Origin: Lachnospiraceae bacterium
GTDB lineage: Bacteria; Bacillota; Clostridia; Lachnospirales; Lachnospiraceae
Length of the DNA: 59,708 nucleotides
Assembly: GCA_017526985.1 (NCBI GenBank)
Contig: JAFXQR010000021.1
Location: 1 to 59,708 of the forward strand
Reading direction: 5' to 3'
Below the pieces are notes generated by a model. The model was not told the origin of the DNA, searched no databases, and was given only the letters and a program-made list of their open reading frames with translations. The position numbers and the translations under genes were made by a program. Shown in pieces: positions 1 to 59,708 of this stretch; positions within the stretch are counted from its first letter, which is position 1; the number at the start of each line of letters is the position of its first letter.

Positions 1-308
1 GCTCTCTTCAGCAGAACGGAAGCGGAACCAAACTTACCAATCTGATCATGTGTGATGGATTCGTTCTCATCACGTGCTACAGTTACCAGATGCTTAGCTG
101 CATCCTCTTTGCCTTTACGGATCGCCTCCGGGATTTCGGAAGCCTTACCCAGTCCGGCACCTACGTGGCCAGCGCCATCACCTACTACTACCAGTGCTGT
201 GAAACGGAAGTTACGACCACCCTTTACAACCTTGGTAACGCGCTTGATGGCAACGACCTTATCTTTTAATTCGCCCAACTGGCTGGCATCAATGATTTCA
301 CGTCTCAT
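1..308 (-). CDS. rpsE: 30S ribosomal protein S5 (3' end beyond the window)
   Basis: S5 of the small subunit, which takes part in decoding fidelity. The start ATG is at 306-308, preceded by a GGAGGAA Shine-Dalgarno site. About 102 residues are visible, including the glycine-rich double-stranded RNA-binding segment ([20 protein letters not shown]) typical of the S5 N-terminal domain. The gene follows rplR by 19 nt and leaves the window at its left edge, so the C-terminal domain is not seen. Confidence 0.97.
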
Positions 309-327
309 GTACTCTATTCCTCCTCGA

Positions 328-696
328 TCAGAACTGTAAGCCGGCTTCTCTAGCCGCCTCAGCCAATGCTGCTACTTTACCGTGGTAGATATAACCACCT
401 CTGTCGAATACGACGTTCTCGATGCCCTTATCCAATGCACGCTTTGCAATGATCTCGCCAAGCACCTTTGCTGCTTCAACATTGTTTGTCTTTTCCAGCT
501 TCGCCTTTACATCCTTCTCAAGAGTGGATGCGGAAACGATGGTCTTGCCTGCTGCGTCATCGATCACCTGCGCATACATATGATTGTTGCTTCTGAATAC
601 CGCAAGACGGGGTCTCTCGGCCGTGCCGCTGAAACGGTTGCGGATCTTCAGGTGCTTCTTCTCACGAACCTTCTGTCTTGATTCTTTGCTTACCAT
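328..696 (-). CDS. rplR: 50S ribosomal protein L18
   Basis: A 5S rRNA-binding protein of the central protuberance. At 122 aa it has the family's normal length. The basic N-terminus is followed by [20 protein letters not shown], and it ends [14 protein letters not shown], the standard L18 C-terminus. It lies between rplF (15 nt gap) and rpsE, the normal spc-operon position. Confidence 0.99.
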
Positions 697-711
697 TTCC
701 TAGCCCCTCCC

Positions 712-1266
712 TTACTTCTTACCGGTCTTGCCGACTTTACGGCGGATTGTCTCATCAACATACTTGATACCCTTGCCCTTGTACGGTTCAGGTCTTCTCT
801 TGTCTCTGATCTCCGCTGCAAACTGGCCAACCTTCTCCTTGTCGATACCCTTAACGGTGATCAAACTGGAGTTGTTCTGCTGCTGCTCTACTACTGTCTC
901 GATGCCTTCCGGATCTTCCATCTCTACCGGATGAGAATAACCCAGAGACAAGGTCAGCTTCTTACCCTGCTTAGCAGCTCTGTAACCAACACCGTTTACT
1001 TCCAGCTTCTTCTCGAAACCATTGGTAACACCAACAACCATGTTGTTGAGCAGTGTTCTGGTCAAGCCGTGCAAGGATCTCATTCTCTTCAGATCGTTCG
1101 GTCTGGATACTGTGATCTCAGCACCTTCTACCTTGATCTCCAATTCCGGAGCAAGTGTGCGCTCCAGGGTACCCTTCGGTCCCTTTACAGTCACTTTGTT
1201 ATTTTCTGCAATATCTACCGTTACACCGGCAGGAATTGCGATTGGCATTTTTCCGATTCGTGACAT
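712..1266 (-). CDS. rplF: 50S ribosomal protein L6
   Basis: L6 lies near the sarcin-ricin loop and the factor-binding site. The 184-aa protein starts [15 protein letters not shown]. It has the two L6 repeats and the signature region [16 protein letters not shown] near the C-terminus. It is spaced 16 nt from rpsH, with no sign of truncation. Confidence 0.99.
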
Positions 1267-1282
1267 GCCCGTACCTCCTATT

Positions 1283-1684
1283 TTACCATACGAAAGCCAG
1301 TACTTCGCCGCCGACTTTCAGTTTTCTAGCTTCTTTGTCTGTGATCACACCCTGGTTGGTAGAGATGATCGCAATACCCAGGCCACCCAGTACTCTGGGA
1401 AGCTCATCCTTACCTGCATACACACGCAGACCCGGCTTGGAAATTCTCTTGATACCGGTAATGATCTTCTCATTCTTGTCTGCACCGTACTTTAAGGTAA
1501 TGTGGATTGCCTTGAAGTTACCATCATCTACTAACTCGTACTTTCTGATATAGCCCTCATCCTGCAGGATCTGTGCGATTGCAAGCTTCATCTTGGATGA
1601 AGGAACATCAACCGTATCATGTTTTGCAGTGTTTGCATTACGGATTCTTGTAAGCATATCTGCAATAGGATCGCTCATTGTCAT
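1283..1684 (-). CDS. rpsH: 30S ribosomal protein S8
   Basis: S8 binds the 16S central domain and in some bacteria also represses the spc operon. The 133 aa begin [17 protein letters not shown] and end with the family signature around [16 protein letters not shown]. Two ATGs lie 6 nt apart; the first is kept because it sits 8 nt from a GGAGG site. Confidence 0.99.
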
Positions 1685-1705
1685 TTTCGTTTCCTCCTCC
1701 CTTTC

Positions 1706-1891
1706 TTACCAGCTCGCCTTTTTCACGCCCGGAATCTGGCCCTTGTAAGCCAGCTCACGGAAGCATACACGGCAGATGCCATACTTCCGCAGTACGGAAT
1801 GCGGGCGGCCGCAGAGATTACAACGGGTATAAGCCCGTGTAGAGAACTTCGGCTTGCGCGACTGCTTAATCTTCATTGCTGTTTTAGCCAT
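1706..1891 (-). CDS. rpsN: 30S ribosomal protein S14, zinc-binding short form
   Basis: A 61-aa S14 of the type common in Firmicutes. Four cysteines (CNLCG and CRVCF) form the zinc ribbon, followed by the conserved C-terminus PGVKKASW. The long zinc-free S14 is not seen in this window. It lies between rplE and rpsH. Confidence 0.99.
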
Positions 1892-1921
1892 GATCTATCT
1901 TTCCTCCTATACTTAGGCTAC

Positions 1922-2467
1922 TTAGGCGTTTTTTGCAAACGGCATGTTGAACAGTGTCAGTAACTCTCTTGCTTCCTCGTCGGTCTTAGCGGTCGTTACG
2001 ATGATAACATCCATACCACGAACCTTGTCAACCTTATCATATTCGATCTCCGGGAAGATGAGCTGCTCCTTGATGCCCAGTGCATAGTTGCCTCTGCCAT
2101 CGAAAGAGTTCGGATTTACACCACGGAAGTCACGCACACGAGGCAATGCCAGGTTGATCAGACGATCCAAAAACTCGTACATCTTATCACCACGAAGAGT
2201 GGTCTTGCAACCGATTGCCTGTCCCTCACGGATCTTGAAGTTTGCGATGGAATTCTTTGCCTTGGTCACAACTGCCTTCTGGCCGGTGATGGTCTCCATA
2301 TCGGATACTGCGCTCTCCAGAAGCTTTGCGTTTTCCTTAGCTTCGCCAACGCCCATATTGATCACGATCTTGTCGATCTTCGGCACTTCCATCACGTTCT
2401 TGTAGCCGAACTTCTTGGTCATTGCGTCAACGATCTCATTTGTATAAGTATCTTTTAATCTACTCAA
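1922..2467 (-). CDS. rplE: 50S ribosomal protein L5
   Basis: L5 binds 5S rRNA and contacts the P-site tRNA. The 181 aa have the family length. Recognisable segments are [19 protein letters not shown], the [17 protein letters not shown] stretch and [20 protein letters not shown]. It is 20 nt downstream of rplX. Confidence 0.99.
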
Positions 2468-2486
2468 TGTCTTGGGCTCCTTTCGC

Positions 2487-2801
2487 TTAATCGATCACAT
2501 CGCCGGTGGACTTTGCAAAGCGAACCTTCTTGCCATCCACTTCTTTGAATCCGATCCTGGTGGGCTTGCCCTTATGCACATACATTACATTGGAGATATC
2601 GATCGGTGCTTCTTTCTCAACGATACCGCCGGTCTGATTCTGTGCAGACGGTTTGGAGTGACGTTTGATCATATTGACGCCTTCTACCAGAACTTTACCG
2701 TTCTTGTGGTCGATCTTTGTGACCTTGCCTTCCTTACCTTTGCCCTTCTCTGTGCTGCCGGTCATTACTCTAACCGTATCACCAACTTTAATCTTTGTCA
2801 T
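2487..2801 (-). CDS. rplX: 50S ribosomal protein L24
   Basis: An assembly initiator protein of the large subunit. At 104 aa it has an N-terminal KOW motif ([20 protein letters not shown]) and the usual [14 protein letters not shown] segment. It is placed between rplN and rplE with 15-20 nt gaps. Confidence 0.99.
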
Positions 2802-2816
2802 TTGCCTGTCCTCCTC

Positions 2817-3185
2817 TTACAATACTTCGGGAGCCAGGGAAACGATCTTCATGAACTGTTTCTCTCTCAGCTCTCTCGCAACCGGCCCAAAGATACGGGT
2901 TCCTCTCGGGGTCTTGTCATCCTTGATGATGACAGCTGCGTTCTCGTCAAACTTGATGTAGGAGCCGTCTTTGCGGTGAGCGCCCTTTACGGAACGAACC
3001 ACAACAGCCTTTACTACATCACCCTTCTTTACAACGCCGCCGGGTGTTGCATCCTTGACCGTAGCAACGATCACATCACCGATGTTGGCATATCTCCTGG
3101 TGGAGCCGCCGACCACGCGGATGCACAGGATTTCCTTTGCGCCTGTATTATCAGCGACTTTCAGTCTGCTTTCCTGTTGTACCAT
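2817..3185 (-). CDS. rplN: 50S ribosomal protein L14
   Basis: A subunit-interface protein of 122 aa that begins [20 protein letters not shown]. It contains the L14 signature ([20 protein letters not shown]) and ends LAPEVL. The start has a GGAGA Shine-Dalgarno site, and the order rpsQ-rplN-rplX is normal. Confidence 0.99.
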
Positions 3186-3209
3186 GATCTTTCTCCTTCC
3201 TTCGTAGGC

Positions 3210-3467
3210 TTACTTCGCACGTTCTACAACTTCTACAAGTCTCCATCTCTTATCCTTGGAGAGCGGTCTTGTTTCCATGACCTTCACGGTATCACCGATC
3301 TTTGCATCGTTGTTCTCATCGTGTGCTTTCAGCTTGTAGGTCTTCTTTACGATCTTGTTGTAAAGAGGATGCTTTACATGGTCTTCTACAGCGACCGTGA
3401 TGGTCTTCTGCATCTTGTCGCTTACGACCTTGCCTGTACGGACTTTTCTCAAATTTCTTTCTTCCAC
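3210..3467 (-). CDS. rpsQ: 30S ribosomal protein S17
   Basis: An early-assembly 16S-binding protein of 85 aa. The OB-fold core is visible as [19 protein letters not shown] and [20 protein letters not shown], the S17 signature. It follows rpmC by 14 nt. Confidence 0.99.
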
Positions 3468-3481
3468 GATCTTGCTCCTCC

Positions 3482-3700
3482 TTATGCTTCTGCCTTCTGC
3501 TTAGCACTCAGTACGGTCTTGATACGAGCGATGTTCTTCTTCACTTCGCCGATCCGTGCTGTGTTGTCCAGCTGATTTGTGGCATTCTGGAAGTGCAGAT
3601 TGAAGAGTTCCTTCTTCGCATCCACCAGAGCCTGGTTCAGCTCTGCCTCAGATTTATTCTTTAATTCATCTGTATACTTTTTGATCTTCTTAGTTGCCAT
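3482..3700 (-). CDS. rpmC: 50S ribosomal protein L29
   Basis: A two-helix protein near the exit tunnel, 72 aa. It carries the family core [20 protein letters not shown] followed by [11 protein letters not shown]. Its start overlaps the end of rplP by 11 nt, which implies translational coupling. Confidence 0.98.
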
Positions 3701-4139
3701 TTACTACACCGCCTTCCTGATCCGCTTCCAGATCTGCCTTGGAAACGATCTTGCACTTGCAGGGAAGCTTGTGTGTTGCGAGACGTAATGCTTCCTTTGC
3801 TACCTCTTCGGAAACGCCTGCGATCTCAAACATCACACGGCCCGGCTTTACAACTGCTACCCAGTACTCCAGAGTACCTTTACCGGAACCCATTCGGGTT
3901 TCAGCGGGCTTTGTGGTTACCGGCTTATCCGGGAAGATCTTGATCCATACACGACCGCCACGCTTGATGTAACGCGTCATAGCGATACGGGCTGCTTCTA
4001 TCTGATTTGATCTGATCCAGCAGGGCTCTAATGCCACGATACCGTACTCACCATAGGTCAGCGTGTTACCGCGCATTGCCTTACCTGTCATCGTACCGCG
4101 AAACTGCTTGCGGCGCTTTACTCTCTTCGGCATTAACAT
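3690..4139 (-). CDS. rplP: 50S ribosomal protein L16
   Basis: L16 organises the A-site region of the large subunit. The 149 aa begin [15 protein letters not shown] and contain [20 protein letters not shown] and [20 protein letters not shown], both L16 signatures. The first ATG is chosen because it is 9 nt from a GGAG site. The C-terminus extends about 10 residues past the usual end and overlaps rpmC. Confidence 0.99.
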
Positions 4140-4142
4140 GAT

Positions 4143-4826
4143 TTATCGCTCCTTCCCTTCGCTGTTGTTCTTCGTCGGAAGTACCTCACCACGGTAGATC
4201 CAAACCTTTACACCGATCTTTCCGTATGTGGTATCCGCCTCTGCGAATCCATAGTCAATATCTGCGCGGAGTGTCTGCAGAGGAATGGTACCCTCGCTGT
4301 AGAACTCCGTTCTCGCCATATCAGCACCGCCCAGACGGCCGGATACTGCAGCCTTGATACCCTGCGCTCCGGTAAGGGAGTTGCCACGGTTATCTTTCTT
4401 CATTGTTCTCATCATGCAGGATTTCACTGCACGACGGAAGGAAATACGGTTCTCAAGCTGCTGTGCGATATTTTCTGCTACCAGCTGTGCGTCTGCATCC
4501 GGCTTCTTTACTTCCTGCACATCCAGGGAGATTTCCTTGCGGCCGATCTCTTTCTGCAGTGCCTTCTTGGTGGTCTCGATACCGGTGCCGCCCTTGCCGA
4601 TCACTACGCCGGGCTTCTGGGTGTAAACTACTACTTCCAGCTTCTCAGCCTTTCTTGCGATCTCAATCTTGGATACGCCTGCGGAGTAGAGCCTCTTCTT
4701 CAGGAACTTACGGATCTTGTAATCCTCAGCCAGATACTCTGCGAACTTATCTTCGCTGTACCATCTGGAATCCCAGTCTTTGATAACACCGACTCTTAAA
4801 CCGTGCGGATTAACTTTCTGTCCCAT
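4143..4826 (-). CDS. rpsC: 30S ribosomal protein S3
   Basis: S3 lines the mRNA entry channel. It has 227 aa: an N-terminal KH domain with [18 protein letters not shown], then the C-terminal domain with [16 protein letters not shown] and [20 protein letters not shown]. It is followed 3 nt later by rplP and preceded 2 nt away by rplV. Confidence 0.99.
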
Positions 4827-4828
4827 AC

Positions 4829-5227
4829 TTACTTAGCTCCTTTCTCGTCCAGAACGATCGTGATGTGGCTCACGCGCTTCTCAATCCTGTAAGCACGGCC
4901 CTGTGCTCTCGGGTGGATCCGCTTCATTGTCGGCCCCTTGTTTGCATAGCACGCTGCAATGTACAGGTTGTCCGGATTCATACCGTTATTGTTCTCTGCA
5001 TTTGCGATAGCGGAATCGAGCAGCTTCTTGATCAGTGAAGAAGCGTATCTCGGATTGTACTCCAGAATCGCCTTTGCTGTTGTCACATCTTTACCGCGGA
5101 TCGCATCCAAAACGAAGCACGCCTTCTGTACGGAAACCCTTGCGTAAGATAACTTTGCGGAGGGCCTTGTCTCTCTGTTCTCCCGGTTTCTTTCTCGCTT
5201 AATCTGCGATCTATGTCCCTTAGCCAT
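4829..5227 (-). CDS. rplV: 50S ribosomal protein L22
   Basis: An exit-tunnel protein; its beta-hairpin loop is the site of macrolide resistance mutations in other bacteria. The protein has 132 aa. Its hairpin region reads [20 protein letters not shown], followed by [10 protein letters not shown]. The N-terminus ([20 protein letters not shown]) is about 15-20 residues longer and more basic than the minimal family form. Confidence 0.98.
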
Positions 5228-5244
5228 TTGTTCCTCCTCCTATC

Positions 5245-5526
5245 TTACTTAACTTTCGATTTCTTATCGTCTTTGCCGTGGCCGCGGAAGGTACGCGTAG
5301 CCACGAACTCGCCGAGCTTATGTCCTACCATATCTTCGGTAACATATACAGGCACATGCTTGCGTCCGTCGTGTACAGCGATCGTATGCCCTACAAAAGA
5401 GGGGAAGATCGTGGACCGGCGGGACCAGGTCTTGATTGCCTGCTTTTTGCCGGATGCGTTCATGTTGTCAACTGCTTTCAGCAGGCTCGCATCTGCAAAA
5501 GGACCTTTCTTTAATGATCTTGCCAT
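5245..5526 (-). CDS. rpsS: 30S ribosomal protein S19
   Basis: A 16S-head protein of 93 aa, [19 protein letters not shown] at the N-terminus. It contains the S19 signature ([20 protein letters not shown], then [14 protein letters not shown]). It lies between rplB and rplV. Confidence 0.99.
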
Positions 5527-5550
5527 TTCTTATATCCTCCTTAATCCCGC

Positions 5551-6393
5551 TTACTTGATCGCCTTGCCGTCGCGTCTTCTCACGATCAGCTTGTTGGAAT
5601 GTTTCTTCTTTGCTCTGGTCTTCAGGCCCAGTGCCGGCTTGCCCCACGGAGTGGAAGGACCCGGACGTCCGATACCTGTCTTACCTTCACCACCACCGTG
5701 CGGGTGATCGTTCGGGTTCATTACGGAACCTCTTACGGTCGGGCGGATACCCATATGACGCTTACGTCCTGCTTTACCGATGTTGATCAGGTTGTGATCA
5801 CCGTTGCCGATCACACCGATGGATGCGCGGCACTCGATCGGCACCATTCTCATTTCGCCGGACGGAAGGCGGAGTGTTGCATACTTGCCTTCCTTAGCCA
5901 TCAGCTGCGCGGAGTTGCCTGCTGCACGAACCATCTGGCCACCCTTGCCCGGTAACAACTCGATGTTGTGTACCAGAGTACCTACCGGAATCTCAGAAAG
6001 CGGTAAGCAGTTACCAGCTTTGATCTCGGCGTGAGGGCCGTTCATAATCTTCATTCCATCCTTCAGTCCTTCCGGAGCCAGGATGTATGCCTTCTCGCCA
6101 TCTGCGTAGCAGATCAGTGCGATGTTTGCAGTACGGTTCGGATCATACTCGATGCCAACTACCTTTGCAGGTACATCATCTTTATTTCTCTTAAAGTCGA
6201 TGATCCTGTACTTCTGACGGTTGCCGCCACCGTGATGGCGCACCGTGATCTTACCCTGATTGTTACGTCCAGCAGTCTTAGCTTTCTTTGCTAACAGGCT
6301 CTTCTCCGGAGTTGCCTTTGTAATCTCGGAAAAGTCGGAGCCCGTCATATTTCTTCTGGACGGTGTGTATGGGTTGTACTTCTTAATTCCCAT
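5551..6393 (-). CDS. rplB: 50S ribosomal protein L2
   Basis: L2 is needed for subunit association and peptidyl transfer. It is 280 aa long. Visible signatures are [20 protein letters not shown] and the C-terminal loop [20 protein letters not shown], which carries the conserved histidine near the peptidyl transferase centre. The 64-nt gap to rplW is the largest within the cluster apart from the rpsJ-rplC gap. Confidence 0.99.
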
Positions 6394-6457
6394 TTCTTCA
6401 TTTCTCCTTTACTTGTTTAATGTCACACTTTTCTGTGTATAGGCGAACTGTTTTTAA

Positions 6458-6757
6458 TTACAGTCCTGCAAAGATCTCAATGTCCTTGCTGTCCTCAGTC
6501 AGCTGAACGATTGCCTTTTTGGTCTTTGCTGTCTTGCCGATCACCAGACCACGGCGCTTGCTCTTACCGTCCATATTGACGGTGTTGACCTTTGCCACCT
6601 TAGCGCCTTCGAACATTTTCTCCACCGCTTCTTTGATCTGGGTCTTGTTTGCTTCCGGATGAACCAGGAAGGTATATTTCTTCAGTCCCATACCATCCAT
6701 GCTCTTCTCGGTTACGAGCGGCTTCTGGATGACGTCATAATACATGATACTTGCCAT
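6458..6757 (-). CDS. rplW: 50S ribosomal protein L23
   Basis: L23 sits at the tunnel exit and docks trigger factor and SRP. The 99 aa include IQKPLVTEKSMDGM at the N-terminus and VNTVNMDGKSKRRGLVIGKT. The ATG overlaps the last base of rplD, so translation is probably coupled. Confidence 0.99.
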   Translation of the reverse strand: MASIMYYDVIQKPLVTEKSMDGMGLKKYTFLVHPEANKTQIKEAVEKMFEGAKVAKVNTVNMDGKSKRRGLVIGKTAKTKKAIVQLTEDSKDIEIFAGL

Positions 6758-7377
6758 TATGCATACACCTCCTCGATGGTCGCAACCGCTGCCTTTGTCA
6801 GGACTACGGTGCCTGCGTTCATCACATCATATACGTTGATGGTGCTTGTCACTGCCGTCTTTGCATCCGGAATGTTTCTTGCAGAAAGGATCACATTGTC
6901 ATCCTTCTCATTCAGAACCACCAGCGCCTTATCAGCCTTGATGTTCTTCAGAACCTCAGCAAAACGCTTTGTCTTGATCTCATCAAACTTCAGTTCATCA
7001 ACTACGATCAGCTTCTGATCTGCAACCTTAATGCTCAGTGCGCTCTTCAGAGCAGCTCTCTTCTCTTTCTTGTTGATCTTGAAAGAGTAGTCACGCGGTA
7101 CGGGAGCGAATACGACGCCGCCACCCTTCCACTGCGGAGCACGGATGGAGCCCTGTCTTGCGTGTCCTGTGCCCTTCTGTCTCCAAGGCTTGCGTCCGCC
7201 ACCGGATACCTCCGAGCGAGTCTTAGCCTTCTGTGTTCCCTGTCTGTTATTTGCAAGCTGCTGCACTACTGCCAGGTGTACCAGGTGTTCGTTCACCTCT
7301 ACACCGAAGATCTCATCGCTTAAGTCGATCGTGCCAACTTCCTTGCCTTCCATGTTTACAACAGATACTTTAGCCAT
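6757..7377 (-). CDS. rplD: 50S ribosomal protein L4
   Basis: A tunnel protein, and in Escherichia coli also the autogenous repressor of this operon. It has 206 aa. The extended loop is seen as SEVSGGGRKPWRQKGTGHAR followed by GSIRAPQWKGGGVVFAPVPR. Whether it regulates the leader found upstream of rpsJ cannot be read from the sequence. Confidence 0.99.
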   Translation of the reverse strand: MAKVSVVNMEGKEVGTIDLSDEIFGVEVNEHLVHLAVVQQLANNRQGTQKAKTRSEVSGGGRKPWRQKGTGHARQGSIRAPQWKGGGVVFAPVPRDYSFKINKKEKRAALKSALSIKVADQKLIVVDELKFDEIKTKRFAEVLKNIKADKALVVLNEKDDNVILSARNIPDAKTAVTSTINVYDVMNAGTVVLTKAAVATIEEVYA

Positions 7378-7399
7378 TGTAAGTGCATCCTCCTTTCGC

Positions 7400-8083
7400 T
7401 TAAGCTTCTACCTTAGTGGTCTCTTTGATGGTGATCAGCGCTTTCTTTGCGCCCGGAACCGCACCCTTTACCAGGAGCAGATTCTTTTCAGCATCCACAC
7501 GAACCACCTCAAGATTTCTAACTGTTACCTGTACAGAACCCATATGTCCCGGCATTCTCTTGCCCTTGAATACTCTGGAAGGGGAAGAGCAAGCACCGTT
7601 GGAGCCAGCGTGGCGATGGTATTTGGAACCGTGTGCCATAGGCCCTCTGGACTGTCCGTGACGCTTGATCGCGCCCTGGAAACCTTTACCTTTGGTAATT
7701 GCCGTAGCGTCGATCTTGTCGCCCTCCGCAAAGATGTCTGCCTTGATCTCCTGAGCCAAAGCATATTCATCTGCATTTTCAAAACGGAACTCACGCAGAT
7801 ATCTCTTCGCGCTTACACCAGCTTTTTTGAAGTGCCCCTGCTGTGCCTTGTTTACACCGTGGCGATGAGCTACTTCTTTCTTGCCAGCCTTGTCCTTGTT
7901 GACAATACGCTCTTTCTTCTCGCCGAAACCTACCTGTACAGCGCTGTAGCCATCATTCTCTACAGTCTTTACCTGGGTAACCACACAAGGGCCAGCTTCC
8001 AGAACTGTTACAGGAACCAAAGTTCCGTCTTCTTTGAAGATCTGCGTCATGCCGATCTTTGTTGCCAAGATTGCTTTCTTCAT
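7400..8083 (-). CDS. rplC: 50S ribosomal protein L3
   Basis: An assembly initiator protein of the large subunit. The start is placed at 8083 ([16 protein letters not shown]) because an AAAAGGAGG site lies just upstream at 8091-8099; an in-frame ATG further out at 8131 lacks such a site and would add residues unlike L3. The 227 aa contain [20 protein letters not shown] and [20 protein letters not shown], the L3 signatures. Confidence 0.98.
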
Positions 8084-8184
8084 ACATTTGCCTCCTTTTG
8101 ATCTACTAAAGCGGTACGACTGTGCGTACATAAAGTTAGTAGAGGTTTTTTATTTACCGTAACCGTTTTTGACAGTTACCTGGT

Positions 8185-8499
8185 TTACTGCATTTTGACG
8201 TCTACATAAACGCCAGCCGGAAGATCCATCTTCTGCATTGCTTCCACGATCTTCGGCGAAGGATTGTGGATATCGATCAGGCGCTTGTGTGTACGCTGTT
8301 CGAACTGCTCTCTGGAATCTTTGTACTTGTGTACCGCACGAAGGATGGTTACGACTTCCTTCTTTGTCGGAAGGGGTACCGGACCGCTCACTGCTGCACC
8401 GCTCTTCTTTGCGGTATCGATGATCTTCTGTGCGGAAGCATCTACCAGCTTGTGGTCATACGCCTTCAGTGTTACTCTCATTTTCTGTCCTGCTGCCAT
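8185..8499 (-). CDS. rpsJ: 30S ribosomal protein S10 (NusE)
   Basis: The first gene of the cluster. S10 is a 16S-head protein and also the NusE antitermination factor. The 104 aa include [40 protein letters not shown] and [18 protein letters not shown]. The start at 8499 has GAGAGGAGA 7 nt upstream. It lies downstream of a long structured leader. Confidence 0.99.
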
Positions 8500-8575
8500 A
8501 AAAAAAGTCTCCTCTCATTTAATTACTACAAGCGGCGACTGTACACTCTCCCGTGTGTGTCATGCTTTTCCTTTT

Positions 8576-8606
8576 AAAAAAACCCTGTGTTCACAAGACA
8601 TCAGGG
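8576..8606 (-). terminator. Intrinsic terminator inside the S10-operon leader (probable attenuator)
   Basis: On the minus strand CCCTG-A-TGT, loop CTTGTGA, ACA-CAGGG is followed by seven T. It lies between the promoter at 8789-8817 and the rpsJ start, about 75 nt before the gene. A terminator here would stop most transcripts unless an alternative fold or a factor intervenes. Other short hairpins in the leader are TGTCA/TGACA at 8684-8700 and a CTGT/ACAG stem at about 8660-8680. The controlling ligand or protein is not identifiable by eye. Confidence 0.7.
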
Positions 8607-8788
8607 CTGCACAAACAAACACGTCGTTTCTGTGATCTCTTAATTTATTAAGTACACAGACTGTTTTTCGTACAGTGACTTGTTGTCAGATGAATTGACA
8701 TTTGCTCCACGGAAAACCCGCTCACCCTATAATTTTTGAGTTCGCGGCAACCTCACGCTTCACAGCTATCAATGTCACAGCAATGGTG

Positions 8789-8817
8789 ATTATACTATAG
8801 CTATTTTTCGATTGCAA
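8789..8817 (-). promoter_or_regulatory. S10-operon promoter
   Basis: TTGCAA at 8812-8817, a 17-nt spacer and a perfect TATAAT at 8789-8794 on the minus strand. Transcription would begin near 8782, giving a leader of about 280 nt before rpsJ. The rest of the gap to 9060 is AT-rich. It holds a 7-bp inverted repeat (CACCGGC 8921-8927, GCCGGTG 8965-8971) and a possible plus-strand -10 box (TATAAT, 8909-8914) for the methyltransferase, with a poor -35. Confidence 0.8.
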
Positions 8818-9060
8818 GCATTTTTTACAAATTTTCGCAATTTTTTTCTGTAATTTTTTTATTTCGCCCCAATTCAGTTATTTATGTAAACCAAATCAGT
8901 ATTTCTTCTATAATAAATACCACCGGCACGCATCTGGCCACACAGCAAAATCATATTGCCAAACGCCGGTGCATATTGTACCATAGGGGGAGTGATTTAC
9001 GCAAGTCTATAACGATCTACATTTATTACTTAATTATATATAGAAGCATTGGAGAACGAT

Positions 9061-9945
9061 ATGTGGGTAGCCGAGAACTGGAAAGATTATGAAGTATTGG
9101 ATTGCACAAGTGGCGAGAAGCTGGAACGCTGGGGGGATTATATCCTGGTGCGCCCCGACCCGCAGGTGATCTGGGAAACCGGCCACGAGCATCCTTCATG
9201 GAAAAAGAAGAACGGCCACTATCACCGCAGCGCAAAAGGCGGCGGCGAATGGGAATTCTTTAACCTTCCGAAAGAATGGACCATCTCCTATCCCCTGCCC
9301 ACAGATCATACCCTGACGTTTCACCTGAAACCTTTCGCTTTCAAACACACCGGTATTTTCCCGGAGCAGGCAGTCAATTGGGACTGGATGAGCAAACTGG
9401 TTTCAGAGCAGGTTGCTTTGGGCCGCAGCATCAAGGTGCTCAACCTTTTCGCCTATACCGGCGGCGCTACTGCTGCCCTGGCCGCATCCGGCGCTCAGGT
9501 GACCCACGTGGATGCCGCAAAAGGCATGGTGAACTGGGCCAAAGAAAACGCAGTTGCATCTCAGGTTCCAAAGGAAAATACCCGTTGGATCGTGGACGAC
9601 TGCGCCAAGTTTGTTGAACGGGAACTGCGCCGCGGCAATCGCTATGACGGCATTCTGATGGATCCGCCTTCCTACGGCCGTGGCCCCAAGGGAGAGATCT
9701 GGAAGATCGAAGAATCTGTGTGGCCGTTGGTCAAACAGGCCGCCCAGCTGCTCTCCGACCGTCCGCTTTTCTTCTTAATTAACTCCTATACCACTGGTCT
9801 GCAGCCGGCGGTACTGACTTATATGTTAAACTTCGCCATCAGTGCCATCTACGGCGGCAAAGTAGAGAGCAGTGAGATCGGCCTGCCTATTTCCGGCACC
9901 GAGCTCGTTCTGCCCTGCGGTGCCTCCGGACGCTGGACGCCCTAA
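9061..9945 (+). CDS. RlmI-like class I SAM-dependent (rRNA) methyltransferase
   Basis: A 294-aa Rossmann-fold methyltransferase. The SAM-binding motif I is NLFAYTGGATAAL (about residues 128-140). The substrate loop DPPSYGRG (201-208) is the DPP(F/Y) motif of base-methylating enzymes of the COG1092/RlmI type, so the substrate is probably 23S rRNA. The start is ATG 9061, with GGAG at 9051-9054 six nt upstream; a TTG start at 9049 is also open. An N-terminal PUA domain is not obvious. The exact target base is unknown. Confidence 0.8.
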   Translation: MWVAENWKDYEVLDCTSGEKLERWGDYILVRPDPQVIWETGHEHPSWKKKNGHYHRSAKGGGEWEFFNLPKEWTISYPLPTDHTLTFHLKPFAFKHTGIFPEQAVNWDWMSKLVSEQVALGRSIKVLNLFAYTGGATAALAASGAQVTHVDAAKGMVNWAKENAVASQVPKENTRWIVDDCAKFVERELRRGNRYDGILMDPPSYGRGPKGEIWKIEESVWPLVKQAAQLLSDRPLFFLINSYTTGLQPAVLTYMLNFAISAIYGGKVESSEIGLPISGTELVLPCGASGRWTP

Positions 9946-10004
9946 AGAAACACCATAAAACATCCGAAATATACTATGTGACTATACACCCATAGGGCCA
10001 ACGC

Positions 10005-10550
10005 ATGAATGTAACGGAACTTTCTTCCAATTTATATAGCCGTGCAGGCGTCAGCAGCACCGATATCCTGAGCCTGCGCAGTACCCGCCGGAGCGACCGC
10101 CCGGTTTCTTTGGGTGCCGATCGCTCCGATGGTCCGCATTTCTCGGAAGTTCTGGCAGCTCTCACACAGAAGCATCAGCCTTTGGCAACGCAGCCCGTTG
10201 CAGACGAAACAACAGCGGAAGCCCCCGAAGCAGCCCCCGCCTTATCTGCAAAAGACGCCCGTACACTGCTGCGGGATGCCTTAAGCGCCGACACTCTTCC
10301 CGACGAACTGGTCAAAGCATTAACAAACGACTCCGGCGAGATCTCCGATCAACTTCTCGACCTGATCTTTCAGGAGGATGAAGAGGACGAACTGACCGAT
10401 GCCTTCACTAGCCAGTCTTCCACCGACACACTCAACCGTATCCTTACGGATCAGCGCGAGGCCCAGTCCTACCTGACCACCCAGTCCGGCCGGGATCTGA
10501 TGGTTGCTCTGGCCCAAAATTCCATCTCAAGCATCATCGCCAACACATGA
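10005..10550 (+). CDS. Hypothetical acidic protein
   Basis: A 181-aa reading frame I do not recognise. The N-terminus is serine- and arginine-rich, the middle is an Ala/Glu/Pro-rich low-complexity stretch (about residues 60-85), and the C-terminal half is acidic and predicted helical. It follows the methyltransferase by 59 nt and ends 4 nt before a strong terminator, which supports a real gene. No good Shine-Dalgarno site precedes the ATG (only ATAGGG), so the start and the gene itself are less certain. Confidence 0.5.
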   Translation: MNVTELSSNLYSRAGVSSTDILSLRSTRRSDRPVSLGADRSDGPHFSEVLAALTQKHQPLATQPVADETTAEAPEAAPALSAKDARTLLRDALSADTLPDELVKALTNDSGEISDQLLDLIFQEDEEDELTDAFTSQSSTDTLNRILTDQREAQSYLTTQSGRDLMVALAQNSISSIIANT

Positions 10551-10553
10551 AAA

Positions 10554-10585
10554 GAGCCCCGTTCCCATATCAGAACGAGGCTCTC
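10554..10585. terminator. Bidirectional terminator between convergent genes
   Basis: GAGCC(C)CGTTC pairs with GAACGAGGCTC across an 8-nt loop. It is flanked by AAAA on the left and TCTTT on the right, so it can end both the plus-strand genes and the minus-strand GGDEF gene. Confidence 0.75.
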
Positions 10586-10602
10586 TTTGATATCTCACCC
10601 TC

Positions 10603-11661
10603 TCACTCCAGCACTTCTCCGTCGATCCGTATCCGGTACGCGATCAACTTCGCCAAAAAATACACCAGCGCACATTCATTTTCCTGCCAGATCCTATGGC
10701 TTTTGGGTTCTGCACAGATCAGATATCCCTCCGTCCCCATATCCATACTGACACGCACCACCAACAGCGTTTCGATCCCGCGCCGCTTCAATACATTGTA
10801 AAAAACCGGGCATCGCTGCGAAATATCCTCCAGCACACTGGTACTGAACATATCATCGTTTGTGACATTTGCAATGTCCGCAGCATTCGCTTCCAAAGTA
10901 AAATCCCTGACCGCGCGAAGCCTGCAGTCCTTTCCCACATAAAACAGATCCGTAATATTCAGCTCTTCCATCAGAAGTGGCAACACGGAATGCAACTTGT
11001 TCTTCAATCCCGGCACCATCTCAAACTGCCGTACCAGACTCTGCATACTGTTGTTGATGCCGGACTTGCGCAGCTTACTGATCTCAATATCCTTGTGTTT
11101 TTCTTCTACATATATAATGTAGCAGTTGCGCCCCTTGGTCTTGCCGCGGTACAGCACCTTATCCATAATGGAAAACAGGCTGTCATAATCCTTTGCATCC
11201 GCTGGATAAGACGCGCATCCCAGCGTTCCCGTGATAAAGGGGCTGCAGGTCGCCAGTTCGATATTCTTTCGGAGCACCACGCCCTCTTCATAAAGCGCAA
11301 GCAGAAACTTCTTCTTTTCGTCGTATTCCAGGTCCCGCAGGTTGATGATCAGCAGCTCATCACCGCCAAATCTCCCCACCATACCAAAACCATCCATAAA
11401 ATCGATCAGTCCGGCAGCAACCGCCATCAACACACCATCACCTGCCTTGTGCCCATAGGTATCGTTGATAAATTTGAAATTATCCAGATCCAGCATGGCA
11501 TAGGTAAACGGGGTATTGTTTTCGATCAGATACTTCGCAAACCCCAGAATGTACGGGCGCGATACGATCCCCGTCAAAGGATCCAGCATAAATTCCTTCG
11601 CCGTGGTTTTTAGCTCATTTTCGAAATATGGGTATTTTTTCAGCTGTTCTTCCGAATACAT
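10603..11661 (-). CDS. GGDEF-domain protein with C-terminal GAF-like region (possible diguanylate cyclase)
   Basis: A protein of about 352 aa. GGDEF domain at residues 25-185: DPLTGIVSRPYI, the metal/substrate region DLDNFKFINDTYGHKAGD (about 58-75), and the active-site loop RFGGDEL (97-103). The last residue of the loop is Leu instead of the usual Phe. No RxxD inhibitory site is seen before it. The C-terminal 150 residues look like a GAF-type sensor fold (weak call). No membrane segment. The start is set at ATG 11661; GTG 11667 is an alternative. It probably makes or senses c-di-GMP in the cytoplasm. Confidence 0.75.
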   Translation of the reverse strand: MYSEEQLKKYPYFENELKTTAKEFMLDPLTGIVSRPYILGFAKYLIENNTPFTYAMLDLDNFKFINDTYGHKAGDGVLMAVAAGLIDFMDGFGMVGRFGGDELLIINLRDLEYDEKKKFLLALYEEGVVLRKNIELATCSPFITGTLGCASYPADAKDYDSLFSIMDKVLYRGKTKGRNCYIIYVEEKHKDIEISKLRKSGINNSMQSLVRQFEMVPGLKNKLHSVLPLLMEELNITDLFYVGKDCRLRAVRDFTLEANAADIANVTNDDMFSTSVLEDISQRCPVFYNVLKRRGIETLLVVRVSMDMGTEGYLICAEPKSHRIWQENECALVYFLAKLIAYRIRIDGEVLE

Positions 11662-11741
11662 CGACACCCCCGAAACGCCGTTACCTTCTTGGAATATTTA
11701 GCAAAATTATACCACTTCTTTCCGAAAACCACAACACAAGA

Positions 11742-11772
11742 AAAAGCGGCATCTCCGTAAAGATCCCGCTTC
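11742..11772 (-). terminator. Terminator of the MoxR/ClpP/AAA operon
   Basis: On the minus strand AAGCGGGATC pairs imperfectly with GAGATGCCGCTT around TTTACG and is followed by TTTC. It lies 13 nt after the stop of the last operon gene, the AAA+ ATPase. Confidence 0.6.
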
Positions 11773-11784
11773 CCCTTGTGTCCT

Positions 11785-13542
11785 CTACATCCGGACTGCA
11801 GTTCTCCGCACCGGTCTTACCGCAAAACCGTACGGATTACCGCTGTCGGAATGCTTCTGCGCTTCCATCGAGCCGATCGCCGTTTTGAGATCAGCCGCCA
11901 GCACCAGATCCTCCGCACCTGCCGTTTTCCCCTGTGATCCGCGCCGCTCCGCATCATGCCGGATCGCAACCGCCTTGATCACTGCATCCACCAGCCGTCT
12001 TGCTTCTCTGGCATTACCAAAGCTTCCACCTTCCAGTTGTTTCCGGCCCATCAGATACGATGCCGCCCGTGCGGAAAGCCCCTTTGCCGGCTGATAGCCC
12101 TTGTTCTTCAGCATATAAGCAAAGATCTCGCCCAGTTCCTTCTCCGTATAATCCTCAAAGCGTACCGTTGCCGAGATCCTGGAGGGCAGTCCCGCATCCA
12201 GTGCCAGCACCTTCTTCGCCTCTCCCGGATACATTGCAAAGATCACCGTCACATCCCGACAGGTCTCCATATAGCGCACAAATTCCTTCACCGCTTCGTC
12301 AATGTAACCTCCGGATTCATGATTCAGCAGGAACCCCGCCTCGTCTACAAAGAGCACACCACCGGCCGCTTCCCGAAAGAGCTTTGCCACCTTTGGCGAT
12401 GTCTGGCCCACATACGCGCCGATGATATCCTTCCTGGTCGCGCTGATAAAGGTGCCATTCGTGATCCCCTCTGCTGCCAGGATATCCGAGAGCAGCTTCG
12501 CCCCCACGGTCTTGCCGCCACCGGGATTTCCTTCAAAGATCAGATGCCGGCACTCCAAAGCTGCCAGCGGATTCCTGCGCATCTCATTGCGTACGGCAAT
12601 GTACTCCCACACTGCCTTCTTCAGATTCGCCAGCCCCGTCATCCCCTGCAATGTATCCAGCGCATTCTCCGCATCTGTCCGGATCAGATCCCGGAAATGC
12701 TCCGCGCGAAAGACGGTCTCCTCCGGCCGCATCCGCTCACGCCCCAGGGTCAGCGCCGCACTGATCCGTTCTTCGCTGATGTGATTGCCGCACTTGCGCA
12801 TCACCGTCCCCAGCACCGTCTCCTGAAGCTCCGCACTCGCAAAAGACACCTCGCCCCACGCAATCATCTCTTCAGCGACCTTGCGATAATACTCCGGCTT
12901 CACATCCGGCAGACGCACCACATCAAAACCACGCTCCAGGATCAGACGCTGGATCTCCGGCTTGTCCAGCAGCTCCTCCGTAATACCTACAAACACATTC
13001 TGTCCCTGCACACTGGCCACGGCATAGCACTGATCTTCAAGATTGCCTGCCTCCAGCCCGCGAAACAGCAGGCCGCTGCAAGACGATTCTTCCGCTGCTG
13101 CGCGGATCACCGTTGTCTTTATGATGTACGGATTCCCCGCCACACGCTCATCTGCCAGATCCCGCCCCAGCTCGATCTCCAGAATATCGCTGTAGCTGCC
13201 GTTGTCCGGATCATCTCCGTAATCAAAGGCATAGTCGTACTCGTCATAAGCCAGCAGATCAAATCCGTCCGCCAGAATGAGCGCCGATTTGCGGATACGG
13301 TTGATGTCATTGCTCACGAGTACTGCCTTAAAATGCCGGAGCCCCTCGTCTTCCGATTCTTCATTTCTCTGCCGGTGCCGCGTCATATACTCTGTCAAAG
13401 GCTCCGAATAATCCCGGAACCCTTCTCCAAAGGTCGCATTTTTCAGGACAATGCGCTCTGCACTGTAACCGTTAAGCGCCTGCCGTTCCAGCAGTACATA
13501 CGGGATCCGCTTACAGTAATAGTTAAAATACCGGTCAAACAT
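11785..13542 (-). CDS. CbbX/SpoVK-type AAA+ ATPase with degenerate N-terminal module
   Basis: A 585-aa protein. The C-terminal half is one complete AAA+ domain: Walker A GNPGGGKT (338-345), pore-loop-like region IGAYVGQTS, Walker B GVLFVDEAGF (395-404) and an arginine-finger/sensor region near LPSRISATVRFEDYT. This resembles the CbbX/SpoVK branch. The N-terminal 290 residues lack a P-loop but resemble a AAA lid (RGFDVVRLPDVKPEYYRKVA onward). It is the last gene of the operon, 14 nt after the ClpP-type protease, so it may be its unfoldase; however, no clear IGF/L-type ClpP-docking loop was found. The start has AAAGGAGGTG just upstream. Confidence 0.85.
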   Translation of the reverse strand: MFDRYFNYYCKRIPYVLLERQALNGYSAERIVLKNATFGEGFRDYSEPLTEYMTRHRQRNEESEDEGLRHFKAVLVSNDINRIRKSALILADGFDLLAYDEYDYAFDYGDDPDNGSYSDILEIELGRDLADERVAGNPYIIKTTVIRAAAEESSCSGLLFRGLEAGNLEDQCYAVASVQGQNVFVGITEELLDKPEIQRLILERGFDVVRLPDVKPEYYRKVAEEMIAWGEVSFASAELQETVLGTVMRKCGNHISEERISAALTLGRERMRPEETVFRAEHFRDLIRTDAENALDTLQGMTGLANLKKAVWEYIAVRNEMRRNPLAALECRHLIFEGNPGGGKTVGAKLLSDILAAEGITNGTFISATRKDIIGAYVGQTSPKVAKLFREAAGGVLFVDEAGFLLNHESGGYIDEAVKEFVRYMETCRDVTVIFAMYPGEAKKVLALDAGLPSRISATVRFEDYTEKELGEIFAYMLKNKGYQPAKGLSARAASYLMGRKQLEGGSFGNAREARRLVDAVIKAVAIRHDAERRGSQGKTAGAEDLVLAADLKTAIGSMEAQKHSDSGNPYGFAVRPVRRTAVRM

Positions 13543-13556
13543 AACCTACACCTCCT

Positions 13557-14129
13557 TTAATCCAATACCTGGTCCGCGATGCCGAAAGCCACAGCATCTT
13601 GTGCCCGCATCCAGTAGTCCCTCTCCGTATACCTGCGGATCTCCTCCACACTCTTGCCTGTGTTGTCCGCCAGGATCCCGTTGAGGATATCCCTGACCTC
13701 TTTGATATGATCTGCCGCTATGACCATATCACTGCTCTGTCCTTCCATTCCGCCGGAAGGCTGATGGATCATCACCTCCGCGTGAGGCAGCAGGAAACGC
13801 TGCCCTTTTGTTCCTCCGGAAAGCAGCACCGCCCCCATGGAAGCCGCCCGCCCCAGACAAAATGTGCGGATGTTCATCCCCTGCTTCTCCATATATTTCA
13901 TCGCATCGTAGATCGCCAGCCCCGCCGATACGCTGCCTCCTGGAGAATTAATATAAATATCCACCGCCTCGAGACAACTGTTTCCCTTCGCAGAGAGCAG
14001 CTGTGCCGTGACCGATGCCGCCATCTCATCACATACTTCTCCCACAATGTGGATGATCCCGTGCTGTAGGTTCTCCGAGAAGATATCACTCGTCCTGCTG
14101 CCATCGCTTACCATCGGATTGATCACCAT
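13557..14129 (-). CDS. ClpP-family serine protease (operon-specific paralogue)
   Basis: A 190-aa ClpP fold with a complete catalytic triad: Ser97 (GRAASMGAVLL), His122 (VMIHQP) and Asp171 (TERDYWM). The substrate-binding strand NSPGGSVSAG (61-70) is present. The start is ATG 14129 with GGAGGG 7 nt upstream; an upstream ATG at 14144 has no such site. It sits between MoxR and the CbbX-type ATPase and not beside clpX or tig. It is therefore probably a dedicated paralogue acting in this system, not the housekeeping protease. Confidence 0.92.
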   Translation of the reverse strand: MVINPMVSDGSRTSDIFSENLQHGIIHIVGEVCDEMAASVTAQLLSAKGNSCLEAVDIYINSPGGSVSAGLAIYDAMKYMEKQGMNIRTFCLGRAASMGAVLLSGGTKGQRFLLPHAEVMIHQPSGGMEGQSSDMVIAADHIKEVRDILNGILADNTGKSVEEIRRYTERDYWMRAQDAVAFGIADQVLD

Positions 14130-14159
14130 AATAAATCCCTCCATTTCTTAATTTCGCCA

Positions 14160-15344
14160 TTAGCCCGCCATACCGTACATCTGTCTGGCAATCTGCAGAT
14201 AGGCATCATTCTTCACCTTAAATACCACATTGCACAGCTCTGTATTCTCCGTGACCCGGAAGAAAAACTTCTCCCGAAGTGACTGCGCATCATTCAGTTT
14301 TTCCAGAAAAGCAAACACCCTGCCGATCTTTACAGAAGTCTTGTCCGCCTGCTCATAAGCCACATTTCGCAGGATCCCTTTTTCCAGGATGTCCAGTGCA
14401 CTCTCCCGAAAGATCCGGTCATTCTGGTTAAAACGCTCCAGCAGGCCCGGAGTCTCCTCCCCATCCAGGATCTTCAACAGCGCGGTTTCGCTGAAGGAAT
14501 TGTGATGCAGCCAGTAGTAGTTCCAGAAATCCTCCGCGATAGGCACCGACTTGATAAACTGCAACACCGTCATCCGGCTCAGCTCCAGCCCTTCCGCCGT
14601 ATAGGCATCGATCGTCCTGGCCAGATTCTCCCAGCCTCTCGTTGTCACGGTCTCCGGATGCTCCTTGCTGTTCGTCACCTTATAGATGTTCTGCGGATTC
14701 AGTCGCAGATATTCCAACACCAGATGGTTGTATCCCTTTTTCTCTGCGTAGGCAAAGAAATCCGCCGCATCCGGAAGTATGTCCATCCTGCGTACACGGT
14801 CTGTGATCGCCGGAGTGAAACGCTTTGCTGCCGCATTATATTCCACCGGGTTGCCACACAACACCAGACTCCAGCCATCCGGCAGATGATACAAGCCGAT
14901 GTTCCGCGTCTGTAGGAACGCCAGCATCACCGGCATGATCGTGTCCGATGCGCAGTTAAATTCATCCAAAAGCAGGATCCCTTCTTTCTGCCCCGCATCA
15001 CACGCACGCACTACTGCTGCGATCACTTCTGACATGGTATACTCCGTGTACTTTTCCCCGTTCTCCAGATCCTCGATCACCGGCAGACCGATGATGGAGT
15101 TTCTGGTGTGATGCGTCACGGAAAAGCTCACAAAACCGATCCCCAGCTCTTCTGCGATCTGCCGCACCAACTCTGTCTTGCCGATGCCCGGAGGCCCCTC
15201 CAGATAAAAAGGCTGCCGGTTCACCGGATCGTAATAATATTTTCCATCCGCATCCTTCGCATAATACGCCCGGATCCCGTTTTTCACCTCACTCTTGGCA
15301 CCGCTAATGTTGTAACTTGTTTTGCCGCTGTTCTTGCTGATCAT
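14160..15344 (-). CDS. MoxR-family AAA+ ATPase
   Basis: A 394-aa protein. The N-terminal AAA+ domain has Walker A GPPGIGKT (50-57), Walker B ILLLDEF (123-129), sensor 1 LVLCGNP and the ITDRVRRMDI arginine-finger segment. The C-terminal third is helical and unrecognised. MoxR proteins usually work with a VWA protein as a chaperone-like remodelling pair, and such a protein is encoded two genes upstream. It overlaps the preceding small gene by 4 nt (ATGA). Confidence 0.9.
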   Translation of the reverse strand: MISKNSGKTSYNISGAKSEVKNGIRAYYAKDADGKYYYDPVNRQPFYLEGPPGIGKTELVRQIAEELGIGFVSFSVTHHTRNSIIGLPVIEDLENGEKYTEYTMSEVIAAVVRACDAGQKEGILLLDEFNCASDTIMPVMLAFLQTRNIGLYHLPDGWSLVLCGNPVEYNAAAKRFTPAITDRVRRMDILPDAADFFAYAEKKGYNHLVLEYLRLNPQNIYKVTNSKEHPETVTTRGWENLARTIDAYTAEGLELSRMTVLQFIKSVPIAEDFWNYYWLHHNSFSETALLKILDGEETPGLLERFNQNDRIFRESALDILEKGILRNVAYEQADKTSVKIGRVFAFLEKLNDAQSLREKFFFRVTENTELCNVVFKVKNDAYLQIARQMYGMAG

Positions 15345-15844
15345 TTTGTATTCCTCCTTACATTCACAATCTGCTTGCCGCCCGCGGAACCTTCCTCCCG
15401 GTATGTTTTCAGTTCTCCCCGGTACATCAGTTGCAGCAGCGGGATCAGGTCATACATTCCTCTTGCCTGCAACTCCTTAAGACAGGGTATGGTATCCACC
15501 GCCGTGATCAGTTCCTTATGCAGAAGCACCCGGAAAAGCCTTTTCCCTTTGCCTTTTTCGTTTTCCGCCTCGCACCGGCCGATCATCGCTCGGATCAGTT
15601 CCGTTTTCCTCGGACGCATCGAGCATTCAAAACCGTCTATGAAATCCAGTATTCCCCCGTCAAAGGCCCCGTCTTTGCTCCCCTCAAAATACCTCCGGAA
15701 CCAGTTCAGTATTCTCCGGTCTCCCAGATCGGCGATCCGCACATCCTTCCCGCAGCGGAGACACGCTTGCCTGATCGTTTCCGAATCCGACGGATCCACC
15801 TCCGTCACCAGATAGTTCCAGAATTCTGCTTTTCTATCGCTCAT
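15341..15844 (-). CDS. Hypothetical protein between the VWA and MoxR genes
   Basis: A 167-aa protein with no family that I recognise. It is predicted mostly helical, with one cysteine pair (CLRC, about residues 28-31) and a basic C-terminus. It overlaps the VWA gene by 11 nt at its start and the MoxR gene by 4 nt at its end. It is therefore translated within the same operon and may be an adaptor between the two proteins. Confidence 0.75.
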   Translation of the reverse strand: MSDRKAEFWNYLVTEVDPSDSETIRQACLRCGKDVRIADLGDRRILNWFRRYFEGSKDGAFDGGILDFIDGFECSMRPRKTELIRAMIGRCEAENEKGKGKRLFRVLLHKELITAVDTIPCLKELQARGMYDLIPLLQLMYRGELKTYREEGSAGGKQIVNVRRNTK

Positions 15845-17276
15845 GCCGACACTCCTCCTTTTCCAGTACCAGGCATTTCACCCAGTCCGGCCGCATACTT
15901 TCACAACATTCACAGGCATCCCGCGAGGGAAAGACAAAATACACGGGATACTGCGGCTCCGTATCCGGATAATCCCCCAATCCGTCCGAGAAATAGATCA
16001 GCAGATCGATCTTCTCTCCCTCTTTTTCATACGCTGCCGTCCGTTCAAACACCGGCCGGAAATCCGTACCGCCGAATCCGCTGAAGGAATGCACGGGATT
16101 GCCCGCGGTTTCCAGATCATCGATGCTTTCGTACGCCTTTTCAAAGCTCACCTCCGCATCGCATTCCAGATAGTGCAGTCCGCCCAGCGCTCCTCTGTTG
16201 GCAATCTCCCGAAAGATCTCCACCGTCTCTGTCCAGAATTCGCGCAGGTATTCGCCGCAGGAGCCGCTGGTGTCCACCGCGATGACGACATTTCCCGGCG
16301 CGCAGACAAATTTATATTCCAGCGGTTCGATCATCGGTACATCCCCGTATAACGAGAGCCCGTATTCGTAGATCGCCGGATCGATCTCATCATCTTCCTC
16401 GCTCTTTTCCACCTGCTTAGAAATCTCGTCGATCAGGCTCTCGTAACGGAGTATTCCTTCTGCCTCCGCCACTACCTCACCGCCCTCTGCCCCGCCGACG
16501 CTGCGTCCGAAAGTGCGTGCTGAGGATTCCCGCAATGCTCTGGCCAAAGCATTCTCCAGTTCCCGCGGCATCCCGTTCGCAAAACTCTCTTTTCCGAGCC
16601 CTGTCAATGCACGGGTGATATCGATCCAGTGTAATGACGGCTGCCCATCCGGCGCCGGTTCCTCCCGGACTTTCAATTCCAGTCTCGGCAACGCCCAGGT
16701 CGTATGATCGTCCAACATCCCCCGGGCCCGTCTGCCTATGCCGGCCATGGTGGTTTTGATCGTTCTCTGCAGAGCCGGCTGCTGCCTTGCGTTATAGTAA
16801 AGCGAGAATCCCGTCTGATCACGAAAGAGACTGCGGACATCCGGGAAAACATCTCCCATATAGAATTGGTAGGGATCGCCATAGATACAGTTGATGCCGG
16901 TTTCATTAAAGAGCCGTATCACCTGAAGATCCATCACATCCCACGCCAGTCGGTTCTGCTCGTAATCCGCTCCTCTGCTAAAATGCCCCAGCAGCCCGTG
17001 ATAGATGATATGCAGGATCCGCAGTTTCATCTCCGTATCCTCTATTCCCCGCCCCACATCTTCCGCGTTATAAAACAGTTTTCCGCCGTCCGTGCAAAAG
17101 CAGCCGAGTTTTTCTTCCACTGCAACCGGACACAGATAATTCACTGCATCGATCAGGCAGGGATACTCCCGTTTGATCATCTGCAATACCTGACCGACGC
17201 GTTCCCCCGCCTGTTTGACTCTGCCGTTCTTTTGCTTTACCGGTGTCAGTTCCCTGCGATATTTTCTCTCTCCCAT
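15834..17276 (-). CDS. VWA-domain protein with degenerate DUF2201-type metallopeptidase region
   Basis: A 480-aa protein. The N-terminal region resembles DUF2201_N, but the usual HExxH is HIIYH (89-93), so the catalytic Glu is missing. A linker with acidic stretches follows. The C-terminal VWA domain has the MIDAS motif DTSGS (335-339), a GGTD loop and FSDG. Such proteins are usual partners of MoxR ATPases. The start is placed at ATG 17276, 7 nt after GGAGG and overlapping the upstream stop; an ATG immediately before it is equally open. The C-terminus has a CECC cluster (DACECCESM) about 30 residues from the end. Confidence 0.85.
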   Translation of the reverse strand: MGERKYRRELTPVKQKNGRVKQAGERVGQVLQMIKREYPCLIDAVNYLCPVAVEEKLGCFCTDGGKLFYNAEDVGRGIEDTEMKLRILHIIYHGLLGHFSRGADYEQNRLAWDVMDLQVIRLFNETGINCIYGDPYQFYMGDVFPDVRSLFRDQTGFSLYYNARQQPALQRTIKTTMAGIGRRARGMLDDHTTWALPRLELKVREEPAPDGQPSLHWIDITRALTGLGKESFANGMPRELENALARALRESSARTFGRSVGGAEGGEVVAEAEGILRYESLIDEISKQVEKSEEDDEIDPAIYEYGLSLYGDVPMIEPLEYKFVCAPGNVVIAVDTSGSCGEYLREFWTETVEIFREIANRGALGGLHYLECDAEVSFEKAYESIDDLETAGNPVHSFSGFGGTDFRPVFERTAAYEKEGEKIDLLIYFSDGLGDYPDTEPQYPVYFVFPSRDACECCESMRPDWVKCLVLEKEECRHER

Positions 17277-18601
17277 CATTCTTCCTCCGACCATTCCCCG
17301 TGTGCCTTGAGCAGCAGCGCCGGTATCAGATATGTTTTTTTCTCCTGCTCCAGTTGTTCCAGTAGCTCCCGCACATCCGACTTTCTGATAAAGTCCTTCC
17401 GGATCGCCATAAGCGCCGGTTCCTCGCCGCAATTTTTCAGGATATACTCCCGGTCAAATTCCCAGGGAAATCTCCGCTCGTCATACACCACACGGTCCGT
17501 TCCCCGGATCAGCAATTGCAGGAAAACTCCGGTCACACGGTTCTCCTCCGTCAGACATTTTGCACCAAAGGGCGGGTTATTATCGTTATCCCGCAGCGCC
17601 TTCAGATCCACCTGCCCAATGTGCAGCGCCAGCTTTCTGCCGGTGATCGCCTCCCAACAGTGGGAATAATCCGGGTAGCCATTGTTCGATAATAATATGT
17701 TCTTGTCCAGCCATTCCGCTGCGACCTCCTCCCAGACCACATTCTCATCTTCCGGTTTCGGGGTATACAGTTTTCGCAGCACACGCAGGTTCTCCTTTCG
17801 TTTGGGCGTATGTGACACCGAACAACAATTTGCAAACAGTGCCGCAAACAGTCGCACATTTATGACCTTTTGATAGAAGTCCTTATCCTTCTGACGGATA
17901 TGATCGAGCAGTTGTATCGTTGCGTCCAAAAAATCCGCGACCGGATTCCGCGTCTCCTCGATCGCCATAAAGTCCTGCTCCTTTTGAAGAACATAGGGCT
18001 GTATCCGTTTCGTCCTGAACTGAAACCATCCTGCTTCGGCGTCTGCATAGTACTTCTTCAAAAACCTGCAGGCGAAAGCACGGCTGAAATGCTTTTGTTT
18101 CCTGCACTGATCTGCCAGAATATAATAGTAGTGATCTTTCTCCGTATCTTCGGAGAGCAGATACATTTTGTCCTCCTGTTTCGGTGCCGAAAACGGTAGA
18201 TCGCTTATCAGCCCGCAAGTTACCTTATAGTCCGCAACCGGCTTCATCCGTTCGGGCGCACCGTATTCTTCCGATTCAAATAACCGGGCCGCCAGTTTGT
18301 GTTCCCCCATATAAATGGCAAAAAGCAGCACCGGCATACATCGGATCCATAATCTCGTCTGAAATGACGAATATGCAAATCCCGGCCCTTCCGGCATCGT
18401 AAAATAAACCTGTCCGTCCGGACATCTCTCCTGCAACCCCGCCCTGTTTCGTATTGCTTCCAGCACCGCTTCCGGCGTGTATGTCCCGCTGTTCTGAAAG
18501 ATCTGCTCAATCTGCTCCCGCACAGTCTGCGGCAGAGCCTTATAGGCTTCCTCCTGATGCGACAGATCCTGATCAAATCCGAATACACTACTGAATGCCA
18601 T
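17276..18601 (-). CDS. Hypothetical helical protein of the MoxR/VWA operon
   Basis: A 441-aa protein I do not recognise. It appears alpha-helical and soluble, without a signal peptide. It has scattered Trp/Tyr and Cys residues and a basic segment around 265-285 (KRKENLRVLRKLY). The start is ATG 18601 because AGGAGG lies 7 nt upstream; the frame is open further upstream. Its stop overlaps the VWA start, so the two products are probably made in a fixed ratio. By position it could be the third member of a MoxR-VWA ternary complex; this is inference. Confidence 0.75.
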   Translation of the reverse strand: MAFSSVFGFDQDLSHQEEAYKALPQTVREQIEQIFQNSGTYTPEAVLEAIRNRAGLQERCPDGQVYFTMPEGPGFAYSSFQTRLWIRCMPVLLFAIYMGEHKLAARLFESEEYGAPERMKPVADYKVTCGLISDLPFSAPKQEDKMYLLSEDTEKDHYYYILADQCRKQKHFSRAFACRFLKKYYADAEAGWFQFRTKRIQPYVLQKEQDFMAIEETRNPVADFLDATIQLLDHIRQKDKDFYQKVINVRLFAALFANCCSVSHTPKRKENLRVLRKLYTPKPEDENVVWEEVAAEWLDKNILLSNNGYPDYSHCWEAITGRKLALHIGQVDLKALRDNDNNPPFGAKCLTEENRVTGVFLQLLIRGTDRVVYDERRFPWEFDREYILKNCGEEPALMAIRKDFIRKSDVRELLEQLEQEKKTYLIPALLLKAHGEWSEEE

Positions 18602-18651
18602 TACTCTTCCTCCTGATCTTTTTTCCCGCATCTCCGGTTCCGGACGGTGCT

Positions 18652-19569
18652 TTACGACTTCTCATGGTTTCTTTTGGATTCCGGATGATAATAGATCTTG
18701 CCCACCAGTTCACGCAGCCTTGCAAAATGTTCACTGCCGACGGCGATCATTTCCACCTCATTCTCCATCGGAATCCCCCATCCGCCGCACATATCAATAC
18801 TGCATTCATATGCAATATCATCAGGCGTTACTCCCTCCGGGAATGAAAAATCCCAGATGTAAGCGGAATCATAATCCCAATAATCTCCCAAACTGAAATA
18901 CCGGACCGCTTTATAGATCCCCTCCTCGATCACTTCGCATACCACATTTCCGAATCGCACATACCCGTCGACTCCGCCTTCCGGCCAGCTCCATTCAAAT
19001 GCATTCCGCCGATTGGCAAGCATCTCCTGCTCATCTGCATCCGGAAGATTTTTCATTGCGTCAATGCGCTGAAAAACCTCATTGCATAAGAGATCCATCT
19101 CAAAAGATTTGCGAAAGCTTTTTCTCCGCCACTCTTCCAGTTTCATGCACTCCTTTCCCAGAAACCACTTCTTATCGTAGTGAAAGGACATATCATCCTC
19201 CAGATAAACCTCCAGAGACGGCTGTACATATTCCGCTTCATATGCATACAGCACCTGATACACCGGATACTTTCCGACCGCCAGTGAATAATTGCTGTAA
19301 TAGTCACTGTATCTGCCGTTCTGCCCTTTTCTGCTCCGGACATAAAGCCGTACTCCCCAATACTCCCGCAGTAATCGGCGCGCCTCTTCATTGGTAATTT
19401 TAAATTCCTCTTCCGCCTTATACAGACCGCCTGCCAGATGTACAAAACGATGTCCGGCAAACACCCTCTGCTGTGGAAAGGTTACACCCAGCCCACGAAC
19501 GCCTGTCTTGTTTGGTCCCAGTCCTTTCTTTCTGCCGTTATTTTCCTTATCATTCCTGTTTTCTTTCAT
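18652..19569 (-). CDS. Hypothetical protein, first gene of the MoxR/VWA/ClpP operon
   Basis: A 305-aa protein, unrecognised. The N-terminus is basic and asparagine-rich (MKENRNDKENNGRKKGLGPN). The middle is rich in Tyr/Trp and beta-like, and the end carries IYYHPESKRN. The start at 19569 has AAAGGAG upstream. It follows operator A and is 50 nt ahead of the next operon gene. A shrunken relic of a second copy lies at 27640-27765, matching both its N-terminal PNKTG and its C-terminal YHPESK segments. Confidence 0.75.
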   Translation of the reverse strand: MKENRNDKENNGRKKGLGPNKTGVRGLGVTFPQQRVFAGHRFVHLAGGLYKAEEEFKITNEEARRLLREYWGVRLYVRSRKGQNGRYSDYYSNYSLAVGKYPVYQVLYAYEAEYVQPSLEVYLEDDMSFHYDKKWFLGKECMKLEEWRRKSFRKSFEMDLLCNEVFQRIDAMKNLPDADEQEMLANRRNAFEWSWPEGGVDGYVRFGNVVCEVIEEGIYKAVRYFSLGDYWDYDSAYIWDFSFPEGVTPDDIAYECSIDMCGGWGIPMENEVEMIAVGSEHFARLRELVGKIYYHPESKRNHEKS

Positions 19570-19599
19570 CCTCAGTTCTCCTTTCTTCTTTGTATTTTG

Positions 19600-19634
19600 A
19601 TTAAACCACATCTCCCTATGCAAAATTGCATAGA
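19600..19634 (-). promoter_or_regulatory. Operator A and -10 box of the MoxR/VWA/ClpP operon
   Basis: The palindrome at 19615-19634, CTATGCAA-AA-TTGCATAG at its core, has perfect 8-bp arms. Read on the minus strand it ends 9 nt before the -10 hexamer TTTAAT (19600-19605). There is no -35 consensus; the palindrome occupies that place. The same geometry is seen at operators B and C. Confidence 0.75.
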
Positions 19635-19637
19635 TGC

Positions 19638-20765
19638 TTAAACACGATCCTTGTATGCCGCCGGATCCTTCTGTTCTGTACTGCGCTTTCTGATATTCAA
19701 AGCCGCCTGATCAAACCATTCCAGCTGGGATGCATACGGTTTCAATGCCTCCGTAAATACCTCTCCGTCCTTTTCTTTCATTTTTTCAAGATACTCCCTT
19801 CTCTGCTCCTCTATGTTCAGAGCGGGATTGTTTCCTATTTCGTACAGGAACTCATACACCCTCTTAAAAAAAGCTTCTGCCTCTTTCGTATCATGATCCT
19901 TGTAAATCCTTCTTGCACAGACGCCTTCCGGCAATGCATAAGCAACATCCTCCGCCCACATTTTTCGAAGCTTTCTATAGTCCTCTTCAGCATCCGGAAA
20001 GCGGGGTGATTCATACATCTTTAACAGACGGTATATATTGTCGTCGTCCAGCTGTTCTTCGTCCGTAAGCAGCTCACTGTAGATCATTGCGGGAATGCCT
20101 GTCTCAAAGATCAGTTCCCTTACCTCTGCATTCTTCAGAAGCTTATGAGGTATGGAATCACACAGCATTTCAAACCGCTCTTCATATTCGTAGAACCGGA
20201 CATGCTTAAAGTCTTCCAACACCTTGCAGACAATATCCGGGTCCTCCTTTTCCTCCTCCGTAAGCTCACCAAATATATCCATCGGATCTACAAATGCCAT
20301 CAATATATTTCTTGTTTCATCCGCCAGCAGAATGTCGCGTGGAATCTGCTTACAAAACATCGGTAATTCGGCACCACGCATTTCGATCACCGGGATGTCC
20401 CGTAACAGATCCACCATTCCCTTTGTTGCAGCCCTGTCCTGTTGCAGGATATCGCCGGCAAGCACCGTCAGGATCTCATCCACCTTGTTGAAATAGTTCC
20501 GCCAAAGTCTGCCGGCTGCCTCTCTGTCCATAACACATCGTTCCGGGTATCGCAGCCAATCGCTCTGCTCCTTTGATAAAAGGTATCGGAACAGGCTCAG
20601 AAATGTATCTGTATCGCGAAATACTTCTGCCGTATCCTCTGCATTTCCTTCCAGATATAACCTGACCGCCGACTCCCGGTCAAAATACCTCCGGTACACA
20701 CAGCCCTCTCCCACGATAATGCTGCGCAAGATCGCCCGGAATCTCTCAAACCTCGAGTGCTCCAT
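19638..20765 (-). CDS. Hypothetical acidic helical protein under operator B
   Basis: A 375-aa soluble protein with no recognised family. It is strongly charged and predicted helical throughout, with many Glu/Asp-Lys/Arg pairs and a conserved-looking block FRYLLSKEQSDWLRYPERCV. The start is taken at ATG 20765, with AAGGAG about 10 nt upstream; ATG 20786 is possible. It has its own promoter and operator B, and it ends only a few bases before operator A, so the two transcription units are adjacent. Confidence 0.72.
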   Translation of the reverse strand: MEHSRFERFRAILRSIIVGEGCVYRRYFDRESAVRLYLEGNAEDTAEVFRDTDTFLSLFRYLLSKEQSDWLRYPERCVMDREAAGRLWRNYFNKVDEILTVLAGDILQQDRAATKGMVDLLRDIPVIEMRGAELPMFCKQIPRDILLADETRNILMAFVDPMDIFGELTEEEKEDPDIVCKVLEDFKHVRFYEYEERFEMLCDSIPHKLLKNAEVRELIFETGIPAMIYSELLTDEEQLDDDNIYRLLKMYESPRFPDAEEDYRKLRKMWAEDVAYALPEGVCARRIYKDHDTKEAEAFFKRVYEFLYEIGNNPALNIEEQRREYLEKMKEKDGEVFTEALKPYASQLEWFDQAALNIRKRSTEQKDPAAYKDRV

Positions 20766-20836
20766 AACCTGTTCTCTCCTTTTCATCCTGTTGCATCGTT
20801 TGCTCTGCAGATACCTTTCTGTTTCCTTATGTTTGC

Positions 20837-20871
20837 ATTATAATAAAATAGCTTGTGCAATATTACACAAG
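20837..20871 (-). promoter_or_regulatory. Operator B and -10 box
   Basis: The 20-bp palindrome CTTGTGCAATATTACACAAG (20852-20871) pairs at 9 of 10 positions. On the minus strand a 9-nt spacer leads to a perfect TATAAT (20837-20842). The position of a -35 box is inside the palindrome and does not match TTGACA. Confidence 0.78.
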
Positions 20872-20952
20872 CCGTTAGTTTACTGCTTTGACGCCGTCGT
20901 ACGATGCTTCTTATCATCCTTATCGACAAAAACCATATACTTTCAAGCAAAT

Positions 20953-20983
20953 AAAAAAACAGTGCCCGTAAATACGGACACTG
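20953..20983 (-). terminator. Terminator of the McrB/McrC operon
   Basis: CAGTGTCCGTA pairs with TACGGGCACTG around a 2-nt centre (a usable loop of about 4 nt) and is followed by seven T on the minus strand. It is 35 nt after the mcrC-like stop. A near-identical sequence occurs inside the coding region of the WYL regulator at 30003-30033. Confidence 0.85.
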
Positions 20984-21017
20984 CAAAAATTTAGTATTCG
21001 CTGAGGTTTGGGATAAT

Positions 21018-22517
21018 TCAACACTCTGTATGTGACTTTTTTACAAAGTTGTACATTTCTTTGGCGCTTTCTTCCCGATTATGTTTTTCAAAAAACAGTT
21101 TATATAATGCCTCCGGATGAATCTGGATAAGATGAACTATATTCGCCTCTCTGCTGTCAGTTTCAGTATTACTTTCTGTTGTATTTTGTCCTGCCTCTCC
21201 TGACTCAGCAGCATTTTCATCCGATCGTTCCGCAGACAATTTCTTTATTATACTGCGGATCGGATCTTTCGCCCCGGGTTTTTCAACATATCCGATATAT
21301 CTCATAGCCCCGTCATCACTTTTCCCGTCTTTATCATTTTCGATTTGATATTCCCAGTACGGCATCACAAATACATTGCATCCGGTATTAACATCCAGAC
21401 CATATACTTTAACCAGCGTATCATAATAATCAATCTGTTTTGCTACATCTTTATACCCAGGAAAATCTTTTATCTTGTTTTTTTTGATATCGATATTCCC
21501 CAGATAATACTTTCCATCCAAAACCAAAAATCGGATTTTTCCATCTTCTGCCCAAAAATTCAATGCATCCGGTATGGAATCCCCCTCCCTTTCGTATGGT
21601 TTCTTTTGCCATATAAGATGGTATAACGGCGCTCCAAATCCAACCTTTCCCGTCAATTCCCTATGTCCATAAACCTCTCGTATAACATCTTCCCACACCA
21701 ATTCAAAGGATACCGTTCCGCGACATGGCATCAGATAATAATAGGTTTCATTATCACACCAAGCCTCTAATGCTCTTAATAAAGAAATATCCCTATTGGT
21801 AAATACAATGCGCTGATATTTCTGAATTACGGATACATATTTTTTCAACAAGCCTCTTAGAGACTTGTCATAATCCGGAATTTCTACATCTACAGCCTCT
21901 CCCAGTTCCGTTAATTTTTCAATTGCCTCAGCCACAACACATCGTTGAATATCTGAGATTTCATTATCATACTTTTTTTCGGAATATGCCGAGATCAGAT
22001 CTGTGTAGACCGTATCCTTACGGGATATAATCGGAATCTTCTTGGCAATTGTTTTCCCCCAACTGATATGTCCTTTATTCTGTGATGTATAAGTCTTCTG
22101 CTTAAAAAAATAGATTCCGTTTTCACAATAATCCTTCACGATCCATTTTGCCAGATCATAAAAAGAAATCTTTTTCTTATCTTTTTGATACTTATTCTCA
22201 TCATAGACTGCATCTGCAAGGAAATCATGACTATGCGGTGTCAGTTCTACTACCCGCAAGATCTGCCCCATCAATTCAGAAATGTGCATCTTCTGCGATT
22301 CCGTGAGTTCCCCTTGATACCGGTTTCTTAAATACTTTGGCAGGCAATATATCTTATACGCTTTCCCCTGCACTGTACGAACAACCAATCCGACAAAGCG
22401 TAATATAAATGCCTCGCCTCTTTTCACAAAAAACTGACGGTCAAGCAGTTCTTCAATGAGATTACCAAATATATCCCGACATTCATCATAAGTCATTCCC
22501 TCATATAGAACTATCAT
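21018..22517 (-). CDS. McrC/LlaJI-like restriction nuclease subunit
   Basis: A 499-aa protein. The middle to C-terminal part carries a PD-(D/E)XK nuclease core: SFELVWEDVIREVYG, then IPDAL and LVLDGKYY (roughly residues 280-345), matching the McrC/LlaJI R2 type. A Glu/Ser/Asn-rich linker precedes the last 50 residues. The start ATG follows the McrB-like stop directly, with GGAG 8 nt upstream, so the subunits are coupled. It is expected to cut DNA when activated by the GTPase. Which modification or site is recognised is unknown. Confidence 0.82.
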   Translation of the reverse strand: MIVLYEGMTYDECRDIFGNLIEELLDRQFFVKRGEAFILRFVGLVVRTVQGKAYKIYCLPKYLRNRYQGELTESQKMHISELMGQILRVVELTPHSHDFLADAVYDENKYQKDKKKISFYDLAKWIVKDYCENGIYFFKQKTYTSQNKGHISWGKTIAKKIPIISRKDTVYTDLISAYSEKKYDNEISDIQRCVVAEAIEKLTELGEAVDVEIPDYDKSLRGLLKKYVSVIQKYQRIVFTNRDISLLRALEAWCDNETYYYLMPCRGTVSFELVWEDVIREVYGHRELTGKVGFGAPLYHLIWQKKPYEREGDSIPDALNFWAEDGKIRFLVLDGKYYLGNIDIKKNKIKDFPGYKDVAKQIDYYDTLVKVYGLDVNTGCNVFVMPYWEYQIENDKDGKSDDGAMRYIGYVEKPGAKDPIRSIIKKLSAERSDENAAESGEAGQNTTESNTETDSREANIVHLIQIHPEALYKLFFEKHNREESAKEMYNFVKKSHTEC

Positions 22518-24428
22518 TTATGATTCTCCGTCATCATTTGTATTAGAATTACTGTTTCCCTGTGCATCTGAAACCGTAGCTGCGTCTTCTGGTGATGTAC
22601 TCACCTGCACCTGATTACCGCTTTTTAGTTCTTCTTTAGTTTTTATTTTACATTCTTTTACAGCTTCAATCGGAATATCCAACACATCGCAGATGCCTAG
22701 TTTTCCATCCGTTTCCTGTAACCGTCTTCGAATTTTGTATAAACTGTCACTTTCCTTTCTGAACATTCCCGTCGGATTATTCCGATACACATCCTGTCTC
22801 AAATAGGAATACAGTTTTTCACACAAAGGATTGGGCAATTCTCCCAGATCCAGATCTGTTTTACCAGTTGACACCTGCTCGGTAAATGCATCGATCTGAG
22901 CTATTTCTGCTTGTTTAAAAAACCTTGGTCCTATAAATCTGTCTTCTTCAATATTGCCATCCTCTCCCATTTTATCATTGATCAGATCTCTCAGATCATC
23001 CCAGGATATATCCAGACTCTCTCTATCCCCCCATTCAACAAATGCCTTAAAATGATAACCCGTAGTTCCGTTCTTCTTATCTGCTACAGATTTGTATATG
23101 AAACTCCAACGCCGCTTGAATGCAGAATCCAACGGAAATACACCCTGATCCGCACTATTCATGGTAGCCCACAGATACAGATTGGGGGGAATACGAAAAT
23201 CTTTACATAAATATTCTATATCCTCATCATGTCCGGAAAGACCATTTTGCATAAAACGCTTAAACCATTTCTGTGTTTCATCTGCCAGACAGATGCCATA
23301 CTCGCTCAATCCAGACTCATCCCGATCCAGCAATTGAAACATATCCCCAAATACGGAGGCCGCATTGGCTCTGTTGATCTCCTCGATTACAATTACATAT
23401 TTATCAAGTTGTTCTATCGCATCATTTCCAATCGCATCATTTTCCCGTTCAACATTACTCTCCGGATTCTGCTCATTTTCAGGTGTATTACATCCATCCT
23501 GATCATATTTTTTCCCTTTCTTAAATATGTCCCACCCTTTATTGAAGGCATCTTTCCATGCAGCCGCTGCCATTTCCAAAAACACCCCGGGACGAAACTC
23601 ATAGCTTACCCGGTCTTCTTCCAATGTCAGTTCCACATCATTATTCGTTGCACACCTGCCTTTAATACTGCTTTGCACATTTTCTTTAGCAACAGGCATA
23701 TATCCGCCAACAAATTTCTCATAGGAGTAATCCTCATAAAAGGTTACTCTCCGGCATCTATCTTTAAGTCCCATTCCATCAATCGTCTTCTTGAGCAGAT
23801 AACTCTTTCCGGTTCCCGGAGCGCCATAAACCAGAGTATTATGCGGAAGCATGTTCGAAGGTGTCTGATTATCCTCCGGCTGATACCCTATAACTCTTTC
23901 AATATGCCGTACTACTTTATTATATGTTCTGTTGTCAGAGGAAATAATATAGTGCTTTAATGCCGTATAATCCCGATTAGTATCCGGCCCAATCCTGATA
24001 GCAACTATATAGTAATATCCTTTTGTTCCTTCAAAGCGTTTAATGGATTCATTTTGAATACCGGTTATATCTGTTTCTTTGCATAGAGTAACTGTAGATG
24101 TACTTACTGCTGAATAATCAATTATTTCAACAGAGAACAGATAATCGTCTTTGAGATATCTGAAAAACAGAAATCCCTTCTTTCCATTTCCTTTTGCAAA
24201 ATCTCTAACCACATCTGTAATACCTGGTTTAGAGGAGATGATACTTTTCGTGACTATGTGAGTCCGAACCCCATCTATTACTTCATATTCTATCTCTTCA
24301 CCATTTTCTTCCATTCGAAAAGAATGATCATCAACCAGATCCACAGGTTGTCCATTTGCATCCAAAATCGGTTGCCCATTTGCATCTTCTTCAAAAGCCT
24401 TTTTTAAAATATCTTTTACTGAATCCAT
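22518..24428 (-). CDS. McrB-like AAA+ GTPase subunit
   Basis: A 636-aa protein. The N-terminal 190 residues form an unrecognised, probably DNA-recognition, region. Walker A is GAPGTGKS (202-209) and Walker B YVIVIEEINRA (344-354). The McrB signature MNSAD (423-427) with the FPLDSAFKRRW segment is present. The C-terminus is Ser/Asn-rich. A short internal repeat occurs near the start (DANGQPIL/DANGQPVD). The start is ATG 24428 with AAGGAGG 8 nt upstream. Coupled to the nuclease subunit, it would translocate and trigger cleavage. Confidence 0.88.
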   Translation of the reverse strand: MDSVKDILKKAFEEDANGQPILDANGQPVDLVDDHSFRMEENGEEIEYEVIDGVRTHIVTKSIISSKPGITDVVRDFAKGNGKKGFLFFRYLKDDYLFSVEIIDYSAVSTSTVTLCKETDITGIQNESIKRFEGTKGYYYIVAIRIGPDTNRDYTALKHYIISSDNRTYNKVVRHIERVIGYQPEDNQTPSNMLPHNTLVYGAPGTGKSYLLKKTIDGMGLKDRCRRVTFYEDYSYEKFVGGYMPVAKENVQSSIKGRCATNNDVELTLEEDRVSYEFRPGVFLEMAAAAWKDAFNKGWDIFKKGKKYDQDGCNTPENEQNPESNVERENDAIGNDAIEQLDKYVIVIEEINRANAASVFGDMFQLLDRDESGLSEYGICLADETQKWFKRFMQNGLSGHDEDIEYLCKDFRIPPNLYLWATMNSADQGVFPLDSAFKRRWSFIYKSVADKKNGTTGYHFKAFVEWGDRESLDISWDDLRDLINDKMGEDGNIEEDRFIGPRFFKQAEIAQIDAFTEQVSTGKTDLDLGELPNPLCEKLYSYLRQDVYRNNPTGMFRKESDSLYKIRRRLQETDGKLGICDVLDIPIEAVKECKIKTKEELKSGNQVQVSTSPEDAATVSDAQGNSNSNTNDDGES

Positions 24429-24554
24429 TCTTATATCCTCCTTAACCAATTCATTTTTACATATTCTTTCTGTTTATTCAACTCTTTAAGCATCTTACGC
24501 AAGCGCTTTCCTCTGCCATGCTTCTGCTTAAGATCATTCTCCCAGGGCTTCGCC

Positions 24555-27455
24555 TTATGAATTGTCTTTCACAGAAGACATAAACCTGAGTACCTCATCC
24601 AGGGAAATGCTTTCTGTATTCAGTTCTACATTGTAGGAATTCCGCCATTCTTCAGACATACCTCCAATAATATCATAATGCTCATGGAATTCATACTGCT
24701 TAAGCCCTTTAAAACGGAAAATCTTGATCTCCCTTTTTTCAGAAAGGTATTCCAGGCCGCAGATATTCTCTCCTTCAACAAGGCAGCAGGTCATCCCGCT
24801 CTTTAACATAAAGAAGGCTCCTTTCTGTGTAGCGTACAAAAATCCTTCCTCACAAAACTGCCCTGCCCTCAGATTCTGGTATCTGGGATGCATCTCGCTT
24901 CCCCGAAGCTGTGCGTTATCAAAAAACACCTTAAGATTCTGTTTTTGATAAATCTTATTCATGGGATCAATTTCGTCATTGCTATAATAATGATCATCCA
25001 GCCTTGTCGTCACGGATATTTGGTTTAAAAAGAAACCTTTATTAACACCAGTGAAACTTACACCTTCGGGCGGATTGGAGCTGGGGATGATAGCCCCGGC
25101 ATCCTTAGGTGAAACACGTCCCGGGATCTCCACTATCGTCCAGTCGTTATGAACACTGTCCCACCAGGTATCTCGATCTGATCCAAACGGTTTATTCTCG
25201 CAAATCATGATCCGATTAGGTCTGTTAATATTGTAGTGCACAACCATCGGCTCCGGATAGCCAAGACATTTCAAATCCATGATCAGTATTGCGCCATAGA
25301 TTTCATTCGGCTGGAGCGCTTTTCCCTCCACATATGCAGGATATGTCCAGAAGATTTTTTTATTCGCCAAAAGACCAGCGCAGGATATGATTCTGTTCTG
25401 GAAATTCTGAATATCGACCGCCTCACGTATCTCAGTGTTATCCTCATAGATCCCTTTTTCCGCCTCTTTTTCAGCATCAAACCTGATCTTATCCTGAAAG
25501 AATTCAGAGAGTCCCTTTCTCACAAGCCACAACACATTAAAATTACTCTCATCAATAGCATATCTGCCCCTGATCGCCTGCAGTGTTACGAAATACTCGG
25601 CCTTCGGCGCCTGATATCCATTGCCCGCCTTGAAGTCAAAATACAGCTTTCTCATCTCCGCTTCGTTGTGTTTCCATTTAATCCGGAACAGGGTCAGCAT
25701 CTTGTAAGTACGATTATAAATCCCCAAATACTTATGACTCCCACAGGTACATGCAAGCAAAAGCTCTGAAAGCCTCTCTCCGTATAAATATGCGGCCTTG
25801 ATTTCACTCGTTTCTCCAGCGACATACCCTGTCAGAAAATCCTTACTGAGTCCATGCAGGAGATGTTTCAAATCAGCTTCCTCTTCCAACAGCTTTTGAA
25901 CCGTTTTCTCCTCCTGTATCCCCAAAGATACCTCTCTCCCGTTATAATGCACCGTCTGGCCATCGGGGGAGATTTCCACAGTCGGCGGATAAACCTCACC
26001 AATTTGGATCGTTACACCTTTTTCCGGAACATACCTCACAGACGTCACAGTAGTTTGTCCCGCATCCCCCGGCACACGGATCTCATCAATAAAATTCTGT
26101 TCGTAGTAGCTCTTTCTGCTTGCCGAAAGAATTTCTTCGCAGTTCAGATAATCCCTGATTTCTTCCTTCCCGCCATTCCCCCCGAATAAGAATTCCTGAT
26201 TTAAAAGTAAATACCCATCTTCAAAGATCCGGTATCCCTGATAAGGATCTTGCTTGTTCTCTTCTCCTGAGAAAGAATATCCTTTCTTTTCGCAATCCAC
26301 TCCGGTATTCAAATATCTGCATTCCTTTTTCTGCAGATTATACCACAAAAAATCCCCCACACTTTCCTCGACAAATAAAAGCTCAACCTCCCTATCCTTG
26401 CGAACATAAGCATCATACCCATACGCACCGGAGATGTCCGTTATCAGTTTCTCCACTTTTCGTCCATTTACTTTAATGGTGCATAAAAAACACTCTCCCC
26501 CGTAGTAACCTGGCCCTGCAATCATCCAGATGCGATCCAGATATATCCAGGCCTGGTAAACCTCTTTCATCTCAAATTCAGGAACAAAGCTGAATAACAC
26601 CGCTCTGTCTTTCTCTACCACAAACCGCAGGCGCTGCGCTCCCTTATATTTATATTCTTCGCTGCTTACTCTGACACGATTATCCAGTCTTTCATACACC
26701 AGTTCTTTTAATTCCGGCAAGTGCTTTTTCCAAATCTGAACATGCTCAGAGTGGGATACATTTTCGTCTTTGACGCCACCCTCATAGTCACCTGCGCCAT
26801 CTGCCACCAGTTCTTCTTCCCACCCCTCTGCCGATTCTGCATCATCCTCGTCTTCTATTTCATATTCTTCTTCATCCTCTTCGATCAGGTCTTCCTCTGC
26901 TTCGTCTTCTGCTTCTTCCTCTTCTGCTTCTTCCTCTTCATACTCATAGTTTTCTTCAATCAACTCTTCTTCGTCCTCATATTCATCGTCTTCTTCGATT
27001 AACTCATCCTCGTTTTCATACTCATACTCTGCTTCGATCAGTTCTTCCTCTTCTTTGCCATCTTCCTCATCTTCAAACGCATACTCATCTTCATCAATCA
27101 ATTCTTCATCATCTTCGTCTGCAAACGCTTCTTCCGGTTCAGCTTCGGAGTCTTCTGCATTTTCCTCCTGCTGCTGAATATCTCCATATAAAGTGGCCTC
27201 AATCAGTTCCAGATTCTTTCTCTTATCTGCCGTTCCAAAATCCATTGGAATTGCGACCTGCCGCCCGGCAATATCCACATACTTGATATTTCCCGTATAC
27301 GTTTCAGCCTGCTCCTTATTCGTGGTAAAGCAGGATTCAAATTTCCCAATAAGCTCCGGATGATCTGTCAGCATCTGCGTTATAACATTCTCATAGGCCT
27401 CCGCAGGCTTCTTCTGATAACACTCTTCTTCAAAACAATATACATAGTACCCCAT
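24555..27455 (-). CDS. Large hypothetical protein with a long Glu/Asp tract
   Basis: A 966-aa protein, unrecognised. Residues 1-90 form a small domain (MGYYVYCFEEECYQKK onward). About 95-240 is an extreme acidic low-complexity stretch built on ELIEEDEYEDEE-like units. Residues 250-966 are rich in aromatic beta-strand-like segments that could form propeller or sandwich repeats (a guess). No signal peptide or membrane segment. The start is ATG 27455, chosen for GAAGGAG upstream. It lies 126 nt before the McrB-like gene on the same strand and is probably co-transcribed. The acidic tract could mimic DNA or bind a basic partner; untested. Confidence 0.75.
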   Translation of the reverse strand: MGYYVYCFEEECYQKKPAEAYENVITQMLTDHPELIGKFESCFTTNKEQAETYTGNIKYVDIAGRQVAIPMDFGTADKRKNLELIEATLYGDIQQQEENAEDSEAEPEEAFADEDDEELIDEDEYAFEDEEDGKEEEELIEAEYEYENEDELIEEDDEYEDEEELIEENYEYEEEEAEEEEAEDEAEEDLIEEDEEEYEIEDEDDAESAEGWEEELVADGAGDYEGGVKDENVSHSEHVQIWKKHLPELKELVYERLDNRVRVSSEEYKYKGAQRLRFVVEKDRAVLFSFVPEFEMKEVYQAWIYLDRIWMIAGPGYYGGECFLCTIKVNGRKVEKLITDISGAYGYDAYVRKDREVELLFVEESVGDFLWYNLQKKECRYLNTGVDCEKKGYSFSGEENKQDPYQGYRIFEDGYLLLNQEFLFGGNGGKEEIRDYLNCEEILSASRKSYYEQNFIDEIRVPGDAGQTTVTSVRYVPEKGVTIQIGEVYPPTVEISPDGQTVHYNGREVSLGIQEEKTVQKLLEEEADLKHLLHGLSKDFLTGYVAGETSEIKAAYLYGERLSELLLACTCGSHKYLGIYNRTYKMLTLFRIKWKHNEAEMRKLYFDFKAGNGYQAPKAEYFVTLQAIRGRYAIDESNFNVLWLVRKGLSEFFQDKIRFDAEKEAEKGIYEDNTEIREAVDIQNFQNRIISCAGLLANKKIFWTYPAYVEGKALQPNEIYGAILIMDLKCLGYPEPMVVHYNINRPNRIMICENKPFGSDRDTWWDSVHNDWTIVEIPGRVSPKDAGAIIPSSNPPEGVSFTGVNKGFFLNQISVTTRLDDHYYSNDEIDPMNKIYQKQNLKVFFDNAQLRGSEMHPRYQNLRAGQFCEEGFLYATQKGAFFMLKSGMTCCLVEGENICGLEYLSEKREIKIFRFKGLKQYEFHEHYDIIGGMSEEWRNSYNVELNTESISLDEVLRFMSSVKDNS

Positions 27456-27562
27456 TTTTCTCTTCTCCTTCTCGTATTTCCAGGCAGCAGCCACTATCAC
27501 AAGCTTCCTTTGTCCACTTCTTACTCTTGCATCAGAAACAAAGCTCTTTCGTTGCCCAGAAA

Positions 27563-27571
27563 ATTATAACA
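27563..27571 (-). promoter_or_regulatory. Extended -10 promoter for the 966-aa/McrB/McrC unit
   Basis: TGTTATAAT on the minus strand is a TGN-TATAAT extended -10 box. The -35 position 17 nt upstream reads TTTATT, a weak match. No copy of the island palindrome is seen here, so this unit may lie outside direct control of the WYL regulator. Confidence 0.55.
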
Positions 27572-27639
27572 CACCCCTCTTATTGAATAAAGATGTATTT
27601 CTTCCAGAACGCCCGTAGTTTTTTCGGAACAAACGATAA

Positions 27640-27765
27640 TCATCCTTCCATCCGCTTTTTCGACTCCGGGTGATAAAGGATACTGCTATCCAGTCTGCGG
27701 CATCCGGTTTTGTTTGATCCGGCGCCTCTTTGTATACCAGCGTTTTCCTTTAAATATTCTTTCAT
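27640..27765 (-). pseudogene. Relic of a second copy of the 305-aa operon gene
   Basis: A 41-aa open frame, MKEYLKENAGIQRGAGSNKT at its start and SSILYHPESKKRMEG at its end. The 305-aa protein at 18652-19569 has PNKTGVRG near its N-terminus and KIYYHPESKRN near its C-terminus. The relic therefore looks like both ends of that gene joined after loss of about 260 codons. It has only a weak Shine-Dalgarno site. The rest of the 27456-27846 gap shows nothing beyond the promoter at 27563. Confidence 0.5.
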
Positions 27766-27846
27766 CTGCTCTTTCTCTATTTCCCTATACTAAGACTCCG
27801 TTTCCGATCATTTTCCAGCGAAAACACTCTGTAAGTTGTCATTCAC

Positions 27847-28857
27847 TCACGGCAATATCTTTGAAATCACCGGATCCGGTGCGCACGAAGAGGCGCTGCA
27901 GATTCCCATTATCACTACATTCTCCGGAATAAAGAACCCATTGGCAAACGGATCGTTTCCTGCAGAACCGGGATAGGACTGATACATTGTCCGGATCCGG
28001 ATTCCATCTTCACGATATTCCGGTAACATACCATACAGTGCCTCTCCAAAAAGCACTTTTTCCGATACCATGTCATAGTTCTCGATCACAAATATATGCG
28101 GCAATCCGGGTTTTCTGCAGGCATTGCTGCAAAACTCCTTAAATACTCCGTCTACCCTTACCAGATCCGTCGTATCCCGCAGTCCCTTTATCGTATCTCT
28201 TGTGCCCCTCAGGCTTACCACTTTTTCCATAAAGTCTTCATAGGTATATCCGGGATGAAGGGCAATGATTTCCAGCGGATTCTCATGTTCTGCGGCATAC
28301 GCGAGGTTGCCGAGTTCATTAGCCAGATGGAGCACCGTTTTTCTGATATTGCTCTTGTTTTCTTCATTTCCGCAGATCCGCAGCTGCCTTTCCCCTTTCA
28401 CCAGGATCCTTTCGCGCAGCTGTTTATACAGATATTCTGTTTCAGTCGCCTCAAAGGAATCCGTTTCTGCATATTTTGTTTTTACCTGAAAAACAATTTC
28501 AAACCGTTTTGCATCCAGCCTGTCCTGCGCCCCGGCAAACAACTGTACCCAGTAACACAGATCCGGTACCCAGCGATCCTCATCCACCCGATTCTTCCCG
28601 GTGCGGTTCTCCAGAAATTCATCAAACTGTTTCGTCAGTTCATCTCCCTCGCAGATTACTTTCCCATCTTCCCGGATTTCCCTGATTTCAAGATCGTAAA
28701 AGGGCAAAATTACTCTGCGCCCCTGCCGGTCCTCCCTGAATAATTCGCCCCTTGCATCCATTGCAACCAGTTCTGCAAAAGACATAGCCGTTGTAAGCCG
28801 GATTCTGTCCTCCCTCTCATTTTCGCTTCCTTTCTTTACCGCATCAACCTTCATCAT
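27847..28857 (-). CDS. McrB-like protein with decayed nucleotide-binding motifs
   Basis: A 336-aa protein. It parallels the McrB fold: HPGYTYEDFMEKV corresponds to the YEDYSYEKFV region of the neighbouring McrB-like protein. The P-loop position reads GNEENKS (163-169) instead of GxPGTGKS. The Walker B position reads FVIENYD (256-262) with Asn for Glu. The MNxxD motif is absent, and the protein stops soon after that point. It is probably a non-catalytic regulator or decoy, or a gene in decay. The start is ATG 28857, 8 nt after AGGAGG. It is transcribed from operator C, divergently from the WYL regulator. Confidence 0.68.
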   Translation of the reverse strand: MMKVDAVKKGSENEREDRIRLTTAMSFAELVAMDARGELFREDRQGRRVILPFYDLEIREIREDGKVICEGDELTKQFDEFLENRTGKNRVDEDRWVPDLCYWVQLFAGAQDRLDAKRFEIVFQVKTKYAETDSFEATETEYLYKQLRERILVKGERQLRICGNEENKSNIRKTVLHLANELGNLAYAAEHENPLEIIALHPGYTYEDFMEKVVSLRGTRDTIKGLRDTTDLVRVDGVFKEFCSNACRKPGLPHIFVIENYDMVSEKVLFGEALYGMLPEYREDGIRIRTMYQSYPGSAGNDPFANGFFIPENVVIMGICSASSCAPDPVISKILP

Positions 28858-28915
28858 CCCTTTGTCCTCCTGTCCGTTTCGTTTTTTTTGCAACCCTTCG
28901 CTGCTTTCTGACTAA

Positions 28916-28950
28916 AGTATAAAAGATCTATCTGTGCATTATTGCATAAG
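28916..28950 (-). promoter_or_regulatory. Operator C and -10 box
   Basis: The palindrome-like TCTGTGCATTATTGCATAAG (28931-28950) lies 9 nt upstream of the -10 hexamer TATACT (28916-28921) on the minus strand. The -35 position falls inside the palindrome and reads CAATAA. It drives the decayed McrB-like gene. Confidence 0.72.
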
Positions 28951-28988
28951 CAATTTTTCATCACATCTGTCCCGAATTGCAGATTTTA

Positions 28989-29016
28989 TGATATAATATA
29001 GGCAATATTGCACAGA
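28989..29016 (+). promoter_or_regulatory. Extended -10 promoter of the WYL regulator with operator D
   Basis: TGATATAAT (28989-28997) is an extended -10 box with no good -35. The palindrome core GCAATATTGCACA (29002-29014, within the aligned 28997-29016) begins at the end of the -10 box and covers the expected start site. That position suits autorepression, unlike operators A to C. Confidence 0.75.
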
Positions 29017-29036
29017 CACGGACCGGGAGGACACCT

Positions 29037-30212
29037 ATGGGAAGCATTTCCAAAAAAGCGCAGCCTCGCACAAAAGGCGAAACATCCACCAACAATATCC
29101 TTTATCTGATCTTGACACTAAAAAACCACAGTGACCGCAATCACCCTCTCTCGATCCGAGAGATTACCGAATCTCTGAACAATGACTTCGGTTCTTATGG
29201 CATCCAACTGGACAGGACCACCGTACTGCGGCAGTTGAACAAGCTGGAAAGCGAACGGATCGGCCTGTTTCGCGAGCAGGATGATGAAATCACGGAAATC
29301 ACCGATTCGAAGGATCTGGATCTTCGTCACAACCTCGGTTTTTATATTGTCGGTTTCGAAGACAACGGGACAAAATATTACTACTATGAATCCGTTTTGC
29401 TGGAAAGCGAACTGATGGCACTCTATGACGCGATCGAAACCTACAACTACTTTGCCGTAGATGACATCAAAAGCATTTCACTGAAACTCTCCACGATACG
29501 CCCTCTGTCCGAGGATAAACTCAAATACTATCCTTCCCAGACAGATCTGGATCTCAAGGAAGATAATACGGTATTGCAAAATATCAGTGCATTGGCCGGG
29601 ATCATCCAAAGCAGCCAACTCGCCAATATCGATTACGGCGAGTATAACAAGTTATTGAAATTGGCTCAAAAAAAGGGCTACCCGAAAACCCTTCGCCCGC
29701 TGCGCCTGCTATGGAGCAACGGTTATTACTATTGCATCATGGGGATCAAAGGATACAGCAACACGATCAATCTCCGTGTTGACCGCATCCTTTCGATCGA
29801 TCCCGTTCCGGCAGACAGTAAACAGCTAAAAGAATACTCCGGCTTCGATGGGATAAACGGCAGCAACGACCCGGATTCCAAATCTTCCTATCGTTCCAAA
29901 AATCCGGTCATGTATTCCGGCGCCCAGAAAAATTTTCATATACTTGTCAATGCATCCGCCAACAATATGATGAACACCATCGTGGATGTCTTCGGAAAGA
30001 ACAAAAAAACAGCGCCCGTAGATGCGGACACTGCCAAAAAATATCATATCACCGCAGGCGACTGGGTACAGCTCCACCTGAAATGCACCGCAGACGGTAT
30101 GGAGCTCTTCGCCACCGAATACTGCCGCTATGTGATCATCATCTCCCCGGAGAAATCTGCGCAGAATGTACGGGAGACACTGAAGCTGGCGCTTACACGC
30201 TACGGCATGTAA
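29037..30212 (+). CDS. WYL-domain transcriptional regulator
   Basis: A 391-aa protein. An N-terminal winged HTH lies at about residues 15-90 (PLSIREITESLNNDFG, then LDRTTVLRQLNKLESER). The central WYL domain is about 190-265 (LRPLRLLWSNGYYYCIMGIK, then LRVDRI). A C-terminal WCX-like extension ends LALTRYGM. WYL proteins commonly sense nucleic-acid ligands and control defence loci (BrxR, CapW, PafBC, DriD). The start has GGGAGG 6 nt upstream. It is divergent from the island genes and flanked by operators C and D, so it is the obvious candidate to bind them. Confidence 0.88.
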   Translation: MGSISKKAQPRTKGETSTNNILYLILTLKNHSDRNHPLSIREITESLNNDFGSYGIQLDRTTVLRQLNKLESERIGLFREQDDEITEITDSKDLDLRHNLGFYIVGFEDNGTKYYYYESVLLESELMALYDAIETYNYFAVDDIKSISLKLSTIRPLSEDKLKYYPSQTDLDLKEDNTVLQNISALAGIIQSSQLANIDYGEYNKLLKLAQKKGYPKTLRPLRLLWSNGYYYCIMGIKGYSNTINLRVDRILSIDPVPADSKQLKEYSGFDGINGSNDPDSKSSYRSKNPVMYSGAQKNFHILVNASANNMMNTIVDVFGKNKKTAPVDADTAKKYHITAGDWVQLHLKCTADGMELFATEYCRYVIIISPEKSAQNVRETLKLALTRYGM

Positions 30213-30252
30213 CCCCCGGCAGCCTTTCGGAAACCCGTACTAAACTTACCGC

Positions 30253-30284
30253 AAAAAATCCTGTGCCTTTTCGCACAGGATTTT
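30253..30284. terminator. Bidirectional terminator after the WYL regulator
   Basis: AAAATCCTGTGC pairs with GCACAGGATTTT around a 6-nt loop, with A and T runs on the two sides. It closes the regulator gene on the plus strand and the membrane-protein unit on the minus strand, and marks the right edge of the island. Confidence 0.85.
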
Positions 30285-30301
30285 CGTTGTTTATCCTATT
30301 T

Positions 30302-30573
30302 TTATTCCCCCGGGATCCGGAACATATCCACCACCGCATCGGCCAGCTGTTTTCCGGCTGCCGTACACACCACGACATGCACCGCCACGATCGTCGCCCC
30401 TCTGCAGATCACATCCGTCTCCGCCAGGATCTCTTCCTCCTGATCCGTATTGGTCAGAAAATTCACATAGGCATTCTGCGTCACATAGATATTTCCGTCC
30501 GCTCCGTCGACTCCGATACGATCTCTATCCCGTTCTCTTCCATGAACGGATTCCAGCCTTTTTTATGTTCCAT
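30302..30573 (-). pseudogene. PaaI-type hotdog thioesterase, broken by internal deletion
   Basis: From ATG 30573 (AGGAG upstream) the frame encodes MEHKKGWNPFMEENGIEIVS and stops shortly after. The other frame then continues with ADGNIYVTQNAYVNFL, which runs to a normal thioesterase C-terminus (ICRGATIVAVHVVVCTAAGK, then QLADAVVDMFRIPGE). The segment that should contain the catalytic HGG and helix is missing, and the two halves are out of frame. It is a dead gene downstream of the membrane-protein gene. Confidence 0.7.
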
Positions 30574-30578
30574 CGTTT

Positions 30579-31358
30579 TTATCTCCTGCGTTCTCTTTTT
30601 TCTCTTCGTTCTTTCGTCTCCCGCCGCTCTCTTTTTACATTCCTCCGGTCCCATTTGTGAATGCACTGCAGCAACAGTCCCACAAAGGCCAGCACTCCCA
30701 ACGCGATGTTGTAGGTCTGCTCCGGCAGATCATAGATCCGGTCTGCGGTACTCACCACCAGCATCGCTCCGCTGACAGAAGTGAAGAGGATCACGATATA
30801 GTCCCCCAGCAGCAACGCCAGTACACCGATCACAATCCCAGCCAAAAAGGCGATCAGCAGCCCCCGCTCCAAAAACTGTATCGCCGTCTTCACATCCTGC
30901 AATACCAGTGCCGTCTGCTCTCCGATCACTACCTTTGCCGCCGCCGACAGATCGCCTTTTTCTTTTACCTGCTCCAGCCATAACCGCAGCAGCGTGTCCG
31001 TATCCGGGATCGCTGCCACACTCTCGCGTACCATCGCATATGCCCGTTTGAGAAACCATAATGCCACCGCCACAAAGGTACAGAGTGAGCCCGCGATATA
31101 CAGTGCCACCTTGTATTTTAAGACACCGATGATCCCGAAGATCAGCGCCGGGATCGCCGCCAGATAATACAGATCATTGCGCCCCACCACATCCACGATC
31201 GCCAGTCCGATCAGTCCGCCGATCACAGCGCAGATAGCAAACTGTACGCCTTTAAAAACATACAGCCCCGCAAATAAAAGCAGAAGCCCGGCGACCAGAT
31301 ATACAATGATCGTCGGGGACTCTTTCACCACTTCTGTTATATGCTGTAACAACTCCAT
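30579..31358 (-). CDS. Polytopic membrane protein of unknown function
   Basis: A 259-aa protein with about seven predicted membrane helices: four in the first 110 residues, then a cytoplasmic loop with an amphipathic stretch (LWLEQVKEKGDLSAAAKVVI), then three more. It has a very basic tail (KRERRETKERREKRERRR). No recognised family. It lies 24 nt after the spermidine-synthase-like membrane gene and shares its strand. The start has AAGGAAAG upstream. Confidence 0.7.
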   Translation of the reverse strand: MELLQHITEVVKESPTIIVYLVAGLLLLFAGLYVFKGVQFAICAVIGGLIGLAIVDVVGRNDLYYLAAIPALIFGIIGVLKYKVALYIAGSLCTFVAVALWFLKRAYAMVRESVAAIPDTDTLLRLWLEQVKEKGDLSAAAKVVIGEQTALVLQDVKTAIQFLERGLLIAFLAGIVIGVLALLLGDYIVILFTSVSGAMLVVSTADRIYDLPEQTYNIALGVLAFVGLLLQCIHKWDRRNVKRERRETKERREKRERRR

Positions 31359-31382
31359 CTTTCCTTGTTCGCTCCTACTGCT

Positions 31383-33008
31383 TTATAAGTATTCCAGCAG
31401 ACCTTCCAGTCCTTTCTCATCATACACTTCCCGGTAAAAGCCCACCTCATTTGCGATCAGCCCGTCGATCACCCGCATCCCCAGCAGTTCCACCGGTGCC
31501 TGGTCATCCGTCATAATATGCCCGCCACCGTCATAAGCCACCAGCAGATCCTGCACATATTCCATCATCCGGCGCAGATCCGATGCCTCTTCTTTTTCGA
31601 TCCCCGTCGCAAAAGTCTCCGTCATCTGCGGATTCTGCGATGCAAAGAGTTCCCGGTTGGTCGATCCATACACATCCGCTGTTACCACCACCGGAAAGAC
31701 CGAAGCGATGGTATCCGATAAGTATTCAGTGATGTTCCCCGACTCACTGCTGCGCATGTTCATATTGACGACCATCACGCCATCGTCCTTCAGATGATCT
31801 GTCACCAGCGTAAAAAACTCCACCGAAGACATCTGGAACGGGATCGTGATATCCTGATAAGCATCCACCATGATCAGATCATATTTCCCGTCATCCGCAT
31901 TCAGATAGGCCCGTCCGTCATAGGTGATCACCGGCACTTCCTCCGGCAGTTCAAAATACTTTCTGGCCAGCGCCGTGATCTTCTCATCGATCTCCACTCC
32001 GGTAATGCTCATATTGCCAAAATATCTGCGGCACTGCGTCGCATAGGTTCCGGTCCCCATCCCCAGGATCAGCACATCCAGATGATCCTTGTCCGTAACA
32101 CCCGTCATATATGCTGCTGCCATGGCGTAATCATAATACATCCCCGTCAGTTCTTTTTCCTTACGATAAACCGACTGCACACCAAAGAGTACATTGGTGG
32201 ATAGCACCACCTGCCGTTCATTTTCGTACACCTGCAGGTAGTTGTAGACCGACTCTCCTTCATAAGACAAGTCGTTCTGCCAGAAAGCAAAACTGCTGTC
32301 GTGTCCAAAGATGCAAGCCAGCAGAAACAGCGCTGCCCCCACCGGCAGTTTCTTCACAAACACACCGGATGTGACAAAATACACAATGGCCAGCACCAGC
32401 AGTATGCCCGCAAAGATCAGAAAGGTGATCGCCGTTCCCACCGCCGGGATGGAGATGAAGGTCGGTACAAAGGTGCCGATAATAGAACCCACGGTATTGA
32501 ACGCATTCAGATTACCCACCGTCCGGCCCTCTTCTGCGGTATGTTCCCCTTCTTTTTGTGAGGATACCAGCAAACAGTATTTTACCAGCGAAGGCGTCAC
32601 CGTTCCCAGCAGAAACAACGGAAACACAAATACTACCATACAAGCCGCAAACGCCGCAATGATCAAAAAGTTGTTGCTCACCGTAAAGATCAGCGCCGCC
32701 GCGATGCCGATGATGATATACTTGCCGATCACCGGGATCAGGGCGATCCAGACTGCCGCGATGATGATCCTCCCATACAGCTTGTCGGGATCCGGATCCT
32801 TGTCCGCACTCCGTCCGCCATAGACATTTCCCAGCGCCATCGCGATCATAATCGTCCCGATGATAATGGTCCATACGATCTGCGACGAAGAAAAGTAAGG
32901 TGCCAGCAGCCGGCTCGCTCCCAGCTCCACAGCCATCACACTCATCCCCGCAAAAAACTCCGTCAGATACAGATACAGCTTATTCTTTAAAATCTTTCGC
33001 TCCTTCAC
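31383..33008 (-). CDS. Membrane-fused spermidine-synthase-like methyltransferase-fold protein
   Basis: A protein of about 541 aa. The N-terminal half has six to seven membrane helices (EFFAGMSVMAVELGASRLLA onward). The C-terminal half is a Rossmann domain with LDVLILGMGTGTYATQ, the acidic ligand of VEIDEKI and the DAYQD motif, as in spermidine synthase. Such fused MFS-like/SpeE proteins are frequent but poorly characterised; polyamine synthesis is not certain. The start is GTG 33008, 7 nt after GGGGG; TTG 33014 is an alternative. Confidence 0.78.
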   Translation of the reverse strand: MKERKILKNKLYLYLTEFFAGMSVMAVELGASRLLAPYFSSSQIVWTIIIGTIMIAMALGNVYGGRSADKDPDPDKLYGRIIIAAVWIALIPVIGKYIIIGIAAALIFTVSNNFLIIAAFAACMVVFVFPLFLLGTVTPSLVKYCLLVSSQKEGEHTAEEGRTVGNLNAFNTVGSIIGTFVPTFISIPAVGTAITFLIFAGILLVLAIVYFVTSGVFVKKLPVGAALFLLACIFGHDSSFAFWQNDLSYEGESVYNYLQVYENERQVVLSTNVLFGVQSVYRKEKELTGMYYDYAMAAAYMTGVTDKDHLDVLILGMGTGTYATQCRRYFGNMSITGVEIDEKITALARKYFELPEEVPVITYDGRAYLNADDGKYDLIMVDAYQDITIPFQMSSVEFFTLVTDHLKDDGVMVVNMNMRSSESGNITEYLSDTIASVFPVVVTADVYGSTNRELFASQNPQMTETFATGIEKEEASDLRRMMEYVQDLLVAYDGGGHIMTDDQAPVELLGMRVIDGLIANEVGFYREVYDEKGLEGLLEYL

Positions 33009-33085
33009 GATCAATCCCCCAAAAATATTGTTTTTACTGACCGCCCCATTTTATCATATATAGTTTCCGTTCACAATATCTTCAT

Positions 33086-33114
33086 TTGACCGTTTTAGCA
33101 CGCCATAGTATAAT
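33086..33114 (+). promoter_or_regulatory. Promoter of the alarmone synthetase, leaderless geometry
   Basis: TTGACC (33086-33091), a 17-nt spacer and a perfect TATAAT (33109-33114). The ATG is at 33124, only 9 nt beyond the -10 box, so transcription should start about 2-3 nt before the start codon. No Shine-Dalgarno site exists. Confidence 0.8.
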
Positions 33115-33123
33115 ATAAGTACT

Positions 33124-33732
33124 ATGGAAAGCATATACAGCGGCTACGAAAAAAAGCTACATGACATCGCCATCCGGGTCACTGATCTCATCCGTGACTA
33201 TGGTAATGCTTTTTCGGATAAAACCGGTGAAAAGCTTTTCGAACATCTTTCATGGCGCATCAAGAGTGAAGAAAGCATGCGTTCCAAATGCATTGCGGAC
33301 GGCCTGCCGGTAGATACACACAGCGCCTTAAAAGAGATCCACGATGCCATCGGCATCCGTATTGTCTGCCTGTTCTTAAACGATATCCGCAGAAATCTGG
33401 AAGAGTTGCGTAAGCTCCCCGGCTGTACAGTCGTGGAAGAAAAAGACTTTATCAGTGCCGCCAAAGCAAACGGCTACCGCAGCTATCATCTGATCCTGAG
33501 CGTCGCCGACAGTGAGCCGGATATCGAAGGCAACTTCCCGGGCACCTATTTTGCCGAAGTACAGCTTCGCACCATCGCTATGGATACCTGGGCTGCCTTA
33601 GAGCATGAGATGAAGTACAAAAAAGACATTCACCACCCCGAACTGATCAGTGCAGAGCTGAAGCGCTGCGCCGATGAGCTGGCCGCATGTGATGTTTCCA
33701 TGCAGACCATCCGGGATCTGATACGAAGTTGA
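33124..33732 (+). CDS. Small alarmone synthetase (RelQ/YjbM-type GTP pyrophosphokinase)
   Basis: A 202-aa, synthetase-only protein of the RelA/SpoT fold that makes (p)ppGpp from ATP and GTP/GDP. Visible motifs are EIHDAIGIRIVCLF, NGYRSYHLILS (the G-loop-like region) and FAEVQLRTIAMDTWAALEHE, the signature with the catalytic Glu. The length fits RelQ/RelP. There is no hydrolase, TGS or ACT domain. A terminator hairpin follows. The mRNA appears leaderless, so expression may depend on start-codon binding by intact ribosomes. Confidence 0.92.
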   Translation: MESIYSGYEKKLHDIAIRVTDLIRDYGNAFSDKTGEKLFEHLSWRIKSEESMRSKCIADGLPVDTHSALKEIHDAIGIRIVCLFLNDIRRNLEELRKLPGCTVVEEKDFISAAKANGYRSYHLILSVADSEPDIEGNFPGTYFAEVQLRTIAMDTWAALEHEMKYKKDIHHPELISAELKRCADELAACDVSMQTIRDLIRS

Positions 33733-33736
33733 TACA

Positions 33737-33769
33737 AAGGAGAACCCTTGTGGTTCTTCTTATTCTTTT
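33737..33769 (+). terminator. Terminator after the alarmone synthetase, overlapping the next promoter
   Basis: AAGGAGAACC pairs with GGTTCTTCTT (one G-T pair) around a 5-nt loop, followed by ATTCTTTT. A TATAAT box at 33769-33774 right after it probably serves the response-regulator gene; its -35 is weak. Confidence 0.6.
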
Positions 33770-33789
33770 ATAATGATTGGGGATTACTG

Positions 33790-34467
33790 ATGAAGATATT
33801 ATTAGCAGAAGATGAAACTGATCTGGCCGAAGTTGTCAGCGCTATGCTCACCCACTCCGGCTATTCCGTGGATACCGTAGCCAACGGTCTGGAAGCTGTA
33901 GAAAAGACCAAAAGCGATGCCTATGACGCGATCCTTCTAGATGTCATGATGCCTGTGATGGACGGTCTGACCGCGGTAAAAGAGATCCGCAAAGACGGCA
34001 ACACCACGCCGGTTCTGTTCCTTACAGCCAAGACCGAAGTGGACGATCGTATCGCCGGGCTGGATGCCGGTGCCGATGATTACCTGACCAAACCTTTTGC
34101 CATGGGCGAGTTACTTGCCCGCGTACGCGCTATGACCAGACGCCATGGACAGTACACTTCCAGTATCGTCACCCTGCAGGATCTGACTCTGGACACTTCC
34201 AAATCCGAGCTCACCTGCCGCAATTCCATCAGCCTGGCTGTACGCGAAGCGCGTCTGATGGAGCAGTTTATGAACCATCCCGGTATTGCTTTTTCCACGG
34301 AAGAACTGCTGGAAAAATTTTGGAAAAACGAAGACGGCGCCGATGGCGAAGCCGTCTGGATGTACATTTCTTTCCTGCGTAACAAATTAAAATCCGTCGG
34401 CTCCTCCCTGGTGATCTCCGGCGAATCCGGTGGCGCCTATGTCTTGACGCAGGGCGCCGCTGTCTAA
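33790..34467 (+). CDS. OmpR-family response regulator
   Basis: A 225-aa protein. The receiver domain has phosphoacceptor Asp51 (AILLDVMMPVMDG), acidic pair ED (7-8 region), switch Thr (LFLTAKTE) and Lys (LTKPF). The C-terminal winged helix has AVWMYISFLRNKLK. The start is ATG 33790 with GGGGA upstream; the frame is open further. The convergent sensor kinase at 34543-35769 is the likely partner. The target genes are unknown. Confidence 0.92.
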   Translation: MKILLAEDETDLAEVVSAMLTHSGYSVDTVANGLEAVEKTKSDAYDAILLDVMMPVMDGLTAVKEIRKDGNTTPVLFLTAKTEVDDRIAGLDAGADDYLTKPFAMGELLARVRAMTRRHGQYTSSIVTLQDLTLDTSKSELTCRNSISLAVREARLMEQFMNHPGIAFSTEELLEKFWKNEDGADGEAVWMYISFLRNKLKSVGSSLVISGESGGAYVLTQGAAV

Positions 34468-34481
34468 CCTATCTTCGATAG

Positions 34482-34533
34482 CCTCTTGCCTTCCCCTTGA
34501 GGGGAAGGTGGCGCGCCAGCGCCGGATGAGGTG
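34482..34533 (+). repeat. REP-like palindromic repeat, copy 1
   Basis: The unit starts CCTCTTGCC, holds the hairpin CTTCCCCTTGAGGGGAAG, then GGCGC(GCCA)GCGCC and ends GGATGAGGTG. It lies between the convergent regulator and kinase genes. Copies 2 (37027-37078) and 3 (37561-37607) have the same orientation. Confidence 0.85.
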
Positions 34534-34542
34534 TCCCTTTGC

Positions 34543-35769
34543 TTATTTAAACATGATCGCAAATGTGATATCCCCGTTCTTATAGCTCACCTGGATTTTT
34601 GCATTCAGCCTTTTGCAAATCTCCTGCGCTATGGACAGCCCGATGCCGAAGCCACTCTTCTTACTGTTGTGTGACTCATCCTCCCGGTAAAAACGCTCAA
34701 AAAACCTGCGATAGTCCACGCCGGCCCCTGCCGCATAGGTATTAGTAACCGTGAGCTTTGCTCCTCTTCCGCTCTTGCCGGAAAAAGAGATCGTCACTTT
34801 TCCTCCGTCATCACAATACTTCGCCGCATTGTCCAGCAGGATCGACGCCAGTTCCTGCACACCACGCTTCTCTGCCTTGATCGTGATGTCCGGTTCGATC
34901 TCTTTGGAAAACTCTTTCCCCTGCGACAGCACCACCTGTGAGAAACTCTCCGCCTGTTCTTCCACGATCTCCGATGCATTCACATTGGAAAGCACCACTT
35001 CATCCTTCTCATCCAGCTTGGAGAGTGTCACCAGCTCCGACACCAGCGCATTCATTCGCTGCACCTGCCGCATGGTCGATTCCGTCCATTTATTCTTCCC
35101 ACTCAGAACCTCCGTCATCTCCGTATTCGCCGAGATCACCGCCAAGGGGGTCTTCAGTTCGTGGCTCGCATTCGTAATAAACTGCTTCTGTTTTTCCGAA
35201 TTTCGAATAAACGGATTCACGACATGCTTGGATAAAAAGATCAGTATGATGCTGAAAAACAGCATGATGATCAACGACACCACCAGCAGATAATGCTGCA
35301 CCTGCCGCAGGATCCACACTCTGGAAGTACAATCCACAAAGACAAACATCCGCCCGCCGCCGGGCATCACCATAGATTTAAAATAAAAGATACTGTTGTC
35401 ATATACGATCTGCCCTTCGTGATCCGCTGACATGATCAATGTGTGCGTAATCTCTGCTGCCTCCTGCGCATCAATGGAATATACCGATTCCGTATTGGCA
35501 GTCCGCACCACACCGGCTTTGTCCGTGATGGTCGAGAAGAAACGCGTCTCAAACTGCTGCTCCGGCGTGATCTCCATTCCTCCCGCCGACATAATGCCCG
35601 AATGCGGCATCTGCCCGCCATTATGCAGCACCGAATCAATGATCATATTGATCTGCGCCTCAAAGGTCTGGGACGCCATATAATAACCGATGACCGTGAT
35701 CATCGCCAGCGCCAGCAACAGCGCCAGCGTCGCCGCAGCAACAAATTGTGCCCGTAACCGATTCAGCAT
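34543..35769 (-). CDS. Sensor histidine kinase
   Basis: A 408-aa protein. Membrane helix at about 8-30, an extracytoplasmic region of about 125 residues, and a second helix at about 160-180. The H-box ASHELKTPLA has His203. The N-box is SILLDNAAKYC, and the G-boxes are around FGIGLSIAQEI. The start has TAGGAG 9 nt upstream. It faces the OmpR-type regulator gene instead of following it, an unusual layout for a cognate pair. Confidence 0.9.
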   Translation of the reverse strand: MLNRLRAQFVAAATLALLLALAMITVIGYYMASQTFEAQINMIIDSVLHNGGQMPHSGIMSAGGMEITPEQQFETRFFSTITDKAGVVRTANTESVYSIDAQEAAEITHTLIMSADHEGQIVYDNSIFYFKSMVMPGGGRMFVFVDCTSRVWILRQVQHYLLVVSLIIMLFFSIILIFLSKHVVNPFIRNSEKQKQFITNASHELKTPLAVISANTEMTEVLSGKNKWTESTMRQVQRMNALVSELVTLSKLDEKDEVVLSNVNASEIVEEQAESFSQVVLSQGKEFSKEIEPDITIKAEKRGVQELASILLDNAAKYCDDGGKVTISFSGKSGRGAKLTVTNTYAAGAGVDYRRFFERFYREDESHNSKKSGFGIGLSIAQEICKRLNAKIQVSYKNGDITFAIMFK

Positions 35770-35789
35770 AAGCTCTCACTCCTATATAT

Positions 35790-37016
35790 TTATTCCGCCC
35801 ACTCCCGTACCAGCTGCTTTAAGATCTCGATCGTCGTCAGCATTTCCTCTACGCACAGATATTCATGCTTTCCGTGAAAGTTGCCGCCTCCCGTGCAGAG
35901 ATTCGGACACGGCAGCCCCATAAAGGTGAGCCTTGCGCCGTCGGTTCCTCCGCGTACCGGTTCGATCTGCACTTCTACACCGCACTTTTCCATAGCAATG
36001 CGCGCCTTTTCCATGATCTCCGGATGCATATCCAGACGCCCCTTCATATTGTAATACTGATCCTTCAGATCCAGCGTCAGGATTCCTTCCCCATACTTTG
36101 CATTGATCTTATCCACCGCATTTCGGAACAACGCCTTCTTCGCCTCAAACTTTGTGTCGTCGTGATCCCGGATGATGTATTCCGAAGCTGCCCGCTCCAC
36201 ATCTCCCGACAGATCCGTCAGATGGAAGAAGCCTTCATAGCCTTTGGTATGCTCCGGCCTCTCCTTCTCCGGAAGCAGCGCGTGCAGATCCATCAACACC
36301 TGCAACGCATTGATCATCCGTCCGTAGGCATCCCCCGGATGTACACTCCTGCCCTGCGCCGTCACCTTTGCGCCGGCAGCGTTAAAGTTTTCTCCGGACA
36401 GTTCCCCCAGCCGGCCACCGTCCACGGTATAGGCATAATGCGCCCCGAAATTCTGCACATTGAAATAATTGACTCCTCTGCCTGTCTCCTCTTCCGCCGT
36501 AAAACCAATGCAGATTGTACCATGCTTTTCCTCCGGATGAGCGCAGAAATACGCCGCCATCTCCATGATCTCCGTCACGCCGGATTTATCATCCGAGCCA
36601 AGCAGCGTCGTTCCGTCCGTCACCACCAGCGTCTTTCCCGCCAGTTCTCTCATCTCCGGAAAGTCTTCCATCCGGGTTACGATCCCCAGCTCCTCATTCA
36701 GTACGATATCCTTCCCGTCAAAGTTCTCGATCACCCGCGGCCTAATGTCTTTTCCGCTCATGGCCTCTGCAGTGTCCACATGGGCAATAAAGCCGATGGC
36801 CGGGATCGTACGCTCCGGGCAGTTCGACGGAATCGCCGCATACACATAACCGTACTTCTCATCCTGTCGCACATCCGCTACGCCCATCTCCCGCAGCTGC
36901 TGCCGCAGATGATCCAGCAGCTCCCGCTGCCCCGGCGTACTGGGATACGCATCGATCGTGCTGTCCGACATCGTATCAAAACTCACATAATCCAAAAATC
37001 TCTCTAATGCTGTCAT
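35790..37016 (-). CDS. pepT: Peptidase T (tripeptide aminopeptidase)
   Basis: A 408-aa M20B zinc aminopeptidase that removes N-terminal residues from tripeptides in the cytosol. Metal- and catalysis-linked motifs are IAHVDTAEAMSG, LLGSDDKSGVTEIM, FTAEEETGRGVNYF and EPVRGGTDGARLTFMG. The start is ATG 37016 (MTALERFLDYVSFDTMS) with GAGGG upstream. An open extension to 37112 would translate repeat copy 2 and is rejected. Confidence 0.95.
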   Translation of the reverse strand: MTALERFLDYVSFDTMSDSTIDAYPSTPGQRELLDHLRQQLREMGVADVRQDEKYGYVYAAIPSNCPERTIPAIGFIAHVDTAEAMSGKDIRPRVIENFDGKDIVLNEELGIVTRMEDFPEMRELAGKTLVVTDGTTLLGSDDKSGVTEIMEMAAYFCAHPEEKHGTICIGFTAEEETGRGVNYFNVQNFGAHYAYTVDGGRLGELSGENFNAAGAKVTAQGRSVHPGDAYGRMINALQVLMDLHALLPEKERPEHTKGYEGFFHLTDLSGDVERAASEYIIRDHDDTKFEAKKALFRNAVDKINAKYGEGILTLDLKDQYYNMKGRLDMHPEIMEKARIAMEKCGVEVQIEPVRGGTDGARLTFMGLPCPNLCTGGGNFHGKHEYLCVEEMLTTIEILKQLVREWAE

Positions 37017-37026
37017 TATCGTTATC

Positions 37027-37078
37027 CCTCTTGCCTTCCCCTTGAGGGGAAGGTGGCGCGCCAGCGCCGGATGAGGTG
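37027..37078 (+). repeat. REP-like palindromic repeat, copy 2
   Basis: Same 52-nt unit as copy 1, including the GGCGC/GCGCC second stem. It lies immediately upstream of pepT and overlaps the Shine-Dalgarno region (37026-37030), so it could affect pepT translation or mRNA stability. Confidence 0.85.
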
Positions 37079-37099
37079 TATGCTCCTTCCTTGATATAC

Positions 37100-37126
37100 A
37101 AAAGGGCAGCACTATATCTGCTGCCC
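37100..37126 (-). terminator. Terminator after the 91-aa gene
   Basis: GGGCAGCA pairs with TGCTGCCC around GATATAG on the minus strand, followed by TTTTG. Confidence 0.8.
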
Positions 37127-37152
37127 CTCAGATCCTATTTTAAAATTCATTC

Positions 37153-37428
37153 TTATAACCGGATCCCGCCGGTACGCGCCATACTTTGCTCCACTTCTAC
37201 CTTCAGGAGCATGCTCATCGGAAATACCAGTTTCACTGGCGCACGCATCCCCTCATAGCTGTCCAAAATAATGCTCAACGCCCCATCAGTGATGCTGTGT
37301 TTCCCCTTAAACAACACAAACTGCATACCGCTCTCAGGATCCTGCTGCAGTTCCCCATAACGATACAGATAGTTCAGAAAAGCCGGATCACTGCTGACAT
37401 TCGCAAACAATACTTTGATCAGTTCCAT
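37153..37428 (-). CDS. Hypothetical small protein
   Basis: A 91-aa protein, unrecognised, soluble, with mixed alpha/beta character (MELIKVLFANVSSDPAFLNY at the start). The start is ATG 37428 with AAAGGAG 9 nt upstream. It has its own terminator, so it is a monocistronic gene between two REP-like repeats. Confidence 0.7.
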   Translation of the reverse strand: MELIKVLFANVSSDPAFLNYLYRYGELQQDPESGMQFVLFKGKHSITDGALSIILDSYEGMRAPVKLVFPMSMLLKVEVEQSMARTGGIRL

Positions 37429-37560
37429 AATCTTGATCTCCTTTATCGAAAAGATATGATTCTGTTGCAAATTCACATATATTTTACCAAATTTTATCCC
37501 GAAAGTCCAATTTTTTGATGCACAATTACTGTTTATTTATGCAACAACATACCGGACGCA

Positions 37561-37607
37561 CCTTGCCTTCCCCTTGAGGGGAAGGTGGCCGAAGGCCGGA
37601 TGAGGTG
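37561..37607 (+). repeat. REP-like palindromic repeat, copy 3 (variant)
   Basis: Same first hairpin as copies 1 and 2, but the second stem is shorter (GGCC-GAA-GGCC) and the unit is 47 nt long. It lies downstream of clpB. Confidence 0.85.
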
Positions 37608-37633
37608 GACCTGAAGCTGCCGATATCTTTCGC

Positions 37634-37667
37634 ATAAAAATAGGCAGCCCGCCTCAGCAGACTGCCC
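37634..37667 (-). terminator. Probable clpB terminator
   Basis: On the minus strand GGCAG and CTGCC close a loop of about 14 nt and are followed by TATTTTT, starting 6 nt after the clpB stop. The stem is short, so confidence is moderate. Confidence 0.5.
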
Positions 37668-37673
37668 AAATAT

Positions 37674-40256
37674 TTACTTTTTCACCGCAACCAGTTCATC
37701 TCCCTGCAGTTCGATCCGTATGGTATCCCCCTGCGAGATCTCCCCGGACAGGATCAGCTTCGCCGACAATGTTTCTACCGTCTTCTGGATGTATCGCTTC
37801 AGCGGCCGCGCACCATAGATCGGATCGTACCCGTTCTCCACGATGAACCGCTCTGCTTCCGGATCCAGTTCCACGCTCACATCCCTGTCTTCCAGCCGCG
37901 CATTCAGCGACTTCATGATCAGACCGATGATGCCGCCGATATTTTCCTTCGTCAACGGCTTAAAGAGTATGATCTCATCCAGACGGTTCAAAAACTCCGG
38001 CCGGAAATGATCCCGCAGCTGGTCCATTGCATCCTCTTCGGCATCGTGTGTGATATTGCCGTTTTCATCAATACCATCCAGTAGCGTCTGGGCACCGATG
38101 TTGGAAGTCATGATCAGGATCGTGTTCTTAAAGTCCACGGTCCGCCCCTGCGAATCCGTGATACGCCCGTCATCCAACACCTGCAGCAGGATATTGAATA
38201 CATCCGGATGTGCCTTCTCCACTTCATCAAAGAGCACCACCGAATACGGTTTGCGCCGCACGGCTTCCGTCAGCTGTCCGCCTTCGTCATAGCCCACATA
38301 TCCCGGAGGCGCTCCGATCAGACGAGATACAGAATGCTTCTCCATATATTCACTCATATCGATACGCACCATATTCGACTCGTCGTCAAAAAGTGTATCC
38401 GCCAGTGATTTCGCCAGCTCGGTCTTGCCCACACCCGTAGGCCCCAGGAACAGGAACGAACCGATGGGCTTGCCCGGATCCTTGATGCCTGCCTTGGAAC
38501 GGATGATGGCCTCGCTCACTTTTGTCACTGCCTCGTCCTGACCGATCACACGCTTGTGCAGCTGCTCGTCCAGGTGCAGCGTCTTGTTACGCTCGCTCTC
38601 GTTCAGTTTATTCACCGGTATGCCCGTCCAGCGGGAGATGATCCGCGCGATCTCTTCCTCCGATACATTCTCATGCACCAGACGGTTCTCCTTCTTGCCG
38701 GCGGTCTCTTCCTCGATCTCCAGCTGCTTCTTCAATGCCGGCAACTTGCCATAAGAGAGTTCCCCGGCCTTCTCATAATTACCTTCCCGCTGCGCGATCT
38801 GGATCTCGTTATTCACCGCTTCGATCTCTTCACGGATCTTTGAAACCTTATCTACCGCCGATTTCTCGTTCTCCCACTGCGCCTTGGCCGATTCAAACTT
38901 CTCCTTCTCTTCTGCCAGTTCCTTTGCCAGATCTTCCAGACGCTCGCGACTTAAGTTATCATCTTCCTTCTTCAGAGCCGCCACTTCGATCTCCATCTGC
39001 ATGATGCGCCGCTGCGCCTCATCCAATTCCGTCGGCATGGTATCCAGCTCTGTCTTGATCAGAGCGCAGGCCTCATCCACCAGGTCGATGGCCTTATCCG
39101 GCAGGAAACGGTCACTGATGTAGCGGTTGGAAAGCATCGCCGCGCTCACCAATGCGTTGTCCAGGATCTTCACGCCGTGATACACTTCATAGCGTTCCTT
39201 CAGTCCACGCAGGATCGAGATGGTATCCTCCACCGTCGGCTCATCCACCATCACCGGCTGGAAACGCCGCTCCAGAGCCGGATCTTTTTCAATATACTTA
39301 CGATACTCGTCCAGTGTAGTGGCACCGATGCAATGCAGTTCCCCTCTGGCCAGCATAGGTTTTAACATATTGCCGGCATCCATGGCGCCGTCCGTCTTAC
39401 CCGCGCCCACGATGGTATGCAGCTCATCGATGAACAGGATGATCTGTCCTTCGGATTTTTTCACTTCTTCCAGGACTGCCTTCAGACGCTCTTCAAATTC
39501 ACCACGGTATTTTGCCCCGGCGACCAATGCGCCCATATCCAGCGAAAAGATCTTCTTATCCTTCAGTCCGCCCGGCACATCCCCGCGCACGATACGCTGC
39601 GCCAGCCCTTCCACAACCGCCGTCTTACCGACACCCGGCTCACCGATCAGCACCGGATTGTTCTTGGTCTTACGGGAAAGGATGCGGATCACATTACGGA
39701 TCTCGGCATCACGCCCGATCACCGGATCCAGTTTCTGCTGCCTTGCGCGCTCCACCAGATCTGCGCCATATTTCGCCAGCGTATCATAAGTAGCTTCCGG
39801 ATTATCCGAAGTCACTCTCTGATTACCTCTCACCTGTGCCAATGCCCCCAGGAAACGGTCTCTGGTAAAGCCATACTCGTTAAAGAGTGCCTTGATCTCA
39901 CGATTTGGGAAGCGGATCATGGATAGCATCAGATGCTCCACAGAGACATAATCGTCACCCATGGCTTTTGCTTCTTCTTCCGCACTGATCAGCACTTTAT
40001 TCAGATCCGCACCGATCCGCAGATCACCGCCCTGCACCTTCACACGCTTCGCCAACGCCTGCCGCGCACGGTCCACGAAATGCTCGGTGTTGATCTCCAT
40101 CTTCTCCACCAGTTTCAGGATCAGACTGTCCTGCAATTGCAGCAGCGCATACAGCAAGTGCTCCTGCTCGATCTCCTGATTGCCATACTCCACGGCCAGT
40201 TTCTCACAATCCTGTACTGCCTGCACGGAATTCTGCGTAAATTTCTGAATATTCAT
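37674..40256 (-). CDS. clpB: ClpB disaggregase (Hsp100)
   Basis: An 860-aa ATP-dependent disaggregase working with DnaK. ClpN domain at about 1-145. NBD1 has GEPGVGKT and the [13 protein letters not shown] pore loop. A coiled-coil middle domain lies at about 410-530. NBD2 has GPTGVGKT and the [13 protein letters not shown] pore loop, then a C-terminal lid. The middle domain separates ClpB from ClpC. The start has GGAGGTG upstream. Controlled by CIRCE. Confidence 0.98.
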
Positions 40257-40317
40257 AAAGCTTCACCTCCCTTTTCAGCTCCATTATGCTTTTTCATAAT
40301 CCCTCTGCACAGTAAAA

Positions 40318-40355
40318 GCGTAAGGCTTTGTTCCTTTCGGAACCCTTCCTTACGC
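40318..40355 (-). other. Stem-loop in the clpB 5' untranslated region
   Basis: GCGTAAGG and CCTTACGC form an 8-bp base. Above an internal mismatch region, GGTTCC and GGAAC close on GAAA. It starts a few bases after the predicted transcription start and could stabilise the transcript or act as an RNA thermometer; no T-run follows, so it is not a terminator. Confidence 0.65.
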
Positions 40356-40359
40356 TCTT

Positions 40360-40401
40360 ACTATACCACTATGATTAGCACTCGTCAAGCCCGAGTGCTA
40401 A
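40360..40401 (-). promoter_or_regulatory. clpB promoter overlapped by CIRCE (HrcA operator)
   Basis: CIRCE at 40375-40401: TTAGCACTC, 9 nt, GAGTGCTAA, an exact match to the HrcA operator. Within it TTGACG (40383-40388) is the -35 box; a 17-nt spacer leads to TATAGT (40360-40365). HrcA binding would block the -35 box until heat shock. Confidence 0.95.
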
Positions 40402-40422
40402 CAATTTGTTTTTTTCTTCTCA

Positions 40423-41370
40423 TCACTGCTCATTCAATCTTCTGCGAAGCTCTTCAATCTCTTTCCGCTGTTTGGCAAGCTGTTCATCTTTCTGCGCCAG
40501 CTGGTCGTCTTTCTGCGCCAGCTGGTCGTCTTTCTGTGCCAGCTGATCATCTTTCTGCGCCAGTTGCTCTTTCGCTTTTGCCAACTCACGCTCTGTTCTT
40601 TTGTATTTCCGTTCCTTCTTCTTCGCAGCTTTCTCTTTCTGCAAAAATATCTCACGCGCTTCACATTCCTGGCGGATCCTTTCATCTTCAGAAATCTTAT
40701 AGATCGTATAAGCAGCTTCGCCGATTGCTTTATCTTTTGTCGCGATCATCCGAATTTCCTCCCAAGTCTTCGCTTTAAACAGTTTTGCCCATTTGTCTAT
40801 ATTATACTTTTTATCCTCATCCGTCGCAAGGTTGATTTTAGTCAGATCCAGCACACCAATATTGAATTTTTCCGTATAGACATGCTTATTCTTCTCATCT
40901 CTCAATTGATATGTGGCATAGAATACGGGATCCTCGGTAAAGAGTGTAAAATCCACGATTCCTATCTGATACACCGGTTTCACCTTCTCATACATCCCAC
41001 CGCTGAATAATTTTGCATAATTACGGCATGCATAATAAACGGATCTCTCCGGCCAGTTCTCTTCATTCACCACTTGCAGTTCAATATTTATGCGCACCCC
41101 ATTATTGAATGTGACATTCAGATCCAGTATCACTGTTTTTTCTGCAATATGTTCTCCAAGAACAATGGGATTTTCAATCTTTATGTGCCGCACCTTTCCA
41201 CTCGGAAGATGTAGCAGTGCACTGATCAAGCCGGTCAGCGCTTTTTGGTTCTCCTGTAGAAAAGCCTTAAATAAGTAATCATTGGTCATGGATATCTTCA
41301 CCGGTCCGCTGGCGTTCTGATAGGCTTCCCTCCATTTTTTCGTTTCTGCTTTTGTGTTTTCTTTTGACAT
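40423..41370 (-). CDS. Rpn/PD-(D/E)XK-family nuclease-like protein with heptad-repeat tail
   Basis: A 315-aa protein. The N-terminal 220 residues match the Rpn (recombination-promoting nuclease/putative transposase) family: KISMTNDYLFKAFLQENQKA, ILDLNVTFNNGVRINIELQV with the conserved Asp and E-x-Q, and a Tyr-rich YYACRNYAKLF. The C-terminal 90 residues are a coiled coil with the heptad AQKDDQL repeated about four times, encoded by 21-nt tandem repeats near 40493-40560. The start is ATG 41370 with GGAAGAG upstream. Its role is unproven; relatives cut DNA. Confidence 0.8.
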   Translation of the reverse strand: MSKENTKAETKKWREAYQNASGPVKISMTNDYLFKAFLQENQKALTGLISALLHLPSGKVRHIKIENPIVLGEHIAEKTVILDLNVTFNNGVRINIELQVVNEENWPERSVYYACRNYAKLFSGGMYEKVKPVYQIGIVDFTLFTEDPVFYATYQLRDEKNKHVYTEKFNIGVLDLTKINLATDEDKKYNIDKWAKLFKAKTWEEIRMIATKDKAIGEAAYTIYKISEDERIRQECEAREIFLQKEKAAKKKERKYKRTERELAKAKEQLAQKDDQLAQKDDQLAQKDDQLAQKDEQLAKQRKEIEELRRRLNEQ

Positions 41371-41475
41371 ACTCTCTTCCTTTCCTGATGCGTCAGCCGA
41401 AGATATGTCCCAGAGAAAAGTTCGGAAAGGAATTTCCACACAGACAAAAAACAGAACAGCTTCCGTCATCAATCT

Positions 41476-41504
41476 ACTATATGTTTTATTATGGTATATA
41501 GCAA
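41476..41504 (-). promoter_or_regulatory. Promoter of the Rpn-family gene
   Basis: TTGCTA (41499-41504), 17-nt spacer, TATAGT (41476-41481) on the minus strand, giving a leader of about 100 nt. The stretch from 41505 to about 41640 is AT-rich and shows nothing else. Confidence 0.65.
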
Positions 41505-41671
41505 CGCTCCTACACGCTGCCGGTTTCGGTAGAATTTCGAAACAATGTTAAGATATACGAAAAATCACAATCTGTCAATTCCAATTTTCATTTTTATATA
41601 ACCAGTTATATCATCTGTTCAATCACTCTAATAAATATTGAAAATCCGTTTCAAATCATATAATATAATCT

Positions 41672-41871
41672 TACCGAGGCGCACTTGGAGCGTACTACAA
41701 GAATCCAAGACTTAGTGGTATCATTCAGATATCACGCCCCGACAACCGGGACTCTTAGGAGTAGTGAGTTGTCGCCAGTACGGGGCGGGATTCGTACACT
41801 TGTGTGTGTAGAAAACTACTCACGAACTGTCGGTGGTTAAGAGGGCAGGGACCTATCTTTGTCCTCTTTTT
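41672..41871 (+). ncRNA. Candidate structured non-coding RNA, family not recognised
   Basis: About 200 nt with its own signals. Promoter-like TTGAAA (41638) and overlapping TATAAT/TAATAT boxes (41659-41669) precede it; a terminator (GAGGGCA/TGTCCTC, then TTTTT, 41841-41871) follows. Stems seen: ACCGA/TCGGT closing the body, CTTGGA/TCCAAG, GTGGTATC/GATATCAC (one G-U), CGCCCCG/CGGGGCG with inner GACAAC/GTTGTC and ACTC/GAGT. GAGTAGT (41758) can also pair with ACTACTC (41817), suggesting alternative folds. No ORF with a ribosome site. It does not fit tmRNA, SRP, RNase P or the rod shape of 6S RNA as I know them. Confidence 0.6.
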
Positions 41872-41884
41872 ACGAAGATATCTA

Positions 41885-42277
41885 TTATTGATGTTTCGTA
41901 ATATACTCTTCTAGACTGTTACATAACAGCATTGGTTTTTTTCCACTCTTAACCTCGAAAACCTTTCCACTATAATTTTGAACAATAACTATTCCATCCA
42001 TCCCCGTCGCTTCTACAGCATAACAATCCTTACCCATTAAATTGTTATCAGCTCTTAATTGTTTTGTATTATAAACAACATCCAGTCTTTTGCTTGATCC
42101 CAACCCAAAGAATTCGTGTCCTTTAATACTGGCCACTCCATATTTCTGCAAAAAATCTTTATATTCCGGAGCAAAACTGATTGATAGTTCTTTCTCAGCT
42201 TCAGCAATTTCTCTTTCCTCGGCGCCCTTCATCGCTCTAAAGAATTCGCTTTGTTTTAATTTTTCACAAAAGTTCAT
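41885..42277 (-). CDS. SUKH (SMI1/KNR4) family immunity protein
   Basis: A 130-aa protein with the SUKH-1 pattern: IAEAEKELSISFAPEYKDFL followed by QKYGVASIKGHEFFGLG, and a C-terminal VFEVKSGKK / SLEEYITKH end. These proteins neutralise polymorphic toxins in the cytoplasm. It starts 2 nt after the LHH-nuclease gene, the usual toxin-immunity order, so it probably protects against that nuclease. Confidence 0.85.
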   Translation of the reverse strand: MNFCEKLKQSEFFRAMKGAEEREIAEAEKELSISFAPEYKDFLQKYGVASIKGHEFFGLGSSKRLDVVYNTKQLRADNNLMGKDCYAVEATGMDGIVIVQNYSGKVFEVKSGKKPMLLCNSLEEYITKHQ

Positions 42278-42279
42278 AA

Positions 42280-43674
42280 CTAAACTCCTCCCCCCGCTTT
42301 AGTTGCCAATTCCAAATACTTAAGCCAAAACTGCTGTCGTTGCGTATTCCAAGCATTCCCAACCTGAGAATGAACACCCTCATCCACAACTTCATGCCAG
42401 ATTTTATAATTCTCCCCGAGTCTATGTTCTGATTTTGTTAGTATTGCTAATGTCGAATCCGCCTTCTGGCCTATATGATGCAATTCATACGGTATTCCAG
42501 ACGGATCCAACGGCGAAAGTCCTTCTTGAATTCGCTGCGCATTTGTCCTATCCATTTCATCAACATAATCAAACAAATCAACTTCTCTTACTAAGGCTAA
42601 TTTCCCATCAACCATCTCTGTGGCCAATCCAGCATCTTTACAAATCTGATACTGCTCCATAGATGAAAACTCTTTTATTACATCCAACGGATATCCAGTT
42701 TCTTTTTGGATCATCGCTGCTTCATTCATCGTAAGACCATTTAGTGTAGCTCCCTTTAAAGCAATTGCTTCCGAAGCCCCACCTCCTATTGCCCCCATAA
42801 TAGCTCCGCACTTAAAGCCTTGTGCTCCACCTTCAGCAGCCGCCAATAACGCCTGGTCAAAATCTTTTGTCTCTACTCCTTTTACTACGCCGGCTGCCAC
42901 ACCACCGATCACCCCGCTTGACAAAGCCATCGTCATACCTGTTTTAGCAGATGCGGCGAAAACCATACTTACAGCTGGAGCTCCTACTCCTGCAGATACT
43001 ACTGAAACTGTCACACAAACAAGAATTACTCCTGTACCAATTGCAACATCTTTAATCACCTGTTCATATGGATCATAATATTCTTCAAACGGAACTACCT
43101 CTGTAGTACCATCTTCCCCAAGTGTAAAGACATATTTTTGCCCCTGAAACTGTTGATCCAGTTCATCCAACGAATACCCAAAATATATATTCCTTTGCGA
43201 GTTATATGCAAATTCCTCAAGATACTCGTTAGAAATGTAAATTGCTTCAACATTCTCTATAAAATACCCTTCGCCCAGATTTTCAATCATGCTTTCATAA
43301 ACTGTTCCCTCTATATATGAAAGCAACTCCGGATCATTTAAACTACTATAATCAGGCTCTTCTTCAGCAAAATGGAACTCAACTGGATGATTATTCTCTT
43401 CCTGTATTGTATCCCGATCTACTTCCTCTTTTTCATCAGATATAACCTCAATCGTATCTGTTTCCAGATTATCACCGTGAATAACATCCTCAGATACCAA
43501 TGTCGAGGTTGATTCAACTTCTACAGATTGCTCAGCAAGATCCGTATCATTATGGTTTATGTCCTGCTTGCTTTCTTCTCTAGGTTCCTGAATTATCCTA
43601 TTATCACTTTGAGCACAACCCGTTGCAAAAATCACACAAGCCATACACATCGCAAGTAATCGTCTAAATCTCAT
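42280..43674 (-). CDS. Lipoprotein with C-terminal LHH (HNH/ENDO VII) nuclease toxin domain
   Basis: A 464-aa protein. Lipoprotein signal peptide ending FATGC (Cys20). An acidic Ser/Thr/Glu-rich spacer runs to about 115, followed by an extracellular domain to about 215. A hydrophobic glycine-rich segment (about 222-300) is like the pore or pre-toxin part of polymorphic toxins. The C-terminal domain has LSPLDPSGIPYELHHIGQK, then LTKSEHR, an LHH nuclease. The start is ATG 43674 with AAAGGGGAG upstream. The nuclease is probably delivered to neighbouring cells. Lipid anchoring of an LHH toxin is unusual. SUKH immunity gene follows. Confidence 0.85.
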   Translation of the reverse strand: MRFRRLLAMCMACVIFATGCAQSDNRIIQEPREESKQDINHNDTDLAEQSVEVESTSTLVSEDVIHGDNLETDTIEVISDEKEEVDRDTIQEENNHPVEFHFAEEEPDYSSLNDPELLSYIEGTVYESMIENLGEGYFIENVEAIYISNEYLEEFAYNSQRNIYFGYSLDELDQQFQGQKYVFTLGEDGTTEVVPFEEYYDPYEQVIKDVAIGTGVILVCVTVSVVSAGVGAPAVSMVFAASAKTGMTMALSSGVIGGVAAGVVKGVETKDFDQALLAAAEGGAQGFKCGAIMGAIGGGASEAIALKGATLNGLTMNEAAMIQKETGYPLDVIKEFSSMEQYQICKDAGLATEMVDGKLALVREVDLFDYVDEMDRTNAQRIQEGLSPLDPSGIPYELHHIGQKADSTLAILTKSEHRLGENYKIWHEVVDEGVHSQVGNAWNTQRQQFWLKYLELATKAGGGV

Positions 43675-43729
43675 GTCTGCTCCCCTTTCCGACAAATATA
43701 TATGTACGCTGCCTTCTCTATGTTTCCCT

Positions 43730-45703
43730 TTATTTCTTCATTTTAAAATATGCCGCTATACCACCGCCAATTGCTAAAGCAAGTATAACAATAATGGCTC
43801 CAACCGGAGATTTCTTTGTTGTTATGTGTTCTTCTTCACCAGTTTTGGAAGCATTTTCTTCCGGCAAGTTCCTTTCCACATTCCCTGCATCATCACTTTC
43901 TTTCTCATTTAAGGCAATCATTGTTGGAGCAGGCGTAGGTGTTGGTGTCGGTATAAGAGTCGGTGTAGCTGAAACTGTTGGAATATCTGCCTCCGCACTC
44001 TCTTGCACCTCCTCTTGAGTTGGTTCTGGTGTAGGTGTTGATGTCGGAGTCGGGGTGGGTGTCGGCGCAACAATCGTCCCATCGCTCGAAATATGCGCCC
44101 CATTCGCCAACTGTTCCTCAATATCCTCAATTGATAATTTCGGATTCTTCATATACGCTCGTAATATTTCATTACTCCCTACATAAATCATCTTTGTCGT
44201 TTGCTCACCAGTATATAAATTCTTCACCGTAAAAGTATACAGACCTTCATCTTTATATTCCTCCCCATCAGTGGCTGGTCGATTATATCTAACATCCCCT
44301 TCCAGCCCCGATGCTCCTTGTGTAAACGCTTCACGCTTTACATCAATATCCAAATATCTTGATCTTGCCAAATCCAACCGAAAACCATTTGCCGTTACTG
44401 CACGATCTGCCAGTTCTGCACCGGTAACAATGTCAAACGGATAAACCATACAGTTTCCGTTTCGAATTGCAAAAGTAAATGCTATCTTATAATCATAAAC
44501 TGGAGAAAATGCCTGAGACGCATCCTGTATTTCATAATCCAATGCCACCTCATAGTCTCCTTCTTCAAACAATTCCACCTTGGTATTAGCTCCAGTTGTA
44601 GCATTGGCAGCAAGGAAGTCCGTATAAATAACCGGATCATGTGGCTTTCCTTCTCGATCCGTATATCTAACTACAAGTGTTCCATGTTTAAAGTTGGTAT
44701 TTTTGATTGAAAATACTTGATCATAAGCATTCTTGTCTTCCGCAACTGTAATCTTTGCATTTCCATTAAGTTGATTAATATTCTGATTTAAGTGGAACCA
44801 AAGCGTAACTCTATCCCCAACATTTTTCAGAAAATAATTCTGACCATCTTTGGTTAAATCTCTTGTGTAACCATTAATCACAAAATATCCTAATTCCCAT
44901 CCAAAATGGGGATCCTTATTATTGATCGCTACCGAACCAGAAAAACCGTTATCCTTACCTGTATTAATAAAATCATGAAATTCCTTTCGCGGAGTAGTAG
45001 ATGGCGAAGTTGCCTTGCTTGCCTCAGCCTGGTTTATAGCATAGAATTCATAAACATCCGCTATTTTTTGATACTCCATTTCATTCGTGGTTACAAATAA
45101 AACCTGGTTTTCTCCAGATTTTCTTTCTACCTTATAAACCACGATCACTCTGTAATAACAGCCATTTACCAATTGAATGTCTTTAGTAGAATAAAAATCA
45201 TATGTCTGTGTAGAATTAGATGTGAATACATCCGTCATAGACTGGTCTACAACCCAATTCTTCCCATCTAAAGATGTTTGCAGGATCATCGCTCCTGACT
45301 GTATATTCTTTTCCAATTGCACCCCATCCACTTTTTTAGTTCCGTCATTAACCAAATGCCACTCGGTTTCTCCGCGATTTAGGTATGATTTATTGAAATC
45401 ATATGAGAGCCTGATAGAACCATTTTTCACATCGTAAGCTTCAAACCCATTCACCGATGCAATAGAAGTCATGTCACCCTTGATATTAAATGTGCCAGGA
45501 TGATCACTAAACGCCGTTTTAGGTGCTGAAGATGAAATCTCATAACCACTATTTTTATCAAACTGATAACTCTTTGTTGCTATCTCAACAGAGATTTCCC
45601 CTGCTTCCGTTGTAAAACTACCAACATATGAAGCAAGCAGCATAATTATCCCCGTAAGAATGATCACTATACTATTTCTGCAGTGTCTCTTTCTCTTATC
45701 CAT
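43730..45703 (-). CDS. Stalked cell-surface protein
   Basis: A protein of about 657 aa. Signal/anchor helix near the N-terminus (NSIVIILTGIIMLLASYVG). Several beta-rich, adhesin-like domains follow up to about residue 540. Then come Pro-Thr stalks (PTPTPTPTSTPTPEPTQEE, then PTLIPTPTPTPAPT). The C-terminal membrane helix is IIVILALAIGGGIAAYF with a KMKK end. No LPxTG. The start is uncertain: ATG 45703 is preferred (AAGGA about 11 nt upstream), ATG 45730 is also open. It lies 55 nt before the toxin lipoprotein on the same strand, so it may be its surface partner or receptor. Confidence 0.72.
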   Translation of the reverse strand: MDKRKRHCRNSIVIILTGIIMLLASYVGSFTTEAGEISVEIATKSYQFDKNSGYEISSSAPKTAFSDHPGTFNIKGDMTSIASVNGFEAYDVKNGSIRLSYDFNKSYLNRGETEWHLVNDGTKKVDGVQLEKNIQSGAMILQTSLDGKNWVVDQSMTDVFTSNSTQTYDFYSTKDIQLVNGCYYRVIVVYKVERKSGENQVLFVTTNEMEYQKIADVYEFYAINQAEASKATSPSTTPRKEFHDFINTGKDNGFSGSVAINNKDPHFGWELGYFVINGYTRDLTKDGQNYFLKNVGDRVTLWFHLNQNINQLNGNAKITVAEDKNAYDQVFSIKNTNFKHGTLVVRYTDREGKPHDPVIYTDFLAANATTGANTKVELFEEGDYEVALDYEIQDASQAFSPVYDYKIAFTFAIRNGNCMVYPFDIVTGAELADRAVTANGFRLDLARSRYLDIDVKREAFTQGASGLEGDVRYNRPATDGEEYKDEGLYTFTVKNLYTGEQTTKMIYVGSNEILRAYMKNPKLSIEDIEEQLANGAHISSDGTIVAPTPTPTPTSTPTPEPTQEEVQESAEADIPTVSATPTLIPTPTPTPAPTMIALNEKESDDAGNVERNLPEENASKTGEEEHITTKKSPVGAIIVILALAIGGGIAAYFKMKK

Positions 45704-45803
45704 AAATCTATCCATCCTTTTCTTTATCATCCTAGTCGCTGATTAACTGTGATATTGATAATGTAGCGGCACCACGCACTTTAAAATTCCAAATTTCCTA
45801 TTT

Positions 45804-45890
45804 TTATCTATTCATAAGCTTATATTTTACACAATATTCAATGTATTTCGGGAATAAATTAGGTAGAATTCCTGCGAGATTATCGTCCAT
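45804..45890 (-). CDS. Small peptide gene (28 aa) upstream of the surface-protein/toxin cluster
   Basis: MDDNLAGILPNLFPKYIEYC followed by VKYKLMNR. The ATG at 45890 is preceded by a perfect AAGGAGG at 8 nt, and a promoter lies at 45937-45965. The encoded peptide has a hydrophobic, amphipathic middle. It may be a leader peptide, a small toxin or a signalling peptide; the family is not recognised. The rest of the gap to the surface-protein gene shows no terminator. Confidence 0.5.
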   Translation of the reverse strand: MDDNLAGILPNLFPKYIEYCVKYKLMNR

Positions 45891-45936
45891 ATACTGTACC
45901 TCCTTGTACATAAAGCTATCCTTGCTACTCATTCCT

Positions 45937-45965
45937 ACTTTATCACATCCAGTCGCAATTTTCAA
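45937..45965 (-). promoter_or_regulatory. Promoter of the small-peptide/surface-protein/toxin cluster
   Basis: TTGAAA (45960-45965), 17-nt spacer, TAAAGT (45937-45942) on the minus strand, about 47 nt before the small-peptide start. Confidence 0.65.
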
Positions 45966-46022
45966 CAAAAGTTAGTAATTTTTGCTAGTATTATTAAAAA
46001 TATAGAGAGGAAAGTGTACAGT

Positions 46023-46229
46023 ATGACCGAAAGACCACTAAAAAGTAAACTGAGCATTGCTCTGGACGATGATATTGTGGAGAGAATTAAAGAATTGGCC
46101 ATAGAAGATGACCGTTCGTTCAGCAGTTATGTAAACCGAATTTTGAGAGATCATATCAGGGAAATTGATCAGAAACAAAAAATAAGCCCTAAATGTACAC
46201 AAAAACAATCTACTACCGGTGTCAAATAG
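46023..46229 (+). CDS. Ribbon-helix-helix DNA-binding protein
   Basis: A 68-aa protein. The RHH core is KLSIALDDDIVERIKELAIE followed by DRSFSSYVNRILRDHI, as in Arc/CopG-type repressors and antitoxins. The tail is Lys/Gln/Thr-rich. No partner toxin gene follows. ATG 46023 is used with GAGAGG 12 nt upstream; GTG 46014 is an alternative. It is divergent from the toxin cluster, so it could bind the shared intergenic region (inference). Confidence 0.75.
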   Translation: MTERPLKSKLSIALDDDIVERIKELAIEDDRSFSSYVNRILRDHIREIDQKQKISPKCTQKQSTTGVK

Positions 46230-46402
46230 ATGTAGTACAGCCGCCGGATTCCGGTGTCCTTAGCAAAACACTCTTTTTAAGGGTAGACAGCAGATTGCCA
46301 CATCACTGCCATTTAACGATCAAAAAGCATTGTAATATAATATTCATACAACCGAAGCATACAAGCCGCGCCGATTGTATTGTGGATAATCGAACAGCAA
46401 AT

Positions 46403-46446
46403 AAAAAATAGTGTCGAGTTTGTCGGCTATCAGACACTATTTTTTT
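46403..46446. terminator. Bidirectional terminator
   Basis: AAAAAATAGTGTC pairs with GACACTATTTTTT around a 17-nt loop. It serves the RHH gene (plus) and the acetyltransferase unit (minus). Confidence 0.85.
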
Positions 46447-46466
46447 GTTTATGATCAAATTGGCTG

Positions 46467-46952
46467 TCAGCGTGAGGATCCCGAATAAACTATATACCTG
46501 GGGCCTTCCTCTCCAATCTCTCCGTTTAGCCGAAACCCGCACTTCATAAGTACTTTCTGTGATGCCACATTATCCGGATCTGCCTCCGCTTCCACGGCCT
46601 TGATCTCCGGATGTTGGAATGCCCAATTCAGCACCAGCTTTACTGCTTCCGTAGCATAGCCCTGTCCCTGATATTCTTCCAGGATGCCATATCCGATTTC
46701 CGGATTACAGCCGGCTTCCAGCCCCTTGAAACAAAGATCCCCGATATGTGTTCCGTCCGCTTTCTCGATCATCCACATCGCATACCAGTCCCACTGATCC
46801 GGATGCGCCAGACAGCCTTCCAGCATCTCTTCGTACGCCTTCTTCAACTCAGCATCCGTCTCCGAATAAATCTGCTTTTCCATCCGTTCCCGGCTTGCCG
46901 GATATATCTTTATATGCCCATTTTCAATCATACGAATCGTTTCTATTTCCAT
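46467..46952 (-). CDS. GNAT-family N-acetyltransferase
   Basis: A 161-aa protein. The acetyl-CoA-binding motif A is IGYGILEEYQGQGYATEAVK (R/QxxGxG/A form QGQGYA), followed by PDNVASQKVLMKCGFRLNG, the RimJ/RimL-type end. Substrate unknown. It overlaps the zinc-ribbon gene by 10 nt. Confidence 0.9.
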   Translation of the reverse strand: MEIETIRMIENGHIKIYPASRERMEKQIYSETDAELKKAYEEMLEGCLAHPDQWDWYAMWMIEKADGTHIGDLCFKGLEAGCNPEIGYGILEEYQGQGYATEAVKLVLNWAFQHPEIKAVEAEADPDNVASQKVLMKCGFRLNGEIGEEGPRYIVYSGSSR

Positions 46953-47593
46953 AAATAATCCACGATAACCTCAAAGCGAAGCGCCTTTTCCTTGATCGCT
47001 ATCACCGGAAATTTGCTTCCATCCGTAAAGATCGAAACTTCTTCTTCCTGCACCGGCTCTTTTTTGCATTCCGGATCACTGAAAGGATATTCCAGGATTT
47101 TCACAAACGGCGTATCCCTTTTACAGATCATCATACCAAACGGTTTTTCATCATCATAAACAAAACACTCCGCCATACGCCCATGCGGATCGCTGACCAC
47201 CACTTTATAGGTCGTTCCTTCCGCAGCAGATAACGGATTCTTTGAATGGATCACATAAACGATCATCGGAATATATCCGCTGTCATCACCACTTTCTACG
47301 ATATAATCTATGATCTCCCGGAATCGATCCAGCGCGGCGTCCGCATTCTTAGAACCGGAATATTCCTGATTCACCTCATCCACCAGTCGTTTTGCCCGTT
47401 CCACCCAGGCCGCCGTCTTCGGATTCTCCGTCAAAACCTGTTCATAGATTTTCATCTTCCTGTCGACCTTTACTTCCGGAATATTTTCCTTATCTATAGT
47501 CTGTACAAATCCGCAATAATCACAAACGACATCCTTAGCATCTTTTTTCATCTTAATCGGTGCTCCGCAGGACTTACAAATATATTCTGGCAT
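46943..47593 (-). CDS. Zinc-ribbon protein of unknown function
   Basis: A 216-aa protein. The N-terminal zinc ribbon has CKSCG and CDYCG (about residues 6-30), followed by a helical segment and a C-terminal domain with beta character. The start is ATG 47593, 3 nt after GGAGGTGG. It is coupled to the acetyltransferase gene. The function cannot be read from the sequence. Confidence 0.75.
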   Translation of the reverse strand: MPEYICKSCGAPIKMKKDAKDVVCDYCGFVQTIDKENIPEVKVDRKMKIYEQVLTENPKTAAWVERAKRLVDEVNQEYSGSKNADAALDRFREIIDYIVESGDDSGYIPMIVYVIHSKNPLSAAEGTTYKVVVSDPHGRMAECFVYDDEKPFGMMICKRDTPFVKILEYPFSDPECKKEPVQEEEVSIFTDGSKFPVIAIKEKALRFEVIVDYLWK

Positions 47594-47649
47594 ACTCCAC
47601 CTCCGATCATAATATGTACATATCCGCATAAAACTTCCTATTTTTCAAA

Positions 47650-47679
47650 ATCATACATCAGTCTTTATTCATCTGTCAA
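47650..47679 (-). promoter_or_regulatory. Promoter of the zinc-ribbon/acetyltransferase unit
   Basis: TTGACA (47674-47679), 18-nt spacer, TATGAT (47650-47655), with TG one base before the -10 box. Placed about 55 nt before the start codon. Confidence 0.7.
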
Positions 47680-47729
47680 ATCTCCACTTTCTACATTTTC
47701 TGTCAATTCTGTCTTTTCTGCATCAAACC

Positions 47730-47757
47730 AAAAAAAACGCCCGACTCTCGCCGGGCG
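47730..47757 (-). terminator. Terminator after the sensor kinase gene
   Basis: CGCCCG pairs with CGGGCG around GCGAGAGT and is followed by eight T on the minus strand. Confidence 0.9.
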
Positions 47758-47764
47758 GCGTTTC

Positions 47765-49639
47765 TTAAAAGTTTACTGTCACTATAAATCGATGATCCTC
47801 TATCGATAGTTTCATTTCATACCCCAGCATCTCAAGATTATTATCCGCGATCGCCAGCCCCAGTCCGGTTCCCCCTGTATTTCTGGAATCCGCCCCTTTT
47901 ACAAAAGGTTTTTTCAATTTATTCACATCACTGATCTCAAGATCTGTCGGATTCGATATGGTAAGACTCTTCTTATCCCACTTGATTTCCGCCGTTCCCT
48001 TTGCCGAATGCTTTGCGCAGTTCAGGACCAGATTATTGATGGCCTGCGCCAGTATCTTCCTATCCGTATGAAGCATCACATCCGATCCATCCGTCGTTAT
48101 CTCGATACCATTTGCAAGAAAGCCATTCTTATGTTCCTCGATGCAGGCCAGGATCAATTCCCTTAGGTTCACTTCTTCCTTGCAGATCTTAATACTGTCC
48201 GCTTCGCTCCTGGAAAAATTCAGTATATCCTCCACCAGATGATTTGCCGAGCCAACCGTTGTCAAGATACTGTCCGCATACTCCCGCATCTTTTCCGGAT
48301 CCTGCTCTTCCTTCAGATTCTCCGCATACGCCGATAATGTTGCCAGAGGGGTCTTAAGATCATGTGCCATGGCATTCGATACCTTGATCCTATATTCCGC
48401 CAACTGATATGCTGCCTTGGCACTCTTGTACCGCTGCCCTGCAATCCATGCAGCTATGCCGATAAACAACAGGAAGATTCCACCGACCATAGCCACCATT
48501 CGACCCGGATAGATCAGGAACATGGTGGGAGTGGTCAGGTAGTGGTAGCTAAACTCCCAGCCTGCATTCCTGTATTCTTTATACTCGCTGGCAATCTGAT
48601 CCTGAGAAGGTATGTTTCCGCCGCTGATACTTTGCGGCGTTCCTCCATCAAAATAGTTGGGATGATTTCTGTCCAACAAATGTCGAAGAATCCCGTTCGT
48701 TCCCAAAAAATAATAGTATCCATCAAAAAAATTATATACATCCAAAAACTGCACTTCTTCGCCGGCAATAATATGCTCTCCATAATCCCAGGCAATTCCC
48801 GGAGTAAAATCATAAACCCTGACCAGATTTCCTTCCGGATCGAACAATCCGACCTTTCCGGGTATATATTCATTTCCTCTTACATAAATGTCATATGCGT
48901 GAACAACACACAGATCCGACTCTAACATATCATCAAACATTGATTCCGTATGATCTATATTCTCATACCAGTTAAATGTATCAATAAACTCGTATCGATA
49001 ATTCGCCCCTTTATGAAGCTCCTCCGCAGTCCTTTTCCGATGCAGATTTATTTCTTCTGAAAAACCGTATGCCGGCTTCTGTCCGGACTTCATCCATGCA
49101 AACAGCTTTCGAAACCCTTCCGGAGTACCGTTTTTCACCACTTCATCTGACTCTTCGTACCACCTGGTAAATTCGCACATGGGATCCAGCTGATATCTCC
49201 GGAGCATGCCATCCTCTCCATTTACCAGGATTGTCCCTCCTCCTGCAGTTGAAAAAAGCTCATCCCCGTTTATGCGGAAGGAATAATATACTGTGCTGTC
49301 AAAAGACAGTCTGTCTACCAGCTTTGTTGCATCTTCAAAAAAATTTTTATCTGCCTCCGGAAGATGATCCTTCATGGCAAGATATTCAGATGCCAAGAAA
49401 TCCAGCTGACGATAATTATATCGATCAGCAATCCGATATCTTGTTATTTCATTCGAATCTGCAGCTTTCCATGGTTCAAAATCAAACATTAGCGCATGCC
49501 GTCTGGCATACTCACTATAATGCTTCATCACCATCCCATACACAAACCAGCTGACGATTCCGGCCATGATCAGTGCCGCGATCAGGAACGGGATGAAATG
49601 CCTCATAAATCGTGGCTTCAGCCTTTTCATGTTTTTCAT
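47765..49639 (-). CDS. Sensor histidine kinase with large extracytoplasmic domain
   Basis: A 624-aa protein. Membrane helix at about 14-36, an extracytoplasmic sensor region of about 340 residues rich in Tyr/Phe/Asp, and a second helix at about 382-402. The H-box is AMAHDLKTPLA (His426), the N-box NNLVLNCAKHS and the G-box GGTGLGLAI. No HAMP domain is evident. The start has AAAGGAGG 8 nt upstream. It is transcribed 32 nt behind its OmpR-type regulator. The stimulus is unknown. Confidence 0.93.
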   Translation of the reverse strand: MKNMKRLKPRFMRHFIPFLIAALIMAGIVSWFVYGMVMKHYSEYARRHALMFDFEPWKAADSNEITRYRIADRYNYRQLDFLASEYLAMKDHLPEADKNFFEDATKLVDRLSFDSTVYYSFRINGDELFSTAGGGTILVNGEDGMLRRYQLDPMCEFTRWYEESDEVVKNGTPEGFRKLFAWMKSGQKPAYGFSEEINLHRKRTAEELHKGANYRYEFIDTFNWYENIDHTESMFDDMLESDLCVVHAYDIYVRGNEYIPGKVGLFDPEGNLVRVYDFTPGIAWDYGEHIIAGEEVQFLDVYNFFDGYYYFLGTNGILRHLLDRNHPNYFDGGTPQSISGGNIPSQDQIASEYKEYRNAGWEFSYHYLTTPTMFLIYPGRMVAMVGGIFLLFIGIAAWIAGQRYKSAKAAYQLAEYRIKVSNAMAHDLKTPLATLSAYAENLKEEQDPEKMREYADSILTTVGSANHLVEDILNFSRSEADSIKICKEEVNLRELILACIEEHKNGFLANGIEITTDGSDVMLHTDRKILAQAINNLVLNCAKHSAKGTAEIKWDKKSLTISNPTDLEISDVNKLKKPFVKGADSRNTGGTGLGLAIADNNLEMLGYEMKLSIEDHRFIVTVNF

Positions 49640-49671
49640 TTCAGAATTCCTCCTTTTTCTCCCGTCAAGTC

Positions 49672-50340
49672 TTAAGAGAGTTTATAACCGCCTCCGATGA
49701 CGGTCTTGATATGGGCTCCTTCCTCACCGAGTTTCTGTCGAAGCTTTTTGATATGGTTATCCACCACACGATCGATACCGTCAAAATCTTCGCCCCACAC
49801 CAGGTCAAGGAGACGGTTCCTGTCCAGAACATTCCCCTTGTTTTCCAGAAGGGTCCTTAAAAGGAGATATTCCTTGGGAGCAAGCCGGATCTCTTCGTTA
49901 CCAACCCGCACTTCCATCCTTCGTTCAAACATTTTGATCCCGCCGCATTCCAGCACCCGTTCTTCCTGCATAGCCACACCGGCTCTGGCCATGATCGCCA
50001 GACACTTCGCATACAGAACATTCAGCGAGACCGGCTTTACCATATATTCGTCTGCGCCGATGCCGTAACCTTTCAGGATGCTTTCTTCACTTCCCAACGC
50101 TGTCAGAAAGATGATCGGGCAATTGCTCTTACTACGCAGCAGCTTGCAAAGATCGAGTCCGGACGGGCCGGGCAGCATGATGTCCAGGATGGCCAGATCG
50201 TAATCCTTCTTTCGGATCAGTTCTTCACCTGCATACCCGTCAGATGCGGTATCGATCAGATGCATACCTTTCCTCTCAAAAAAGTCCACGATCAGTTTTC
50301 GCAATTCTTCTGCATCTTCTACTATAAGAATACCGGCCAT
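49672..50340 (-). CDS. OmpR-family response regulator
   Basis: A 222-aa protein. Receiver with Asp53 (LAILDIMLPGPSG), Thr of FLTALGS and Lys of MVKPVS. The C-terminal winged helix has NRLLDLVWGEDFDG and VDNHIKKLRQKL. The start has GGAGGT upstream. It is cognate with the following kinase by position. Confidence 0.95.
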   Translation of the reverse strand: MAGILIVEDAEELRKLIVDFFERKGMHLIDTASDGYAGEELIRKKDYDLAILDIMLPGPSGLDLCKLLRSKSNCPIIFLTALGSEESILKGYGIGADEYMVKPVSLNVLYAKCLAIMARAGVAMQEERVLECGGIKMFERRMEVRVGNEEIRLAPKEYLLLRTLLENKGNVLDRNRLLDLVWGEDFDGIDRVVDNHIKKLRQKLGEEGAHIKTVIGGGYKLS

Positions 50341-50386
50341 TTCCCAACTACCTCCCGAGACAGCATAGTACTACAGACATGTATCC

Positions 50387-50416
50387 ATCATATATCCGAT
50401 GAATATTTTCCGTCAA
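50387..50416 (-). promoter_or_regulatory. Promoter of the two-component operon
   Basis: TTGACG (50411-50416), 18-nt spacer, TATGAT (50387-50392) on the minus strand. Confidence 0.65.
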
Positions 50417-50422
50417 CCGCAT

Positions 50423-50454
50423 AAAAATACCCGGACTCTCAACAAGCCCGGGTA
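50423..50454 (-). terminator. Terminator of the CDF/126-aa unit
   Basis: TACCCGG pairs with CCGGGTA around a 13-nt loop and is followed by TTTTT on the minus strand, 16 nt after the stop. Confidence 0.85.
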
Positions 50455-50470
50455 CTCACTACCTGTTTTT

Positions 50471-50851
50471 CTATTTCCTATTTCTGCCGCCGGCAACATG
50501 CTCCTGTACCGGCTGTCCCTGTATCGGTTGCTCCCGTCTTCCGACCGACTGCCGTCCCGGGTTATCCTGCTGCATCATATCATTGATACTGGTCTTCTTT
50601 GCGGCGCGCTGCCTTGTATAAGCCCGAAGCAGCTCTTCCCCGTTTCCGGCTGCTGCCATACGCTTGATATCATCCTTTCCGTTTTTCGTCATCATTTCCG
50701 CGAATGCCGGATCCGCCATGATCTCCTCCACATTTTTATTGTAATTCGGCAACAACAATGCATTGGTCAGTTTCTTCTCTTTGGTCAGGCTCACCACATT
50801 CTGGGAGATACCGGACGGCACTTTACACAACTGTATTCTATGATCATTCAC
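50471..50851 (-). CDS. Hypothetical protein translationally coupled to the metal exporter
   Basis: A 126-aa protein, unrecognised. The N-terminal half is helical (KKLTNALLLPNYNKNVEEIM); the C-terminal half is Gln/Arg/Gly-rich and probably disordered. The start ATG overlaps the exporter gene by 8 nt, and a terminator follows. No metal-binding cluster is seen. Confidence 0.6.
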   Translation of the reverse strand: MNDHRIQLCKVPSGISQNVVSLTKEKKLTNALLLPNYNKNVEEIMADPAFAEMMTKNGKDDIKRMAAAGNGEELLRAYTRQRAAKKTSINDMMQQDNPGRQSVGRREQPIQGQPVQEHVAGGRNRK

Positions 50852-51737
50852 TCACGGGATTCACATGGATCATAATATGTTTTACTTTAGGAAATTCCTT
50901 CTCCACGCCGCTGTGCACGCTTTCCGCGATCTCGTGTGCTTCGAACAGCGTGATTTCCCCCTTCGCCGCGATCTCCAGATCGATATAGATCTTATTTCCG
51001 AATTGTCTGGTATGCAGCAGATCGATCCGCTCCACTCCCGGCTGCTTTTCGATATATGCCCGGATCTGATCTTCCATATCTTTTCCGCAGGAAGTATCCA
51101 GCATTTTATCCAGCGCATCCTTGGAGATCTCATACGCCACTTTCAAGATGAACAGACAGATGACCAGAGACGCGATCGGATCCATGATCGGAAATCCCAT
51201 TCTCGCCAAACCGATACCGATAAACGAACCGATGGAAGATAGCGCATCCGATCTATGATGCCAGGCATCCGCTTTAAATGCCGCGGAATCCATCTTCTTT
51301 GCGTAATACATCGTATACCAGAACATGGCTTCTTTGACAACGATGGACACGACCGCTGCCACCAAAGGCAATATCGTCGGAATGGCGATCTCTTCTTTGA
51401 CCAGCAGTTTATGAACACCGCTGTAACCGATCCCCAGTCCCGTACCGGCCAGGATCAGCCCCAGGATCAATGATGCCACACACTCCAGCCGCTCGTGTCC
51501 GTAAGGATGCTCTGCGTCCTCCGGCTGTTTTGACAATAGCACACCGATATAGGCCACCAGTGTCGCAAATACATCCGACAGCGAATGCACCGCATCCGAG
51601 ATCATCGCCCCGGATTTCCCCAGGATTCCGGCAAACAGCTTAAAGCCTGCCAGCACCACATTTCCGAAAATACCTACCAGCGAAAGTTTTCCTGCAATCT
51701 TTTTTTCTTCCGAACAAACATAAGCTTCCTGATCCAT
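50844..51737 (-). CDS. Cation diffusion facilitator, Ni2+/Co2+ exporter (CzcD-like)
   Basis: A 297-aa protein with six membrane helices. The metal site residues are in SDAVHSLSD (47-55, helix 2) and DAWHHRSD (158-165, helix 5), and the C-terminal cytoplasmic domain has the usual IYIDLEI and a histidine near the end (KHIMIHVNP). It exports divalent metal against protons. The NiCo riboswitch in its leader points to nickel or cobalt (possibly iron) as the inducing metal. The start has ATAGGAGG upstream. Confidence 0.93.
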   Translation of the reverse strand: MDQEAYVCSEEKKIAGKLSLVGIFGNVVLAGFKLFAGILGKSGAMISDAVHSLSDVFATLVAYIGVLLSKQPEDAEHPYGHERLECVASLILGLILAGTGLGIGYSGVHKLLVKEEIAIPTILPLVAAVVSIVVKEAMFWYTMYYAKKMDSAAFKADAWHHRSDALSSIGSFIGIGLARMGFPIMDPIASLVICLFILKVAYEISKDALDKMLDTSCGKDMEDQIRAYIEKQPGVERIDLLHTRQFGNKIYIDLEIAAKGEITLFEAHEIAESVHSGVEKEFPKVKHIMIHVNPVSE

Positions 51738-51787
51738 GCCAACGCCTCCTATCCTATAGCTTCTCCGGCCATCCGTTACGAGGTATC

Positions 51788-51904
51788 AAAAAAGCACACC
51801 CCGGAACATACTACTGTCCCGCAGATGTGCTGATTGGCAATCTCTGCTGTCGTTCTCACGACCCGGCTACATACATTTTTTCATCATGTACTGCCTGCTC
51901 AGTT
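51788..51904 (-). promoter_or_regulatory. NiCo (czcD) riboswitch with terminator expression platform
   Basis: The minus strand shows the conserved landmarks of the NiCo aptamer in order: ACTGAGCAGGC, a variable hairpin, GTAGCCGGG, a small hairpin ending GACAGCAGA, then GCACATCTGCGGGACAGT (51812-51904). AGCACA of the aptamer 3' side pairs with TGTGCT, and CGGGAC with GTTCCG, to form a terminator followed by TTTTTT (51788-51831). Metal binding would hold the aptamer and prevent termination, turning on the CDF exporter. Recognised from memory of the family sequence, not from a covariance search. Confidence 0.85.
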
Positions 51905-51954
51905 TGTACTGTAGATGACACATATGTGTTTTTGCAGTGCAAAGAGTTTTTATC

Positions 51955-51983
51955 ATAGTAACATGCCCGCCTTCCCTTGTCAA
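51955..51983 (-). promoter_or_regulatory. Promoter of the riboswitch/CDF exporter unit
   Basis: TTGACA (51978-51983), 17-nt spacer, TACTAT (51955-51960), about 50 nt before the aptamer. Confidence 0.75.
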
Positions 51984-52008
51984 CTCAGGATATATCCCTT
52001 ATTGATGC

Positions 52009-54672
52009 CTATTCGTTGGCTTTCAGGCTGGCCACCATATCGATCTTCCGCAGTCCCATTGCCAGGAAGATACTGGTAAAGACCATGACCGCCATTGTAC
52101 CCGCAAAAGCGATAAGATACGCCGAAGGTTCGATAAAGGCGTTGAAATCATAATCTTCTCCGATCGCATAGCGGAACAGATAGTCCGTAAACAGGAAGCC
52201 TCCCGGCAGTCCGATCGCGATCCCCGCCAGCGTGATCCACACATTCTGCATGGTATAGATCCGCATGATCTTCATAAACTTAAAGCCCAGCACTTTCATT
52301 GTAGAGAACTGATACATCTTCTCATTCATGGACAGCAGGCCCATATTGTAGATGATGATGAATCCCAGCACTCCGGCCATACCGATGAACAGCCCCAGCA
52401 TACCCGAGATCATATTGAGCATACCACTGGTCTGTTCCCGCAGGGATGCGCTGGTACTGATCGCGCTCACACCGTCAATATCTTCATCGTCCACACCCGT
52501 CAGATCCAGATCCGTATACAAAGTGTCCGGCTCATATTTTTCGCCCAATCCTTCAAAGGCCTGTCTGGTCATGGCAAACTGCTGACTCTGCGGATCCCGG
52601 CACACCGCCGCGATTGCCGTCTCATGCCAGTCATCGTCTCCCAGGATATGCCACCGCAGCTTTTGGTGAATATCGATATGCTTGTTGACCACCAGTTTCT
52701 CCGTGATAAACAATGCCCCCGGTGCCGTGATATCACTGTAGGTTGCCCCGGGGATCCCTTCATTGATATCGTGGGATCCCTGTTCGTGATCACTGAGCGC
52801 GATCATCCCGTCCGAATCATTCACCGTGATCGCAGAGGTCTGCAGCATCCCGTTTCCGTCATAATATTCGATCGCTACCGTCTGTGTGGTCGCGGTTCCG
52901 TATTTCCGATACAGATCACTCTTTTCCAGATTGGTGATATCGGAATCAAAGGTCAGTCTGGATTTGAAACGCAGGATCCCGGTGAACTCCCAGTCCAGAT
53001 AATGCTGCATGGAATCTTCCATACCATATGCCATTACGATCAGCAATGCCGATCCGGCGATACCTACGATCCCCATGATGGTACGGGCTTTACTTCTCGC
53101 CACATCACGCAGATTCCATTTCACTGCAAAGGGCAGTCGTGACATCAATCCGTTTGGTCTCTCGCCTGTCTTCTTCTGCTTGATCTTGGGCACCTCCAGA
53201 CGCAGTGTCTGCGCTGCCGGCTCCGACAGGATCTTTCGGCTGGAAAAATAGGTGACCAGCGTAACCATCAGGACGATCAGAACCGCCACGATATAGCTGT
53301 CTTTTCCGACATAGATGCCGCCTCCGACGATGTCAAACATATCCATTTCCATATTATAGAAACCGACACCCAGAGTCGGCAGTCCCACCGCATAACCAAG
53401 TATGACACCCACAACGCTCACAAAGAAACCGTACGAGATATAATGCCGGTAGATCCTGGATTTGCGATATCCCAATGCCTTTAATGCACCGATCTGCATT
53501 CTCTGCTTTTTGACAAAACGGTTCATGGTCGTCACCACGGAAAGGGAAGCAATGAACAGAAACAAAGTTGTAAACATACCGGAATAGGTGTCGCCTTCCT
53601 CCGCTTCCGATTTATGATACACATAGGAGCCGCACGAATCACGCCCCGTCACGGAATCCACCACATCGATCTTATACAGCGCATTCTTGATCCGGTCCAG
53701 TTTTCTGTCATAAGAACCGTCATCTTTATTATCCTTATAGATGCCGGGGGCCGTTCCTTCCACATCCACACATACCATCGGGTAAGTATAGGCTTTTTCT
53801 ATATTAAAGTGCGGATCCAACGCTTTGATGAAGTCATGCTTCTTTTCTTCCCCGGCAGTTTCGTTCGCGATATCGTCCGCCAGATCCAGCGCCGTCTCCA
53901 GATCCGTATCGGGATCCATCTCTCCCAGTTGTGTCACCAGAATATCCCGCCAGCTCATTCCCATGTCATGCAGCGCCCGAAGGGAATCTCTTGCGGAAAG
54001 AAATCCCTGCATCCCGTCGCTTTCAATGATCTTGTCATACATCGCTTCTCTCGGGAAATAACGCATGGACAGATACACCCAGCCAAAATCTTTCGCCTCC
54101 TGAAAAAGTACCGTGGCATCCTGTGTCACATATACATGATCCGGTACGGAAATGATCCCCAGCACTTCCTTTTCGATCTCGGCATCCTCATAGGTCAGCT
54201 TGATCCGGTCTCCCGGATGGATATCCCTGGCCTGCGCAAACATACGCCCAAGCCAAAGTCCATCCGCATCCGGATCGTAGCCTTCCCCCTCAACCACCAC
54301 AAACCGGTTAACGCTTACAGTCTTCTGTTTGATATCCAGAAAATTTCCTTCCATCGGAACAGAAAAGGTTTCTTTTCTTCCGTCCGCATAGGTCACTTCA
54401 CCGGTCATGGAAAGCGACAGATAACGCATCGCATCCGCCACACCATCTACCGAACGGATCTCTTTCATATCCTGTTCGGAGAAGCCGGAACCCATCAGCC
54501 ACAGATCCGGCATATTCTGCTGTTCATATAGATTGTCTGCGGATACCTTCAGTCCGTCCCCATAGGACTTTACGCCGGCATATACTGCCATAGCGATCGC
54601 TACCATGGCAAAGATTGTCATAAACTGCGTGAAATTATGTATAATGTCACGCAGCATTTTTCGAAATAGCAT
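52009..54672 (-). CDS. FtsX/MacB-type ABC transporter permease
   Basis: An 887-aa protein. N-terminal helix (FMTIFAMVAIAMAVYAGVK), an extracytoplasmic domain of about 340 residues, three helices around 365-475 forming the first FtsX core, a helix near 540 (MGIVGIAGSALLIVMAYG), a second extracytoplasmic domain, and three final helices (about 755-880). This double-FtsX layout is that of large ABC3 permeases. The operon order adaptor-ATPase-permease suggests export of a peptide, drug or lipid. The start has GGAGG upstream. Confidence 0.9.
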   Translation of the reverse strand: MLFRKMLRDIIHNFTQFMTIFAMVAIAMAVYAGVKSYGDGLKVSADNLYEQQNMPDLWLMGSGFSEQDMKEIRSVDGVADAMRYLSLSMTGEVTYADGRKETFSVPMEGNFLDIKQKTVSVNRFVVVEGEGYDPDADGLWLGRMFAQARDIHPGDRIKLTYEDAEIEKEVLGIISVPDHVYVTQDATVLFQEAKDFGWVYLSMRYFPREAMYDKIIESDGMQGFLSARDSLRALHDMGMSWRDILVTQLGEMDPDTDLETALDLADDIANETAGEEKKHDFIKALDPHFNIEKAYTYPMVCVDVEGTAPGIYKDNKDDGSYDRKLDRIKNALYKIDVVDSVTGRDSCGSYVYHKSEAEEGDTYSGMFTTLFLFIASLSVVTTMNRFVKKQRMQIGALKALGYRKSRIYRHYISYGFFVSVVGVILGYAVGLPTLGVGFYNMEMDMFDIVGGGIYVGKDSYIVAVLIVLMVTLVTYFSSRKILSEPAAQTLRLEVPKIKQKKTGERPNGLMSRLPFAVKWNLRDVARSKARTIMGIVGIAGSALLIVMAYGMEDSMQHYLDWEFTGILRFKSRLTFDSDITNLEKSDLYRKYGTATTQTVAIEYYDGNGMLQTSAITVNDSDGMIALSDHEQGSHDINEGIPGATYSDITAPGALFITEKLVVNKHIDIHQKLRWHILGDDDWHETAIAAVCRDPQSQQFAMTRQAFEGLGEKYEPDTLYTDLDLTGVDDEDIDGVSAISTSASLREQTSGMLNMISGMLGLFIGMAGVLGFIIIYNMGLLSMNEKMYQFSTMKVLGFKFMKIMRIYTMQNVWITLAGIAIGLPGGFLFTDYLFRYAIGEDYDFNAFIEPSAYLIAFAGTMAVMVFTSIFLAMGLRKIDMVASLKANE

Positions 54673-54698
54673 GTCTATCCTCCAGTATTTATGAAAAA

Positions 54699-55409
54699 CT
54701 ACCAGGAAACATCATCGATATTCATCGGATTCTCATTCTCGGTCACACTTTCGATATGCCCGTTCTTCACACGGATCACCACATCCGCCACATCCGCGAT
54801 CAGCGCATTATGTGTTACAACGATCACGGTGTTGTTCCCTCGGTCCGCGTCACACTGACGCTTTAAGATCTTCAGGATCATCGCGCCGGTATTGGAATCC
54901 AGCGCACCGGTGGGCTCATCGCAAAGGAGCAGCGCTGGATTCTTGGCGATCGCTCTGGCGATGGATACTCGCTGCTGCTCACCGCCGGACATCTGGTTGG
55001 GAAACTTATAAAAATGCCGTTCCAGCCCCACATCACGGATAGCCTGTTTTGCGTCTACTTTTATTTTGGTGATCTCCTTGACCAGTTCCACATTTTCCAG
55101 CACCGTCAGTGATGGCAGGATATTGTAGAACTGAAAGATAAATCCGATGGTATGAGCACGGAAATCACTCAGTTTCCGGTCGCTGTATTTTGAGATATTC
55201 TCCCCGTTGACGATCACATCTCCGCTGGTCGGGTTATCCATCCCGCCGATCAGGTTGAGCAGCGTGGATTTTCCCGCGCCGGAGGGTCCCAGGATCACCA
55301 CAAACCTGCCCTCTTCAATATTCAGATCCACATGGTCCAGCGCCCGGTATTCAGTCTCTCCGGTCTTGTAGATCTTTGAAACATCTCTTAAGATTACTTT
55401 ATCTGCCAT
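54699..55409 (-). CDS. MacB/LolD-type ABC transporter ATPase
   Basis: A 236-aa protein. Walker [10 protein letters not shown]-loop [12 protein letters not shown], signature MSGGEQQRV, Walker [13 protein letters not shown] and switch His (VVTHN). It pairs with the following permease (26 nt gap). The Shine-Dalgarno site is weak and distant. Confidence 0.97.
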
Positions 55410-55448
55410 AGTTTTCTCTGCCTCAAATATACTTCTCGTATTCTTTGC

Positions 55449-56990
55449 TTATTTTTCGATCGCAATATTCGTTCCGGCCTTATCCAGATTCGATGCCGCT
55501 TCCGTAAAGATCTTGCAGCCCTCGCTGATCGCGTTGCCTTCCACAACGCTCATACTCTCACCTTCATAGACCACTGTGATCTCCGCCTGCTGGATCGTCA
55601 CATGCTCCACACCTTTGTCATCCGTACTGCTGCCGTTTTGCATCAGGATATAGCTCTTTCCTTCTTCATCAGTATAGATTGCCTTATTGGGCAGCGCAAA
55701 ACAGTCCTCCTTCTGATATACAATGAATTCCGCTTCCGCATTCATTCCGATCCGGATCTTGTCATTGGGTGCCGCGATATCGATCGTTACCTTATACTCT
55801 GCGTCCTCACCGGAAGTATCCGTTTTTCCGGAAGCATTCTTCGCCGCCGCATCCGCGATCTTTTCAATGGAACCGTTATAGGTATCCGAATTATCAGCCT
55901 TCGGGGTCACGCTCACTTTCATATTGGTCGTGATCGTATTGATGTCTTTCTCCGGTACTCTGGCTGTCATCACCAGATCCTTGGTATCCTCGATCACAAA
56001 GAGCACACCGGTCGCATTCTCTCCCACTTCAATATTGACTGCCGTCACGGTACCGGCACATTCCGAAAAGATCTGCGCATCTGCCATCTTCCGCTCAATC
56101 TGCGCGATCTGCAATTCCTCCACACTCACATCTCCGGCCAGTGCCGCCTGAGTAATGGCATCCGTACTGATATCTCTGGCATTTTCCAGACTGCGTACCG
56201 CCGCGTCATAATTGGCCTGCGCGTAGATATAAGTCCACTGTGCATTCTCCATGTTCTTTGCGTAGTTCGAAAGATTGATATCGCTCTGCCGCAGCAGGTT
56301 TTCACGACTCTGCTTTGCCTGTACATACTGCAGATTTGCGCTGTCTACCGCATCCTCCGCTTCTTCCTTCTGCAGATCCGTCGCATAGTCCTGATCCTCC
56401 AGTTTATCCTGCATGGATTTGGCCTGCTGTATCGCCGTCGCCGCACGCGCCACTGCCTGATCTGCCGCGATCAGCGTCGGATCCATTCCCATATCGATCG
56501 ACTGCTTATAGTCTTCATACTGCTTTGCTGCCATCTCATAAGCTTCCCTTGCCTGCTCCACCTTGGTACGGGCAGCCACCAGATTGGCATCCGTTCCGTT
56601 CACCAGACCATCCGTATAGATATCATACTGCCGTCTGGCTGCCGATACACCGGTGTTTGCGTTCTTCTCAGTCACCGCCATCACTGCCTGCTGCATCGCG
56701 ATCTGATCCTTCATATCATTAGTATCCAGCACGCACAGCAGATCACCGGGCTGCACTTTATCTCCCTCTTTTACATAGACCGCTTCCACCGGCAATGTCA
56801 GTGTAGAATATACAAAATGCGGATCGGAGCATTCTACTGTCCCATCCACCTCGATCGTTTCCGTGAAGGAAGTCTTTTCTATTGTAGTAAAAGCACCTTC
56901 CGAGATCCCTTCTTCCTTTCCGCAGGCACCCAGCGTACTGATCATCAGCGCCATCCCTGCCATTCCCGTCAACCAAGTCTTCTTTTTCAT
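55449..56990 (-). CDS. HlyD/MacA-family efflux adaptor lipoprotein
   Basis: A 513-aa protein. Lipoprotein signal with LGAC after MKKKTWLTGMAGMALMIST. The biotinyl-lipoyl-like halves flank a long Gln/Ala-rich coiled coil (about 100-260). The beta-barrel region is near VPEKDINTITTNMKVSVTPK. The start is ATG 56990 with AAGGGAG upstream; ATG 57029 lacks a site. In a Gram-positive it anchors outside the membrane and probably presents substrate to the permease. Confidence 0.9.
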   Translation of the reverse strand: MKKKTWLTGMAGMALMISTLGACGKEEGISEGAFTTIEKTSFTETIEVDGTVECSDPHFVYSTLTLPVEAVYVKEGDKVQPGDLLCVLDTNDMKDQIAMQQAVMAVTEKNANTGVSAARRQYDIYTDGLVNGTDANLVAARTKVEQAREAYEMAAKQYEDYKQSIDMGMDPTLIAADQAVARAATAIQQAKSMQDKLEDQDYATDLQKEEAEDAVDSANLQYVQAKQSRENLLRQSDINLSNYAKNMENAQWTYIYAQANYDAAVRSLENARDISTDAITQAALAGDVSVEELQIAQIERKMADAQIFSECAGTVTAVNIEVGENATGVLFVIEDTKDLVMTARVPEKDINTITTNMKVSVTPKADNSDTYNGSIEKIADAAAKNASGKTDTSGEDAEYKVTIDIAAPNDKIRIGMNAEAEFIVYQKEDCFALPNKAIYTDEEGKSYILMQNGSSTDDKGVEHVTIQQAEITVVYEGESMSVVEGNAISEGCKIFTEAASNLDKAGTNIAIEK

Positions 56991-57217
56991 GTCGTCGCTC
57001 TCCCTTCTGTTTGTCGTCTTATTTGTCATTTTGGTCGATCCGACAATTTCTTCCGTCCTGTTTTGTATCCCCGCTTACACCCCGGTCATTGTTTTTATTC
57101 CGGGCAACATAGTCCTTGTTAACCATCGTTAGTTTATGCTAACTGCCATAGAATGTCAAGCCCTTGTTGCTCTTTCCCCCATCCTTGTTGCTTATGCTGC
57201 CCTGCCTTAGTATTTTG

Positions 57218-57275
57218 AATATATGAGCAGTTGTTCATATATTGATATATTAATCACGACTAACCATTTTGTCAA
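57218..57275 (-). promoter_or_regulatory. Efflux-operon promoter with palindromic operator over the start site
   Basis: Promoter: TTGACA (57270-57275), 17-nt spacer, TAATAT (57247-57252). The 26-bp palindrome at 57218-57243 (AATATATGA and TCATATATT arms, matching at 11 of 13 pairs) covers the region just after the -10 box. Its form TGAGCAGTTGTTCA is like TetR-type operators. No such regulator is encoded in the window. The leader from here to 56990 is about 250 nt; I see no clear riboswitch in it. Confidence 0.75.
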
Positions 57276-57359
57276 GTATCCTCTTCTTGTCGTTTTCCCC
57301 AAATTTTTCCTTACAAACACGGTCCTATCCAAAAAAACACACAAAAAAGCCATCCCTGC

Positions 57360-57436
57360 CACAGGGACGGTTCTCTGGCTGGTTTCCAACCACAGGGACG
57401 GTTCTCCGGCTGGTTACCAGCCAAAGAACCGTCCCT
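57360..57436. repeat. Tandem 31-bp repeats with inverted partner (GGGACGGTTCT family)
   Basis: Two direct repeats at 57360-57390 and 57391-57421 (three mismatches), each starting CACAGGGACGGTTCT. The inverted AGAACCGTCCCT (57425-57436) pairs with either. With GGCTGG-TTA-CCAGCC (57408-57422) inside it this makes an 18-bp two-part stem. It lies 5 nt after the metF stop and may end that transcript or protect its 3' end. The GGGACGGTTCT motif recurs in many Clostridia from memory; function unknown. Confidence 0.8.
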
Positions 57437-57441
57437 ATGGT

Positions 57442-58302
57442 CTACACGATATTTTTGATTCCCTCACAGATACGCCTTGCGATGCACGGATTGTTCATCG
57501 TATACAGATGGATCCCGTCCGTATCGCTCACCAGCTGGTCAATGATCTGACTCAGCGCATAAGCCATGCCTGCATCAAACAGCGCCTCCTTATTATCCTC
57601 ATACCGGTCGACGATCTTCTGAAACCGCAGCGGAAACGAAGCGTTGCACATGGACACCATGCGCTTGATCTGCGCCGCTTTGACCACCGGCATGATCCCC
57701 GGGATCACCGGCACATTGATATCCGCGATCCTGCAACGCTCCTTAAAATCATAAAATACATTGTTATCAAAGAACAATTGCGAAAGCAGCACATCCGTTC
57801 CGGCATTCACCTTCGTTTTCAGATGCTTGATCTCATCCACCATATTGCAGGATTCCGGATGCCGTTCGGGATAGCAGGCCCCGAGAACGCAGAAATCATA
57901 CTTACTCTTCAGATAGGATACCAGGTCTGAGGCATACGCAAAATCTTCTTTCTTTGCTACATCTTCCCGCACATCCCCGCGCAGCGCCAGAATATTCTCG
58001 ATCCCCGCTTCTGTCAGTACCCGCGCAAACGCATCGATCTCTTCCCTGCTGTAATGCAGGCAGGTCAGATGCACCACCGGCTCCACATGATATTTTTCTT
58101 TGATCTTGTGTGCCAGTTCAATGGTCTTGTTGCAATTGCAGCTGCCGCCCGCACCAAAGGTCACGCTGATAAAATCCGGCTTCAGCTCACACAACACATC
58201 CAGCGTATCATCGATGTTGTGCAGATCCGCATCTTTTTTCGGCGGGAAGATCTCAAACGAAAGAGATCTCCCACCATTCTTGTAGATATCCGATACCTTC
58301 AT
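57442..58302 (-). CDS. metF: Methylenetetrahydrofolate reductase
   Basis: A 286-aa flavin enzyme that reduces 5,10-methylene-THF to 5-methyl-THF, the methyl donor for MetE. TIM-barrel motifs: SLSFEIFPPKKD, FISVTFGAGGS, VVHLTCLHYSREEI and ILALRGD. It follows metE by 4 nt, so the two steps of homocysteine methylation are co-expressed. GAGG lies upstream of the ATG. There is no C-terminal regulatory domain, as usual in bacteria. Confidence 0.96.
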   Translation of the reverse strand: MKVSDIYKNGGRSLSFEIFPPKKDADLHNIDDTLDVLCELKPDFISVTFGAGGSCNCNKTIELAHKIKEKYHVEPVVHLTCLHYSREEIDAFARVLTEAGIENILALRGDVREDVAKKEDFAYASDLVSYLKSKYDFCVLGACYPERHPESCNMVDEIKHLKTKVNAGTDVLLSQLFFDNNVFYDFKERCRIADINVPVIPGIMPVVKAAQIKRMVSMCNASFPLRFQKIVDRYEDNKEALFDAGMAYALSQIIDQLVSDTDGIHLYTMNNPCIARRICEGIKNIV

Positions 58303-58306
58303 CTGC

Positions 58307-59708
58307 TCACGCCTCTTTACGGATGATCTCCGCCGCCTTCACCAGGTTGATCAGACTCGGCTTCGTTTCTTCCTCACCTCTGGTCTTCAGACCGCAGTCC
58401 GGATTTACCCACAGTTTCTCATCCGCTACTTTCTCTCTCATCTTACGCAGTGCCGCCACGATCTCTTCCACCGACGGCACACGCGGCGAATGAATATCGT
58501 ATACGCCCGGTCCTGCTTCCGTCTCAAAATTGCATTTCTTCAGTGCATCCAGGATCAACAGATCAGATCTGGACGCCTCAAAGGTGATCACATCTGCATC
58601 CATGTTATCGATCGCAGGGATAATGTCCGTAAACTCGCTGTAGCACATATGGGTATGGATCTGTGTCTCCGCCTTCACGCCGCTGTGTACCAAACGGAAT
58701 GCCGGGATTGCAAAATCCAGATACTCACTGTACCAGTCCGATTTACGCAGCGGCAGTTTTTCACGCAGCGCCGCTTCATCGATCTGGATGATCCGGATAC
58801 CGTTCTTCTCCAGATCCAGCACCTCATCACGGATCGCCAGTGCGATCTGCGTCATGGATTCCTTAATGCTGATATCCTCTCTCGGAAAGGACCAGTTCAG
58901 AATCGTCACCGGACCGGTCAGCATACCTTTCACCGGTTTGTCGGAAAGGGATTGTGCATATACGGCCCACTCTACGGTGATCGGTTTCCTGCGGCTCACA
59001 TCGCCCCAGATGATGGGCGGCTTTACGCAGCGGGTTCCATAAGACTGCACCCATGCCTTTTCGGTAAAGAGATATCCGGAAAGAGATTCACCGAAATACT
59101 CCACCATATCGTTACGCTCATATTCGCCATGCACCAGCACATCGATGCCAATGCTCTCCTGCCACTCCACGGCTCTTTTGATCTTTTCACGGTTAAACTC
59201 TTTGTACTGTGCCTCGCTGATCTCTCCCTTGCGGAAGGAAGACCGGTTCTTCTTCACATCCTTTGTCTGCGGGAAGGATCCGATAGTTGTGGTCGGGAAT
59301 TTCGGCAGGTTGAGCGCTTTCTTCTGGATCTGCTCACGCTCTTTTCTCACCGGCAGTCTGGTATAGTCATCTTCTTTGATCTCTGCCAGACGCTTCTGCA
59401 CATCCGCATCCTCACAGTCTCTGCCCTGCGCAAACAGTTCCTTATTTGCACGGTATTCTGCAAATGCCTCACGGTCCCCGCTGGCAGCGATATTTGCGAT
59501 GGTCCGCAGTTCGGTCAGTTTTTCCTTTGCATATGCAAAATGCTTCTTGTATTTCTCATCCAGTTTCGTTTCTGCATCCAGTGTATAAGGTACATGCAGC
59601 AGGGAGCAGGAGCTGGACAATACCACTTCAATGCCCTTTGCTTTCAATCCTTCCAGTACATCCAGGGTCTTCGCATAATGATTCTTCCAGATATTCTTTC
59701 CGTTCACC
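58307..59708 (-). CDS. metE: Cobalamin-independent methionine synthase, C-terminal part (5' end beyond window)
   Basis: Transfers the methyl group from 5-methyl-THF (polyglutamate) to homocysteine. About 467 residues of the usual 750 are present; the frame is open to the window edge, so no start is assigned. Segments seen: [38 protein letters not shown], the zinc ligands in THMCYSEF and the last Cys in [12 protein letters not shown]. Any upstream SAM or other riboswitch would lie outside the window. Confidence 0.97.

Follow-up and report, generated by a model that had tools for sequence, protein, structure and literature searches.

Gene Content of the Island

The window analysed in this study, a stretch of 59,708 nt on contig JAFXQR010000021.1 (assembly GCA_017526985.1) of a Lachnospiraceae bacterium, carries an island that was read within the context of the whole window. 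All 13 genes given for it in a preliminary description are present, their start codons were checked, and profile matches gave families for several of them. The seven-gene operon proposed at that time corresponds, on the minus strand, to u323 (18652..19569; 305 aa from the ATG at 19569), u451 (17276..18601; 441 aa from a conserved ATG), a VWA protein (P0005, 15834..17276; 480 aa from a conserved ATG), the small core protein u167 (15341..15844), a MoxR-type AAA+ ATPase (P0003, 14160..15344; 394 aa), a ClpP peptidase (P0002, 13557..14144) and a CbbX/SpoVK-type AAA+ protein (P0001, 11785..13542; 585 aa). The accessory gene u382 (19638..20786) lies on the same strand, and a terminator-like hairpin (20959..20984, minus strand) separates it from four cargo genes, also on the minus strand: an LlaJI/McrC-type endonuclease subunit (P0009, 21018..22517), a McrB-type GTPase (P0010, 22518..24449), a very acidic protein of 966 aa (24555..27455, from the ATG at 27455) and a McrB-like protein without a P-loop (P0012, 27847..28857). 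The gene for a WYL-domain regulator (P0013, 29037..30212; 391 aa) is on the plus strand and is followed by a terminator-like hairpin (30255..30284, plus strand). The earlier statement that the island lies between two terminators is half confirmed, because this right-hand hairpin and the internal one were found in the sequence but a search of the left end (11500-11900) found none.

No accepted Pfam family was obtained for u451, u323, u382, u167, the 348-aa McrB-like ORF or the 981-aa ORF. The u451 protein is a helical solenoid, weakly ankyrin-like, for which Foldseek returned nothing at E <0.001, and its C-terminal segment resembles that of u167. The gene u323 is a recurrent accessory gene, and u382 has distant homologues in genomes G150 and G179, near ClpPs of the same clade as the island ClpP.

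The WYL Regulator and a Shared Palindrome

The regulator P0013 matches the PADLOC WYL model (E 2.1e-9) and scores 16.6 bits against Pfam WYL, under the cut-off of 21.8. A palindrome scan placed a gapless, 16-bp palindrome, TGTGCAAWATTGCACA, at four promoters of the window, as had been claimed: those of u323 and the core operon (19617..19632), u382 (20854..20869, with extended arms at 20851-20872), P0012 and the cargo (28933..28948), and the WYL gene itself (28999..29014). With up to three mismatches on both strands the window holds nine matches against a mean of 1.05 in shuffled sequences, and none of 100 shuffles reached nine; the ninth of these falls on the terminator at 30262. The site at 20854 was also considered as a mere terminator, a possibility that was rejected because this 16-mer is found again at other promoters.

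The palindrome accompanies the WYL gene in each of the eight loci that carry the core genes, although it is weak in one of them (L073), and is also found upstream of the u323 homologues in G178, G150 and G179. Allowing two mismatches, the 13 system stretches contain 23 sites, and 22 of these are no more than 180 bp from the start of a listed ORF, with the remaining one 50 bp ahead of another ORF; Markov resampling (10 resamples each) gave an expectation of 0-0.1 per stretch, the window being controlled by the 100 shuffles instead. Across the genus, sites with at most one mismatch are carried by all five core genomes and by three of the 30 others (Fisher p 1.7e-4 for presence), amounting to 16 and three distinct sites, respectively, in a scan strict enough to miss three of the four sites in the window itself, which have two mismatches.

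Sites also occur outside the islands, on contigs C47, C92 and C185 of G000, and on C3 of G150 upstream of AddB. These would be expected if the palindrome belonged to some other regulator, such as a global factor, rather than to the WYL protein, as would the distant variant on contig C2 of G150, which has a WYL gene but where a search for the palindrome found no such site. A different site in that variant is unsurprising, however, because its WYL protein is only 31% identical, and the fact that each of the eight loci has sites at its WYL gene, together with their near absence from the 30 coreless genomes of the genus, makes another regulator very improbable. The association of a single WYL regulator gene and one operator-like palindrome with one defence-like island is supported by the pattern of predicted sites.

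Such an arrangement recalls the BrxR-type islands (PMC9122601), in which, as set out in the available text of that source, one WYL regulator is found beside varied defence systems, with inverted repeats at promoters. For BrxR the site is a repeat of 11 bp with a spacer of 5 bp, and its island has two of them, whereas the palindrome described here is gapless and found at four promoters, and the gene set differs in containing a MoxR-VWA/AAA+/ClpP operon.

Conserved Core and Exchangeable Cargo

The WYL regulator, u451, VWA, u167, MoxR and CbbX-type AAA+ are common to all eight loci, and their gene order is also kept. The WYL gene is usually divergent from the core; in the sister genome G178 it is on a separate contig and was assigned by synteny. 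ClpP is present in four of the eight loci, always between the MoxR and CbbX-type genes. As judged by sequence comparison, the constant core therefore comprises u451, VWA, u167, MoxR and the CbbX-type AAA+, with ClpP as an optional member, and comes with the WYL gene. A relative that has the core is Lachnospiraceae bacterium AB2028 (JHYJ01000009.1).

The cargo lies in a slot between the WYL gene and u382. In the window, P0009 matches RE_LlaJI (4.7e-29) and P0010, an AAA_5 protein, has intact McrB motor motifs (GAPGTGKS, EEINR, MNSAD), so that the McrB/McrC pair reported earlier is present and is better described as LlaJI-type; both proteins match LlaJI/McrBC restriction models (Pfam RE_LlaJI; PADLOC REase_II). 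In LlaJI restriction–modification systems cytosine methyltransferases are adjacent, whereas no methyltransferase match was found among the 13 island proteins, and the acidic 966-aa and motif-less McrB-like partners are extra. The former has only short matches, in two of 34 other genus genomes, and the latter has a homologue of 38.6% identity in a second island of G150.

A McrB/McrC pair beside the core was seen in the window only. In G178 the slot is occupied by relatives of ZacB (4.7e-17) and ZacC (8e-75), as identified with PADLOC models, and ZacA/B/C matches adjoin the core in G179; ZacABC is absent from the window, and no relevant paper on ZacABC or ZacB/ZacC was found in the open-licence PMC literature. 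Since ZacB/ZacC relatives take the place of McrB/McrC at the same site in G178, the restriction arm is, by these alignments and matches, replaceable cargo. Identity to G178 is 93.8% over window positions 14167-20998 and 98.0% over 28984-30507, the interval between them (20999-28983) has no blastn match in three G178 stretches, and the remaining aligned parts show 76.5-81% identity, with 91% at the far left. Judged by identity, the core and the WYL gene seem to have been transferred jointly between species. A carrier element was not identified: none of the 228 records matched in a plasmid search with the AAA+ protein covers 80% of the query, and one viral-contig scan found none.

The one-module reading of the preliminary description holds in so far as there is one WYL gene, one palindrome and a MoxR-VWA pair that is joined with AAA+ and, in four of eight loci, with ClpP, but the full gene set does not behave as a unit, given that ClpP is optional and McrB/McrC was seen beside the core only in the window and is replaced in G178. 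It had also been argued that a wide occurrence of the operon in phage-independent settings without WYL or McrBC neighbours would count against a single system; in the eight loci the core occurs without McrBC but never without WYL. That differing nucleases adjoin one constant core is what would be predicted if only the cargo (LlaJI/McrBC or Zac) defended and the core were a shared control layer or guard, its ClpP step removing a phage inhibitor or restraining the cargo against self-damage. No nuclease cargo was seen beside the core in G180, L069 and L073, however, the view of the last two being bounded by contig ends, and a purely regulatory role for the core is considered quite improbable.

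The specialised core is rare. A CbbX-type protein of at least 57% identity was found in five of 35 genus genomes, the same five that have close VWA homologues, and the CbbX N-domain was seen only in its own genome among 397 family and 398 phylum genomes, draws that missed the four other core genomes of the genus because genomes were drawn evenly. Likewise, u451 as a single protein was found in its own genome only, among 150 family genomes. The broad VWA family is common, with matches to P0005 in 87 of 295 Lachnospirales genomes, and in the one such order-level locus that was read (L002) the VWA gene is followed by a MoxR-like gene adjoining a transporter gene. Along with the L073 core, beside which no cargo is recognised as far as its contig reaches, this would suit a chaperone or maturation system (RavA-ViaA-like) for a house protein complex, next to which the WYL gene and defence cargo had been inserted at a permissive site. 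The rarity of the specialised core, the palindrome it has in common with accessory and cargo genes, and its apparent co-transfer with the WYL gene all argue against a housekeeping role, which is regarded as unlikely.

Proteins of the Core

The MoxR-type protein (motifs GPPGIGKT and LLLDEF) matches AAA_5 at 31.3 bits, over the cut-off, with AAA_3 and bpMoxR under theirs, and it is named MoxR because of these matches and its location beside the VWA gene. In all nine aligned proteins the P-loop reads GPPGIGK[TS], GAPGIGKT or SPPGCGKT, and the form GXXXTAKS was not seen. The VWA protein has a MIDAS motif (DTSGS) and a C-terminal DUF2201 domain (34.2 bits, cut-off 26.4). The metallopeptidase motif of DUF2201 is HExxH, and the window protein has HIIYH in its place, in agreement with the dead peptidase reported earlier, but this is not a special feature. 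The Glu is absent from nine of nine aligned VWA proteins, from that of L002, and from 13 of 21 further genus proteins, these 13 being the ones in which the motif pattern was found and the other eight lacking the pattern (a variant, L026, is counted in both the nine and the 21). By these alignments, this absence is general to the VWA family and is no marker of the island.

The CbbX-type protein has an N-terminal domain without a P-loop, AAA-like in the predicted model only, then an active AAA domain (about residues 291 to 560), and ends in a C-terminal YGF tail. Profile comparison of the N-domain and this AAA domain (D2) found nothing. In NCBIfam it matches SpoVK (4.3e-43) and CbbX (8.2e-37), both far under the equivalog cut-offs, and has no FtsH match. 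Among seven complete core proteins of this type the tail is YGF in five, IGF in one and MGF in one; it is IGF in the G150 variant, and G and F are invariant in six of six aligned complete proteins. More widely, a [LIVMYF]GF tail is present in 17 of the 32 related AAA proteins in a tree, a distribution that needs a single change (no shuffle out of 500 gave so few). This count omits proteins truncated at the end of a stretch and those whose match spans fewer than 150 residues, among them L172 (IGF tail) and L173 (no such tail); an earlier list had a GF tail in 11 of 27 uncut proteins. Clp ATPases dock ClpP through an (L/I/V)-G-(F/L) motif, according to the available text of PMC8745299. The [YIM]GF of the island protein resembles this docking motif but sits in a C-terminal tail, not an internal loop.

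The ClpP peptidase (Pfam ClpP, 4.1e-61) has an intact Ser-His-Asp triad (S102/H127/D176) and groups with seven others in a clade (support 98/91) that is separate from the 14 housekeeping-type ClpPs compared from the genus. It was also considered as a phage head-maturation protease, which was rejected, the best PHROGs match being 7.3e-40 versus 1e-66 for a ClpP subfamily model.

Relationship to Known Systems

MoxR-vWA conflict systems, some with peptidase effectors, have been proposed from genome context, and in the available text of that study the MoxR-vWA FtsH ternary systems include a third protein in which an inactive N-terminal AAA domain precedes an active one, and a MoxR P-loop that is often GXXXTAKS (Kaur et al. 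2020, PMC7159879). So described, they share with the island a MoxR AAA+ with a vWA partner, a third AAA protein and a peptidase. They differ in that the island's third protein is CbbX/SpoVK-type and not FtsH, its MoxR P-loop is canonical, its VWA retains the MIDAS, and its peptidase is ClpP, and in that it also has a WYL gene and nuclease cargo that can be exchanged; in the main text of PMC7159879, ClpP, CbbX and DUF2201 are absent and WYL appears once. Among Pfam matches at E <=0.1 to VMAP-C, iSTAND and beta-propeller families, the 13 island proteins gave only bpMoxR on MoxR (18.5 versus a cut-off of 27 bits).

The Type III-A CoCoNuT (PMC11090510) likewise associates Type IV restriction of the McrBC type with VWA proteins and an AAA+ ATPase of the SpoVK family. 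As the main text of that paper presents it, its VWA genes are TerY-like, accompanied by a phosphatase and a kinase, and lie inside the restriction operon, and ClpP is absent; in the island, the constant part has MoxR, u451, u167, ClpP and WYL, McrBC is replaceable, and no phosphatase or kinase match of a TerY-P triad was found among the 13 proteins. In the portion of the open-licence PMC literature consulted, no description of the island's gene set was recognised.

Proposed Mechanism and Significance

Taken together, the locus is probably a WYL-switched modular defence island, the constant part of which we infer to be a MoxR-VWA/AAA+(ClpP) machine for remodelling or proteolysis. The WYL protein would bind the palindrome and keep expression of the island down until it received its ligand through infection or DNA damage. 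Once the island is on, MoxR-VWA could work as a pair of ATP-driven chaperones, and u451 as their adaptor or sensor. The CbbX-type AAA+ would then unfold a target and hand it to a ClpP, either dedicated or housekeeping, docking by its C-terminal GF tail, and that ClpP would degrade the target, while the cargo attacked foreign nucleic acid. More tentatively, and with some doubt, it could be speculated that this is a previously undescribed infection-switched protease, in which a tandem-AAA CbbX-type unfoldase, supplied by the MoxR-VWA pair, would dock ClpP through its C-terminal GF tail, as one of a group of GF-tailed AAA+ partners of dedicated or housekeeping ClpPs, and that one WYL operator links this protease to interchangeable cargo that attacks DNA.

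The island offers a compact, sequence-defined MoxR-vWA conflict system with a predicted operator and a natural exchange of cargo between sister species, and the predicted link between the GF tail and ClpP is concrete and testable by single changes. If true, it would add a kind of ClpP unfoldase, and would mean that the bacterium retains a single unit for control and chaperoning and changes the nucleases placed under the same operator.

Island Organization and Conserved Core

The source genome (G000) comprises 4.09 Mb in 220 contigs, and the window is the whole of contig C76. At the right end of the island (11785..30212) lies a WYL regulator gene, divergent from the minus-strand genes and followed by a terminator-like hairpin. 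From right to left, the minus strand carries a cargo unit specifying P0012 (a motif-less McrB-like protein), an acidic 966-aa protein, McrB and LlaJI/McrC, then a terminator-like hairpin, u382, and a seven-gene unit, u323-u451-VWA-u167-MoxR-ClpP-CbbX; the catalytic motifs of ClpP and McrB are intact. The palindrome TGTGCAAWATTGCACA occurs at four promoters in the window (u323, u382, P0012 and WYL), and the sole further match, at 3 mismatches, is at the terminator 3' of WYL.

A search of 35 genomes of the genus found close VWA homologues in four others (97, 66, 49 and 51% identity), a distant variant in G150 (33%), and 22 matches at 33–43% plus a few weaker ones. When contigs were scanned with the CbbX N-terminal alignment, seven loci were recovered, every one titled Lachnospiraceae: L067, L068, L071 and L072 correspond to genomes G178, G180, G150 and G179, and L069, L070 and L073 were new. 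The CbbX N-domain was found in none of 396 other family genomes and 397 other phylum genomes (drawn samples). WYL, u451, VWA, u167, MoxR and CbbX are present in all eight core loci (the window and these seven), with the genes of G178 and G180 spread over contigs and the L069 CbbX truncated by a contig end. The order VWA-CbbX-u167-MoxR is found in G150, G179 and L073. In six of the eight, u451 and WYL are directly divergent; accessory and cargo genes separate them in the window, as they probably do across contig breaks in G178. ClpP occurs in four (window, G178, L069, L070), always between MoxR and CbbX. Five of the seven complete CbbX-type proteins end in YGF, a tail that may dock ClpP.

Probable Exchange of Cargo

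Alignment of the window with G178 gave identities of 98.0% at 28984–30507, 93.8% at 14167–20998, 91% at the far left (5122–9945), and 76.5–81% for the CbbX, ClpP and right-flank stretches. Of the encoded proteins, WYL, u382, u323, u451 and VWA are 96–98% identical, ClpP, MoxR and u167 78–83%, and five right-flank proteins 79–90%. These values suggest that WYL and most of the core were recently transferred between the two species. Against the three G178 stretches compared, blastn (E 1e-10) returned nothing for positions 20999–28983, a slot whose G+C (0.395–0.452 in 3-kb steps) is lower than the 0.47–0.54 at 12–21 kb. In G178 the slot holds ZacB and ZacC matches; ZacA/B/C matches lie downstream of the core in G179, and L070 has AddAB-like and PD-(D/E)XK genes without the palindrome. 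It appears that defence cargo is exchanged under a single control unit.

A Putative Operator

At ≤1 mismatch, the palindrome was found in 8 of the 35 genus genomes: the five core genomes all had it, with 26 matches at 16 distinct sites, as did three of 30 non-core genomes, with one site each (Fisher p 1.7e-4). At ≤2 mismatches, 13 system stretches (window, L061, L095, L183, L062, L099, L063, L064, L065, L098, L069, L070, L073) held 23 sites, with none in L183 and L064, and none in five comparison stretches (L066, L132–L135); 0–0.2 were expected per stretch (Markov-1 resampling, 10 per stretch; window controlled separately). Each of the eight core loci has the palindrome beside WYL, though L073 only weakly, and it accompanies u323 homologues in all four genomes where one was seen (the window genome, G178, G150, G179). 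G178 has one copy between MoxR and ClpP and another 5' of the first cargo gene. Behind CbbX in G180 (C169, L099:6158–7771) are three similar small genes in tandem (150–175 aa), with palindromes upstream of the first and third. Such a distribution suggests binding by the WYL protein.

Four of the 16 core-genome sites lie outside islands (G000 C47, C92 and C185; G150 C3). The C92 site is within a kinase gene, and that of G150 (C3:331973, L093:7974; 1 mismatch) is 78 bp upstream of an AddB-like exonuclease gene. At C185:39367 (L094:8368), the palindrome reads TGTGCTATATTGCACA and lies at the start of a 528-aa ORF; the identical 16 letters stand 5' of the G178 cargo.

Related Arrangements

A second ClpP family, 32–40% identical to the window ClpP (P0002), occurs at L136, L137, L139 (G154 C59, G179 C3), L138 and L140–L143, usually 5' of a VirD4-like ATPase ('TGLNNN..SGxxKTGS'), the position of which L138 stops short of. 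In G179, and twice in G154, this ClpP comes after a distantly related MoxR/VWA set; in G164 (L138), VWA alone of this set was recognised. A second G150 island (L132:2175–19001; C7, 78–95 kb) carries P0012 and u382 homologues, a GF-tailed AAA, ClpP, a DUF4116-repeat protein and AddAB-like genes, without the palindrome. The distant variant on G150 C2 (L066/L141) has MoxR-VWA, WYL, a helicase-like 964-aa protein, a 384-aa protein and a CbbX-type AAA with an IGF tail, and downstream ClpP and a VirD4-like ATPase. In G152 (C39, L176:1754–6235), a WYL gene (24% to the window regulator, P0013) has an unknown gene behind it and then an AAA with a GF tail, possibly a minimal relative.

Among the closest plans, as far as the available parts of their descriptions go, are a BrxR-type island (PMC9122601), McrBC-type CoCoNuTs with SpoVK/VWA extensions (PMC11090510) and the MoxR-vWA-FtsH ternary system (PMC7159879). 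The third component of that system is described as having an inactive AAA domain followed by an active one; the CbbX-type protein joins an active AAA domain to an N-domain that lacks a P-loop and may be AAA-like. The AAA family and MoxR P-loop do not fit the part of the FtsH-system description that is available, so membership of the FtsH subsystem was rejected and the island is classed as a MoxR-vWA-kind variant outside it.

The best account of the island is a modular, WYL-switched unit for defence, built on a MoxR-VWA/AAA+(ClpP) core. The regulator would bind the palindrome and allow induction, the AAA+ core would unfold substrates, and the outcome may be an anti-phage effect.
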